Virus record (IMG/VR): IMGVR_UViG_3300017962_003379
Location: 1-36,386 of that record
Reading direction: 5' to 3' (one strand)
Length of the DNA: 36,386 nucleotides
DNA from: a virus
Part shown: one piece after another, positions 1-36,386 of the stretch
How the letters are laid out: each line of letters opens with the position of its first letter
Position numbering within the stretch: position 1 is the stretch's first letter
Translations under genes and position numbers: made by a program
Notes under the pieces: model-generated
Databases searched by the model: none
The model's input: only the letters and a program-made list of their open reading frames with translations
What the model was told of the DNA's origin: nothing

Positions 1-207
1 AATTGGAAATTCATGGAACAACAAGGTATCGAACCTGATCAGTTTATCATGTTTACAGATGGTTATCCTTGGGATAGTTGGGGTATGCCAGACTATTGCG
101 ATACAATGTTCTTGATCAAGTATCCTGAATATTGTGGTAAGCCTGGTCCTGCACCTTTTGGACAAACTGTGTACTATGAAGAAGTGGCACAAAAGAAGGC
201 AGCATAA
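1..207 (+). CDS. VWA-like putative metallopeptidase, C-terminal part
   Basis: The reading frame is open from base 1, so this is the last 68 residues of a larger protein that begins upstream. The segment FIMFTDGYPWDSWG resembles the end of the VWA-like domain in putative metallopeptidases found in many marine T4-like phages (DUF2201-type, with the pattern LTDGY...WG). A VWA fold binds a metal through an acidic site; the Asp of TDGY would be part of it. The ATG at base 13 is internal and not a real start. The following gene begins 5 bases after the stop. The family call rests on this short C-terminal motif only. Confidence 0.6.
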   Translation, partial: NWKFMEQQGIEPDQFIMFTDGYPWDSWGMPDYCDTMFLIKYPEYCGKPGPAPFGQTVYYEEVAQKKAA

Positions 208-211
208 GTAA

Positions 212-499
212 GTGCGTATAGTTGAACAAAAAAATAGTTTAAGTGAAGAGGATCTCGAATGGTTACGAGGTTCTCCTACAATACAAAAGATGTTAAAACA
301 AAGACTAATAGTTGAGTTTGACACAAACCCAGATATAGAAACTATAGATTTTAGTGGCACAAGAGGTTTTTATCTTATTAAGAATCTTGGTCATAAAATT
401 TACCAGTTTTGGTTTGAGGATAAACGAGATTACGAAGATTTTCATGCTAATATTTTAGCATATAAATTGAGCAGTGCTAAAATCAAGAATGATAAATAA
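212..499 (+). CDS. hypothetical phage protein, 95 aa
   Basis: I do not recognise this protein. It begins with a GTG codon 5 bases after the stop of the preceding gene, and no clear ribosome binding site decides the start. It is mixed charged and hydrophobic, with an acidic stretch near residues 11-16 (LSEEDL) and an aromatic-rich middle (residues 45-66), and has no signal peptide or membrane segment. Its stop codon lies inside a late-promoter-like GATAAATA box that precedes the next gene, so the promoter is embedded in the 3' end of this gene. Confidence 0.55.
   Translation: MRIVEQKNSLSEEDLEWLRGSPTIQKMLKQRLIVEFDTNPDIETIDFSGTRGFYLIKNLGHKIYQFWFEDKRDYEDFHANILAYKLSSAKIKNDK
491..498 (+). promoter_or_regulatory. 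T4-like late promoter, GATAAATA
   Basis: GATAAATA matches exactly the NATAAATA late-promoter consensus reported for marine T4-like phages. It lies 33 bases before the ATG of the next gene, which leaves room for a transcription start and the AGGAGA ribosome binding site at 521-526. Of the late-promoter candidates in this window it has the best geometry. It overlaps the stop codon of the preceding gene. Confidence 0.6.
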
Positions 500-531
500 C
501 TGCGTATATAATTATTATATAGGAGAAAATA

Positions 532-765
532 ATGACTGAAGAACAAAATAACATTCAAACGGATGCCCCACAAGACGGTGGTTTGGGTGTTGCTGACCTT
601 CAAAATGCTGCTCAAATTATTGACGCTGCGGTATCTCGAGGTGCCTTTAAAGCGAGCGAAGTTGCACAAGTAGGAGCAGTATATAATAAAATTACTGCCT
701 TTATTCAAAGTGTAGTGGCGCAACAAAAATCAAATGAAGAAACAGAAGCACCTGCTTCTGAGTAA
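532..765 (+). CDS. conserved small protein of T4-like marine phages
   Basis: This is a 77-residue soluble protein with an acidic, Gln-rich N-terminus, a central helical segment (about residues 19-63, containing LQNAAQIIDAAVSRGAF and VGAVYNKITAFI) and an acidic C-terminal tail. The central pattern (AQIID/QLAxSRGAFxAxExxQVGxxYN) resembles a conserved protein of unknown function in T4-like cyanophages. The start is well supported by AGGAGA five bases upstream of the ATG. It sits downstream of a late-type promoter and next to the AT-hook gene, an arrangement that also fits marine T4-like phages. Function unknown. Confidence 0.75.
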   Translation: MTEEQNNIQTDAPQDGGLGVADLQNAAQIIDAAVSRGAFKASEVAQVGAVYNKITAFIQSVVAQQKSNEETEAPASE

Positions 766-775
766 GGAGATAAAC

Positions 776-1426
776 ATGGCCTTAAAACACGTTGGTAAAG
801 TAGCAAACACAGGCATGAAGTGTGTGGTTGTTTTTAGAGAAATTTATGATGATAGAGGGAATGTAACAGACCCAACTCATTGTTTAATTGTAGAAACCGA
901 ACGACTACCTGACATGGAACACGATGATGTTGTTCGTGTGGTAGAAAGCCCAGCAGGGCAAGAAGCACAACAGTTCTACGAAATTGCACATCGTAGTATG
1001 TTCAGTGATGGAACTAATATGTTAAGTGGTTTGCATGCTAAAGGATATTTGAGAAAGTATCCAACAGATCAAATCAATCTAACACCTAATAGTAGCACTA
1101 GTGTAAAACTAAGTGAAGTTAACGAAATTATTCGAAAGCAATCAACTGGTATGTCTGACGCTGATATTCGTAACTCTATGGTAGACGATACAGACAGTGC
1201 GCCAAGAACTACTACTTCGTTTAGCCCAAGTCAAACAATTGATCAAGCTGTTGACTCAGGCGAAGCTGTACTAGACGACACTGCTATTGCACAAGGAATG
1301 TTATCACAAGCAGAAACATTTTTAGCAGAAGCACAACGTTTACAAGAAGAAGCGTATGCTATGGCACCTGATCTCAAGCCAAAGCGTGGCCGCCCTAAAA
1401 AGGCAACCGCCAATGCCGATTCATAA
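776..1426 (+). CDS. conserved T4-like phage protein with C-terminal AT-hook
   Basis: The protein has 216 residues starting at the ATG at 776, preceded by AAGGAGA at 764-770; an in-frame ATG at 734 lies inside the previous gene and is less likely. The N-terminal domain (about 1-125) resembles a conserved marine T4-like phage protein of unknown function that begins MALKHVG. The middle is Ser/Thr/Asp-rich and probably disordered, followed by a helix with Ala/Gln/Glu repeats. The extreme C-terminus has KPKRGRPKK (residues 201-209), a textbook AT-hook core (RGRP at 204-207) that binds the minor groove of AT-rich DNA. A DNA-associated role is therefore likely, but the specific function is unknown. 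Confidence 0.75.
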   Translation: MALKHVGKVANTGMKCVVVFREIYDDRGNVTDPTHCLIVETERLPDMEHDDVVRVVESPAGQEAQQFYEIAHRSMFSDGTNMLSGLHAKGYLRKYPTDQINLTPNSSTSVKLSEVNEIIRKQSTGMSDADIRNSMVDDTDSAPRTTTSFSPSQTIDQAVDSGEAVLDDTAIAQGMLSQAETFLAEAQRLQEEAYAMAPDLKPKRGRPKKATANADS

Positions 1427-1724
1427 ACGAAACAGATCTTTTCAAAACATAGTTAGAGAACTAGACATACAAAGTATACCTGCTGAATTTATTCAACAGT
1501 TAAGTTTAGTATGTGAAAATGGCGATAGAATGACATTTGAGCAGCCTGCTATTGAAAACATAGGCGAAGACGATCTTGTTATGACACTAATTCAGCTAGT
1601 AGAAGATAATAATGATCTTGAAAGCAACGTTTGCGATGTTGAAATTGTTATCGATTACAGAAAACTAGAAAGAACTGTCAGTGAACAAACAGACAAGTTA
1701 TTGAGGAAAAATGACAAAAATTAG
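1413..1724 (+). CDS. conserved small phage protein upstream of thyX
   Basis: This is a 103-residue acidic protein. I chose the ATG at 1413, which overlaps the end of the AT-hook gene by 14 bases; the frame is open further upstream but only inside that gene. The segment FQNIVRELDIQSIPAEFI followed by ENGDRMTFE resembles a conserved protein of unknown function found before thyX or other nucleotide genes in T4-like cyanophages. Its 3' end overlaps the thyX start by 14 bases, and the thyX ribosome binding site lies inside its last codons, suggesting translational coupling. No catalytic motif is visible. Confidence 0.7.
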   Translation: MPIHKRNRSFQNIVRELDIQSIPAEFIQQLSLVCENGDRMTFEQPAIENIGEDDLVMTLIQLVEDNNDLESNVCDVEIVIDYRKLERTVSEQTDKLLRKNDKN

Positions 1725-2442
1725 ATTAGTAAGTTACAGTGTTGCAGACCCAGAGTTTGTAAGAGATATCCAAGCAGATTGGATGAAAGACAATCCAGAA
1801 GCAGAATGGGATAACGATCCTGCTTTCCCTACGTTTGATAGTATTCAAGACTTGATTGCATTTTGTGCAAGAGTCAGCAATCCTAGTAATCAGATGAATA
1901 CAGAAACAAATGAAAAACTTATTAAATATCTAATTAAACATGCACACTGGAGCCCATTAGAGATGGTAAATGTGTGTATGGAAATTGATACTACACGTGA
2001 TATTGCACATCAAATTGTGCGGCATCGTAGTTTTAGTTTCCAAGAGTTCAGTCAACGTTATGCTAATCCTGCAGAGTTTGGTAACCAATTTGTTACTAGA
2101 GAAGCAAGATTACAAGATAACAAAAATAGACAAAATTCAATTGAAATTGACAGTGAAGAAGATATTCACTTTGCGTGGGCTGCAAAGCAACAAGAAGTAA
2201 TCGACAAAGCACGAGAAGTTTATGACTGGGCTATTGCCGCCGGTATTGCAAAAGAACAGGCAAGGGCTGTGTTGCCCGAAGGTAATACCAAGACAAGACT
2301 GTACATGAACGGTACACTTCGTAGTTGGGTACATTACATTGACCTCAGAGGTGCTAACGGTACACAAAAAGAACACATGCAAATTGCTCACGCTTGTGCT
2401 AAAGTAATTGCAGAAATTTTTCCTTTGATGAAAGAACTATAA
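1711..2442 (+). CDS. thyX: flavin-dependent thymidylate synthase ThyX
   Basis: ThyX makes dTMP from dUMP using methylene-tetrahydrofolate, FAD and NADPH, feeding phage DNA synthesis. The family signature RHRxxSxxxxSxRY is complete at residues 104-117 (R104-H105-R106, S109, S114, R116, Y117). The C-terminal half carries the expected substrate-binding stretch with ARAVLPEG and the later RSWVHYIDLR segment. At 243 residues it has a normal length. The start is supported by GAGG at 1703-1706. It is the most securely identified gene in the conserved left block and is common in marine T4-like phages. Confidence 0.97.
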   Translation: MTKIRLVSYSVADPEFVRDIQADWMKDNPEAEWDNDPAFPTFDSIQDLIAFCARVSNPSNQMNTETNEKLIKYLIKHAHWSPLEMVNVCMEIDTTRDIAHQIVRHRSFSFQEFSQRYANPAEFGNQFVTREARLQDNKNRQNSIEIDSEEDIHFAWAAKQQEVIDKAREVYDWAIAAGIAKEQARAVLPEGNTKTRLYMNGTLRSWVHYIDLRGANGTQKEHMQIAHACAKVIAEIFPLMKEL

Positions 2443-2449
2443 ACAACGA

Positions 2450-3175
2450 ATGCAAAGCGGACAAAATATAATCTTTGTAAGTTTTGAACCTGGAACAAGA
2501 GGTCATTATACTGCAAGAGTTTTGTCCGCTTTGTCACATGTATACTGGTACAGTCATCCAGACAACGGTAAACAACCTTGGAATGTATCAGACTACAAAA
2601 ACAGTAATATAAGACAACGACAACATAGCAAGTTTCACTTTGATAGAATAACACCTCAAGGTAAACTTCCTCCTACACATGATTATGTAGAAGACTTTTT
2701 TCCAAACAAAGAAAAATATTACAGCGAGGTTTTTTGGCCTCGCTTTAATAGTTTAACACAAGATATTGATAAATCGATTATATACTGCACACACAGTATG
2801 CCCAATGAACTTACACCATACTTTCCAAACAGTAAAATTATTAACATCAGATGGGATCCAGATGAAGCTGCTAGACGATTCTTAATGGTCAGTGCGATGT
2901 TTCCTGGATATATTCGTGCACCTGATATTGTCACTGAAAACAATGAATGGTTACATCAACTAGCAACTATGCGGCTTATCAAACCAGATTTTACACAAGC
3001 AGATGTCTGGTGTTGGAAAAAATATAAAACAATGTTCGAAGACAAGTACAAAAAAGAATATATAGACTGGGTCTATAATAAAAATTTACAAAGATATAAA
3101 TTGAGACACGGACAAGACTTCGAAGTTCATTATAGTACACGTTGGAGTGTAATTAAAGATTACCTATTAGATTAG
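2450..3175 (+). CDS. P-loop sulfotransferase-like protein
   Basis: This 241-residue protein begins with a hydrophobic strand followed by SFEPGTRGHYTARVL (about residues 10-24), which resembles the phosphate-binding loop of divergent phage sulfotransferases that bind the 5'-phosphate of PAPS. A second strand (SIIYCTHSMP, about residue 110) and SKIINIRWDPDEAARRF (about 129-145) would correspond to the 3'-phosphate site. The substrate could be a sugar or surface polymer; nothing identifies it. It starts 7 bases after thyX and its last 23 bases overlap the end of the convergent gene at 3153-3689. Sequence divergence makes the fold assignment moderate and the reaction uncertain. Confidence 0.55.
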   Translation: MQSGQNIIFVSFEPGTRGHYTARVLSALSHVYWYSHPDNGKQPWNVSDYKNSNIRQRQHSKFHFDRITPQGKLPPTHDYVEDFFPNKEKYYSEVFWPRFNSLTQDIDKSIIYCTHSMPNELTPYFPNSKIINIRWDPDEAARRFLMVSAMFPGYIRAPDIVTENNEWLHQLATMRLIKPDFTQADVWCWKKYKTMFEDKYKKEYIDWVYNKNLQRYKLRHGQDFEVHYSTRWSVIKDYLLD

Positions 3176-3689
3176 GCAGTTCTTCCCATTTATTAAAAAT
3201 ATCAATTTGAAATTGCAGTCTACGTTCGTTACTTGGACGTACACCATGCCACTGCAATACATTTACAAATATAGGTACATTCCTATATTCATAAGTCCAC
3301 ATGTCGTCACCTTGTTTATTACTATAAAAATCCACAGCACTTGGATATGTGATAGGCACAGTGAAACACACTGGTCTAAACCCGTCTTGATGTATAAACA
3401 AGCCATTTACTAACTGACTTCTTGCTAGTTGAAATCCTTGCTGTCCTGTGCCTTTAGTTTCATAAAAATCTAAACGCATTTTAAATTCATGCATTAAGTC
3501 TATTAGATTTTTAATAACAGGCTCTTGTAGTAATCCTAAGTCGTAGCAAACTTCAATGCCAAACGGTTCACCGTTTTTGTCCATATACATGTCAAGATTA
3601 AACTTGTCAAACAAGTACATCCATTCCTCGGGATCATATTCTAATTCTGTAAGTTCAATTATATTATTGTTGAGCGATTCAAAGTGCAT
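3153..3689 (-). CDS. 2-oxoglutarate/Fe(II) oxygenase-like protein
   Basis: The 178-residue protein shows a facial-triad pattern: HQD at residues 100-102 (H100, D102), WHGV with H148, and R157 in the RRLQF strand that would bind 2-oxoglutarate. The spacing fits the double-stranded beta-helix of small phage prolyl-hydroxylase-like oxygenases. Such enzymes hydroxylate a peptide, base or small molecule. It is the last gene of the 22-kb leftward run; its start overlaps the end of the B12-type radical SAM gene by 31 bases. Its final 23 bases overlap the convergent sulfotransferase-like gene. The substrate is unknown. Confidence 0.65.
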   Translation of the reverse strand: MHFESLNNNIIELTELEYDPEEWMYLFDKFNLDMYMDKNGEPFGIEVCYDLGLLQEPVIKNLIDLMHEFKMRLDFYETKGTGQQGFQLARSQLVNGLFIHQDGFRPVCFTVPITYPSAVDFYSNKQGDDMWTYEYRNVPIFVNVLQWHGVRPSNERRLQFQIDIFNKWEELPNLIGNL

Positions 3690-5539
3690 ACCATACCACT
3701 CCTAAATTTATAGTTGTCAGTGACAGCTTCGCTGCCTTCTAACAAGTGCTGACCCATACTACTGTAAGCGCCAAATAATGTCGGTGTAAATTCTATTGTT
3801 ACAGTTTCTGCCGTGTCTGTTAAAAAATTATAATCAAATGTTTGTTTATGTGGATATTTTAAATCAGGATTAAACATTCTAACATCACAGTATTGTACAA
3901 GTTGTTCACTGATTTCTGGATCAATGTCAAACTGTTTAACAAAGTTTCTTATATCGTTGAACATTTTATCTCGTTTATTGATTCCCAATGTTACTCTATG
4001 ACCCATACTTTGCATCGGTATACCAAATATATTATCTGCAATCCTATGTCTTACAACTTGATCAAACTGTTCTGTCACTGTACTACCCGATGACTCAGTT
4101 ACAAATTTATACCAACGATCATAAAACTCTATCTTATTGCAAATATTCTGTCTATCTAGGTAGTTTGCATAGTCACGTAAGAAGTTAAACTCGTGTCCTA
4201 GTCTAGTACACCAAGTCCATTCAAACAAGTATTTGATATCATCGTTTGTAAGCCAATTAGTACTGTATATCTGCTCCATATATTCAGCTGTACTAGCATC
4301 ACCATTGTCACCTCTATATCCAGGCCCGACTCCAGGAAACGGACGTTCAATTGTTTGTATACCGTGTTGCTGCCTACTTTCAGGACTTGCAAGTTCGGCT
4401 CCTGGGAGTATACCAAGTGGAAAAATTTGTGTACTTAATTGATCAAAATCTGCAAGCGTAATGTATGTTTGTTTCCAACTGTCAACTGTTTCTCCAGGAT
4501 TTCCAAGTATAAGTTCACAATCTACCGGCAAATCTAATTCTTTACAACGATTAGCAAGAAATCCATACTTGTTGATATCCATGTTGTCACGTTTTATTAA
4601 AGTAAGAGCATCTTCAGTAAGTGTTTGTAAGCTCATAATAAACGCTTTAATAAAACCAGCATCGTATAATTTTTTAGCCATTTGCAATATATCTTCATTT
4701 GCCATTTTAGCCCAATTCACAAAGTACATTTTTGGATAACCATACTTTTCTTTTGTCTCAATTAATATGTCTACAATAGCGTGATCTCTATCTTTAAATA
4801 GCCCAAAGTTGGCATCAACATTATACAAAAACCCGATCTTATTTTGCCCGGCCCATTCGATATCTGCACGTATACGTTCAATATCATACTTAGTTACTTT
4901 ACTATACGTTAAACTACCCCAGTCACAAAATGTACAAGCGTAAGGGCAGCCTCGATGAGTTTCAAACAAAGCACTATGATTAGATTTAACCTCAGTAAAT
5001 AAATTGCTAGCATAAGGACTAGGTATGATTTTTAAGTCACGTATTCTGTCAGATTTTGGATCATTACTGTAAGTCCAGTGACTGCCAAAATTAACACATA
5101 CGTTTGATAGTTCAGCCATTTGTGCTCTATCATCGCAGCGTAACAATTCGACAAACTTTTTTTCGCCTTCATAGTAAACAACAACATCTACATAAGGATG
5201 CTCTTCCCACCATTTGTCGTCGGGTCGTTGAGGTAACTGCGGGCCGCCATATACAATTAAACATTCAGGATATTGTTGTTTAATGGCTTGTGCTAGCCCG
5301 TCATTATAATTAGCATTCCAAACATAGCAACTCATCCCAAACACACTAGGATTGTTTAATGATTCAACTATCTGATTGTAGTCTTGTTTTTCAAAAAACA
5401 TGCCGCCCAGTTGATAATTTTCAACAATGTCTGGCTGTGTTTGTGCATAACTCCAAAGCGTGGCACTACTGTAAGGTAAAAATTGATTTTCACCAGGATT
5501 AATTACAATACTAAAGTGCGACAGATAAACTGTTTTCAT
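3659..5539 (-). CDS. B12-binding-domain-type radical SAM protein
   Basis: The protein has 626 residues. Residues 1-170 look like a cobalamin-binding Rossmann domain (strands around VFGMSCYVW and CLIVYGGPQ, then VVVYYEGE), the layout of B12-type radical SAM enzymes. The SAM-cluster motif is RGCPYACTFCDWG, with C198, C202 and C205 in CxxxCxxC spacing. Downstream come FLYNVDANFG, a typical second strand, and ELILGNPGET. The classic DxHxxG cobalamin ligand is not visible, so any B12 binding would be base-off or His-off. A C-terminal half of about 300 residues is uncharacterised. The start overlaps the methyltransferase stop as ATGA. Family members often methylate unactivated carbons or rearrange substrates; the reaction here is unknown. 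Confidence 0.85.
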   Translation of the reverse strand: MKTVYLSHFSIVINPGENQFLPYSSATLWSYAQTQPDIVENYQLGGMFFEKQDYNQIVESLNNPSVFGMSCYVWNANYNDGLAQAIKQQYPECLIVYGGPQLPQRPDDKWWEEHPYVDVVVYYEGEKKFVELLRCDDRAQMAELSNVCVNFGSHWTYSNDPKSDRIRDLKIIPSPYASNLFTEVKSNHSALFETHRGCPYACTFCDWGSLTYSKVTKYDIERIRADIEWAGQNKIGFLYNVDANFGLFKDRDHAIVDILIETKEKYGYPKMYFVNWAKMANEDILQMAKKLYDAGFIKAFIMSLQTLTEDALTLIKRDNMDINKYGFLANRCKELDLPVDCELILGNPGETVDSWKQTYITLADFDQLSTQIFPLGILPGAELASPESRQQHGIQTIERPFPGVGPGYRGDNGDASTAEYMEQIYSTNWLTNDDIKYLFEWTWCTRLGHEFNFLRDYANYLDRQNICNKIEFYDRWYKFVTESSGSTVTEQFDQVVRHRIADNIFGIPMQSMGHRVTLGINKRDKMFNDIRNFVKQFDIDPEISEQLVQYCDVRMFNPDLKYPHKQTFDYNFLTDTAETVTIEFTPTLFGAYSSMGQHLLEGSEAVTDNYKFRSGMVCTLNRSTII

Positions 5540-6141
5540 GCTTTACGATATATCCTTAAACTATGATAGTGTTGAACACCTTCATGATTTAAACTTTTAA
5601 AAGGACCGTGTTCTTCTACTAGTTCTAATGCTGTTTGTGTGTCCCACCCACTAATATTTACATAATCATACCCTTCTTGGTTTGGAACAGTCATAACAAG
5701 TACACCATCGTCAGTTAAACTATCTGCTAGATTTTGTGCTGGCGCACTATCTAAATGCCCGCGAGTAAACACACCACTAGCAATAATAACAGGATATTTA
5801 CGTGGAAAAGCAGTTGCTAGAATATCACAGTAATTAACACTGCGATAGTAAAGTTTTGCTTGATCTAAAAACATCATGCTAATGTCATAACCGTCTACAT
5901 TCAAGTAACGTGACTTTTGTAGTATTTCTCCAACAGCGCCTGGTCCACAAGCTAAGTCTGCAATTTCAACATCAGCATCATAATTTAACATTACCCAAGC
6001 GGCTGTTTTACTAGGACCAATCCAATTGTCTGTTAAGATAATATCGTTGGTATAGGTATCCCAATTTTCAAAAATTTCTTTTTGTTTTGTAATGTCATTG
6101 AAACCATCTATATAACTTGTTTTTAATATATCAGTATTCAT
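5536..6141 (-). CDS. class I SAM-dependent methyltransferase
   Basis: The 201-residue protein carries motif I as IADLACGPGAVG at residues 60-71, followed by an acidic strand end (VDGYDISMMFLDQA), the standard SAM-binding Rossmann arrangement. A later hydrophobic strand (GVLVMTVPNQEGYDY) fits the post-core region of a small-molecule methyltransferase. Its overall look is close to UbiE/Methyltransf_11-type proteins. The start overlaps the preceding adenylating enzyme by 11 bases and the stop overlaps the B12-type radical SAM gene as ATGA, so the three are probably co-translated. The substrate is not evident. Confidence 0.8.
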   Translation of the reverse strand: MNTDILKTSYIDGFNDITKQKEIFENWDTYTNDIILTDNWIGPSKTAAWVMLNYDADVEIADLACGPGAVGEILQKSRYLNVDGYDISMMFLDQAKLYYRSVNYCDILATAFPRKYPVIIASGVFTRGHLDSAPAQNLADSLTDDGVLVMTVPNQEGYDYVNISGWDTQTALELVEEHGPFKSLNHEGVQHYHSLRIYRKA

Positions 6142-7558
6142 CTACAATCCACTCCTTGTTCTTTTTTAAATCTTGTTCCATTCTTAGCAGACTGATTTTA
6201 CTAAGATTATATTGATTGCGTACTAGTATATTCATTTTATCTTTAACTCTAGTATACTTAACTGGTACTTGCCATTTTGCTACTTTTGATCTTACATACT
6301 CGTCGAATTCCTTAGGATCAATATCGCCGCTATATACGCAACCGGGTATTTGACCTAATTTCTTGTCCTTAATTGGATAGATATAGCAGTCATTGATTTT
6401 TGGATGACGGGAAATATAATCTGCAATTTCCCAAGGATATAATTTTCCACCACCTCTGTTAATAAAGATTTCTTCTGCTCGTCCTTTATAACGCATATTA
6501 CCGTCGTTGCCAATTTCAATAATGTCATTGGTATCATACCAATCATCGCCGGGTGTGCTTATTCCTTTAACTAGTAATGTGCCACGCTTACTTATCTTTA
6601 TTTTTCCGCCGGTATTGACAAACCAATCACAAGGTTTTCCTATGTGCGTATTATCTTCTCCTCTGAGACAATAATTTGCAATATAGTCACCTATTACACC
6701 ATCACCATACATTTGTATATATCTTTTAGGTTTAAAAAATTTATCCATTTCTTTTAAAAATTGCTTACTGGAAGGGCCGCCGCCAAATTCTACAGTGTTT
6801 AACTTATGAGAACCTTTGTTACTGTTTATTATTTTTTGTAGCGCAAGAGGAAACCCAGTAATCCAAGTTGGGTTTATAACTGTACATGCATGATCATATT
6901 CTAAGGGTTCTTGTATTAGATAACACCAACCACCTACACTTAGTGTATTAAAGACAATTTCTTGTCCCCATGAAATATGTGGGTGCATATGTGCAATTGT
7001 TCGATTTTCTTCGGGATTTAAATAATCTGGATTTCCCTGAGATCTGTACGCATTTTTAGAGTCTTGACCGCATCCCCAATTGTTTTCATCTAACTCATAA
7101 GGTGTACTATAACATTTTGTATATCCATAAGGATCAGTTGTGCCACTACTATAATAGCACATATATTCTTTATCTTGTGTTATTGTTGGTTCAAAGTGTC
7201 TATGTTCTACAGACGCTAAATTGCCCTTTTTATCTAATCTTATAATAACATTAGCATTATTAACTTTTAATCTAGCAGACTCTTCATACACTGTTGCATT
7301 CATTGGTAATGTTGTACCACAACCTTCTATTGACGCAGCAATAAGATATAGGTATGTTTCAACACAGTTTGTACCTTGAACACAAATACGATGTTTAGGA
7401 CCATACCCTAACTCGTTTAACCATTTTTTCTTTTCCAAAGACATGTCAATTAACTGATTGTATGTAATTGTTCTATTTTTATCACTAAGCGCAGGTCTAT
7501 CTACAGCAGGATAATTATAAAAAGGTCTAATAGATTTTTTATTCTGGTTTGTTTTCAT
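6131..7558 (-). CDS. ANL-superfamily adenylating enzyme, downstream copy
   Basis: This 475-residue AMP-forming ligase-like protein has the ATP loop SSGTTDPYGYTK at residues 138-149 (motif A3), a YDTNDIIEIGNDG segment with the Asp that holds the ribose, GRAEEIFINRGGGKLYPWEI (hinge and A8 region) and a C-terminal lid with the candidate A10 lysine in LSKISLL. The usual A5 signature YGxTE is replaced by YGDGVIG. It adenylates a carboxylate and passes it to a thiol or amine in the general family. It is a close paralogue of the next upstream gene, starts inside its end by 20 bases, and shares a 53-base identical DNA stretch with it. Substrate unknown. Confidence 0.88.
   Translation of the reverse strand: MKTNQNKKSIRPFYNYPAVDRPALSDKNRTITYNQLIDMSLEKKKWLNELGYGPKHRICVQGTNCVETYLYLIAASIEGCGTTLPMNATVYEESARLKVNNANVIIRLDKKGNLASVEHRHFEPTITQDKEYMCYYSSGTTDPYGYTKCYSTPYELDENNWGCGQDSKNAYRSQGNPDYLNPEENRTIAHMHPHISWGQEIVFNTLSVGGWCYLIQEPLEYDHACTVINPTWITGFPLALQKIINSNKGSHKLNTVEFGGGPSSKQFLKEMDKFFKPKRYIQMYGDGVIGDYIANYCLRGEDNTHIGKPCDWFVNTGGKIKISKRGTLLVKGISTPGDDWYDTNDIIEIGNDGNMRYKGRAEEIFINRGGGKLYPWEIADYISRHPKINDCYIYPIKDKKLGQIPGCVYSGDIDPKEFDEYVRSKVAKWQVPVKYTRVKDKMNILVRNQYNLSKISLLRMEQDLKKNKEWIVDEY
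7113..7165. repeat. 53-bp copy 1 of repeat within tandem ANL genes
   Basis: These 53 bases are identical to 8533-8585. They encode the adenylate-binding loop (around MCYYSSGTTDPYGYTKC) of the downstream adenylating gene. The surrounding sequence of the two genes differs much more, so the identity points to recent duplication with local gene conversion or strong codon-level constraint. Confidence 0.9.
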
Positions 7559-8951
7559 ATTCGTCTACAATCCACTCCTTGTTTTTTTCTAAATCTTGTT
7601 CCATTTTTAATATACTAATTTTAGGACTACATTGATTGTGCACCAGCATGGTCATTGTGTTTTTAACTCTAGTAAACTTAACCGGTATTTGCCATTTTGC
7701 TAGTTTTGTTTTTACATATTCTTTAAACTCTTCTGGAGCAATATCTCCACTGTATACACAACCTGGTATTTGCCCCATTTGTTCGTCAGCAATAGGATAG
7801 ATATAACAGTCTTTAATTTGAGGGTGCTGTGCTAGATAATCTGCAATTTCATACGGATATAGTTTCCCGCCGCCTCTGTTAATAAAAATTTCTTCAGCAC
7901 GACCAGTAATCCTATAGTTTCCGTTTGAATCAACTTCGGTTAAATCACCTGTGTCCCACCAAGTTTGTTGCGGAGTATTTAATCCTCTGATTTCTAATGT
8001 ACCACGTTCGCCTATACGAATTTCTCCTCCACTTAGTTTGTGCCAAGTAACTTGTTTGCCAATGTGTGTAAGGTCCTCACCTGCTTTGGCAAAATTACAC
8101 AATGTAGTACCAATTGCACCTTCACCGTAAACATTAATATATTGTTTAGGTCCAAAAAACTCTTGTATGTTATCCATTTGAGTTTGACTTACTACAACAC
8201 CACCAAACTCAACTGTATTAAGTTTGTGATTTCCTGTGTTTGTATTCATAATTTTTTGTAGTGCTAGTGGAAATGCGCAAATCCAAGTTGGCTTAATAGT
8301 AGCACAGGCTCGATCATATTCTTCTGGTTCGTAACACAAGTATGTCCATCCACCCATGCTCAGTGTATTAAACACTACATCTTGACCCCATGCAATATAA
8401 GGAACCATTACACTAACCATTCTGTTTGTTTCTGGGTTAGCATAGTCTGGATTACCTTGTATACGGTAAGTGTTACTGAGATCCAAACTACATCCCCAAT
8501 TGTCCTCATCTAATTCATATGGACAACTGTAGCATTTTGTATATCCATAAGGATCAGTTGTGCCACTACTATAATAGCACATATACTCCTTAGGCTGCTC
8601 CATAGTAGGATCAAAGTGTCTATGTTCAATGCTTTGCAGTTCAGCATCTTCGTTAAATCGTACAATTACATTAGCATTGTTTGCTGAAATTCTGGCATGT
8701 TCTTCTTGTTTACTAGAATTCATGGGCAGTGTAGTACCACATGCATCCATAGAAGCTGCTACTAGCCAAACATAAGTTTCGATAGCGTTAGGCCCTTGTA
8801 CACATATTCTATGCCCTGCCCCATAGCCCATGTCATTGAGCTGTTGCTTTACTTGTGTTACTTCGTTGATAAATTCTCTGTATGTAACTGTTCTTCTTTT
8901 ATCGCTCAATGCTGGTCTATCATTGGGCTGCAACATATAAAATGGTCTCAT
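7539..8951 (-). CDS. ANL-superfamily adenylating enzyme, upstream copy
   Basis: A 470-residue paralogue of the neighbouring ligase, with the same domains in order: N-terminal subdomain, A3 loop SSGTTDPYGYTK at residues 128-139, A5 replaced by YGEGAIG, WWDTGDLTEVD (ribose Asp), GRAEEIFINRGGGKLYP and the C-terminal lid with candidate lysine in SPKISILK. The two proteins share most motif residues and the ending KNKEWIVDEY, but differ in the acyl-pocket region (GGVVVSQTQMD here against GGPSSKQFLKEMD), which suggests different or alternative substrates. The gene begins 9 bases after the sulfotransferase gene and overlaps the next copy by 20 bases. An aryl or amino acid substrate is possible but not shown. 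Confidence 0.88.
   Translation of the reverse strand: MRPFYMLQPNDRPALSDKRRTVTYREFINEVTQVKQQLNDMGYGAGHRICVQGPNAIETYVWLVAASMDACGTTLPMNSSKQEEHARISANNANVIVRFNEDAELQSIEHRHFDPTMEQPKEYMCYYSSGTTDPYGYTKCYSCPYELDEDNWGCSLDLSNTYRIQGNPDYANPETNRMVSVMVPYIAWGQDVVFNTLSMGGWTYLCYEPEEYDRACATIKPTWICAFPLALQKIMNTNTGNHKLNTVEFGGVVVSQTQMDNIQEFFGPKQYINVYGEGAIGTTLCNFAKAGEDLTHIGKQVTWHKLSGGEIRIGERGTLEIRGLNTPQQTWWDTGDLTEVDSNGNYRITGRAEEIFINRGGGKLYPYEIADYLAQHPQIKDCYIYPIADEQMGQIPGCVYSGDIAPEEFKEYVKTKLAKWQIPVKFTRVKNTMTMLVHNQCSPKISILKMEQDLEKNKEWIVDEYENKPE
8533..8585. repeat. 53-bp copy 2 of repeat within tandem ANL genes
   Basis: Second copy of the 53-base stretch at 7113-7165, covering the same A3-loop codons in the upstream adenylating gene. 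The copies lie 1420 bases apart, close to one gene length, as expected for a tandem gene duplication. A further identical 20-base match occurs near the two 3' ends (6141-6160 and 7564-7583). Confidence 0.9.
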
Positions 8952-8960
8952 CTTTTTCCC

Positions 8961-9569
8961 TTATTCACACCATCCATTGGTGTAATCTTCTTGATAGTAT
9001 TCGTAAATCCAATCAAGTTGTTTACTTGTTAATTCAATATCAATTTCATTGCCGCCTTGCTGTAAATGAGGCGCAACAATCTTTTTATTAAATGTATCCG
9101 ATAGTAACTCTGCTATTATATCGAATTCTTGCATTGAATACAAGTGTGTATAATACTTTATTTCTCCGCCATAATGAGTTTGTGTTAAAGCGTGTTCTTG
9201 AACTGTTAATTCGTTTTCATAATTGTGAAAGTTATCTTGTAACTCATTTATACTTATGTTGTTTAATTCTTTGTGAAATAAAACACGATTACGATAAAAA
9301 CTTAAAAAACGTTTTACTGGATCTCTTTTAACTGCTATTGTAATATCTGCTTTTACAGGATGCCATGATACATTATAATCATGTACAACGTCTATTTTAC
9401 TATGTGTATAAAAATAAACACTTCTGTCTAATAATTCATACGGCGGCGGGGATATATCGTCTAATTGCAATAGCATGTTTGCAAGAGTAGTACACCCATT
9501 TTTGGGTATAAGATTTATCATCAACTGTTGATCATTAGGAGATGTTCGCATAGTATAAAAAAATGGCAT
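8961..9569 (-). CDS. sulfotransferase family protein
   Basis: This 202-residue protein has both hallmark motifs of the sulfotransferase-2-like family: IPKNGCTTL at residues 21-29 (the 5'-phosphosulfate binding loop, compare IPKNACTS) and KRDPVKRFLSFYRN at 81-94 (3'-phosphate binding, with Arg and Ser). It would transfer sulfate from PAPS to a hydroxyl or amine of a glycan or small molecule in the host cytosol. It directly follows the stop of the 2OG-oxygenase-like gene with no spacing (TAAATG). Among the sulfotransferase-like genes of the window this is the clearest. The acceptor is unknown. Confidence 0.85.
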   Translation of the reverse strand: MPFFYTMRTSPNDQQLMINLIPKNGCTTLANMLLQLDDISPPPYELLDRSVYFYTHSKIDVVHDYNVSWHPVKADITIAVKRDPVKRFLSFYRNRVLFHKELNNISINELQDNFHNYENELTVQEHALTQTHYGGEIKYYTHLYSMQEFDIIAELLSDTFNKKIVAPHLQQGGNEIDIELTSKQLDWIYEYYQEDYTNGWCE

Positions 9570-10004
9570 TTATGCGTCTGCTTCCCAAAGTGTTAGTGCA
9601 ATTCTAACTTGGTCACGCTTTGGTTCACTAATTGCATGTGGTATATGTGTGTTAAGCCAATGCCAAGTTTCTACTGGAAATATTACACTAGATAATACAG
9701 TAGTTTCATCTTCATCATACCAGCTAGTTGCAACTTGTCCGCCATCACATAACAAGTAATTGTATGCAAAAGGTCTTTGATCACGATGCACATGCATACC
9801 TGTTGTCATTGCTTGATACCATACTTGTATTTTAAAATCAAAGTGCGGTTGTAAAAACTCTGCAAGTTCTGGTGTTGTCTTGTGTATACTATATGTTTTT
9901 AATGCGCCTCGCCAATGATTTTCTGTTTGTAAAACTTCATGTGGAGCTAACAAAAGTTCTTGTGGAATCTGAGGCAATGTATTTTCTATTTTATAATACG
10001 TCAT
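9570..10004 (-). CDS. 2-oxoglutarate/Fe(II) oxygenase-like protein
   Basis: The short 144-residue protein has a plausible metal triad: HRD with H73 and D75, H120 or H123 in NTHIPHAI, and R134 in the DQVRIALTLW strand that would grip 2-oxoglutarate. Between them lie strands (FAYNYLLC, SSVIFPVETWHW) typical of a small double-stranded beta-helix. The size is near the lower limit for this fold. It overlaps the kinase-like gene by ATGA and abuts the sulfotransferase gene. It could hydroxylate an intermediate; a non-enzymatic cupin is an alternative. Confidence 0.65.
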   Translation of the reverse strand: MTYYKIENTLPQIPQELLLAPHEVLQTENHWRGALKTYSIHKTTPELAEFLQPHFDFKIQVWYQAMTTGMHVHRDQRPFAYNYLLCDGGQVATSWYDEDETTVLSSVIFPVETWHWLNTHIPHAISEPKRDQVRIALTLWEADA

Positions 10005-10555
10005 ACTAAACTTTCCAGTATAGGAACTAAATCTTCATCTATCTTACATACCCATTCGTGTATGCATTTTAATTCCCATTTTCTATTATCTTCGCGGCGG
10101 GGTTCAACATATTTAAAGTCAAAAACTTTAAGTTTTCCGTCTTTACCTGTCATATTACTTAGTGCATGATTTTGTTTGTATATATTATGCTTCTTACACA
10201 ACTCAAAAAACTCTACTATTTCTTCTCTAATACGTGGATAATTTTCGTGTAATGTTTTATCACAATAGTCTACTAGCAAATCAGGATTGTAATAGTCTTG
10301 AATAATGTAAAATCCGTTTTCTATTTCTCCATAATCTCTGATAGTTACACTAAATTCGTGTAGCTTTTCGCTCCATTCAATTTCTGTTTGCCACAAATAT
10401 TTGAGCTTGTCGTAATTATTTTCTACAATAACATTACCTGCATGTCCGATGCCATTGAATTTGTAATACTTTTTAACAAGTTTTGCTTCCTTATCAATCC
10501 AGACTTCCGCTGCACTTCCTCTGCCACCAAAACTTCTAACAAAGTGTTCATACAT
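10001..10555 (-). CDS. kinase-fold protein, probably degenerate
   Basis: I place the start at the ATG at 10555 (184 residues), with GAGG upstream; the frame extends to a TTG at 10564. The layout resembles an aminoglycoside-kinase/YrbL-like fold: an N-lobe lysine strand (AKLVKKYYKF), a hinge with GFYIIQDYYNPDLL, then IYKQNHALSNM and LKVFDFKYVEPR. N134 would be the metal-binding Asn and D146-F147 the DFG-like Asp. The expected catalytic Asp of the HxD loop is missing (NHALSN), so this may be a pseudokinase or use another residue. It overlaps its upstream neighbour by 8 bases. Role unknown. Confidence 0.5.
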   Translation of the reverse strand: MYEHFVRSFGGRGSAAEVWIDKEAKLVKKYYKFNGIGHAGNVIVENNYDKLKYLWQTEIEWSEKLHEFSVTIRDYGEIENGFYIIQDYYNPDLLVDYCDKTLHENYPRIREEIVEFFELCKKHNIYKQNHALSNMTGKDGKLKVFDFKYVEPRREDNRKWELKCIHEWVCKIDEDLVPILESLV

Positions 10556-11237
10556 GCCCAACAACCTCGTCGTAGTAAATGTCTAATAAGTTACAAACAC
10601 GATCAACTTTTTCTTCTCTGTATTCTCCTAAGAACTGTTTAATAAATTCAACTGTCATTTCTGTATTGCGAGTAACCAATGCAGTGCAAAAATCAAACGT
10701 AGTTGCATGTGATTTGTTGTTAAACACTTGCATTCCATTGGCCCATTCTTGTGTAAAAAATGTAGGCCAACATAATTCACATCTGTGCTGTTGATAGTGT
10801 ACTCCAATATCAGTTGTTGGCACAATACTAACAGGTTTAATGTTTTTGTCAAGTGTAGTGTAATCTATATTTTCTGTCCAGCTGTGACATCCATAATAAA
10901 TCCTTTCGCCTGACATGTCATAATGCATATTAGGAAAAAAGTTACTGCGTTCTCTGAGTGCAATACTTAAACAACCAATTTGATCAAACACTGTGTTAAT
11001 ATCATACTTAGGTTTTTTATGCCAAAACCATTCAATGTAACGTTTAGGAAGTGTATGAAAATCTATTTCTTTACTTGCTGGATTTTCGCTGATACTGCCT
11101 TGTGCCATAACAACAGGATTAACATAATCTATTTTTGCATCCATTTCACTGATTAAACGTAACAGTAAACGACCGCTACTGCCAGGAATATAGTCGCACA
11201 GTATTAGTTCATTCTTATCTAGAAACATATAACTCAT
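10548..11237 (-). CDS. sulfotransferase-like P-loop protein
   Basis: The 229-residue protein opens with a hydrophobic strand and YIPGSSGRLLLRLI (about residues 15-28), similar to the nucleotide loop of divergent phage sulfotransferases and to the gene at 2450-3175 (EPGTRGHYTARVL). A later strand, KPVSIVPTTDIG, could be the 3'-phosphate region but lacks a clear Arg-Ser pair. The first ATG at 11237 overlaps the aminotransferase end by 23 bases; an ATG at 11228 is an alternative. PAPS binding is inferred only from the loop, so the protein may be a different P-loop enzyme. Confidence 0.45.
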   Translation of the reverse strand: MSYMFLDKNELILCDYIPGSSGRLLLRLISEMDAKIDYVNPVVMAQGSISENPASKEIDFHTLPKRYIEWFWHKKPKYDINTVFDQIGCLSIALRERSNFFPNMHYDMSGERIYYGCHSWTENIDYTTLDKNIKPVSIVPTTDIGVHYQQHRCELCWPTFFTQEWANGMQVFNNKSHATTFDFCTALVTRNTEMTVEFIKQFLGEYREEKVDRVCNLLDIYYDEVVGHV

Positions 11238-12048
11238 TTATAATCTCTTCTCTAATGTAATCTGTGACACAGACTCTTTTATCTCCGTCATACGCTGTCA
11301 TCCAAAGTTGACACGGTGTTAAGTTATTTTCCTCGCAGTAGCGTAACTGTATTGGCTTGGCAACTCTAGTCACATATCTCGCATCAAACTGTGACAGCAC
11401 AGTTTTTGCTCCTTCCACTGCCATAATATTATAGTAATTATAATTAAAGTTGTTACCATGAACAGGTATAGTTAAACTACTTGCTAGATCATCTCCATAC
11501 ACTATTCCTGCTCTAAGTCCTGCAAGCATGAAATTTTTACTTAAACTAAATGCAACTGCATCATATACACTATCACTTGTGTCTAGACTTTCAAAACTAT
11601 TGCCATAAAAAGCACAATCTAAAAATATATGACAGTTGCGTTGCTTGCACGTTTCGATTAAATCATTTAATTTAGGATGTATGCTGCCTGTGTGATTAGG
11701 TTGACTTGTTATAATATAACTATTGGGTTCGATTGTATCAAGCTGATCCCATGTTATTGTTTCATTTTCATATGGAAGTAGTATATGATAGTAATATTGA
11801 TAGTCGTCTTCAAATCTGTAAAACTTTTTATGATCTCGACTACGATAAGCACACTGTTGTATTAGTGCATCATGTATGCCATTGGTAATACTCCATTCAC
11901 GTTTACTTGTGCATCCATCAAAGTCATCGATCCATGTATTCCATAGCTGATGATATTCTGCACTTTCTGTTGCAGTACCTTTATTTTTTATTTGCATTTT
12001 TTGTAATGCTTGTGACACACTAGGCGGCAAAAAACTATACACTGACAT
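11215..12048 (-). CDS. PLP-dependent aminotransferase, compact fold type I
   Basis: Although only 277 residues, the protein keeps the aspartate-aminotransferase-type residues: N118 in SQPNHTG, D144 in FLDCAFYG (pyridine nitrogen), Schiff-base K171 in FSLSKNF and R179, exactly eight residues after the lysine as in classical enzymes. ITNGIHDAL near residue 54 corresponds to the glycine-rich cofactor loop. The usual C-terminal small domain is much reduced. It would exchange an amino group or act on an amino-acid-like substrate. It overlaps the mini-adenylating gene by 14 bases, hinting that the two act on one intermediate. A related small PLP enzyme lies at 25505-26371. Confidence 0.75.
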   Translation of the reverse strand: MSVYSFLPPSVSQALQKMQIKNKGTATESAEYHQLWNTWIDDFDGCTSKREWSITNGIHDALIQQCAYRSRDHKKFYRFEDDYQYYYHILLPYENETITWDQLDTIEPNSYIITSQPNHTGSIHPKLNDLIETCKQRNCHIFLDCAFYGNSFESLDTSDSVYDAVAFSLSKNFMLAGLRAGIVYGDDLASSLTIPVHGNNFNYNYYNIMAVEGAKTVLSQFDARYVTRVAKPIQLRYCEENNLTPCQLWMTAYDGDKRVCVTDYIREEIINELYVSR

Positions 12049-12733
12049 TTTTTCGCCCTATGTAATAATATACTTCTTCTCTTTGATCTACTACATCGCC
12101 TGTAGCAAACCAATCATCGTACACACAAATATCACCTTTAACATATAATTCGCCCTCTTGTATGCGAGTATCACACCACACTGTATCGCCCATAATACTT
12201 TCTGGGTTTTGTACTTGCATGCCTGGCTTGTAAGTTTTGTTTATTGCTGTTGGTCCAACTTCTGTCATTCCCCAATTAGCAATAAATGTTGCACCACGAT
12301 CAACAAATGCTTGAATTAATATGCTAGGCACACGGTCACTGCCGCACATAATTGTAATGTTAGTTAAATCTAATTCTGCAAACTTGTGTGTTTTCATTAC
12401 AGCACGAGCCATATCAGGTGTTAAATGACTGTGTGTATAGTCTTGTATTTGCCTTGTCCATGCATAAGCATTAAACGGTTGTACGTCAATATAAGCACCT
12501 ACTTCATGTGCAGGAAGTGTTTGTGCTAACAAACCGCCTGCATGTTTAAGTGTGCATACTGTGAGTACTCTACTTGACTTAGTTATGTTTTGTACTTCAC
12601 GAGCAACACTATTTGCAGCCAATAACTTACTTACAGGCTGTACTATTTGTTTAGGTGTACCTGTACTACCGCTAGTACTAAGTGTTGTGCCGTTACTGAG
12701 AATGTTGTCTAACAGCGAGGTAATTTCTGACAT
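12035..12733 (-). CDS. mini ANL adenylating enzyme lacking the C-terminal domain
   Basis: This 232-residue protein contains the adenylate-forming core only: STSGSTGTPK at 19-28 (A3), NWGMTEVGPT at 153-162 (a canonical A5, unlike the two larger paralogues), WFATGDVV around 208-215 (ribose Asp) and YIGRKNV at 224-230 (hinge). It ends there, so the lid domain with the catalytic A10 lysine is absent. It is also missing most of the N-terminal subdomain. It may work like the small OSB-CoA-ligase-type enzymes with a partner supplying the lid, or only make an acyl-adenylate. It overlaps the GNAT-like gene by 41 bases and the aminotransferase by 14. Confidence 0.8.
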   Translation of the reverse strand: MSEITSLLDNILSNGTTLSTSGSTGTPKQIVQPVSKLLAANSVAREVQNITKSSRVLTVCTLKHAGGLLAQTLPAHEVGAYIDVQPFNAYAWTRQIQDYTHSHLTPDMARAVMKTHKFAELDLTNITIMCGSDRVPSILIQAFVDRGATFIANWGMTEVGPTAINKTYKPGMQVQNPESIMGDTVWCDTRIQEGELYVKGDICVYDDWFATGDVVDQREEVYYYIGRKNVSV

Positions 12734-13208
12734 TTAATTTCCATACATTTTGCTCTGTATAAAATACTTCTTTACGTTCAACAAAAGTCACAAGTTTTTG
12801 TAACGCAAGTTTATGAAACATTTTATCTACACGATTCATGCGTCCGCTTGCATCATTTTCAACATTGGTTGTAATATAAATTGGATACACACCTGCATGT
12901 TCTATTTGTAGAGGAAGTTGATCTGCAAAACAATAACTTTGCATATGATGCCTGTTTAGACCACAAAGTCTTGTTTGTATTTGCGCACCTCTGAATAATG
13001 CTCTATAGCCATCTTCCCAACGGTGTATTCCACTGATACTGATTATTTCATCTAACTCATTGTAAGTAGCAAACCAAGCGCCATTTTCTAAACACCAGTC
13101 CCATTTCATTGCTTGTAAACTGTTGTTATTTTTATAACCACGCTGCTTACACTGATTAATAAAATACATTAATGCACTATTAGGTTGTGTAATACGTTCT
13201 GTTATCAT
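12693..13208 (-). CDS. GNAT-like acyltransferase domain protein
   Basis: The 171-residue protein shows a layout seen in marine phage GNAT-like proteins: MKWDWCLENGAWFATYNE followed by a strand ISISGIHRWEDGYRALFRG and a later ITTNVENDASGRMNRVDK segment that could bind a CoA pyrophosphate. The classical GNAT Q/RxxGxG/A loop is not clear, so cofactor use is uncertain. It is joined to the AspH-type oxygenase by an ATGA overlap and runs 41 bases into the mini-adenylating gene, so these three genes are tightly coupled. The product and acceptor are unknown. Confidence 0.5.
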   Translation of the reverse strand: MITERITQPNSALMYFINQCKQRGYKNNNSLQAMKWDWCLENGAWFATYNELDEIISISGIHRWEDGYRALFRGAQIQTRLCGLNRHHMQSYCFADQLPLQIEHAGVYPIYITTNVENDASGRMNRVDKMFHKLALQKLVTFVERKEVFYTEQNVWKLNVRNYLAVRQHSQ

Positions 13209-13786
13209 CGTTCACCTAGTATAGTAGCAACCAAATGAATTCTAGGTTCTGCGCTACCGTTAAATGCTGTGTGTTTTAATAGTGTATTTGTGAACCACCA
13301 CTGTGATTCAGTTAAGTGTTTTACTTCATCTTCAATGACCATAAAGCAACCGTCTTGTGTTTTAATAGGATAGTGTACCCTTGGATGATGATCTACGTGC
13401 CAGGATAAACATGTTTTAGGATTACTACGCATTAGTCGTACACGACCTAAATGATACACACGATTTAGTTCATTGTATGCGTCTTCAAATAGTGTATTTT
13501 TAAATTGATTACACAGTACTGTAAAGTCGCCTTCTTCTCTTGGTGTTTCAAATTTGGGAACATCTAATATAATGTTTCCATCTTTATCTTCTATTTCACG
13601 AGCACGAGACCAATCCCATACTAAACTGCCACTAGCTAAATGAATATCATTTTCGTGTCCTGGCAGTGTAGTAAGACCAATTTGGTTTTCTTTTTCTTTC
13701 CAGCTAATCAACCCTGCTTCTAACAAGTTTGTTAGTGTTCTGTCTAGTGCAAATCTTTTCAAATTTAACGGCACAAAATTAGTCAT
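13205..13786 (-). CDS. AspH-type 2-oxoglutarate/Fe(II) oxygenase
   Basis: The 193-residue protein matches the aspartyl/asparaginyl beta-hydroxylase pattern: LSWHVDHHPRVHYPIKT with H130 and D132, a loop with W163-W164, then HTAFNGSAEPRIHLVA with H172 and R182. These are the iron triad and the 2-oxoglutarate arginine in the expected order. Family members hydroxylate peptide side chains or free amino acids; several act in natural-product and lipid or peptide modification pathways. Start and stop both overlap neighbours by ATGA, placing it directly between a radical SAM enzyme and the GNAT-like protein. Confidence 0.8.
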   Translation of the reverse strand: MTNFVPLNLKRFALDRTLTNLLEAGLISWKEKENQIGLTTLPGHENDIHLASGSLVWDWSRAREIEDKDGNIILDVPKFETPREEGDFTVLCNQFKNTLFEDAYNELNRVYHLGRVRLMRSNPKTCLSWHVDHHPRVHYPIKTQDGCFMVIEDEVKHLTESQWWFTNTLLKHTAFNGSAEPRIHLVATILGER

Positions 13787-14898
13787 ACTGATTTCCTTTT
13801 TGGTATTTTGCTATCAGCACTTGAAACACAAGCTGGTGTAGTACAAATACGTGGTCCATCAAACAGTTTAAATCCTGTTTCTATGTTACCAATTGGAACA
13901 TCATGACAAGAGTAGGAACGTTTGATACTTCCATCAGGCTCTCTAATAATAATGCCTTGATATCCACTGTTACACATCCATCCTTCAAAGTTATTAAAGT
14001 TAAACGCATTAAAACGTTCAGCTTGATCCATATACCACTTCTTACCTTTACTGTCAGTAAATTCTACTTGCATGTGCCACGGTACGCTTTTATCATTTTC
14101 GCCTATTGTGTAAGGCGGCAGTTCGAAACTAGGCCGTGGACGACCATCCCATTTTCGCTTTGTCTCAGTATACGCCATTTGCGGCATTCCGTTCCACAAT
14201 CGCTGTAACATTTCTTCTGTATAACCGTCCACGACTCTTGACGCCGTAGGGTCAGATTGGGGTTTGAGGGTAACGTTGATTCCTTGTTCATGGAAGAATA
14301 AAGCATTTTCCCAATCTCTTTCAAACCATTCCGGAACCATAACCATGTTAATGGTAATCTGTACATCATACTCCTGACATAATATTAGCTTGTTTGCAAA
14401 GTCCTGTAACTTCTCACGAGTATTTAAGTGTTCTGTGTGTAAACTTGCTGTAATACTTGCTCTATGAAATGGCTTTGCACGTTCTACATAATCTTCAAAC
14501 CAAGCCATATTGCGGCTACAGTTTGATGTCATGTGTATACTTGTATAGTTTGTATTTTCTACATCATCAGCTAGATGCTTTAATATGTCCAAGTATCCAG
14601 GATGGAAAGTAGGCTCTCCTCCTGACAGGGAGAAGTGGAAAGAGTTGAAGCCGTTGTCTCGGGCTTGACGTTTAATTTCATCCACTGTAAGCAAGCAGAG
14701 TTCGGTAGGACGGTGGTCTTTACGATCGCTTCTTGCGTAGGGCCAGCAGTAGGAGCATTTGTAGTTGCAGAATCTTCCCAATAACCAACTAACAGTAAAC
14801 AAATCACGATAAAGCAAAGTGCGTTGACCAACTTGCACGATATCTTCGTAGGGTATTTTGGTGAAGTCATATTCGCTCCATTTTAAGTCATCATCCAT
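13783..14898 (-). CDS. radical SAM protein with C-terminal cysteine cluster
   Basis: From the ATG at 14898, supported by GGAGAG (the frame continues to a TTG at 14910), the protein has 371 residues. The SAM cluster is CNYKCSYC with C44, C48 and C51, followed by SGGEPTFHPGY (the GGE strand). The C-terminus holds spaced cysteines (GWMC, YSCHDV, ICTTPAC), consistent with an auxiliary iron-sulfur cluster of the SPASM/twitch type. The motif CNYxCSYCWP is shared with the gene at 29920-30837, which has the same C-terminal cysteine layout, so the two are paralogues. The enzyme would generate a 5'-deoxyadenosyl radical; the substrate is unknown. Confidence 0.88.
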   Translation of the reverse strand: MDDDLKWSEYDFTKIPYEDIVQVGQRTLLYRDLFTVSWLLGRFCNYKCSYCWPYARSDRKDHRPTELCLLTVDEIKRQARDNGFNSFHFSLSGGEPTFHPGYLDILKHLADDVENTNYTSIHMTSNCSRNMAWFEDYVERAKPFHRASITASLHTEHLNTREKLQDFANKLILCQEYDVQITINMVMVPEWFERDWENALFFHEQGINVTLKPQSDPTASRVVDGYTEEMLQRLWNGMPQMAYTETKRKWDGRPRPSFELPPYTIGENDKSVPWHMQVEFTDSKGKKWYMDQAERFNAFNFNNFEGWMCNSGYQGIIIREPDGSIKRSYSCHDVPIGNIETGFKLFDGPRICTTPACVSSADSKIPKRKSV

Positions 14899-15508
14899 TA
14901 AACTCTCCAATTAGCCAAACTCTTTCTTCAAATAAATGAAGAGGTTTATTATATTTTTTACTAAAGTCATGTACTGCTCGTTTAACGGGTTCATGTCTTT
15001 CACTGTAGTCATCGCCGCATATTAAAGTTGATCTTTTAAAATATTCAAGTTCTGCCATTACGTTTTCATATGTATGATTACCGTCTAGATACACTAAATC
15101 AAACAAATTAGCATAATTTAAACACATGTAATCAGCTGAACGCATTGTAAACACTTCTTTTATGATATGTTTATTATGGTGTTGATTAATAATATATTTA
15201 AAAGTAGCATACTGTCCATGCTTAAAATAATATTCAAATAGTTGTTTTTTAGTATCTGACATCTCACCGTCGGTGTAGACGTCTGTTTCCATTTTTTCTT
15301 TTACATTTTCATCTGGGAGTTTAAAGTTGTCTATTATTGTTAGCGATGCCATTGGATTTAAAGCAGTTAGCCAACTACTAGTGCTTTTTCCAAAAGCTGC
15401 TCCAATTTCCAATACGTTGCTATTTGCAGAAATTTGTTTTGCAATCCTCTGAAATGTTAGTAATTGTGAAGGCTCTGTAAAGCCTGGTATATCATTTAAA
15501 TCTAGCAT
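14891..15508 (-). CDS. class I methyltransferase, Methyltransf_24 type
   Basis: The 205-residue protein has SAM motif I as VLEIGAAFGKST at residues 32-43, LTIIDNF as the second strand, and VYLDGNHTYENVMAELEYF, the Asp-Gly-(Asn)-His-x-Tyr signature of the Methyltransf_24/cephalosporin-hydroxylase-like group. These often methylate hydroxyls on sugars or small molecules. A sigma70-like promoter candidate lies just upstream in one of the few real gaps of the leftward run (30 bases). The stop overlaps the radical SAM gene by 8 bases. The acceptor is unknown. Confidence 0.78.
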   Translation of the reverse strand: MLDLNDIPGFTEPSQLLTFQRIAKQISANSNVLEIGAAFGKSTSSWLTALNPMASLTIIDNFKLPDENVKEKMETDVYTDGEMSDTKKQLFEYYFKHGQYATFKYIINQHHNKHIIKEVFTMRSADYMCLNYANLFDLVYLDGNHTYENVMAELEYFKRSTLICGDDYSERHEPVKRAVHDFSKKYNKPLHLFEERVWLIGEFNG

Positions 15509-15521
15509 ATTATTCTTTCTT

Positions 15522-15549
15522 ATTATAACATCTTAGGATTAAAAGTCAA
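15522..15549 (-). promoter_or_regulatory. sigma70-like promoter candidate
   Basis: On the minus strand TTGACT (15549-15544) is separated by 16 bases from a perfect TATAAT (15527-15522). It occupies the 30-base gap before the methyltransferase gene, the widest gap in the leftward run, and its -35 box lies in the end of the SGNH-like gene. The predicted start of transcription would be only about 7 bases before the ATG, so the leader would be very short. In AT-rich DNA a chance match is possible. Confidence 0.4.
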
Positions 15550-16162
15550 TCAAGGAATTAACCCAGTGGGCTTGCCATTCACACCCTTGCTTGTTAAAGT
15601 GTCCTATTGCAGTAGAATCATCTTTGAAATCAATTTTATAATTTTCAAATTGCTCTGTACTTAGTGCAGCGGACACTACAGGAAATTTATCAGTTGATGG
15701 TGAATAATGGGCAAAAACAAAATCAGGTTTGCTTTTAATATAGTCACTGAAAATTTCGTGTTCTAAATTCAATGTTTTTACACTGCGTCTAGTATAATAA
15801 TCTTTAACAAATTGTTTTTCTTCTATACTATAACTATTCAAAAATTTAAAATACTTGTTACTATTTTTTAAATCAATCCAACGATATCCGTCTTCGTGCG
15901 GTGTTAAAATTTCTTGCCAATCGATGCTTTCATCTTTATAGTAAGTAATCCTATTAGGAAGTGTGATTTGAAATATAGTTTTATTGTACATTTTGTGCGT
16001 ATCTTCGTATGCTTCTATGCTGTACAGCAAACTAGATCCACTGTTAGCATAGTTGTCAATGGTCAAGTCGGGTCTTAATTTAGTAAAATAATTAACCCAA
16101 CTTATATATTCATTGGCTTTTACACCATAGCTAAGACTACAACCATAAACAGCTACTCGCAC
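15539..16162 (-). CDS. SGNH/GDSL-hydrolase-like protein
   Basis: The 207-residue protein begins MRVAVYGCSLSYG, where GCSLS at residues 7-11 takes the place of the GDS(L) block and S9 would be the nucleophile. Near the C-terminus GHFNKQGCEWQAHWV supplies a His typical of the final block (DxxHFN-type). Such proteins deacylate or transfer acyl groups on carbohydrates and are common in phage glycan clusters. It has a 4-base gap after the nucleosidase-like gene. The GCS variant leaves catalytic activity uncertain. Confidence 0.6.
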   Translation of the reverse strand: MRVAVYGCSLSYGVKANEYISWVNYFTKLRPDLTIDNYANSGSSLLYSIEAYEDTHKMYNKTIFQITLPNRITYYKDESIDWQEILTPHEDGYRWIDLKNSNKYFKFLNSYSIEEKQFVKDYYTRRSVKTLNLEHEIFSDYIKSKPDFVFAHYSPSTDKFPVVSAALSTEQFENYKIDFKDDSTAIGHFNKQGCEWQAHWVNSLIDF

Positions 16163-16166
16163 AGCA

Positions 16167-16718
16167 TTATAACTCCGCTAATTGATCTAAAAACAAAGCT
16201 GCACCGTCTGCTACATTTTTAGCCCATTCGTCGGCAGCATTTTCATCTGCCATGTCACTAATATACTTGAAACTTCTAAACGGTATCTTATATTGTTGTG
16301 CAACATACGCTAGTGCCCATCCTTCCATGTCTACACAGTCTACGTCAGCTTTAACAAACCACGGATCAGCTTCCATTACAAAACTATCACCTGTGCCGCA
16401 GCGTACTTGCATAACAGGTGCTGCGGTTTTAATATCACTGATAACTGGATCACTGAATGGAACAGTACCTCTAGGTGCTTGAGGCTCTGCAATCATATCA
16501 CGTTGTATAAATGTTCCAATTTCTACTAAACCTTTTACTATTGGATTTAGACCTCCTGCTGTGCCATAGTTAATAATCAATTTTGGTTTATTTGCTTTGC
16601 ACAAGTGCTTTGCCAGAGCAGTTGCAGCTTGTACTTTACCAACTCCTGTGTAAACTATATCAACTCCACGTGGAGGTTCAGGTAATTCGTCTTTAAGTGC
16701 TACGCATAGTGTTATCAT
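16167..16718 (-). CDS. MTA/SAH nucleosidase-like nucleoside phosphorylase family protein
   Basis: Starting at the ATG at 16718, with a GAGGA binding site inside the end of the previous gene (an in-frame upstream codon at 16736 is less likely), the protein has 183 residues. It contains NYGTAGG at 50-56 (phosphate/purine loop), MEG at 131-133 with E132 for ribose binding, and SDMAD at 154-158 with D155 as the general acid of MTA/SAH nucleosidases. That family cleaves adenine from methylthioadenosine, S-adenosylhomocysteine and 5'-deoxyadenosine. Its setting among radical SAM enzymes and methyltransferases makes by-product removal a reasonable role. It is shorter than bacterial Pfs (about 230 residues). 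Confidence 0.82.
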   Translation of the reverse strand: MITLCVALKDELPEPPRGVDIVYTGVGKVQAATALAKHLCKANKPKLIINYGTAGGLNPIVKGLVEIGTFIQRDMIAEPQAPRGTVPFSDPVISDIKTAAPVMQVRCGTGDSFVMEADPWFVKADVDCVDMEGWALAYVAQQYKIPFRSFKYISDMADENAADEWAKNVADGAALFLDQLAEL

Positions 16719-16720
16719 TG

Positions 16721-17278
16721 TTATTCCTCGTACCAATATTGATCTTGCATAGGATCAATACTAACTTCATTTACATTAAAATGTTTAGGCTGATCTATCA
16801 ACCATTTAATATATTGTGCAGCAACATCTATATCTATGCACTGTCTATCTGGATGTTTGTGCTGATTATTGCTTAGTGTTCCAAAACTAATTAAACTTAC
16901 TTTAGGCTTATCGCTCCACACACCCATTAATCCAAGTGTATTACAGTAATCACGTAAGGCTTTCTTTTCTGCGTTGTATAACCAACCGCCGCCTTTCTTA
17001 ACTCTATCAGTAGTACTACCTATACACACAATATGTGCTTTTTTATTGGCATTAATTAGTGCCTTGCATACTATATCTAGTATAACAGTTTGGGTAAAGC
17101 GCCATAGTGCGCTATTGATAATGATTACGTCATGCTGTACAGCCTTTTCAGCAAATAGTTCCTGAGATTTATGTTCAGTTAAATCAAATCCGTTTGTTCT
17201 ACTAATAAACTCAGCTGTTGGATACAGTTTGTACAAGGCTTGTGCTAGTCCTTGCTCTGGATTTCCTGTAATAATCAT
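16721..17278 (-). CDS. SDR-like dehydrogenase, compact
   Basis: The 185-residue protein begins MIITGNPEQGLAQAL, a variant of the TGxxxGxG dinucleotide loop, followed by VIIINSALW where the NNAG motif would lie. A possible catalytic set is S88 (CIGSTTDR), Y101 and K105 (YNAEKKA, the YxxxK signature). At 185 residues it is short of the usual 250, so it lacks most of the substrate-binding C-terminus. It would oxidise or reduce a hydroxyl or carbonyl with NAD(P). The start is fixed by an ATGA overlap with the twitch radical SAM gene and GGAG upstream. An inactive relative is possible. Confidence 0.65.
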   Translation of the reverse strand: MIITGNPEQGLAQALYKLYPTAEFISRTNGFDLTEHKSQELFAEKAVQHDVIIINSALWRFTQTVILDIVCKALINANKKAHIVCIGSTTDRVKKGGGWLYNAEKKALRDYCNTLGLMGVWSDKPKVSLISFGTLSNNQHKHPDRQCIDIDVAAQYIKWLIDQPKHFNVNEVSIDPMQDQYWYEE

Positions 17279-18522
17279 TGTGTCTCCATGTACGGAGCAA
17301 ACTCTGGATACCAGTCTAGTATGTTAGTTTGATGATATTTGTCTAGCGCACGAGTATAGTTTACAAAGTCTTGCCAATGTTCATTCCAGTCTTCGCTGTT
17401 CATATAATCAATAACACTGTTACCAAACCTACGAGCTTGACGCATTTGTCTTTCTAAATTAATTTTAGGATTTATTGCAAATTCTTCTTCCATGCGTTCG
17501 CTAAACTCTTGCCATTGTTCTGTTGTTTGCTGCTTGAGTGCAGCAGGCAATAGTTTTGGATTTAATGCTCTTGGATATTGTACTAAACTTGTATGTACAT
17601 ATGCTCCAATACGATTAAAGTATTTGAATACATCAACAAGCCTAGTAATGTTTAACAAGCTAGTTGTACATGTAGCATTTAAAAACACGTTGTCAAGTTC
17701 ATTTGCGACACGAGCCATATTAGCCTCTACTTGATCCAAGTGTGCATGAACTCTAACATATTCATATACTTTATCATCTGCATCAATACTTACACGTATA
17801 TCAATCTTTTTAAACTTTTTCCAAAGGTCTAGTATACTTTTACCTTTGTATTCTAATGTGTTTAAGTTACTGTTGTAACTAAGTTCAATATCATGAGCAG
17901 AATCTAGCAATCCTTCTAAAAACGCATAGTGCTTGTCGTGATACAACGGCTCGCCGCCTGCAATCATAATTTGTTTTAAATGCGGAGCAAATGTTCCAAT
18001 TTCTGAGATCATTTCATCAGTCAATCGAACATGATAATCCATTTTACGATAGCTGCCATTAATCTTTTGTTGTTCTAACAATCCGTCATCACGCTTTACA
18101 GCCGCTTCCCATTTACTACTGTAGTCTGGACTACAGTGTCTACACATTAAATTACAAATATTATCAAAACGTATTTCAATTGATGTCATATTTTCCAATG
18201 GCATTGTATAGTCATCGTTCATTGCTGCCATAGCACGTTCATAGTCAACAGTCTCAGAAAAGTCATTGATACAATTTTGTCTAGTACTGCTAACACCACT
18301 ACGCTCTAAATCCCAACAGCTTTTACAGCCTGGATGTTGTTCACCGTTTAGTAACGCACGGCGTAACTCACGCATACGTTCACCGTTCCATGTGTCAGTA
18401 AGTGTGTCATCTAAATAATCGCCAATCCTGTCAGGAAAGCGCCAACAAGCACTTAACTTGCCTTCTTGTTTAATATTAATATGACTAAATGGCATCACAC
18501 ACCATGTATTAGGATGTTTCAT
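17275..18522 (-). CDS. N-terminal-twitch radical SAM protein (array gene 6)
   Basis: I use the ATG at 18522 (415 residues); the frame reaches a TTG one codon earlier. The SAM cluster is CNLMCRHC with C123, C127 and C130, and AGGEPLYHDKHY is the SAM-binding GGE strand. Before the barrel lies an extra cysteine set, C8 (WCVMPF), C26 (SACWRF), C66 and C69 (CKSC), the layout of the twitch-domain-containing radical SAM family. Most array members have CC where this one has a single Cys at 26. It overlaps the previous array gene by 14 bases and the SDR gene by ATGA. The auxiliary cluster probably passes or accepts electrons; the substrate is unknown. Confidence 0.88.
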   Translation of the reverse strand: MKHPNTWCVMPFSHINIKQEGKLSACWRFPDRIGDYLDDTLTDTWNGERMRELRRALLNGEQHPGCKSCWDLERSGVSSTRQNCINDFSETVDYERAMAAMNDDYTMPLENMTSIEIRFDNICNLMCRHCSPDYSSKWEAAVKRDDGLLEQQKINGSYRKMDYHVRLTDEMISEIGTFAPHLKQIMIAGGEPLYHDKHYAFLEGLLDSAHDIELSYNSNLNTLEYKGKSILDLWKKFKKIDIRVSIDADDKVYEYVRVHAHLDQVEANMARVANELDNVFLNATCTTSLLNITRLVDVFKYFNRIGAYVHTSLVQYPRALNPKLLPAALKQQTTEQWQEFSERMEEEFAINPKINLERQMRQARRFGNSVIDYMNSEDWNEHWQDFVNYTRALDKYHQTNILDWYPEFAPYMETQ

Positions 18523-19915
18523 CAAAAATACCTTTCATTTCAGGAAATGTTTCTGCAAAACTATTTCCACGTTGACGATCACACAAATCTATAAACTGCT
18601 TCATTTCAGGCAAACGAACACTCCAGTCTTCACTTTCCATAAAGTTAAGCATACCTTCTAAACGTTTTATTCCATAATCAGCATTACGCCATTTATCATA
18701 TTCTACACGACCTTGGTGCCAGCTAGGAATACCTTTTTCCCAATTAGCTTCCCACCATGGATAAAACTCTTCGTACTTACGACGACACTCTGCTTTAAAC
18801 CAAGCGGGCAACACTTTTACATTTAAATGTGCAGGATGATAAACAAAGTGATAGTTAATACCACCTGCCCCAAAAGGCCACATGTTAATTTTTTGGAAGC
18901 CTTGTTCAAGTTTCCAACGAATAAAATCAGGCAAATAATATACATTAAGTGCTTGTACCGCACAAGCAAGAGTAACTTCAGTATTATCACCTGTTTGCTT
19001 GTCTAGTATATGAAACACTTCTTCAGTACGTTTCCATTCACTTGGATAGCGAATGTAATCATTCATAGCATGTATACTGTCTACACTGTAGTGGAAGCGT
19101 ACTAGTTTAAACTCTTTCCATAAATCAAACAAGTCTTCACGCCACTCTACGCCATTCGAATTATAACGCAACTCTAAGTTTTTAGCATGCCCTTGACGTA
19201 TACATTCTTCTAGTATTTCATAGTGTTCCTCAATAATAAGACTTTCGCCGCCAGCAAAATATATTTGCTGCATATTAGGAATTTGTTCATAAAACTGTTG
19301 CCAAAAAACTGGATTATCTCTGTGCCAATTATAGCTACTGCCGTTAACACTTCCTTTGTCAGCCCACTGCATAGTATCTTTAAGATTGTTATTTGTTACT
19401 TGTGGATGTATTGCTTGCCAATCTTTGATCCAACCTGAACTATCATGCGGGCTACACATAACACATGCTAACTGACATTTGGTACCAAAACGTAAATCAA
19501 TATACGCAAGTTGTGGAGGCACTTCGCCATCTTCTTGTGTGTTTGCTAACAGTTCTTCGACATTAGTACGCTGACTCCAGTAGTGTGTTTCCCATTGGCG
19601 TTTGCTGCGATGACCAGCAGCTTCTTCTTTAAAACATTTTGCACAGCTAGGTGGTATCTCACCGTTCATCATTTGCTTGCGAACATTGCGCATATACTTG
19701 CTGTTCCAACTACTTTGAAAGTCAGTTATGTTTAAGTTATTGGGCCTACCTTCGTCATCTTTAAGCACACCAATCATGCCACCATGTTCACTTTTATCAT
19801 TAGTAGGACCAACACTTGACGCATTTGCTGTACAGCAAACACGCATACTTCCGTCAGGTCTTGTACTTAAATGCACCCATGGCAGAATGCAAAATGTATC
19901 ACTTATCTTTTTCAT
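18509..19915 (-). CDS. N-terminal-twitch radical SAM protein (array gene 5)
   Basis: The 468-residue protein is the largest of the array. The N-terminal cysteines are C9 (FCILPW), C27-C28 (RVCC), C91 and C94 (CAKC); the SAM cluster is CQLACVMC with C147, C151 and C154. FAGGESLIIEEHYE is the GGE strand and HYSVDSIHAMNDYIRYPSEW the radical-SAM barrel strand found in all array members (S-D-[GAS]-x-Y-x-R). The pattern LPWVHLSTRPDG near the start is shared by gene 3. It overlaps the PP-loop ATPase by 17 bases, and no strong ribosome binding site is visible. Confidence 0.88.
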   Translation of the reverse strand: MKKISDTFCILPWVHLSTRPDGSMRVCCTANASSVGPTNDKSEHGGMIGVLKDDEGRPNNLNITDFQSSWNSKYMRNVRKQMMNGEIPPSCAKCFKEEAAGHRSKRQWETHYWSQRTNVEELLANTQEDGEVPPQLAYIDLRFGTKCQLACVMCSPHDSSGWIKDWQAIHPQVTNNNLKDTMQWADKGSVNGSSYNWHRDNPVFWQQFYEQIPNMQQIYFAGGESLIIEEHYEILEECIRQGHAKNLELRYNSNGVEWREDLFDLWKEFKLVRFHYSVDSIHAMNDYIRYPSEWKRTEEVFHILDKQTGDNTEVTLACAVQALNVYYLPDFIRWKLEQGFQKINMWPFGAGGINYHFVYHPAHLNVKVLPAWFKAECRRKYEEFYPWWEANWEKGIPSWHQGRVEYDKWRNADYGIKRLEGMLNFMESEDWSVRLPEMKQFIDLCDRQRGNSFAETFPEMKGIFDETS

Positions 19916-20687
19916 AATTTTCTAATGCCCAATGTTTTTCTTTACACCACCAACACTGCATACAATCTTGTGTAAAGTTTTTTGTTAAGAATGTATCACC
20001 TTCACAACTTCTTGTTATACGTTTGAGATCATCTGTTATGCCTAATTGATGTGCAAGCCACATAGTAATTCTTTTGTCTGCATTTCTAAATGGCTCTATG
20101 TCTTTTAATTTTATTTTTTCATAATCGAAATATCTAACCACGCCCGCACTGTTTTCTATTGTATCTAATTTACAATCTCTGTGTGTTTCCGGACTGTCTT
20201 CTATACTGCCTGGCGGAGGATTTAATGTTGTTCCTGAGTACAATGATATATTATAGTTGTTTTCGCTTGCTTGTTTTAACGCCCAGGCTTCAGCAGTACG
20301 TTGCTGATACAAATAACTGTTTTCTTTCTTAATGTTTTCACACCACCAATAGTCAGCATCTAGTATTATATTAAATATAAACTGTTGCTTTTGAAAATGC
20401 TCTTTTACAAACAATTCAACATTTGTTGCAACTATACCATTGTTTACTCGATTTAGCATCCTGTTAGGTGTAAGATTACGTCTGTTTACTGTCAATTGTT
20501 GTATTTTGATTTTTAAATCAAATTTTTGATTTGCATGTGCAATTAGATAGCACAATACAGCACTGTCCCATCCACCACTTAGCTTAATAGCTGCTATTGG
20601 GTGTTCAGCATCTATGTATACATCACCATACGGTGTATTATACTTTACAAGTTTATCATCAGTCAAGTCTGCCCGGAGTTGCATCAT
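19899..20687 (-). CDS. PP-loop ATPase with QueC-like cysteine site
   Basis: The 262-residue protein has the PP-loop SGGWDSA at residues 37-43, the SGGxDS(S/T/A) signature of N-type ATP pyrophosphatases, which adenylate a carboxylate or carbonyl to add nitrogen or sulfur. Near the end C228, C242, C245 and C248 (SCEGD, then DCMQCWWC) resemble the zinc site of QueC but with a longer first spacing. No QueD, QueE or FolE is nearby, so a preQ0 route is unlikely. It is embedded between radical SAM array genes 4 and 5 with overlaps of 29 and 17 bases. The first ATG at 20687 and the adjacent one at 20684 are equally possible. The substrate is unknown. Confidence 0.75.
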   Translation of the reverse strand: MMQLRADLTDDKLVKYNTPYGDVYIDAEHPIAAIKLSGGWDSAVLCYLIAHANQKFDLKIKIQQLTVNRRNLTPNRMLNRVNNGIVATNVELFVKEHFQKQQFIFNIILDADYWWCENIKKENSYLYQQRTAEAWALKQASENNYNISLYSGTTLNPPPGSIEDSPETHRDCKLDTIENSAGVVRYFDYEKIKLKDIEPFRNADKRITMWLAHQLGITDDLKRITRSCEGDTFLTKNFTQDCMQCWWCKEKHWALENYEKDK

Positions 20688-21918
20688 ATTCCTCTTTTAT
20701 TATTTGATAAAATTCTGGATATACATCTTCGAATTTTTGTTTTCTCAGACGATCTAAATCTTTATTATATTCTGCAAAACGAACAATATCTTTACTGTCG
20801 TTTTGACTGTTAGTTAAAATGTTAATAACTCTATCGTAAAATCTTTTAATATAATCTATATCTTCACTGTTGCTGTATTCTGCAAATTCTTCACGGTAAC
20901 GTTCAGCAAGTTTGTGTTTATTTGGATAGTTATCAACACTGTATGCTTCTGGATAATACACTGTACTAGTAACAAAGTCTCCAGGCATCATCTCTTCTGG
21001 ATGCCCAGTTATTCTTGGCAACTGCATTTCAACACGTAAGTTATACCACCATTTGAATACTAGTCCTATATTGCTAATGTTTAGTACGTTAATAGTAGGA
21101 GCAATACAAACTCCTATGTTATCGTTTTCTTTTTCTAATTCTAACCAATGTATAGCATGAGCACTTAATGTTTCCCATTGACTTCCGTGTCGAATATAAT
21201 CATTGTATTTTTCAACACCGTCAATACTTAAACTTATAAGAACTTCGCCAAACTGTTTAAGTAATTCAATAATACTATTTTTAGGAAACCAACTACTGTT
21301 AGTAAAGATTACTAGTTTAGTATTGCTTGCATTACCTCCTGCTAGCACAGTTTCTAAGAATTTGCCAAAGTTTGGATTTAACATTGGCTCGCCGCCAACA
21401 AATTTAATTTCTTCAATTTGTGCGAAATCCTCAGGTTGCCAACTAAATTCAATGTCAATTATTTTCCTACTAGGACGATTTTCTTTGTATACTTTACTAA
21501 GTGCTAGGTCATCATCATACCAACTTGTGCTTAAATTACTATTGCAAGTACGACAACTTAAATTACAATAGTTTCCAAAACTAACTTCTAAGTATTTTAA
21601 TCCTATGCTGTTGTCATGTTCGGGCCAGCGTTGATTAAACATAGTACGCATGCTGTATCCAACACGCTCTTCTTCTTGATAACATTTCCAACACCCATGC
21701 ACAGGTTCTCCTGCTAGCATTTTTTCACGCACACCAGCAAACTGTGGACCATTTAATACGTTATCTGTTCCAATCGAATTATGATTGTTTTCAGCCCAAA
21801 AATCTGCACTTTCTTCAGTATCCCAATGAACAAATCTACAGCAAGGCTTTGCTACACCGTCTGGCTTAACTGCAAAGTGCAAAAATGGTAATACACAATA
21901 TGTATCTTGTTTTGTCAT
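20659..21918 (-). CDS. N-terminal-twitch radical SAM protein (array gene 4)
   Basis: The ATG at 21918 forms an ATGA overlap with the previous stop and has AGGA upstream, so I prefer it to the longer frame; the protein has 419 residues. N-terminal cysteines are C8 (YCVLPF), C26-C27 (PCCRF), C76 and C79 (CWKC). The SAM cluster is CNLSCRTC, with C118, C122 and C125. FVGGEPMLNPNFGKF is the GGE strand and SLSIDGVEKYNDYIRHGSQW the barrel strand. Its first 30 residues are the most typical of the family (CVLPFLHFAVKPDG, CCR). The end overlaps the PP-loop ATPase by 29 bases. Confidence 0.9.
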   Translation of the reverse strand: MTKQDTYCVLPFLHFAVKPDGVAKPCCRFVHWDTEESADFWAENNHNSIGTDNVLNGPQFAGVREKMLAGEPVHGCWKCYQEEERVGYSMRTMFNQRWPEHDNSIGLKYLEVSFGNYCNLSCRTCNSNLSTSWYDDDLALSKVYKENRPSRKIIDIEFSWQPEDFAQIEEIKFVGGEPMLNPNFGKFLETVLAGGNASNTKLVIFTNSSWFPKNSIIELLKQFGEVLISLSIDGVEKYNDYIRHGSQWETLSAHAIHWLELEKENDNIGVCIAPTINVLNISNIGLVFKWWYNLRVEMQLPRITGHPEEMMPGDFVTSTVYYPEAYSVDNYPNKHKLAERYREEFAEYSNSEDIDYIKRFYDRVINILTNSQNDSKDIVRFAEYNKDLDRLRKQKFEDVYPEFYQIIKEEYDATPGRLD

Positions 21919-23240
21919 GTGTGCGTTCCTACGTATTGTTGTATCCAAGGTGTATAAATTGGTTCAATATCTAGTATACTTTGGTTTCTTAGTTCGTCCA
22001 ATCGTGTACACCAACTTAAAAATTGTCTGAATCGTTCGCTGTTATCTTGATTGTTCATAAATTTAACTATGCTGTCTAGTTGCTTGTGAGCATGCTGTTG
22101 AATGTTACTATCATACTTATCAAACAAATGACGCTTGCTAGCATAGTGTTCTTCTATATTTTGTTTTAGCTCCTTAGGCAACACAGTTATATTAGAACTC
22201 CAAGGTCTATGACACATATGATAACTCATAATTGGATTCTTTTTATAACTGTTAATTTTTTTAAATCCTTGTTCTAGTTTCCACAGCATAAAATCTGGCA
22301 CGTGCCATACGTTATAATTGGTTACAGTACAACTTAACCACGCATGAATGTTGTCTGGCATATCATCAATTTTATGCAAGTTACGTTCGATCGCACTCCA
22401 ACGAGCAGGATAACGCTGATACTCTAAGTGTTTGCCTATACCATCAATACTTGCACCAATTCGAACTTGTTTAAAATGTGTCCACAGTTCTAATACACGT
22501 TCTGGTATGTTGGTCATGTTAGTATTATATTCTAAACGCATGTGGCTTGCATTGTCTGTGTCAACTGCACGTTGTAAAAACTCAAAGTGACGTTCGATCA
22601 TCATTGGCTCACCGCCTGCTAGATAAACATGTCTCATGTTTGGCATGTTGGCTTCTAATTGCTCCCAGAAACTGTCGCTGCGATGCCAATCATAAGCATT
22701 TGTGTGCCAACGTCCTCGATCGTTTTTAGTTAATGTCACTGTACCGTGTGTGTCTTCCCAACTAGTTTCACCTGTTATTGCAACATGATCGTTGTACCAA
22801 GTATGACTATCTTCAACACCGCACATTCTGCATGCTAGGTTACACAAGTTTCCAAACCGCAAATCATAATGTACTAGTTTTTGTATATCAGTATCTAGTG
22901 TGCCATCTTCTTGTGTAAATTCACGTACATGTTCTAGTCTAAGAGGCCAGTCTTCAATCTCATAACTGCGTCTACTAGGAAGTCCTGCTAGTTCTTCGCT
23001 GCGACATCTGCCACAACTAGGATGCCACTCGTTTCGCATCATACTAGCTCTAACATCTTTAATCAACTCAGCATTACGAGCTTGAGTTAAGTCGTCGGTG
23101 CCTGCGTTATAAGGTGTTCCATCTTCTTTTCTCAGTGTACCTCTTTCAGGTGTTACGTTCATTTGACAGCAAACACGTACACAGCCATTATTTTGTATTG
23201 CTTGAAAATTCCAAGGAACTGGGCAAAATGTATCAGACAT
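21915..23240 (-). CDS. N-terminal-twitch radical SAM protein (array gene 3)
   Basis: The 441-residue protein has N-terminal C6 (FCPVPW), C24-C25 (VCCQM), C76 and C79 (CGRC), an additional C20, and a SAM cluster CNLACRMC with C133, C137 and C140. LAGGEPMMIERHFEF is the GGE strand. Features shared with array gene 5 include a matching DLRFGxxCxLAC block, NWHRD/DWHRSD-type aromatic segments and a C-terminal NFMESEDWSVR/KFMNNQDNSER-type helix, so genes 3 and 5 look like the closest pair. It overlaps the previous gene by 8 bases. Role unknown; its substrate is probably similar to that of gene 5. Confidence 0.9.
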   Translation of the reverse strand: MSDTFCPVPWNFQAIQNNGCVRVCCQMNVTPERGTLRKEDGTPYNAGTDDLTQARNAELIKDVRASMMRNEWHPSCGRCRSEELAGLPSRRSYEIEDWPLRLEHVREFTQEDGTLDTDIQKLVHYDLRFGNLCNLACRMCGVEDSHTWYNDHVAITGETSWEDTHGTVTLTKNDRGRWHTNAYDWHRSDSFWEQLEANMPNMRHVYLAGGEPMMIERHFEFLQRAVDTDNASHMRLEYNTNMTNIPERVLELWTHFKQVRIGASIDGIGKHLEYQRYPARWSAIERNLHKIDDMPDNIHAWLSCTVTNYNVWHVPDFMLWKLEQGFKKINSYKKNPIMSYHMCHRPWSSNITVLPKELKQNIEEHYASKRHLFDKYDSNIQQHAHKQLDSIVKFMNNQDNSERFRQFLSWCTRLDELRNQSILDIEPIYTPWIQQYVGTHT

Positions 23241-24288
23241 ATAAACTAAACCTTTCGTCTAAGTCTAACAGTTGTGTTGTACGAATTTCGTCAAGCATAC
23301 TATTATAACTTTTAAATTTTTCATAGTTGTCATTGCTAAACACTGTAGATTGTAACAACTTTTTTAATTTTGGATCTTGAACACGTTGTTGTGCCCATGC
23401 AATATGCTCAGGCAATACTGCACTTAAACTAGTATATTCAACGTCACTGTCATCCCAATTAATTTCAAACTCAGCTGATATTGTTGCAAACCATTTTTCT
23501 AACTCAGGTAAGTTAAAAATATTATATGGAGTACAAACAACATTAAAACTATAAACGTTTGCTAGTTGCTCGTCAAATATTTGTTTTATTCTTGAACTAA
23601 CTTTATTCCAATTAGCATTAGTTCTAATATATTCGTATGTAGAATCAGTAGCATCTAAACTGAATACTATATTTACATATTCAAATCTTTTAAGTATACG
23701 TCTAAACTTTTGATTTAAGTTAGTTGCATTTGTAGTTATTCTTAAACGTTTACAAGAAACACTTTCCAATGCTTGTATTGCAAGTGGATCAATTGTAGGT
23801 TCACCTCCTAGTACTTTTATTTCTTGCAATTCACACGAACTTAAAAACTGCTTAAACTGTTCAAAGTCTTGTGCTACTAGTGTTTTATATTTTCTAAAAC
23901 CTTTGTATTGTTTTGCATATTCAAGTGCTTCTTGATTTATTAAACTGCTACTGTTAGGTACACACATTCTACATTTTAAGTTACAGGTATTACTAGGTCT
24001 ATAATCTAAGTATAACAGTTCAGGCTTGTCAACAGGTGTGCGCTTGTAGCGTTTGTTCCATAATGCTGTATCATTGGGCAATCCCATGTTTGCTTTACGT
24101 TCACAGTATGCACAATCTTCAGGCCAAATACCTGTGTTCAATTGCTCACGTATAGTGTTGAGCCGTTTGCTGTTCCAGTATTCCTCAGGTGACATGTGCA
24201 GCAAATGTTTAACTGCTACACAACAAGGTGCATACTCACCATACCCAGTTGCATACATACCCATCCATGGAGCTCTACACAAAGTCAT
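23233..24288 (-). CDS. N-terminal-twitch radical SAM protein (array gene 2)
   Basis: At 351 residues this is the shortest array member. The N-terminal cysteines are C4 (LCRAPW), C22-C23 (PCCV), C59 and C62 (CAYC); the SAM cluster is CNLKCRMC with C102, C106 and C109. VLGGEPTIDPLAIQAL is the GGE strand and VFSLDATDSTYEYIRTNANW the barrel strand. The YATGYGEYAPCC region is typical of the family's N-terminal fold. It overlaps the preceding gene by 14 bases and the next by 8, so it is coupled on both sides. Confidence 0.88.
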   Translation of the reverse strand: MTLCRAPWMGMYATGYGEYAPCCVAVKHLLHMSPEEYWNSKRLNTIREQLNTGIWPEDCAYCERKANMGLPNDTALWNKRYKRTPVDKPELLYLDYRPSNTCNLKCRMCVPNSSSLINQEALEYAKQYKGFRKYKTLVAQDFEQFKQFLSSCELQEIKVLGGEPTIDPLAIQALESVSCKRLRITTNATNLNQKFRRILKRFEYVNIVFSLDATDSTYEYIRTNANWNKVSSRIKQIFDEQLANVYSFNVVCTPYNIFNLPELEKWFATISAEFEINWDDSDVEYTSLSAVLPEHIAWAQQRVQDPKLKKLLQSTVFSNDNYEKFKSYNSMLDEIRTTQLLDLDERFSLYV

Positions 24289-25465
24289 CTAGTTTCATAT
24301 CCTCAAGTACTTGGCGCCAGCGAGTATTTCTAGCAGTGTCTAAGTCATCTAAGTAATTTATTAGTGTAGTTTTATGATCATCCCACAAGTCTTTTTCTAA
24401 CATATGATTAAGATAAAAAGGCCATTCTTCTTGCGCTGCATGTAAAAAGTCAATGCTTTCCCAGTCTTTTTTAATTTTTTCTTTAACAGGCATTGGTAAA
24501 ACTTGTGCGCTCATGTGCATAGGAAACTCTACATGATTACACAATAAGAATTTAATATTTGGATAAGTTTGTGTAATGTGTTCATACGTTTCTTTGAAAT
24601 AAAACATACTAATGTTACTACATGTCCATTGGATCCCTATATCAAAGTTTGATTTAGTAGCATATTCATTTAGCATTGCTAGTCTATTTTGTATTACACT
24701 CCACTGTGTAGGAAATCTAAAAAACTCTAATTGATCGCCGATAGCGTCTAAACTAATGCGCAATATTGTATTTTTAAATTTACTTAATAATTCCATACGT
24801 TCTGGTGTAAGCAGTATGCCGTTTGTTACATAAGCTAAGTGTACTTCGCGAGCATACCTGCTGTTACTTAAATGTCCAATAAACTCATTATGTCTTTTGT
24901 TAGCCCAACTTTCTCCACCAAGAAAGTTATAGCGTTTGATTTCATGTTTAGCTCTAAGTAAAGGAACCCATATTTTGTAATCAGTGTCAATCCAACGATT
25001 GCTTATTTCATGTTTTTTTGTATTTTCATATTTGTCTAATAGTAATTCATCTTCGTTCCACTTGCTGCTAGCACCAGTGCCACAGTGAATACATTTTAAA
25101 TTACAAGTTGTGCCAGTTCGAATGTCTACATGAGGAGGGTTATAGTCAACGCTTCCGTCTGAATTTGTTTGATCTAATAGATGTTTGTATTCCTCATACC
25201 AATACCCATTTTCATCTTCACGTTTACTTTTTCCGTTGAGCTTTTCAACATATTCGCAACGATTGCAATTGTCAGGCCATTTGCCTGCTAAAAAATCTTT
25301 TCGTATTGTTTTAAAGTATTCGTTGTTCCATTCGTCACTGATAGTACTACCTTTAAGTTTCCTATCTTCACGCTTAATAGTAGCATCGTCACTATAACCG
25401 CATACTCTAGGTCTACCAAATGTTGTTGTGCTAAAATTAATCCAAGGTAATATACAAGGCTTCAT
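24275..25465 (-). CDS. N-terminal-twitch radical SAM protein (array gene 1)
   Basis: This 396-residue protein is the first gene of the leftward run. N-terminal cysteines are C4 (PCILPW), a single C22 (VCGYS), C67 and C70 (CNRC); the SAM cluster is CNLKCIHC with C121, C125 and C128. The GGE strand is FLGGESWANKRH. Cys at the second CC position is absent (CG), so the auxiliary cluster may have an open coordination site or another ligand. A weak late-promoter-like ACTAAATA lies 6 bases before the ATG. Being first, its expression probably controls the coupled genes downstream. Confidence 0.88.
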   Translation of the reverse strand: MKPCILPWINFSTTTFGRPRVCGYSDDATIKREDRKLKGSTISDEWNNEYFKTIRKDFLAGKWPDNCNRCEYVEKLNGKSKREDENGYWYEEYKHLLDQTNSDGSVDYNPPHVDIRTGTTCNLKCIHCGTGASSKWNEDELLLDKYENTKKHEISNRWIDTDYKIWVPLLRAKHEIKRYNFLGGESWANKRHNEFIGHLSNSRYAREVHLAYVTNGILLTPERMELLSKFKNTILRISLDAIGDQLEFFRFPTQWSVIQNRLAMLNEYATKSNFDIGIQWTCSNISMFYFKETYEHITQTYPNIKFLLCNHVEFPMHMSAQVLPMPVKEKIKKDWESIDFLHAAQEEWPFYLNHMLEKDLWDDHKTTLINYLDDLDTARNTRWRQVLEDMKLDDFV

Positions 25466-25470
25466 ATGTG

Positions 25471-25478
25471 TATTTAGT
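25471..25478 (-). promoter_or_regulatory. late-promoter-like ACTAAATA upstream of the radical SAM run
   Basis: On the minus strand ACTAAATA differs by one base from the NATAAATA consensus of marine T4-like phages. It lies 5 bases upstream of the ATG at 25465, which would give a nearly leaderless transcript. It is paired with an exact CATAAATA on the other strand at 25492-25499, so the 39-base gap may be a divergent late control region. Confidence 0.35.
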
Positions 25479-25491
25479 CATTAACTACGTA

Positions 25492-25499
25492 CATAAATA
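25492..25499 (+). promoter_or_regulatory. late promoter CATAAATA before the small PLP gene
   Basis: CATAAATA matches the marine T4-like late consensus exactly. It ends 5 bases before the ATG at 25505, so transcription starting at the usual distance would fall at or within the start codon. Either the mRNA is leaderless or a later start is used (an in-frame ATG lies at 25568). Confidence 0.45.
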
Positions 25500-25504
25500 A
25501 TTGT

Positions 25505-26371
25505 ATGCGAGATAGTGTTAATAGAGAATATACCAGAGAATGGTTGCAGTTTGAAAGACCACAACCAATGTACGACAGTAGTATTAATAAACTATATGAC
25601 AGATTTTATCAAGAAAATCCTGTACATAATGAAAATTTATTTGAAGATTTTAAAACAGAATTTGTTAACTGGTTAGATCAACATACAATGAGCAAATTGT
25701 CTGGTTATAAAAACTTCACACAACAAGATATATGTGTTGGATGTACACAGTTTATCGACGATTTATACATGCGCTGTAGTACCAATGGAATACAAATATT
25801 AGAAAATGATTACAAGTATCACTGGAGACTTAATCCTGACATTGAATATGTTACTATAGATACACTTGATCCTGCTAGAGAATTAATTATAGCAATGCCA
25901 TTTCCATATTATGGAGATGTGCATCCGAAAATGAATCAAATACTTGATCGCTGTGAAGAACTTGACATACCTGTACACATAGACGCTGCTTGGTTAAGTT
26001 GTAGTAGAGATATCGAATTTGATTTTGATCACCCGGCAGTGAAAACATTTTGTATTAGTTTAAGTAAAGGCGGACTTGGCGGCAATCGTATAGCATTGAG
26101 ATTTGCTCGTAATCGTCCAGACGGTGCTATTACTATTATGAATGATTTTAATATGAACTGTCAAAGTTTAGTGTGGATGGGTATAAAATTTATGCAAGAA
26201 CTAGGTCCAGAATATTACTGGAGAGAATACGGAGCAGAATACGACCAAGTATGTAAGGATTTCAATTTACAACCTAGTAAAGCTATACACCTAGCTACCA
26301 ACAACGGTGAGCCTGTAGGTGTAAGACCTGTGTTGAGAGCATTAAAGTCACTGAATATCCTCAGCCACTAA
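25505..26371 (+). CDS. small PLP-dependent enzyme, divergent aminotransferase fold
   Basis: The 288-residue protein has a compact fold-type-I core: ICVGCTQFIDD (about 76-86, cofactor loop position), D160 in VHIDAAW (pyridine nitrogen), Schiff-base K188 in ISLSKGG and R195 seven residues later. The sequence IAMPFPYYGDVHPKMNQILD aligns in position with SQPNHTGSIHPKLNDLIE of the aminotransferase at 11215-12048, indicating distant paralogues. It is transcribed away from the 22-kb run and its last 24 bases overlap the convergent radical SAM gene. A reduced small domain may change the reaction; the substrate is unknown. Confidence 0.65.
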   Translation: MRDSVNREYTREWLQFERPQPMYDSSINKLYDRFYQENPVHNENLFEDFKTEFVNWLDQHTMSKLSGYKNFTQQDICVGCTQFIDDLYMRCSTNGIQILENDYKYHWRLNPDIEYVTIDTLDPARELIIAMPFPYYGDVHPKMNQILDRCEELDIPVHIDAAWLSCSRDIEFDFDHPAVKTFCISLSKGGLGGNRIALRFARNRPDGAITIMNDFNMNCQSLVWMGIKFMQELGPEYYWREYGAEYDQVCKDFNLQPSKAIHLATNNGEPVGVRPVLRALKSLNILSH

Positions 26372-27463
26372 ACCAAGTAAAGGTCTTTTCTTTAGCTCAC
26401 TTACACTACATGTTTGTGTACATCTCATAATTCTATCCTTGGGACCTGTGCCATGACACTTTGACTTCCAACTATCAACTAAATCATTTTTATAAAATTC
26501 TGATTCTATTATTTCGTCAAGCGTATAATAATTTAAATTATTCCAATTTTCGCCGTAAATTTCAAAACGTTGATCTTGTATTTCATGCACTTCTTTATGT
26601 AATCCGTTGTAATTTCTATTGCCAATAAAACAACAAGGCCACACACAGCCTTTGTAATCAACAAAATACATGTGTTGTTGTTTACAATGAATATACTCAT
26701 CCATCTTGTCAGCCTGATGACTGTTTAATTCTTCCCAGCCAATTTGGTGCTTTCGTCTAATAGCCTTATTGAGATCAACATGTGCTAATGCCCTGTCGGG
26801 TCGAGACATAAATCGTGCGAACCCCATGTCTTTAGCTAGTTGTTTGGCTTGATCAGTCTGATGTTCATTCCAAGGAAAAATTAACCATTGCCACAATGCG
26901 TCCTCAGCATAATCTAAATTAGATAAACGCTTTGATTCGTCGAGAAATGCTTGTGCATTTTTAATTATTTTGTTCCAATTACTTCCGCGCCTATACAAAT
27001 GATTTGTATCTTCTAACCCGTCTATACTAAAATGAATTCTATGAGGAATGTCGTTTTTTGCGAACAAGTTAGCTAACTTTGTAAAGTAGTCTGGCGATCT
27101 AAGACTTGCATTGGTATGTATTAAGATCAGATGATTGGTGTTTGTTACAATATAGTCTACCATATCTAAAAATTCAGGATGTGCTAGTGGATCATCTATT
27201 GTTCCAATAAATTCTATTCGCTTAACATTATTTTTAATTATATCACTATCTATTAGTTTTGTAAACACATCAAAACTTAAAAATTCATTCTTAGGAATAG
27301 CGGGATTAGTTTCTAGCTTTAAATTATAAATGTCAACAGACACGTCTGGATCATCGTATTTTTCTATAGAACTAAACAGTGTTCTAACACACCCAGGACA
27401 TCCTAGATTACAATTACTGCTAATTTCTAGTTGCAATGTTGAGGGGTTTCTGTTATAATGCAT
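26348..27463 (-). CDS. SPASM-type radical SAM protein
   Basis: I start at the ATG at 27463 (371 residues): an upstream in-frame ATG at 27478 lies inside the promoter palindrome and could not be used from it. The SAM cluster is CNLGCPGC with C18, C22 and C25. Downstream are RIEFIGTIDDPLAHPEF, HFSIDGLEDTNHLYRRGSNW and a SPASM-like cysteine set (FVDYKGCVWPCCF, then KCHGTG and RCTQTC). The same blocks occur at 30830-31924 (HLYRQNVVW and LLMPCCW), so they are paralogues. It is transcribed leftwards from a bidirectional late-type promoter and overlaps the PLP gene at its end. Substrate unknown; SPASM proteins act on peptides or glycans. Confidence 0.9.
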   Translation of the reverse strand: MHYNRNPSTLQLEISSNCNLGCPGCVRTLFSSIEKYDDPDVSVDIYNLKLETNPAIPKNEFLSFDVFTKLIDSDIIKNNVKRIEFIGTIDDPLAHPEFLDMVDYIVTNTNHLILIHTNASLRSPDYFTKLANLFAKNDIPHRIHFSIDGLEDTNHLYRRGSNWNKIIKNAQAFLDESKRLSNLDYAEDALWQWLIFPWNEHQTDQAKQLAKDMGFARFMSRPDRALAHVDLNKAIRRKHQIGWEELNSHQADKMDEYIHCKQQHMYFVDYKGCVWPCCFIGNRNYNGLHKEVHEIQDQRFEIYGENWNNLNYYTLDEIIESEFYKNDLVDSWKSKCHGTGPKDRIMRCTQTCSVSELKKRPLLGLVAEDIQ

Positions 27464-27475
27464 ATTAAGTACCAA

Positions 27476-27483
27476 CATAAATA
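27476..27483 (+). promoter_or_regulatory. late promoter CATAAATA for the amidinotransferase operon
   Basis: CATAAATA exactly matches the marine T4-like late consensus and lies 17 bases before the ATG at 27501, leaving a short leader that includes GAGA at 27491-27494. It overlaps the complementary box on the other strand at 27482-27489. Confidence 0.6.
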
Positions 27484-27489
27484 TTTATC
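27482..27489 (-). promoter_or_regulatory. late promoter GATAAATA reading leftwards
   Basis: On the minus strand GATAAATA matches the late consensus exactly. It lies 18 bases upstream of the ATG at 27463 and shares bases with the opposite promoter inside the 12-base perfect palindrome ATAAATATTTAT (27477-27488). The two boxes could be used alternately or together for divergent late transcription. Confidence 0.55.
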
Positions 27490-27500
27490 AGAGAACAATT

Positions 27501-27830
27501 ATGGACGTTTATACAATCTACGCTGATCATACCGAAACAACAACAGCACCACAGTTTGTTGCCCTGATGCGAAAATTCTTAGACAAAATGGTAGAATTAG
27601 AACGCATAGAGTCTTATCGTATTACACGTATGAAACTAGGGTTTCGATCAATGGACTTACCTGAGTTTCGTATTGATATGGAATTTAAAAATTTGCAGCA
27701 ATTAGATGATGCAATGACTAGTGTGCTTCGTAACGAAGAAAATATCGAAGGAGAACACATTGGTTTTAACCATTTAGTAGATGTAGAAACAATCCAACAT
27801 TTTTTATATAGAGATTATCCAGATGAATAA
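27501..27830 (+). CDS. small conserved protein, DUF6614-like
   Basis: The 109-residue protein has the length and pattern of a small family seen in alphaproteobacteria (I believe DUF6614): an N-terminal strand MDVYTIYADH, a helix, LGFRSMDLPEFRIDMEF, and a C-terminal FLYRDYPDE. The alternation suggests a ferredoxin-like or dimeric alpha/beta-barrel fold, often used to bind a small ligand. It is the first gene of a three-gene operon behind a late-type promoter and overlaps the amidinotransferase start by 8 bases. Function unknown. Confidence 0.6.
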   Translation: MDVYTIYADHTETTTAPQFVALMRKFLDKMVELERIESYRITRMKLGFRSMDLPEFRIDMEFKNLQQLDDAMTSVLRNEENIEGEHIGFNHLVDVETIQHFLYRDYPDE

Positions 27831-29028
27831 AGTTAATAGTTGGGATGAATTCCAACCACTAGAAGAATTAATGGTAGGCAGTGTATACGACAGTTCGTTT
27901 TTTGATGCTGTTAAACAGACTCGGGCGAGAGATGCACTTAAACGTATCATTGACGAAACACAAGAAGACTTAGATAACTTTCACTCAACTATGCGAAGTC
28001 ATGGTATTCGTACATACAGTGCAAGTCCAAAGGAAATGGGCTACCACGACAGCATTATGGACTATGTTAACAGTGATGGACAACTAGGTTATAAGAAAAA
28101 TGCTGGTAGTGAAAATGACATCGAAGATGTTGCACTACACTATACAGGTGTAAGAGGAAACTTGATTCCTAATCCGCCGCTGCAACCCAGAGATGATAGC
28201 ATTGTAATGGGCAATAAACTGTTAGTTACCGATCCTCATACTTTTGCAACTCAAAAATTAATTCCGTTTTATAAAGAATGGTTTGGCGAAGAAAACATGG
28301 ATATGAGTATTGTTGAAAAACAATATAGTTTTAATCGCAGTGACAGAAACTTAGAAAACTTACTAACAAGAAATAATAAAGATATTACCGCAGAGTCTAT
28401 GGAACGTGCTAGAGCTGAAGATAAGTTACACAGTTTTTGTAGTCCAAATCTAACACGTATTGGAAAAACTTGTTTAGTTGACACTTGGCAAGTACCAGAC
28501 GTAGTTGAAACATTTTTAGAACGTGAACACCCTGATTTTAATTATAAAAAGATTTTTATCGGTGGACACAACGACAGTGTGTTTAGTGTTATTAAACCAG
28601 GTCTTGTTGTTGCTAGTCGCGAATTAGAACCTTACCGAGATATATTTGCTGGTTGGGAAATTATTTGGTTTGATGATCCGCGATGGGATCAAGTACGTAA
28701 ATGGCGAGTACTTAAATTTAAAAACGAAGGCAAATGGTGGGTACCAGGCGAAGAAGATAACGACGACTTTACTGAGTTTGTTGAAAGTTTCTTGCCTAAC
28801 TGGACAGGATATGTTGAAGAAACTATATTTGATGTTAACTGTTTAGTATTAGATGATCGTCATGTAGTTGTTAATACAGAAAATCCATACTTAATTGAAA
28901 ACTTGCGCAAGTATCAGATGGAGCCAGTAATATGTCCACTGCGTCACAGATTTTTCTGGGATGGCGGCTGGCACTGTTTAACACTAGATATTAAAAGAAA
29001 AGGAGGACAAAATGACTATGGAGTCTGA
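27823..29028 (+). CDS. glycine/inosamine-type amidinotransferase
   Basis: The 401-residue protein belongs to the GATM-like amidinotransferase family, which moves the amidino group of arginine to an amine. The catalytic set is visible: NPPLQPRDDSIVMG at 117-130 (MxPRD-type region), GGHNDSVFSVIKPGLVV with H249 and D251, and DGGWHCLTLDI with nucleophile C385 (compare GGxxHCxT in GATM). The length is normal. The acceptor could be glycine, a polyamine or an aminocyclitol-type amine; nothing fixes it. It lies between the DUF6614-like gene and the CPYA protein, with 8- and 17-base overlaps. Such genes occur sporadically in marine T4-like phages. Confidence 0.9.
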   Translation: MNKVNSWDEFQPLEELMVGSVYDSSFFDAVKQTRARDALKRIIDETQEDLDNFHSTMRSHGIRTYSASPKEMGYHDSIMDYVNSDGQLGYKKNAGSENDIEDVALHYTGVRGNLIPNPPLQPRDDSIVMGNKLLVTDPHTFATQKLIPFYKEWFGEENMDMSIVEKQYSFNRSDRNLENLLTRNNKDITAESMERARAEDKLHSFCSPNLTRIGKTCLVDTWQVPDVVETFLEREHPDFNYKKIFIGGHNDSVFSVIKPGLVVASRELEPYRDIFAGWEIIWFDDPRWDQVRKWRVLKFKNEGKWWVPGEEDNDDFTEFVESFLPNWTGYVEETIFDVNCLVLDDRHVVVNTENPYLIENLRKYQMEPVICPLRHRFFWDGGWHCLTLDIKRKGGQNDYGV

Positions 29029-29524
29029 CGTCCATGCTTGGATAGAACAAAGACTTAGTGTAGAACTAGATGAATTTAACGGAATGCCTGCATGCCCTTA
29101 TGCACGTCAAGCAGTGTTAGATGGTAAAGTTAAATGTGTTGAACTAAAAAATATATTTGGACACATAGTAATGCCAGATTATTTTCGTGCTGAATTAGAA
29201 AACTTTACATATCACTGGCCTAAAAATATTGATGTAGTAGTGTTAGGATGTGACGCTGAACTAATATCAAGCGAACAACTAAGCGAAATAGCTGAACAAG
29301 CTAACACAGGACTAATTGGTAAACGTGGATATTTGGTATTAGAAGATCACCCAAGTGAAGTTGAAGCAGTTGCAGGATACACTGTTAATCAAGGCACGTG
29401 GGCATTGTTATTACTACAGTCACGTAAAAAAATACTAGCCGCTAGAGAAATACTAGAACGAAAAGGCTATTATAAAAATTGGGACGAACAATACTACAAA
29501 GACGTGGTGCTAGACAGATCCTAG
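29012..29524 (+). CDS. unknown protein with CPYA motif
   Basis: I do not firmly recognise this 170-residue protein. WIEQRLSV followed by NGMPACPYARQAVLDGKV near residues 10-42 recalls DUF1415-type proteins (LNLCPFA). The middle has VDVVVLGCD, and later come VLEDHPSEVEAVAGYTVNQG and a C-terminal YYKNWDEQYYKDVV helix. A strong AGGAGG site (29001-29006) sits five bases before the ATG, so it is probably well translated. Its last 15 bases overlap the convergent GNAT-like gene. Co-operonic placement suggests it works with the amidinotransferase. Confidence 0.55.
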   Translation: MTMESDVHAWIEQRLSVELDEFNGMPACPYARQAVLDGKVKCVELKNIFGHIVMPDYFRAELENFTYHWPKNIDVVVLGCDAELISSEQLSEIAEQANTGLIGKRGYLVLEDHPSEVEAVAGYTVNQGTWALLLLQSRKKILAAREILERKGYYKNWDEQYYKDVVLDRS

Positions 29525-29938
29525 TGTTTCAAACCCATCAAAGTCTTTTTTATACTCATCTGCGCCATGCAGATACATATAATGATAACCTTGTTGCTTG
29601 TAATAAGCACACTCATGTTCTAAACTACGTATACCTAATCTAAGTTCTGGATTAACATAATCCCAAGCAAACTGTTCTGCCATTACACTTTGCTGACTAG
29701 GATAAAGAACAATTAAACTCCAAGCTACTAGTTTGTTGTTATGATAATATCCTACTACTTCGTTATTTTTAAAGTCTTCATAAAACATAGGCATAACGCT
29801 TGCAAATTTTTTATATTTGCAATAAGCCATATATATCGAGTTTAACTCGCCATATGACCAATTTGTTAATATCTTAAATTGTGTATTAGGTAATAACTCG
29901 TAATTAGTTTTATCTAAATTTATTCTGCAATAGTCCAT
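29510..29938 (-). CDS. GNAT/arginyltransferase-like protein
   Basis: The 142-residue protein ends with a pattern like the C-terminal half of ATE/GNAT transferases: VVGYYHNNKLVAWSLIVLYP strands, then FAWDYVNPELRLGIRSLEHE and a GYHYMYLHGA strand (compare FxxDxxxPELRLG...YxYLG). It would move an acyl or aminoacyl group to an amine, with CoA or aminoacyl-tRNA as possible donor. It is the last gene of the right-hand leftward run, overlapping the radical SAM gene by 19 bases and the convergent CPYA gene by 15 bases. The donor is not established. Confidence 0.6.
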   Translation of the reverse strand: MDYCRINLDKTNYELLPNTQFKILTNWSYGELNSIYMAYCKYKKFASVMPMFYEDFKNNEVVGYYHNNKLVAWSLIVLYPSQQSVMAEQFAWDYVNPELRLGIRSLEHECAYYKQQGYHYMYLHGADEYKKDFDGFETLGSV

Positions 29939-30837
29939 TGTTTTGTATTTAACACCAAATCAATTGCACAATCACAAAATTTAGATTTACAAGTCAAACT
30001 CACAGCAGGTTCGATTTCTCCCAGTGTGTATACGTTGCCCATTGCTGTACGCATTTCACATGCACTACCGTACACAGTCCCATCTGCTGTGATATAACGA
30101 TAGGTGTTATTGCCCAAGTTACATTGCCATCCTGTAAAACTGTGTTGATCTGTAGCTATCAGTGTTTGTGGATCTTTTTGTATTCCGTCGATGTATAGGT
30201 ACATTTCAGGATTCACCATATTTACACTACAATTGTAATAATTCCACAGTAATATCTCTCTGTCCTCGTCAGTATAATCCACACTGAGTATTTGTTTGCT
30301 GTGGTCAGGTGTATTGATACGTTTCATTCTACAGCTAATTTCTAAATCACCTTGTGTTAGTCGATCCCAAGCACGTAAACATATGTCTTTGAATTTAGGG
30401 TGATAAAGTATTAGCACACTTATTCTATAGCGTTGATGTGTTTGTTTGAGCATAGCAACATAATGATCTAAGTCAGCATTTTCAGGATGAAAACTGAACA
30501 ACAAATGATTTATCGGTGCAGTAAATTTGCTCCACCAACGAGCTGTACGACTGCCGTTACTACTAAATGTAATATCAGTATAGTCTCCTACACTGTGACA
30601 AAATCGTTGCAAGTCGGGCCACAGTGTTGGTTCACCTCCCATGATATCAAGTATCACACGTTTACCTTCACTGAAGTTTTTTATGTATTCGATTAGACGA
30701 TTCGTTTTGTCACTGTCGGGCCAACGATATTTTCCGTCATGACATGCGGGCCAGCAATAACTACAACTGTAGTTGCACACTGTGGTACATTCCCAAGTAA
30801 TATATTTGTTGGTGTAGTTTGTAGTTGTCTCACTCAA
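29920..30837 (-). CDS. radical SAM protein, paralogue of 13783-14898
   Basis: The most likely start is a TTG at 30837, preceded by GGAG with 6 bases spacing (frame open to a TTG at 30858), giving about 305 residues. The SAM cluster is CNYSCSYC with C21, C25 and C28, and MGGEPTLWPDLQRF is the GGE strand. The C-terminus has GWQCNLG, SACEM, LTCKSKFCDC, a layout similar to its paralogue and consistent with an auxiliary cluster. The paralogue at 13783-14898 has the same CNYxCSYCWP block. It overlaps the upstream radical SAM gene by 8 bases. Substrate unknown. Confidence 0.85.
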   Translation of the reverse strand: MSETTTNYTNKYITWECTTVCNYSCSYCWPACHDGKYRWPDSDKTNRLIEYIKNFSEGKRVILDIMGGEPTLWPDLQRFCHSVGDYTDITFSSNGSRTARWWSKFTAPINHLLFSFHPENADLDHYVAMLKQTHQRYRISVLILYHPKFKDICLRAWDRLTQGDLEISCRMKRINTPDHSKQILSVDYTDEDREILLWNYYNCSVNMVNPEMYLYIDGIQKDPQTLIATDQHSFTGWQCNLGNNTYRYITADGTVYGSACEMRTAMGNVYTLGEIEPAVSLTCKSKFCDCAIDLVLNTKQWTIAE

Positions 30838-31924
30838 ATTGTGCTCCAAATGGATCAAACTCTGTTCCGCACTTCATAGCACATACTCCAAGTTTACCGT
30901 TTTCGATACTGTCTTTGCTCCAACTGGATTGTATGTCTTGTAACAATCCGTTTCTCATAACATCTTGTAAACTATTATTAATTACATCAATGCCCTGCTT
31001 TCCGCCGGCACGATCAATGAAATCCCATATTTGTTCTACACGTGGATCAGCATGCCACCATTTATACATACGTCCAGCAGTCCAGCAGCAAGGCATTAAC
31101 AACCCTTCTGCTGTAATAAAGATATTTTTTTCCGCAGCGACTTTACATTTAATATTACACTTATTGTAATAGTCGCTCATACTTCCGTATGATTTTTCTA
31201 TTTCTTTTTGCTTTAGCAGTGCTAGATTTTGATTGTCAATTGCTTTGGGTTTTTCAATTAACTGTGTTTGTTCACCTTTGCGATTTTGTGCTTGGTGTGC
31301 ATCTTTGCCTGCGTTATTTGCAGTAAAGAAACGTCCTGATTTTTTCTTCTGAAACTTTTCTACACCCCACTCGATAGCTAGTGCTTCTGCTTCATCAACT
31401 TGATGTTCGTTATGTCCAAATATAATATAATCCCATCGAGCTCTGCCACCAGCATCAATGAACGCTCGCATATTACGTTCTACATTATCCCAAACAACAT
31501 TCTGTCTATAAAGATGATTAGTATCACGCAAGCCGTCAACAGAGAAGATAACAGCCCCATTACGATTAATAACTCTAGCCAAGTCAGCCCACCACGTTTC
31601 ATCTTTTGCTCCTGCGTTTGTATTCATAGAAAGCCACATATCTTTATTGTGCTCTCTAAAGTATTTGAATATTTCTAATGTATCTCGTGCAACAATAGGA
31701 TCACCCAAGTTACCGCACATATACATAGTTTCTAACTGTGCGATAAACTCGGGATCAAATATACGTTTACAGTCTTCTAAACTTAGTTCAGCATTAGTAA
31801 TATGACGGTTATCAGCGCCTCCGTTTTCATTACGGTCACACATAGGGCATGCCGCTTGACAACGTTGTGTAACTTCTAAGTGTACTGTTTTTATATCTTG
31901 GTAATTATACATGCCAATGAACAT
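30830..31924 (-). CDS. SPASM-type radical SAM protein, paralogue of 26348-27463
   Basis: The 364-residue protein has SAM cysteines C22, C26 and C29 (CQAACPMC), YMCGNLGDPIVARDTLEIF, and FSVDGLRDTNHLYRQNVVW, a barrel block nearly shared with its paralogue. A C-terminal set (CNIKC, LLMPCCW, VCAMKCG) points to two auxiliary clusters of SPASM type. GRFFTANNAGKDAHQAQNRKG is a basic insertion before it. The ATG at 31924 overlaps the nitroreductase end; an ATG at 31912 is equally possible. It precedes another radical SAM gene by an 8-base overlap, so the two are co-translated. Substrate unknown. Confidence 0.88.
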   Translation of the reverse strand: MFIGMYNYQDIKTVHLEVTQRCQAACPMCDRNENGGADNRHITNAELSLEDCKRIFDPEFIAQLETMYMCGNLGDPIVARDTLEIFKYFREHNKDMWLSMNTNAGAKDETWWADLARVINRNGAVIFSVDGLRDTNHLYRQNVVWDNVERNMRAFIDAGGRARWDYIIFGHNEHQVDEAEALAIEWGVEKFQKKKSGRFFTANNAGKDAHQAQNRKGEQTQLIEKPKAIDNQNLALLKQKEIEKSYGSMSDYYNKCNIKCKVAAEKNIFITAEGLLMPCCWTAGRMYKWWHADPRVEQIWDFIDRAGGKQGIDVINNSLQDVMRNGLLQDIQSSWSKDSIENGKLGVCAMKCGTEFDPFGAQFE

Positions 31925-32588
31925 ACTCGCTTTGATCAGGTTTAGGTTCAGTTAACCATTTTTGACCAATTTCTTTAGTAACGTCGATCCATGTGTCAGT
32001 ATGAGGATTATAGGTAGTTGTTAAATCACTATTGATAACACCAACACCTACAAGTAGTTGAACTTCTTCTGGATAAGAAGCACCTGTAGCTGCTAGTAGT
32101 GACGAATCCCAACGCGGATCATCCCAGTTTAAGCATTTACAAAAACCACACTGTAAACCTTTAGCTCTAGCACTGTAGATTAACATGTGTGCAGCCATTC
32201 CTATCTCCATAGTGCTTAATCCAAATTCTACAGTACCATCAGGTGGCTGAGTAAAGTCCCATCTGAAAGGCTGCGGCTCTCTAGTTGAAAAAACAACTAA
32301 CCAGTTTGCTAGTGTTTGAGGATTAAACTTAGGGTCTGGATTATCCCTATCAACTGCCATTTCCCAAAAATCATCTCTGATTTGAGTATTGCTCCAATCA
32401 AACAGATGCATGCTGTATGCTACTCTGTTTTGTTTTGTCGGAGCTCTGCGATGAACTTCGTTGATTATTTCTTGCATAGTTTCTTGAGAAACTGTTTGTG
32501 TTAAATCCCATGCACTTGTTTGAAATCTAGCGTCCTGTATATCAGTCCAAAATTCCTGTAACCCGGGATTTTCTGTAATATCTGGCAT
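31905..32588 (-). CDS. nitroreductase-family flavoprotein
   Basis: The 227-residue protein fits the nitroreductase fold: RRAPTKQNRVAYSM near 47-60 (FMN phosphate-binding region, R47, R48 and N54), then MEIGMAAHMLIYSARAKGL at 127-145, the signature helix of the family. Members use FMN and NAD(P)H to reduce nitro, quinone or ene groups, or to oxidise peptides in natural products. GGAGAG stands before the ATG, so the start is clear. It is followed by the SPASM radical SAM gene with a short overlap, making a redox partnership plausible. Confidence 0.82.
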   Translation of the reverse strand: MPDITENPGLQEFWTDIQDARFQTSAWDLTQTVSQETMQEIINEVHRRAPTKQNRVAYSMHLFDWSNTQIRDDFWEMAVDRDNPDPKFNPQTLANWLVVFSTREPQPFRWDFTQPPDGTVEFGLSTMEIGMAAHMLIYSARAKGLQCGFCKCLNWDDPRWDSSLLAATGASYPEEVQLLVGVGVINSDLTTTYNPHTDTWIDVTKEIGQKWLTEPKPDQSEYVHWHV

Positions 32589-32589
32589 G

Positions 32590-32814
32590 TTACTCTCCTA
32601 AAATTAGTTTAACATCCTTGCCCGGCCCTGTACGACTAGGCAAGTCTCCATATGTATTTACATACCATTCAATGACTGCACAATACCATTTTTGACTGTT
32701 GTGATGTGCTTCTTTGTTAAACTTATATATATTGTTGTTTGTAGCTTGCATAGTACTTAGTGCCCTGGCACTTTCCTTTTGCAATTCACGCAAACTTAAA
32801 TCATTTAATTCCAA
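32590..32814 (-). CDS. small unknown protein, about 74 aa
   Basis: This small gene fits between the methyltransferase-type gene and the nitroreductase. The frame starts at a TTG at 32814 that overlaps the previous stop by 14 bases; an ATG at 32751 would shorten it by 21 residues. It begins LNDLSLRELQKESARAL, an amphipathic helix, and has a C-terminal segment YGDLPSRTGPGKDVKLI. There is one Cys and no signal peptide. A precursor peptide or a partner subunit is possible, but nothing shows either. Confidence 0.4.
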   Translation of the reverse strand: MELNDLSLRELQKESARALSTMQATNNNIYKFNKEAHHNSQKWYCAVIEWYVNTYGDLPSRTGPGKDVKLILGE

Positions 32815-33892
32815 TTCTCATAAACCTTTTATATTTTTCTAAATCTAGTTCACCTTGATAAAGGATCTTCGACATCGGAGTTTGCGCTGCAAATTCATCC
32901 AAATCCTTTGAACAATTTACATGTTCTTCAATATCAAAATAATTGTTAGTTTGTAATATGACTAGTTTTCCAATTGGTATTTTTGCATACCAGTCTGCAA
33001 AGTTTTCTATATGTTCGCAACTAGTATTAATAATAGTGTCGGGGTGATCAACTAGTGTAACAATCTTATTTTTAGTAACACTCCAAGTGTCTGAACGATT
33101 TTCTTCAAAATCAAGTTGATGTATATCTTGTGTTATAGCTTTAAATCGCCATCCGTCTATTTTAAGACTTTTATTAAATTGTTCTGCTATGTCAACGCAA
33201 GTTGGATCTAAATCAAAACTTCTAATACGATCAAATTCTATTTCTGCTTGCTGCAACATTGGAACAATAGTAGCATACCATCCAGCACAAAGAAAAACTA
33301 CGCCTAAACTGCGGTTTAGTTTTTTTAATTCTTCAACTAGCCATAGCTTGCTTTGTAATTGTCCTCTGCTAAAACAATCTGTATCAATTACAATGTCATT
33401 GATAAAAAAGTTTTTAAAAGCACTGGTATAAGGACTACTGACTAAATTGTTTAATATTGACCAAAGTTTCCAATAATTATCTCTGAGAACAAGATCTTCT
33501 AAATCATCATTCTCTAGTGCTAACAGTTTAAAAATACTTTCTCTATCATGGTCTAGTACTGCGGTTTTGCGTAATCTTACATCTTCGTTATCATCTGGAT
33601 AAAATTTAAAAATATATGTAAAGCTGTTAGGAACCGCTACCTTTCTCAAATCTTCACTTGTTGCATCTTTAATTTCAACAGGTAGTCCGTCCATAACTCT
33701 AAACAAACTGTGTACATTAAGTTCAAGCACTGCTTTACGTAGATCAGTATCGTGTTGGTTAGCTAGTTTGAAAATACTACTAACTTCTTTGTCTAACACA
33801 GCACACCGCAACCAAGCAAGTTCTTCTACTTCTGGGTATAATAGTTCATAACGATCTAACAGTTCGTGAATTTCTAAAGGAAGTGTACTCAC
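32801..33892 (-). CDS. repeat protein with C-terminal methyltransferase-like domain
   Basis: Starting at a GTG that overlaps the previous TGA (GTGA), the protein has 363 residues. Its first 150 residues contain five copies of a short repeat like L-R-K-A-V-L-x5-S-I-F-K-L (near 28, 51, 82, 107 and 131), which suggests a HEAT- or TPR-like helical scaffold. The C-terminal half has a Rossmann motif VVFLCAGWYATIVPML (198-213) followed by FDLDP (226-230), similar to a SAM-binding domain of phage methyltransferase-like proteins. The glycine-rich loop is weak, so cofactor binding is moderate. Function unknown. Confidence 0.6.
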   Translation of the reverse strand: MSTLPLEIHELLDRYELLYPEVEELAWLRCAVLDKEVSSIFKLANQHDTDLRKAVLELNVHSLFRVMDGLPVEIKDATSEDLRKVAVPNSFTYIFKFYPDDNEDVRLRKTAVLDHDRESIFKLLALENDDLEDLVLRDNYWKLWSILNNLVSSPYTSAFKNFFINDIVIDTDCFSRGQLQSKLWLVEELKKLNRSLGVVFLCAGWYATIVPMLQQAEIEFDRIRSFDLDPTCVDIAEQFNKSLKIDGWRFKAITQDIHQLDFEENRSDTWSVTKNKIVTLVDHPDTIINTSCEHIENFADWYAKIPIGKLVILQTNNYFDIEEHVNCSKDLDEFAAQTPMSKILYQGELDLEKYKRFMRIGIK

Positions 33893-34638
33893 GCTATGGT
33901 TACTCCATATTCTGGTAGGCTATAATCGTGTTCTTGTAGTGTTTGATTAAATGTGTTTTTAAGCCAGTCAAAGTCATTGATCTTTTTAAGTACGTTTTCA
34001 TTATTTTTATAATGTCTTCCAAAGTCTCTTCCCTGATTAGCACCCATAATACAGAACTCGCCGAAGTCTCTGTTTTCGCCTCTGTTACACCAAACATCTA
34101 AACGATATTCGTTGTCTCTGTTATCGCCATTTGGAATAATACTACTTGCGAGTTTAGTACATTCTCTAAATGCACTTTTCCAAGTATTAAACGGATCTGT
34201 ATTAAAGGCTGTAATATTGCTTACTTGAAACTTAGGAACAAAAGGACAACCCAGTGTTGTAGTCATATCAACATTCCACTGAGCTGCTTCTAACATTGCT
34301 TTACGTGGAAATAGTTTAACGCCGCCGTACCCATACAACAAATCGTTAATAGGATTTCTACTACGCCAGGTATAAACACATTCTGTTTGAGGAACATGCC
34401 CGTATTCTTTTTTATTTCTATCAGGTCTAAACTTAAATCCAAATTCTTCGTCGATTATCGCATCAGCATCTACTACATAAAAACAAGTAGTCTCTGCTAG
34501 TTCTGCGGCTGCTTTATGTGCAGCAAAAATACCTTTTACTCCTTGTACACGCTTGGCGTGAGGAGCAAACATTTGTAATATTTCAAAATTTTCATCAGCT
34601 GTATCTTCGTAGTAGCTGATTTGAATAACGTCTAACAT
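33889..34638 (-). CDS. glycosyltransferase-like protein (GT-A type)
   Basis: From the ATG at 34638 (249 residues; TAATG overlap with the previous stop and GGAGA upstream), the protein begins MLDVIQISYYEDTADENFEIL and has FYVVDADAII at 53-62, whose DAD (57-59) is the metal-binding DxD of a GT-A glycosyltransferase. Further on come YGYGGVKLFPRK and DEYRLDVWCNRGENRDFGE-like segments that resemble a conserved marine phage protein. It would transfer a sugar from a nucleotide-sugar to an unknown acceptor. The DxD context supports the fold; activity is not shown. Confidence 0.6.
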   Translation of the reverse strand: MLDVIQISYYEDTADENFEILQMFAPHAKRVQGVKGIFAAHKAAAELAETTCFYVVDADAIIDEEFGFKFRPDRNKKEYGHVPQTECVYTWRSRNPINDLLYGYGGVKLFPRKAMLEAAQWNVDMTTTLGCPFVPKFQVSNITAFNTDPFNTWKSAFRECTKLASSIIPNGDNRDNEYRLDVWCNRGENRDFGEFCIMGANQGRDFGRHYKNNENVLKKINDFDWLKNTFNQTLQEHDYSLPEYGVTIA

Positions 34639-35747
34639 TAACGCTTTCTCCATTCGGCATAGATACGATTGTCAGTATCCCAAGTACATTGTAACAGATC
34701 ACAGTCAAGTTGTCTAGTCCATTTTTCGTGTAGTTCAAAACTCCATTCAAAAAAGTCTATGTCTTCCATTCCTTTGTGCGGATGATCATGTAAGCCAGGA
34801 TTACATCTCCAATATATTGTACCCCCAGGCTTAGTTAATTCTACTGCACGTTTACATTGATTATAAACTGTTTCGTAAGGTCCAAAGTTTAAACTTCCTA
34901 AGCACAGTACAGCATCATAATGATCATCGGTAGTAAATTCTTCAAGTGCAGTCATATAATCTGCAGCAGGATTGCTAGGATCAATGCCTACTAAGTTGTT
35001 AAAATGTTGTTTAAAAAAGTTACTACCACAACCTATATCTAGCACACTTGCATCTTTGCTAATTTTATTTAACAATGATAATCCACTGTACTTGTATTTA
35101 GGTAAATTACCTTTCCAGCTTTTTCCAAAGTATTCTACTAGATGTGGAATATATACGTAAACATCTGTTTCTGCAGCATCAAAGTCTTTGTATTCTAAAT
35201 CAACAAGACCTAATACTTTTCCTAATTCTTCACTGTTAGAAACTCGTGTACATTTATTATTTTTAATAAAGTCTAGTACTCCTTGATTTTGGATACAAAT
35301 CTCTTCACGCATACGATCATTATACCAATCATAACAAGGATAGGTGATATTCCATCCGCCAGCATCATACCACCATTTTTCCGTATCTTCGTCACTTTTA
35401 AAGTATACAAGAACAATAGGACAAAAATTCCAAGTATCTCGTATATGTTCTAAATGTTTACAGAACTGATGACTTTTAATAATACGAGTTAAGTTAGTGT
35501 TGTTCTTAAAAGGTCTATTAAACTCATCTTCTGCATAAGATTTAGATATGTTGTCTAATGTATCAAACAACTTACCATGTTCCATACCTGGATCCCAGTA
35601 TGTTCCTACGTGCATAGGCACTATTTCTCCAGGGCGGGTGTAACTGTTGTTGCTATCGCTGTTATCTATTTTACTGCTACTATAGATAGTTCTGGCTACA
35701 CTACTCCAGCGACTGCCAGGTGCACCTGCTACAAAGATATATTTCAT
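34638..35747 (-). CDS. fusion of sulfotransferase-like and methyltransferase domains
   Basis: The 369-residue protein has two parts. Residues 1-200 begin MKYIFVAGAPGSRWSSVAR, a P-loop like those of sulfotransferases, with IIKSHQFCKHLEHI and PIVLVYFKSDEDT as possible substrate and 3'-phosphate strands. Residues 220-369 hold VLDIGCGSNFF at 235-245 and AVLCLGSLNFG, a class I methyltransferase core. AAGGA precedes the ATG. A single protein joining sulfate and methyl transfer would decorate one acceptor. The N-terminal domain is more divergent than the C-terminal one. Confidence 0.7.
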   Translation of the reverse strand: MKYIFVAGAPGSRWSSVARTIYSSSKIDNSDSNNSYTRPGEIVPMHVGTYWDPGMEHGKLFDTLDNISKSYAEDEFNRPFKNNTNLTRIIKSHQFCKHLEHIRDTWNFCPIVLVYFKSDEDTEKWWYDAGGWNITYPCYDWYNDRMREEICIQNQGVLDFIKNNKCTRVSNSEELGKVLGLVDLEYKDFDAAETDVYVYIPHLVEYFGKSWKGNLPKYKYSGLSLLNKISKDASVLDIGCGSNFFKQHFNNLVGIDPSNPAADYMTALEEFTTDDHYDAVLCLGSLNFGPYETVYNQCKRAVELTKPGGTIYWRCNPGLHDHPHKGMEDIDFFEWSFELHEKWTRQLDCDLLQCTWDTDNRIYAEWRKR

Positions 35748-35755
35748 GTGAATCC

Positions 35756-35980
35756 TTATATTATATATGTATATATCAACAACGGAATGATGATAAAAAA
35801 TTGTGGTAAAAAGTTTAATATAATTGCACGTTCATTCATACGATAACCTGCATATATCCAGCCGCCTGCGCCTAACATTTGTGCAAAACTATTCCATGGT
35901 GTTATGCCAAGAACGTGCAGGACCATCGCTATAAGGATGGTCACTGCACTACTGTATTTGATTACAGTAACATGTGTCAC
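35756..35980 (-). CDS. small membrane protein, 74 aa
   Basis: The protein has two clear hydrophobic segments, about residues 8-28 (with SAVTILIAMVLHVLGI) and 53-74 (LNFLPQFFIIIPLLIYTYII), with a glycine-rich, possibly re-entrant middle (QMLGAGGWIYAGYRMNE). It starts at a GTG overlapping the previous TGA (GTGA). It resembles small transmembrane proteins found in marine phages, but I do not recognise a family with certainty. It lies between the putative TctC-like protein and the fusion protein, so a transport-associated role is only a guess. Confidence 0.6.
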   Translation of the reverse strand: MTHVTVIKYSSAVTILIAMVLHVLGITPWNSFAQMLGAGGWIYAGYRMNERAIILNFLPQFFIIIPLLIYTYII

Positions 35981-36386
35981 TTTTTAATCAAATCTTCTTT
36001 ATAAACACTGTCGAGTCCTAGTGCTTGTGTATTAAACTTTACTAGGTTTTTAAGTGCTTGTTCATTGATCATTGCAAATAGTGTATCACGTTGGCGATTA
36101 CCGTCATCGCCAATTTTCCATTCATATACACCAACACTCTTTTCAATGACTTTTCTTGCACTAGGATCTGCTGCCATTTCAGCTAGAGCTTTTTGCAGTT
36201 TTTTAGCATTTGGATTGCCTTTATTGACCCATAGTGCTTTTTGCAAACCATCACGAAAACTTTTTACAAGTTTGTATGCATCGTAAAATGCTCCAGTTGG
36301 TCTGGTACCCCAACGCTTGTAATACAGTTCTTCAAACTGATATCCAGGGTAGTTTGGATCATCTGCATGTGTTCCGTCTGGTTGTA
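35977..36386 (-). CDS. C-terminal part of a possible TctC-like solute-binding protein
   Basis: The frame is open to the window end, so only the last 135 residues are seen; the gene starts beyond base 36386. The segment ending KALAEMAADPSARKVIEKSV resembles the C-terminal helix region of TctC/Bug-type tricarboxylate-binding proteins (which usually read LxxALxxAxxDPxxRxxxxxxG). Before it come tyrosine-rich YQFEELYYKRWG and TGAFYDAYKLVKSF stretches. The codon at 36246 (TTG) is internal. A phage copy could alter host nutrient uptake. The family call rests on this short match and is tentative. Confidence 0.4.
   Translation of the reverse strand, partial: QPDGTHADDPNYPGYQFEELYYKRWGTRPTGAFYDAYKLVKSFRDGLQKALWVNKGNPNAKKLQKALAEMAADPSARKVIEKSVGVYEWKIGDDGNRQRDTLFAMINEQALKNLVKFNTQALGLDSVYKEDLIKK

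Follow-up and report, generated by a model that had tools for sequence, protein, structure and literature searches.

A jumbo-phage island of radical SAM enzymes with fixed anchor genes and a chromosomal counterpart in Bdellovibrionota

Phages usually encode one or two radical SAM (rSAM) enzymes, and a viral fragment with eleven of them raises the question of whether these proteins are genuine, whether they belong to a phage, and what they might make. The window, i.e. the whole stretch of DNA analysed here, is such a fragment (IMG/VR record IMGVR_UViG_3300017962_003379, 36.4 kb), and its source is an uncultured, probably very large virus infecting bacteria. A first-pass annotation, made from the sequence without database searches, had proposed that a phage-type genome carries here a whole biosynthetic pathway.

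All eleven candidate reading frames exceed the gathering cut-off of PF04055 (Radical_SAM), and each protein harbours exactly one CX3CX2C motif, so the original count stands. A six-frame search recovered all 11 candidates and revealed no internal stops; slightly longer starts are possible for three of the frames. The resulting density of 3.0 per 10 kb cannot be put down to chance, since five cultured jumbo phages (255–490 kb) possess 0, 0, 2, 0 and 4 proteins above the same cut-off. The six proteins previously described as N-terminal-twitch rSAMs (g26, g27, g29, g30, g31 and g32, at 17275–25465) all pass the curated cut-off of the NCBIfam model NF033640 (N_Twi_rSAM, 170 bits), and their alignment reveals a common set of Cys upstream of the rSAM core. 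Two other class labels need qualifying. The presumed B12-type protein g09 is an rSAM whose best NCBIfam match is the KedN5-type methylcobalamin subfamily (241 bits, below the cut-off of 700), but its B12 part reaches 27.6 bits against a Pfam cut-off of 32.1. The presumed SPASM pair, g34 and g40, carries C-terminal Cys clusters and matches a common PHROG family, but gave no match to Pfam SPASM at E ≤ 0.01. PDB profile searches with three anchor rSAMs (see below) matched only distant rSAMs, which does not fix the substrate.

Table 1. Features of the window discussed in the text, with positions, strand and supporting evidence.
Feature	Description	Position	Strand	Evidence
g01, g03, g04, g05, ThyX	jumbo-phage backbone flank; g01 DUF2201-like, g04 phrog_15894	13..2442	+	
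g09	B12-type rSAM, 626 aa, variable module	3659..5539	-	PF04055 35.9 bits
g11	AMP-forming ligase, variable module	6131..7558	-	PF00501 49 bits
g12	AMP-forming ligase, resembles g11	7539..8951	-	PF00501 59 bits
g17	aminotransferase class I/II	11215..12048	-	PF00155 39.5 bits
g18	short AMP-ligase	12035..12733	-	PF00501 59.6 bits
g21	anchor rSAM, motif CNYKCSYCWP	13783..14910	-	PF04055 56 bits; alignment
g24	PNP_UDP_1-family nucleosidase	16167..16736	-	PF01048 77.6 bits; MTAN structures
g25	anchor of about 185 aa; resembles a short-chain dehydrogenase by eye	16721..17278	-	
g26	N-terminal-twitch rSAM	17275..18525	-	NF033640 340 bits
g27	anchor N-terminal-twitch rSAM	18509..19915	-	NF033640 424 bits
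g28	PP-loop ATPase, weakly QueC-like	19899..20687	-	PF06508 22.6 bits
g29	N-terminal-twitch rSAM, variable	20659..21948	-	NF033640 300 bits
g30	N-terminal-twitch rSAM, semi-conserved	21915..23240	-	NF033640 372 bits
g31	N-terminal-twitch rSAM, variable	23233..24288	-	NF033640 205 bits
g32	N-terminal-twitch rSAM, variable	24275..25465	-	NF033640 277 bits
g33	aminotransferase-like	25505..26371	+	weak NCBIfam transaminase match
g34	rSAM, C-terminal Cys cluster, variable	26348..27478	-	PF04055 34.5 bits; phrog_21308
g36	amidinotransferase-family protein, C-terminal HC motif	27823..29028	+	HsvA, SxtG, StrB/AGAT structures
g39	rSAM, motif CNYSCSYCWP, variable	29920..30858	-	PF04055 40.2 bits
g40	anchor rSAM, C-terminal Cys cluster	30830..31924	-	PF04055 37.5 bits; phrog_21308; alignment
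g42	anchor, 74-aa protein	32590..32814	-	alignment; 54–80% identity to relatives, full length
g43	anchor; N-terminal helical repeat and class I SAM methyltransferase fold	32801..33892	-	AlphaFold2 pLDDT 88
g44	anchor; GT-A-type nucleotide-sugar-transferase fold, acidic motif	33889..34653	-	AlphaFold2 pLDDT 84.5; alignment

With regard to the phage origin, the left end of the window is syntenic with the jumbo phages GAP32 and Atu_ph07 and with the viral relative G004, and harbours the corresponding block of DUF2201, small protein, phrog_15894 and thymidylate synthase genes. At the nucleotide level, 12.5 kb of the window had no match among the INPHARED phages. Arrays of the same rSAM family are typical of Bdellovibrionota chromosomes, as would be expected if the contig were an artefactual phage/bacterial chimera. 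However, the island is joined to phage backbone in several viral contigs (L009, G004 and G041), and misassembly is unlikely because GC is even along the window, relatives are colinear, and a second contig matches it over 7,925 bp at 99.8%. A chimera is thus refuted at the contig level and has a negligible probability in our view; the dense rSAM island sits in a phage-type genome, as first described.

At least 593 IMG/VR stretches contain a relative of g21. Across 80 related loci the order g44-g43-g42-g40-g27-g25-g21 is constant, and the other rSAMs, at 20–50% identity, swap between these anchors. In the best 80 viral loci g27 displays 79–87% identity, and it is accompanied by g40 in 79 of 80. 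Contigs carry 11–22 rSAMs, with 14–15 each in longer relatives of 172 and 383 kb, the latter being the greatest length reached among the relatives. Where synonymous change is measurable, selection is seen in dN/dS values of 0.05–0.38. The density, unusual when compared with cultured jumbo phages, is no singular event, as the anchored island recurs in hundreds of viral contigs. Of the proposed whole pathway the dense enzyme island remains, but not a single fixed pathway, since anchors alternate with exchangeable modules. In G041, G010 and G004 the hypervariable island extends from tail-fibre and other virion structural genes through glycosyltransferase-like genes to the thymidylate synthase/DUF2201 backbone, a setting of the host-recognition type; the window stops short of the tail fibres. 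Furthermore, G041 encodes a GDP-mannose dehydratase, an epimerase and a cytidylyltransferase, and G004 a carbamoyltransferase and a sugar-type nucleotidyltransferase. MetK (S-adenosylmethionine synthetase) is present in three long relatives compared with none of the five cultured controls, and an A-type Fe-S carrier in three relatives; both occur only in part of the records, none of which need be complete.

Among the remaining anchors, the g43 model superimposes on NodS (Z 16.5, 162 residues, 2.5 Å) and that of g44 on B4GALNT1 (Z 11.7, 138 residues, 2.7 Å). For g44, the nucleotidyltransferases IspD and MobA, which share this fold, come close to the same score; from its modelled GT-A fold g44 is a putative glycosyltransferase. 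Matches to g25 were found in 38 loci, with a median identity of 63%.

The enzymes reported to accompany the rSAMs are confirmed above Pfam cut-offs for the ligases g11, g12 and g18, the aminotransferase g17, the sulfotransferase g13, the methyltransferase g22 and the Asp hydroxylase g20, but the others among them are weaker. Scanning IMG/VR for patterns from g12, g09 and g17 gave no relatives, and the 3.2–13.2 kb part, with the B12 rSAM, two ligases and the aminotransferase, appears nearly private to this phage or too diverged. The genes g18, g19 and g07 are also found together in G041 and G004, PP-loop proteins related to g28 in many loci, and a g33 homologue in a Bdellovibrionota array. The g36 protein aligns with HsvA, including the HC motif with the C-terminal catalytic Cys; it has no NCBIfam match, and 51 viral relatives, in many of which the sub-module g35-g38 is colinear. 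With regard to g24, a more precise assignment as MTA/SAH nucleosidase was rejected, since it falls below the equivalog cut-off of every NCBIfam model listed, leaving the nucleosidase family only; it could serve in clearing 5'-deoxyadenosine or SAH.

The core also exists outside phages. In a Bdellovibrionales contig, an operon g44-g27-g21-g40 is flanked by housekeeping genes, and g21 and g27 lie at most 1.4 kb apart in seven chromosomes. The Bdellovibrionota proteins are 60–66% (g21) and 54–60% (g27) identical to those of the window, and Bdellovibrionota chromosomes contain up to 42 copies of the N_Twi_rSAM subfamily. In the chromosomal loci tested g42 had no convincing match, making it a phage-only protein. 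Two hits assigned to cells, L131 (Neisseriaceae) and L134 (Rickettsiales), were not counted as cellular examples: both are probably phage contigs within MAGs, because they encode g42 and fall inside the clade of the phages. Although the island core suggests Bdellovibrionota as host, this was not adopted, as the G004 MetK points elsewhere (best matches of 59–61% to part of the G051 phylum, versus mostly 48–55% to the G053 phylum).

Because the core recurs next to genes for host attachment, and also in certain bacteria of the predatory type, the virus probably uses the array to build or decorate an unusual surface molecule. More precisely, we infer, with confidence and doubt about evenly balanced, that a jumbo tailed phage carries here a hypervariable island of the host-recognition type, dedicated to building and decorating a surface glycoconjugate, and that the window covers its middle part. 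The gene identities and their order, the selection on them, their context and the chromosomal counterpart are shown by the data; the class of substrate, the product, where it is located and what benefit it brings are inferred. The fixed set g44, g43, g40, g27 and g21, with g42 and g25, would perform a common building step of the glycan or glycoconjugate, and the exchangeable rSAMs, ligases, aminotransferases, amidinotransferase module, sulfotransferase and hydroxylases its phage-specific decoration. The product of the island enzymes may be located on the virion, tail fibres lying at the island edge, or in the envelope of the infected host, where it could alter recognition or block superinfection; the phage's S-adenosylmethionine synthetase, Fe-S carriers and nucleosidase would sustain the radical chemistry. 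A broader version, possible yet rather doubtful, is that of a combinatorial system, in which an rSAM/glycosyltransferase core with exchangeable modules, shared and traded between jumbo phages and Bdellovibrionota, diversifies a surface molecule, the phages contributing a SAM synthetase and Fe-S supply of their own. Such a system may be likened to O-antigen loci, which diversify sugars. Several points speak against a glycan: the PDB matches include no close characterised rSAM acting on glycans, GT-A folds include nucleotidyltransferases, and the window has no sugar-nucleotide enzymes of its own and ends before the tail fibres; the patchy presence of MetK and Fe-S carriers also counts against the reading.

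Most SPASM and twitch rSAMs whose function has been established mature peptides, which also counts against a glycan and favours modification of a protein or peptide, namely cross-links, epimerisations or methylations in a tail-fibre protein, a host protein or g42. This is a serious alternative that we nevertheless hold to be unlikely. Many weak peptide-maturase matches among the NCBIfam models, the tail-fibre genes abutting the island in relatives, and the strong conservation of g42 next to g40 and g43 all agree with it. However, the idea of a RiPP is weakened because no precursor was found: no separate gene fits, the window being 99.5% coding with intergenic gaps of at most 39 bp, so that there is no room outside the reading frames, and g42, the sole conserved small protein, is conserved over its full length, shows no leader/variable-core pattern and is absent from the chromosomal loci tested. 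Moreover, the glycosyltransferase and sugar genes would be unneeded.

A diffusible product of low molecular weight, resembling a siderophore, an antibiotic or a signal and serving competition or host control, would account for the AMP ligases, the aminotransferases, the SxtG/StrB-related amidinotransferase, the B12-type rSAM, the oxygenases and a TctA transporter gene in one relative. Nevertheless, these enzymes sit in variable modules and not among the anchors, export and PKS/NRPS-like synthase genes were not recognised, and the tail-fibre linkage would stay unexplained, making this improbable. Still less credible is hypermodification of phage DNA or tRNA bases, to which the QueC-like g28, a QueE-like frame noticed by eye in G004 (with no Pfam match) and the adjoining thymidylate synthase might point: the QueC similarity is marginal, thymidylate synthase is part of the jumbo-phage backbone, and the core bears no base-modifying signature and also lies among housekeeping genes in a bacterial chromosome. 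The surface glycoconjugate remains our preferred reading.

How does the island compare with known systems? Agrobacterium phage Atu_ph07 (at 116–123 kb, near structural genes) and Vibrio phage K566 have small PF04055 clusters, but only 2–4 of the proteins exceed the cut-off, identity is low (g27 is matched at 22% in K566) and no anchor set was found. The NF033640 arrays of Bdellovibrionota, for which we found no published function, share the subfamily, the core g27-g21-g40-g44 and clustered copies; unlike the island they are cellular, with no tail fibres seen and g42 absent. A high rSAM number in a marine T4-like phage was already published in 2017: virus TARA_ERS488813_N000010 has 12 such genes (PMC5332604). 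By its description it resembles the island phages in combining many rSAMs with an A-type Fe-S carrier, but in the part of the source consulted these genes are noted only as Fe-S-related, and order, anchors, chromosomal counterpart and function are not given. A close setting is that of the pelagiphage host-recognition clusters described in 2020, in which tail fibres are paired with GT8 enzymes and rSAM cassettes (PMC7029224). A position between VrlC and the neck gene gp14 is a further criterion for the pelagimyophage cluster. Like the island, that cluster is hypervariable, tens of kb long and adjacent to tail fibres, with GT8-type and rSAM cassettes; in contrast, the island has a GAP32/Atu_ph07-like backbone, 11–22 rSAMs per contig and fixed anchors that also occur in Bdellovibrionota chromosomes. 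What appears to be new is the array with its anchors, the core on chromosomes and the supply of co-factors. An anchored yet exchangeable array in hundreds of viral contigs, with its core in Bdellovibrionota, points to a large unstudied radical biochemistry. With g21, g27, g40 and g42 it provides a marker set by which phages of this kind, and the hosts they infect, can be sought, and it offers a concrete test of whether phages alter surfaces by radical chemistry.

Gene prediction in the window yielded 47 genes (g01-g47), with a coding density of 99.5% and intergenic gaps of at most 39 bp. The eleven radical SAM proteins that the first-pass annotation had read from their cysteine motifs all exceed the Pfam Radical_SAM (PF04055) cut-off in a profile search and harbour one CX3CX2C each; likewise, the six placed at 17275-25465 as N-terminal-twitch proteins all exceed the NCBIfam N_Twi_rSAM cut-off. 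The coordinates were correct up to alternative start codons, and the majority of the other enzymes named (ligases, transferases and oxygenases) were confirmed, some of them weakly. The nucleosidase g24 would clear 5'-deoxyadenosine.

This 36,386-base virus fragment belongs to a phage, probably a large one, judging from its left end, where a DUF2201-like fragment, small genes, a phrog_15894 protein and ThyX match 280-490 kb jumbo phages in sequence and share gene order with the cultured phages GAP32 and Atu_ph07. In the closest long relative, the 172-kb record G004, genes 57-92% identical to g01-g05 adjoin the same island, and g21 and g27 share 94% and 85% identity with their counterparts. A phage/bacterial chimera, which would have undermined the initial reading, is very unlikely since a second contig (L192) is 99.8% identical across 7,925 bp, GC is even throughout, and the related record G506 is largely colinear with it from g44 to g19. 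Two CX3CX2C proteins of about 700 residues in the G506 island resemble a large protein of another relative, G037.

Scans of IMG/VR revealed 277 relatives of g27 and at least 593 of g21. Across fifty records, PF04055 matches range from 1 to 21 (for example 14 in 383 kb, 19 in 246 kb and 21 in 64 kb), and one further record has 22 in 72 kb, compared with 0-4 over the cut-off in five cultured large phages. Small radical SAM clusters were also noticed in two cultured phages, Vibrio phage K566 and Atu_ph07, the latter annotated entirely as hypothetical and with a large structural gene nearby. In the 80 best viral loci by g27, the anchor genes g44, g43, g42, g40, g27, g25 and g21 keep their order at about 45-85% identity, and the radical SAM proteins between them vary in number and kind, being mostly 20-50% identical to those of the window. 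Purifying selection apparently acts on all genes tested, with dN/dS of 0.05-0.38 wherever it could be measured. The stretch at 3.2-13.2 kb is all but unique to this phage, despite which relatives of g18, g19 and g07 occur together in G004 and another long record, G041. The amidinotransferase module g35-g38 (L157-L207) moves as a block and is present in numerous other viral loci, among them those of a second, deeper-branching phage lineage whose g27 is about 40% identical.

Coordinates of features in the window and related genomes (G004, G015, G037 and G506, phage records; G053 and G061, Bdellovibrionota)
Location	Feature
window	g24, PNP_UDP_1 family nucleosidase
window 35756-36384	g47-type protein
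G004:103975-105063	MetK, full-length S-adenosylmethionine synthetase
G037:221388-222446	MetK, full-length
G015:146682-147749	MetK, full-length
L236:1738-4273 (G004:141738-144273)	TctA transporter gene (Pfam) beside g47-type protein and small g46
G506:9939-12020 and 13151-15253	two ~700-aa proteins
G053:C15:636580-638029 and 655923-657285	small membrane-type protein pairs
G061:C1:745-775 kb	dense N_Twi_rSAM array
Atu_ph07 (MF403008) 116908-123069	small radical SAM cluster
Vibrio phage K566 (OZ196521) 161548-168284	small radical SAM cluster

With regard to cellular counterparts, a g27-type profile search of 84,980 species genomes, of limited sensitivity given its single pattern, returned 26 loci, the majority in Bdellovibrionota. 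N_Twi_rSAM exceeds its cut-off in 41 of 144 sampled genomes from the phylum of a Bdellovibrionia MAG and in three of 299 from that of a Neisseriaceae MAG, one of the three being this MAG's own phage-like contig. Four Bdellovibrionota MAGs (G052, G056, G059 and G061) carry up to 42 matches per genome, many of them within 30 kb in G061. In Bdellovibrionales SP5OBV1, a g44-g27-g21-g40 operon lies amid housekeeping genes on a 200-kb contig. On a 937-kb contig, the core is accompanied by about ten more radical SAM proteins. Orthologues of g21 occur in eight of the 144 genomes, with g27 at most 1.4 kb away in seven. In G053, the membrane-type pairs flank a chromosomal radical SAM array twice. L131 (13.5 kb, Neisseriaceae MAG) and L134 (a 47-kb contig, Rickettsiales MAG) contain g42 and fall in the phage clade; they look like pieces of these phages, present through bin contamination or infection.

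In a g27 tree rooted on g30, the main phage clade lies beside a Bacteriovoracaceae sequence, nested among Bdellovibrionota, and the second phage lineage branches deepest. Exchange between phages and Bdellovibrionota, in one direction or the other, is likely; as to the host, the phage MetK points elsewhere. MetK exceeds the curated cut-off in three long phage records, namely G015 and the pair G004 and G037 (82% identical to each other), but not in any cultured control phage. A-type Fe-S carriers are present in G041 (two), G015 and G004.

Among the other anchors, the predicted structure of g44 (pLDDT 84.5) has a GT-A-type fold matching B4GALNT1 (Z 11.7, 138 residues), with same-fold nucleotidyltransferases scoring nearly as high. 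That of g43 (pLDDT 88) shows a class I methyltransferase fold preceded by a helical repeat, NodS (Z 16.5) being tied with other matches, and the 74-residue g42 is conserved along its length. In G041, G010 and G004, genes for tail fibres and virion structure mark the start of the island (with PHROG tail matches in G041); glycosyltransferase-like genes come next, along with paralogues of g44, and the thymidylate synthase/DUF2201 backbone marks its end. G041 encodes a GDP-mannose dehydratase, an epimerase and a cytidylyltransferase between g21 and ThyX. G004 carries a carbamoyltransferase, a nucleotidyltransferase and TctA. By eye, the g47-type protein of the window is TctC-like; together, TctA, g47 and g46 suggest a phage-borne tripartite tricarboxylate transporter.

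Peptide modification by the radical SAM array is the main rival explanation. The evidence best supports a host-recognition-type island, with presumptive substrate, product and benefit, whose fixed core would carry out a glycoconjugate-making step and whose variable radical SAM proteins and partner enzymes would decorate the glycoconjugate. We favour this glycoconjugate reading because of the glycosyltransferase and sugar genes, the tail-fibre linkage, the modular variation and a published pelagiphage cluster.

Our search of the open-access literature turned up no description of the anchored array, of its core in Bdellovibrionota or of the accompanying phage MetK, and a 2021 jumbo-phage survey makes no mention of radical SAM (PMC7824862). 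Abundance as such is already on record, with twelve radical SAM proteins reported in one marine phage (PMC5332604). So are radical SAM cassettes in a host-recognition cluster, that of pelagiphages, which unites them with tail fibres and GT8 enzymes and presumably serves to alter the surface of the host (PMC7029224).

Follow-up and report, generated by a model that had tools for sequence, protein, structure and literature searches.

Gene content of the window

The DNA analyzed here (the window) is an IMG/VR virus record of 36,386 bases from a marine phage. On its minus strand, positions 16167-16718 encode a 183 amino acid protein whose reading frame is intact and ends with a stop at 16167. Its ATG start at 16718 is preceded by a GAGGA stretch resembling a ribosome binding site; an alternative TTG at 16736 would lengthen the product by six codons. 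The motifs NYGTAGG, DMEG and SDMAD were all found, so that the position and motifs (NYGTAGG, MEG, SDMAD) given in the initial annotation were confirmed, as was its statement that the gene lies amid a radical SAM island: Pfam revealed 11 radical SAM (PF04055) domains between 4463 and 31876, on both sides of the gene. The dN/dS values for five pairs of relatives were 0.12-0.24, and the gene is under purifying selection. No match to the Gp23 capsid protein was found in the window itself; a T4-type Gp23 is present in the related records G006 and G007. Phage records contained no near DNA match to window positions 13000-25000.

The genes around the nucleosidase are closely packed on one strand. Between it and the flanking radical SAM genes lie one gene upstream, coding for a 185 amino acid protein, and two further genes downstream. 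The main features are:

3659..5539, minus strand, B12-binding-type radical SAM protein (KedN5-like, below cut-off)
5536..6141, minus strand, methyltransferase-like protein (weak, below cut-offs)
13783..14910, minus strand, radical SAM protein, the nearest downstream of the nucleosidase (PF04055, 6.1e-15)
14891..15508, minus strand, SAM-dependent methyltransferase domain (PF13578)
16167..16718, minus strand, nucleosidase, 183 amino acids (PF01048; fold; residues E11, E132, D155)
16721..17278, minus strand, 185 amino acid protein directly upstream of the nucleosidase (weak short-chain-dehydrogenase signal)
17275..18525, minus strand, twitch/SPASM-type radical SAM protein, the nearest upstream (NF033640, 339.9 bits, above cut-off)
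18509..19915, minus strand, radical SAM protein (NF033640, 423.9 bits)
20659-21948, 21915-23240, 23233-24288 and 24275-25465, minus strand, four radical SAM genes
26348..27478, minus strand, radical SAM protein
29920-30858 and 30830-31924, minus strand, two radical SAM genes

The 185 amino acid protein gene is kept at or near the same place in the clade to which the window belongs (L003, L008, L009, L010 and L055) and occurs also on L011, which derives from the same record as L005. An orthologue of the radical SAM gene at 13783-14910 was likewise found near the nucleosidase in L002-L005 and L008. The methyltransferase at 14891..15508 is a possible source of S-adenosylhomocysteine (SAH).

Besides its eleven radical SAM genes, the region 3659-31924 contains AMP-ligase-like, aminotransferase-like, sulfotransferase and Asp/Arg-hydroxylase-type genes. 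It looks like a biosynthetic cluster, and is more unusual than the nucleosidase itself. Two AMP-binding ligase-like proteins are encoded in tandem (6131-7558 and 7539-8951) and are clearly paralogous by eye, the former falling under all NCBIfam cut-offs shown; a short AMP-binding protein of 232 amino acids is specified by 12035-12733. The product of 11215-12048 is an aminotransferase-like protein of 277 amino acids, to which that of 25505-26371 is similar by eye without a Pfam match. A QueC-like protein, barely over the Pfam cut-off, is encoded between radical SAM genes at 19899-20687.

Enzyme class, fold and catalytic residues

The protein matched PF01048 with 77.6 bits (1.3e-21) against a gathering score of 25.1, which places it in this superfamily. 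The closest NCBIfam model was PRK05634 'nucleosidase' (107.8 bits, under the cut-off of 129), which 44 of 45 relatives matched at 1e-5. The scores for TIGR01704 (MTAN; 43.8 bits, cut-off 73.8), PRK05584 (MTAN; 63.9 bits, cut-off 169) and TIGR03664 (futalosine hydrolase; 52.7 bits, cut-off 124.7) also lay below threshold, so that the class is best given as an MTAN-like superfamily nucleosidase and not as an MTAN equivalog. PHROGs contained no family for the protein or for any of the 45 relatives. The match to PRK05634, a model of 185 amino acids, is nearly full-length, but the score is below cut-off and the model carries no tested function.

A structure model built from a 45-row alignment, from which the fragment L004 was excluded, had a pLDDT of 89.5 (75 from seven rows only). 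Compared with solved structures, its best match was the MTAN 5cce (Z 21.5, rmsd 2.1, 179 of 183 residues, 21% identity). All 50 listed matches, with Z scores from 21.5 to 18.5 and 169-179 residues aligned, were titled MTAN-type or futalosine hydrolase, and they include structures of the E. coli mutants Glu12Gln and Asp197Asn. In a fold search of BFVD, three nucleoside phosphorylases of giant viruses were the only matches with an E value of 0.001 or lower. In an alignment with the E. coli MTAN sequence, E11, E132 and D155 correspond to the catalytic residues Glu12, Glu174 and Asp197, and none of the 45 relatives departs from them. The equivalent of E. coli Arg193 is Lys in all 45, and the E. 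coli 5'-pocket positions 105 and 107 fall in an alignment gap.

The protein thus resembles the bacterial MTANs (Pfs, MtnN; E. coli, H. pylori) in predicted fold over nearly its whole length and in its catalytic Glu/Glu/Asp, but is about 50 residues shorter, with 19-29% identity, and differs from the E. coli enzyme in the Lys for Arg193 and a shorter loop at the 5'-pocket residues. Predicted fold and catalytic residues together support well its assignment to the PNP/MTAN-superfamily nucleosidases. The name 'MTA/SAH-nucleosidase-like' originally given to it stands as to superfamily, fold and catalytic residues, and is broader than the evidence in that the MTAN models stayed below cut-off. Since those cut-offs were missed and PHROGs offers no family, the substrate is put conditionally: action on 5'-modified adenosines would be the natural reading, with 5'-deoxyadenosine as the putative main substrate.

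Relatives in phages and bacteria

Two scans yielded 7 and 48 viral nucleosidase loci which, with the window included and pairs of loci from a single record (L002/L010, L005/L011, L006/L014, L007/L024 and L008/L049) counted once, represent 49 records. PF04055 matches were present in 23 of these, 11 of which have 11 or more. The other 26 records had none; many are short fragments, and some exceed 40 kb (G011, G020, G039 and G041). The initial annotation had named a consistent absence of radical SAM neighbours from the relatives as an observation that would count against it, and this is half the picture, since these 26 viral records lack such genes and the SAR11 and SAR86 homologues examined sit elsewhere.

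Twenty cellular loci of the homologue were found, SAR11 and SAR86 among them. A gene of the SpeD-SpeE-fusion cluster lies within 5 kb of the homologue in nine SAR11 loci, and one of the phosphoribosyltransferase cluster in 13 cellular loci, the identities of these neighbours having been Pfam-checked on L063 and L045 only. This neighbourhood in SAR11 points to salvage of methylthioadenosine (MTA) and adenine. L055, a contig from a Gammaproteobacteria MAG with 67-68% identity, has six radical SAM genes around the nucleosidase and may be a phage contig.

Radical SAM enzymes commonly receive their electrons from ferredoxin. In six loci (L006, L015 and L020-L023), belonging to a clade other than that of the window, the last few codons of the nucleosidase gene overlap with the beginning of a ferredoxin gene (assigned through Fer4 of Pfam on L006). 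The record of L006 (G003) has 18 radical SAM matches, the nearest some 18 kb from the nucleosidase. A clamp-loader-like AAA gene adjoins the nucleosidase upstream in the same six loci.

In phage C48C1 (L249, 8460-9519) a phosphoribosyltransferase gene overlaps the nucleosidase gene downstream of ribonucleotide reductase genes, and both products are annotated as hypothetical. Matches in Acinetobacter phage MD-2021a (H2 and H3) were not counted as evidence from phages. The part of the record in which H2 lies contains ileS, lspA, ribF and ssu genes, because of which this stretch of L250 (CAKLQH020000009.1) looks like bacterial chromosome.

Placement beside radical SAM genes

The position of the nucleosidase was evaluated for the records with four or more radical SAM genes, 14 in number. 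Those with one to three were excluded; in some of them, including G002 and G031, the nucleosidase adjoins a radical SAM gene and in others it does not. In 11 of the 14 records the distance from the nucleosidase to a PF04055 domain was no more than 1.5 kb, where random placement would give 3.5 records (P 2e-5, an indicative value since the records are related and not independent); the misses were G003, G027 and G047. Within the same distance and the same records were found none of six metK and none of 14 phosphoribosyltransferase (PF00156) genes. The link of the nucleosidase to radical SAM genes hence exceeds chance position, and is not common to other purine and SAM genes of these records.

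In a tree of 48 rows, the 11 radical SAM-adjacent rows from rich records did not form one clade (AU p 7e-6). Restricted to the records rich in radical SAM genes, the tree needed three changes, at least two of them forced by well-supported branches; labels without L030 gave four changes, two forced. The initial labels, which counted L030 as radical SAM-adjacent, gave five changes, three forced, and the lower figures were adopted: L030 had been called by a motif-based search, but Pfam returned no matches in its record (G025). The simplest reading of the tree would be repeated recruitment of the nucleosidase next to radical SAM genes; a single gain followed by losses could also explain the lack of monophyly.

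Occurrence among radical SAM phages

At least 593 viral relatives of the radical SAM gene at 13783-14910 were found. A nucleosidase occurs within 10 kb in five of the best 80 loci, none of them newly found. Whole records around the flanking radical SAM gene contained it in three of 50 cases, two of which were known beforehand (one of 48 non-preselected records), and a second record set in one of 35, where it belonged to a different, long type. Of the 38 large radical SAM-bearing records without the short-type gene, each with 2-21 radical SAM matches, 37 lacked PF01048 proteins altogether. The nucleosidase is therefore not generally needed by radical SAM phages, and the existence of nucleosidase records without radical SAM genes, and of the reverse, makes it an optional helper at most.

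A higher radical SAM load as the explanation for its presence was unsupported (means of 15.3 in positive and 13.3 in negative records, p 0.16). SAH hydrolase as a substitute in nucleosidase-negative phages was likewise dismissed, PF05221 occurring in none of 50 records. metK was found in six of 12 nucleosidase-positive and six of 38 negative radical SAM-bearing records (Fisher p 0.025, uncorrected, for records chosen mainly by size).

The role first proposed, as a helper for the radical SAM island, thus retains the repeated placement near such genes in its favour, and is weakened by the majority of radical SAM phages that lack the gene. The survey of co-occurrence was similarly divided: nearly half of the nucleosidase records carry radical SAM genes, but the reverse is true of few of the loci around the flanking gene.

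Comparison with known systems

SAH, MTA and 5'-deoxyadenosine are all substrates of E. coli Pfs, and loss of this enzyme makes cells fivefold more sensitive to the last (PMC10986504); inhibition of SAM enzymes by these compounds is described there and in another paper (PMC8102628). The Lake Baikal methylotroph phages VP_139/VP_266 have, in the text available, radical SAM proteins, a methionine adenosyltransferase, three methyltransferases and an MTA/SAH nucleosidase in one phage population (PMC7678222). Phages combining the first two functions with a nucleosidase are therefore already described. The accessible text differs from the present case in that its authors link radical SAM proteins to PQQ and the nucleosidase to modulation of the SAM cycle, and it names neither a radical SAM island nor clearing of 5'-deoxyadenosine (PMC7678222). 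Pelagimyophages are similar as marine T4-like phages whose hypervariable islands differ by radical SAM cassettes, but the part of that paper at hand does not mention a nucleosidase (PMC7029224). Partial texts further list mtnN/pfs among marine viral auxiliary genes (PMC10653327) and describe phage samples from the Tasman Sea in which radical SAM genes were prevalent (PMC7150976). In literature mostly outside subscription journals, we found no paper linking a phage nucleosidase to clearing of 5'-deoxyadenosine. What is new here is the repeated, gene-specific placement of the nucleosidase beside radical SAM genes.

Possible function

From the family, fold, catalytic residues, selection and placement documented above we infer, with a probability of roughly 0.55, that the gene codes for a short MTAN-type nucleosidase of 5'-modified adenosines serving the island as an optional remover of by-products. 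The radical SAM enzymes of the island would release 5'-deoxyadenosine and its methyltransferases SAH. The nucleosidase would hydrolyse the N-glycosidic bond of these compounds and of MTA, giving adenine and a 5-substituted ribose. As 5'-deoxyadenosine and SAH inhibit SAM-using enzymes, an enzyme supplied by the phage to remove them would allow the island to go on working during infection, with the adenine freed for reuse; phages without the gene would probably depend on the nucleosidase of the host.

The main rival is general purine and SAM salvage, in which mainly MTA and SAH are cleaved and adenine enters the nucleotide pools for phage DNA, the seat in the island reflecting only that accessory genes land there. 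The SAR11 loci favour it, since the homologue there adjoins both the SpeD-SpeE fusion, a producer of MTA, and a phosphoribosyltransferase, as do five phage loci with a phosphoribosyltransferase near the nucleosidase, phage C48C1, where it is directly upstream and beside ribonucleotide reductase, and the viral records that have the nucleosidase and no radical SAM gene. Against salvage stand the contrast between the nucleosidase and other purine and SAM genes (of which 0 of 20 lie that close to a radical SAM gene) and the radical SAM-adjacent placement outside a single clade, and we regard it as rather unlikely, though a serious contender.

It is improbable that the enzyme removes the base from a nucleoside intermediate made by the island, as aminofutalosine nucleosidases do, with no part in waste removal. 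Such a biosynthetic step would agree with the shared fold of futalosine hydrolase, with the AMP-ligase-like, aminotransferase-like and QueC-like genes in the island and with the different loop opposite the E. coli 5'-pocket. But the family also occurs in island-free phages and on SAR11 chromosomes, which makes one island-specific substrate unlikely for it, and the catalytic residues and neighbouring genes in those genomes fit MTA salvage. That the gene is a chance passenger, or decaying and functionless in the phage, would fit its rarity among the best 80 radical SAM loci; the intact frame, the low dN/dS, the catalytic residues kept in every relative and the close packing of genes on one strand leave very little room for it.

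By-product removal for the island remains the preferred reading, and may be part of something wider. We suggest, tentatively and with the odds somewhat against it, that marine T4-like phages carry a SAM-economy kit, in which metK would supply SAM, ferredoxin electrons, and a short nucleosidase, repeatedly recruited beside radical SAM genes, would remove 5'-deoxyadenosine. Were this true, the radical SAM chemistry of phages would be genuinely limited by by-product inhibition. Where a phage genome has 10-20 radical SAM genes, one may ask whether turnover in the infected cell is sufficient for 5'-deoxyadenosine to matter. If the nucleosidase serves plain adenine salvage, it would be an ordinary auxiliary metabolic gene; its position beside radical SAM genes in more than one lineage, unlike that of metK or the phosphoribosyltransferase genes, would be a specific sign that 5'-deoxyadenosine does matter.

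Follow-up and report, generated by a model that had tools for sequence, protein, structure and literature searches.

An array of six N-terminal-twitch radical SAM genes and its PP-loop ATPase partner in a viral genome record

Six radical SAM genes of a single family, the N-terminal-twitch (N-twitch) enzymes, are arranged in tandem on the minus strand of the window (R1 to R6, 17275-25465), with a PP-loop ATPase between R4 and R5 as the only other gene. Each of the six enzymes has its own orthologues in other viruses, and the ATPase is coupled to the N-twitch family by co-occurrence and by gene fusion. In relatives, the conserved operon is found next to tail-fibre-like and GT8 glycosyltransferase genes, and it may encode a tailoring pathway of the host-recognition region.

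The array and its surroundings

The window, i.e., the whole 36,386-bp IMG/VR virus record analysed here, stems from an uncultured marine phage and is probably a fragment. It contains eleven radical SAM genes within 36 kb, namely R1 to R6 and the genes at 3659, 13783, 26348, 29920 and 30830 (Table 1). A profile search with the full model NF033640 (N_Twi_rSAM, cut-off 170 bits) placed all of R1 to R6 in this family with scores of 205 to 424 bits, while the viperin model NF038283 (cut-off 180 bits) gave at most 36.3 bits. Alignment revealed seven cysteines that are invariant across R1 to R6: the CX3CX2C triad of radical SAM enzymes and four N-terminal cysteines. The six open frames described in an earlier note, which was made from the sequence alone, are intact and belong to one family, and the ATPase is indeed the sole other gene between them. 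The sequence blocks which the note had found to be shared by R3 and R5 correspond to 34-36% identity over nearly the full length, compared to 22-27% for every other pair. The overlaps between neighbouring genes, which it had given as 4-29 bases, amount to 14, 8, 4, 29, 17 and 14 nt; however, 20 of the 24 neighbouring pairs of the minus-strand run 3153-25465 overlap, so that coupling is a trait of the whole region and not special to R1 to R6. As proof of a special operon, the overlaps are thus weakened.

Upstream of R1, the window carries f3, f2, f8 and a nitroreductase-like gene (f5), broken up by plus-strand genes. f3 and f2 accompany R5 in most of the R5 loci (Table 1). f3 possibly is a GT-A-like glycosyltransferase, as suggested by its D-x-D motif and weak matches, and f2 has a distant match to a "putative methyltransferase" of the pelagiphage Mosig; neither protein gave a significant match in Pfam, PHROGs or the PDB. 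f5 and f6 are found in 19 and 20 of the 80 R5 loci, respectively, versus 4 and 1 of the 80 controls. The start of the small gene f8, which is shorter than the usual length cut, overlaps the end of f2 by 14 nt. Its product is 55-77% identical to copies in other marine viral contigs, a search of cultured phages yielded no copy, and the alignment shows even conservation along the whole length, like that of a folded protein. A programmed frameshift between f2 and f8 was considered and dropped: 17 of 57 f8 genes lie in the other frame, several of them with an ATG overlapping the f2 stop codon, and the remaining ones fit a TTG start. Downstream of the array, the nucleosidase at 16167-16736 could clear 5'-deoxyadenosine produced by the radical SAM enzymes.

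Several other genes of the window were recorded. The minus-strand run of the array also contains a radical SAM protein with a B12-binding domain (3659-5539) and another radical SAM protein (13783-14910). Two adjacent and similar AMP-binding enzymes are encoded at 6131-7558 and 7539-8951 (the latter judged by eye), and a short AMP-binding protein (12035-12733) matches model positions 170-374 only. At the edge of the window (35977-36384, minus strand), the end of a protein that looks periplasmic solute-binding-like by eye is followed by a short membrane-like open reading frame; transporter genes are possible at this cut edge.

Table 1. Positions and supporting evidence of the array, its ATPase and neighbouring genes in the window.
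Feature	Coordinates	Strand	Evidence
MTA/SAH-type nucleosidase	16167..16736	-	PF01048 77.6 bits
f6, Rossmann/SDR-like, 185 aa	16721..17278	-	Sub-cut-off SDR matches; overlaps R6 by 4 nt
R6, N-twitch radical SAM, 415 aa	17275..18522	-	NF033640 339.9 bits; L022, L028, L106 orthologues 47-54% identical
R5, N-twitch radical SAM, 468 aa	18509..19915	-	NF033640 423.9 bits; orthologues in 117 loci (some are overlapping pieces of one contig); relatives 87% identical; most conserved member
PP-loop ATPase, QueC-superfamily lineage, 262 aa (SGGWDS; CE...CMQCWWC)	19899..20687	-	PF06508 22.6 bits, cut-off 22
R4, N-twitch radical SAM, 419 aa	20659..21918	-	NF033640 299.7 bits; L028, L062 orthologues 36-40% identical
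R3, N-twitch radical SAM, 441 aa	21915..23240	-	NF033640 371.7 bits; orthologues in 51 loci (some are overlapping pieces of one contig); conserved core with R5
R2, N-twitch radical SAM, 351 aa	23233..24288	-	NF033640 204.9 bits; L028, L062 orthologues 43% identical
R1, N-twitch radical SAM, 396 aa	24275..25465	-	NF033640 276.6 bits; L028, L062 orthologues 59-62% identical
Radical SAM, upstream of R1	26348..27478	-	PF04055; NF033640 below cut-off
Radical SAM	29920..30858	-	PF04055
Radical SAM, not N-twitch	30830..31924	-	PF04055; NF033640 below cut-off
f5, nitroreductase-like	31905..32588	-	PF00881 17.7 bits, below cut-off 23.5
f8, 74 aa, apparent TTG start	32590..32814	-	46/80 R5 loci vs 0/80 controls
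f2, methyltransferase-like by sequence pattern	32801..33892	-	69/80 R5 loci vs 2/80 controls
f3, conserved R5 partner, D-x-D (VVDADA)	33889..34653	-	64/80 R5 loci vs 2/80 controls

Orthologues in other viruses and in Bdellovibrionia

A scan of viral contigs with an alignment of R1 to R6 yielded at least 580 confirmed N-twitch loci, the best 80 of which were kept. The best matches of each R gene are genes of other viruses and not its paralogues in the window. Both in a FastTree phylogeny of 291 proteins and in an IQ-TREE analysis of 48 rows, each of R1 to R6 falls into its own clade together with orthologues from other viruses, and these clades received SH-aLRT supports of 97-100 in the IQ-TREE analysis. 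The complete set of six genes recurs in two other viral contigs, in the order R1 R2 R4 R6 R3 R5 in L028, and in the order R1 R2 R4 R6 R3, ATPase and then R5 in L062/L106, which belong to one contig. The six-gene set has thus stayed together across viruses despite local reshuffling. Since each gene has orthologues in other viruses and the set is kept in L028 and L062, the paralogues are ancient and predate these viruses. The trees therefore bear out that the six genes form one family, but not the proposal of the earlier note that they arose by successive duplication and divergence within the cluster; a lineage-specific tandem duplication is ruled out by both trees. Gene order and complement differ between contigs, and R5 and R3, often with the ATPase nearby, constitute the widespread core. 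Scans with single sequences found no close relatives of R2 or R4, which were only detected as neighbours of R5. In four loci, a single open frame of 816-897 aa codes for two tandem N-twitch domains (L031 4552-7242, L042 11600-14152, L046 12641-15163 and L047 13110-15557).

In many phages, the core of R5, ATPase and R3 is located downstream of tail-fibre-like genes and GT8 glycosyltransferases. Contigs that reach far upstream show the order tail-fibre-like f149 and f42, then f21, two GT8-like f11 genes, f16, f3, f2, f8, radical SAM genes, R5, ATPase and R3. The product of f149 is similar to proteins of the virion and tail pin in PA5oct-like phages, and f11 matches glycogenin, a GT8 enzyme (E 9e-5). 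f42 looks like a virion protein by eye and had no match in phage collections. Genes for a DegT sugar aminotransferase and a carbamoyltransferase recur in N-twitch loci. The cultured Vibrio phage K566, a distant relative, carries four N-twitch genes interleaved with two GT8 genes (PF01501, 2.5e-12 and 8e-8).

Chromosomal copies are present in Bdellovibrionia. Homologs of f3 occur in 10 of 118 genomes, all of them among the 39 carriers of N-twitch genes (p 7e-6), and a stretch of about 28 kb on a 936-kb bacterial contig unites the ATPase and an R5-like gene with f3, f2 and several more of the shared families. Contigs derived from metagenome-assembled genomes may hold binning errors; two of the clusters are located on contigs of more than 900 kb. 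One Bdellovibrionia chromosome (G002:C1:745513-774880; L264, L265) encodes about 13 N-twitch genes within 30 kb, an array longer than that of the window. A protein of the f18 family, which is amidinotransferase-like by eye, is encoded both in the window (27823-29028, plus strand) and in the cluster L265 (14170-15243).

The ATPase and its coupling to the N-twitch family

The PF06508 superfamily comprises QueC, QatC, Cap9, LarE and WbpG (PMC13329287), and the ATPase of the window shares with it the SGGxDS PP-loop and a C-terminal four-cysteine site. It passes the PF06508 cut-off narrowly, and 17 of 31 relatives match this model at E<=0.01. Among 188 members of the lineage, SGGxDS is found in 185 and CxxCxxCxE[RK] in 177, and the C-terminal signature CxxC[WF]xCxE[RK] is peculiar to them. 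The ATPase, whose cysteine set the earlier note had called QueC-like, is not a canonical QueC: it scores 19.8 bits with TIGR00364, whose equivalog cut-off is 150.3 bits, and none of the 188 members has the QueC motifs YxQxHxxE, VPxRN and YPDC. Hence, the canonical queuosine pathway is ruled out. The zinc-binding spacing of canonical QueC, C(x)8CxxCxxC, occurs in two of the 188 sequences, and neither the motif CE(x)6CxxCxxC of Cap9, a protein of type IV CBASS, nor CxxC(x)6CxC of WbpG-type sugar amidotransferases occurs in any (catalytic and zinc motifs as given in PMC13329287). In the PDB, the ATPase profile nevertheless matches Cap9 best (E 5e-4, aligned at both ends), and PADLOC, which includes a model for QatC, returned no match for the ATPase of the window. 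Taken together, its sequence features suggest that the ATPase represents a QueC-superfamily lineage of its own and is not QueC. As a lone query it retrieved no relatives in viral contigs or phages; the loci fetched via radical SAM genes held dozens of them, and a profile (A2) was needed for their detection. The earlier note had proposed that the ATPase adds nitrogen or sulfur to a substrate on whose successive positions the radical SAM enzymes would act. Members of the QueC superfamily activate carboxylates for the formation of amide-type bonds (PMC13329287), so that for the ATPase, as one of them, carboxylate activation and amide-type nitrogen chemistry seem likelier than sulfur transfer.

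The co-occurrence of the ATPase with the N-twitch family in other genomes, which the earlier note had put forward as a check, is clearly seen. When viral loci were selected by the ATPase alone, 55 of 80 held N-twitch genes, versus 4 of 80 control loci selected by ThyX (Fisher p 3e-18), and the ATPase is present in 41 of 80 loci selected by R5 versus 4 of 80 controls (p 3e-11). Because the ThyX controls come from other phage lineages and a contig may be shared by several loci, lineage could account for part of this enrichment. The ATPase is missing from G015 and G017, two of the 14 whole virus records in which N-twitch genes occur. Two lines of evidence are independent of phage lineage. The two enzymes are fused in one frame, with the radical SAM part first in L009, L014 and L016 and the ATPase part first in L155. 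Moreover, the true ATPase, defined by E < 1e-32 and separated by a wide gap from generic PP-loop matches, was found in 6 of the 118 Bdellovibrionia genomes, all of which are among the 39 with N-twitch genes above the cut-off (p 0.001). The coupling of the ATPase and the N-twitch family is thus real.

Proposed role and comparison with known systems

Since sugars are substrates of twitch radical SAM enzymes such as BtrN and the QueC superfamily forms amides, a pathway that builds and amidates an unusual sugar or sugar-linked group fits the data best. We tentatively read the cluster as a pathway of the host-recognition region that tailors a glycan or a small molecule and relies on the ATPase to activate a carboxylate so that an amide can form; this reading is plausible but falls short of probable. 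We infer its substrate, step order, ATPase chemistry and destination as follows. The operon would represent one form of a biosynthetic operon that is mobile and variable and lies in the host-recognition region of marine T4-superfamily phages, and it would tailor a glycan or a glycan-linked small molecule. Each N-twitch enzyme would hold an additional Fe-S cluster in the N-terminal domain and catalyse its own type of C-H reaction on a common substrate, be it oxidation, epimerisation or coupling. The ATPase would adenylate a carboxylate and turn it into an amide by means of ammonia or an amine. Glycosyltransferases together with f2 and f3 might build the product or transfer it either onto the host envelope, thereby blocking co-infection, or onto the fibres of the virion. 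Several points count against a glycan: the window, whose sequence ends at 36386, has no clear GT8 gene or tail fibre, the glycosyltransferase reading of f3 is based on the features described above, neither a known reaction nor a close solved structure was found for the N-twitch family, and the AMP-binding and aminotransferase-like genes of the window fit amino-acid-derived metabolites equally well.

SPASM/twitch radical SAM enzymes often modify peptides, and the strongest rival explanation, albeit an unlikely one, is that the cluster modifies a ribosomal peptide, for which f8 is the sole candidate, or a tail-fibre protein, with the ATPase amidating or conjugating it in the manner of Cap9 or QatC. 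The fibre-like genes upstream of the core agree with this, as do the modification of protein N-termini by Cap9 and QatC (PMC13329287), the PDB match to Cap9 and the position of f8 as the only recurrent small open reading frame. However, the Cap9 motif is missing in the ATPase lineage, the conservation of f8 is that of a folded protein, and f8 is absent from nine of ten cellular genomes tested and from all six Bdellovibrionia with both the family and the ATPase. A small-ORF scan for a precursor found f8 and its antisense frame only, ruling out a peptide hidden between the genes, and an intergenic space of 1.9% leaves little room for one nearby. The set might also tailor, with adenylating enzymes, aminotransferases and oxygenases, a diffusible secondary metabolite derived from an amino acid or amine with no link to glycans or the virion. 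This is doubtful as well; the window does encode AMP-binding enzymes, a methyltransferase, 2OG oxygenase-like proteins, an aminotransferase and a sulfotransferase, and the gene pool is common to Bdellovibrionia chromosomes, but these accessory genes lie outside the conserved core, which in phages adjoins fibre-like and GT8 genes.

Two further explanations are much less probable. The variable gene order and complement are reminiscent of a hypervariable island, in which unrelated auxiliary genes would each act alone; it is improbable that such independent cargo would keep six orthologues together across three lineages, retain the R5-R3 core, form fusions in both domain orders and show R5-f3 pairs on chromosomes. 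Least probable of all is the synthesis of a 7-deazaguanine or another modified base of DNA or nucleotides by the radical SAM enzymes and the QueC-like protein. The combination recalls QueE and QueC, and 7-deazaguanine DNA occurs in phages (PMC6884629), but the TIGR00364 score and the QueC motifs speak against it, and no FolE- or QueD-like match was found among the window proteins scanned.

A broader and rather doubtful view is that N-twitch enzymes and a separate QueC-superfamily ligase lineage form an undescribed radical-chemistry system, common to marine phages and predatory bacteria, which diversifies recognition surfaces; if true, swappable enzyme cassettes would change the chemistry of these surfaces. 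The N-twitch family is abundant in marine viral contigs, and its chemistry is undescribed in the literature searched, in which neither a member with a known reaction nor a paper pairing "N-terminal twitch" with radical SAM was found. With a partner enzyme, a core (R5, R3, ATPase, f3 and f2) and neighbours now defined, what was an unnamed gene array becomes a pathway open to testing. The chromosomal copies in Bdellovibrionia provide cellular systems for such tests.

Among known systems, PMC7029224 describes pelagimyophage host recognition clusters, islands between VrlC and gp14 with tail fibres, in which GT8 genes occur together with radical SAM cassettes and for which O-chain modification against co-infection was suggested. 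WbpG, a PF06508 member, acts in O-antigen synthesis (PMC13329287). PMC5332604 reported 12 radical SAM genes in a T4-like genome, and a comparable set of enzymes lies next to VrlC in the pelagiphage Mosig. The N-twitch loci appear to be marine phage islands of a similar kind, and in relatives of the window their radical SAM genes likewise adjoin tail-fibre-like and GT8 genes. In contrast, the passages covered of PMC7029224 and PMC5332604 mention no N-twitch family, orthologous groups or ATPase of the QueC lineage, radical SAM neighbours do not appear in the main text of the QueC-superfamily survey PMC13329287, and the window, as a fragment, shows no tail fibres. In Vibrio phage KVP40 (genes 0258-0261), two N-twitch genes lie near a QueC-family gene as in the window, but KVP40.0258 (L263 8966-9652) lacks SGGxDS and is not matched by the profile of the window ATPase; it also lies near a NAPRTase-like gene. 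NF033640 covers all of R1 to R6, but is named by domain and not by reaction. Thus, radical SAM arrays as such were already known, and what is new is the family of this array, its orthologous groups, its operon and its ATPase partner.
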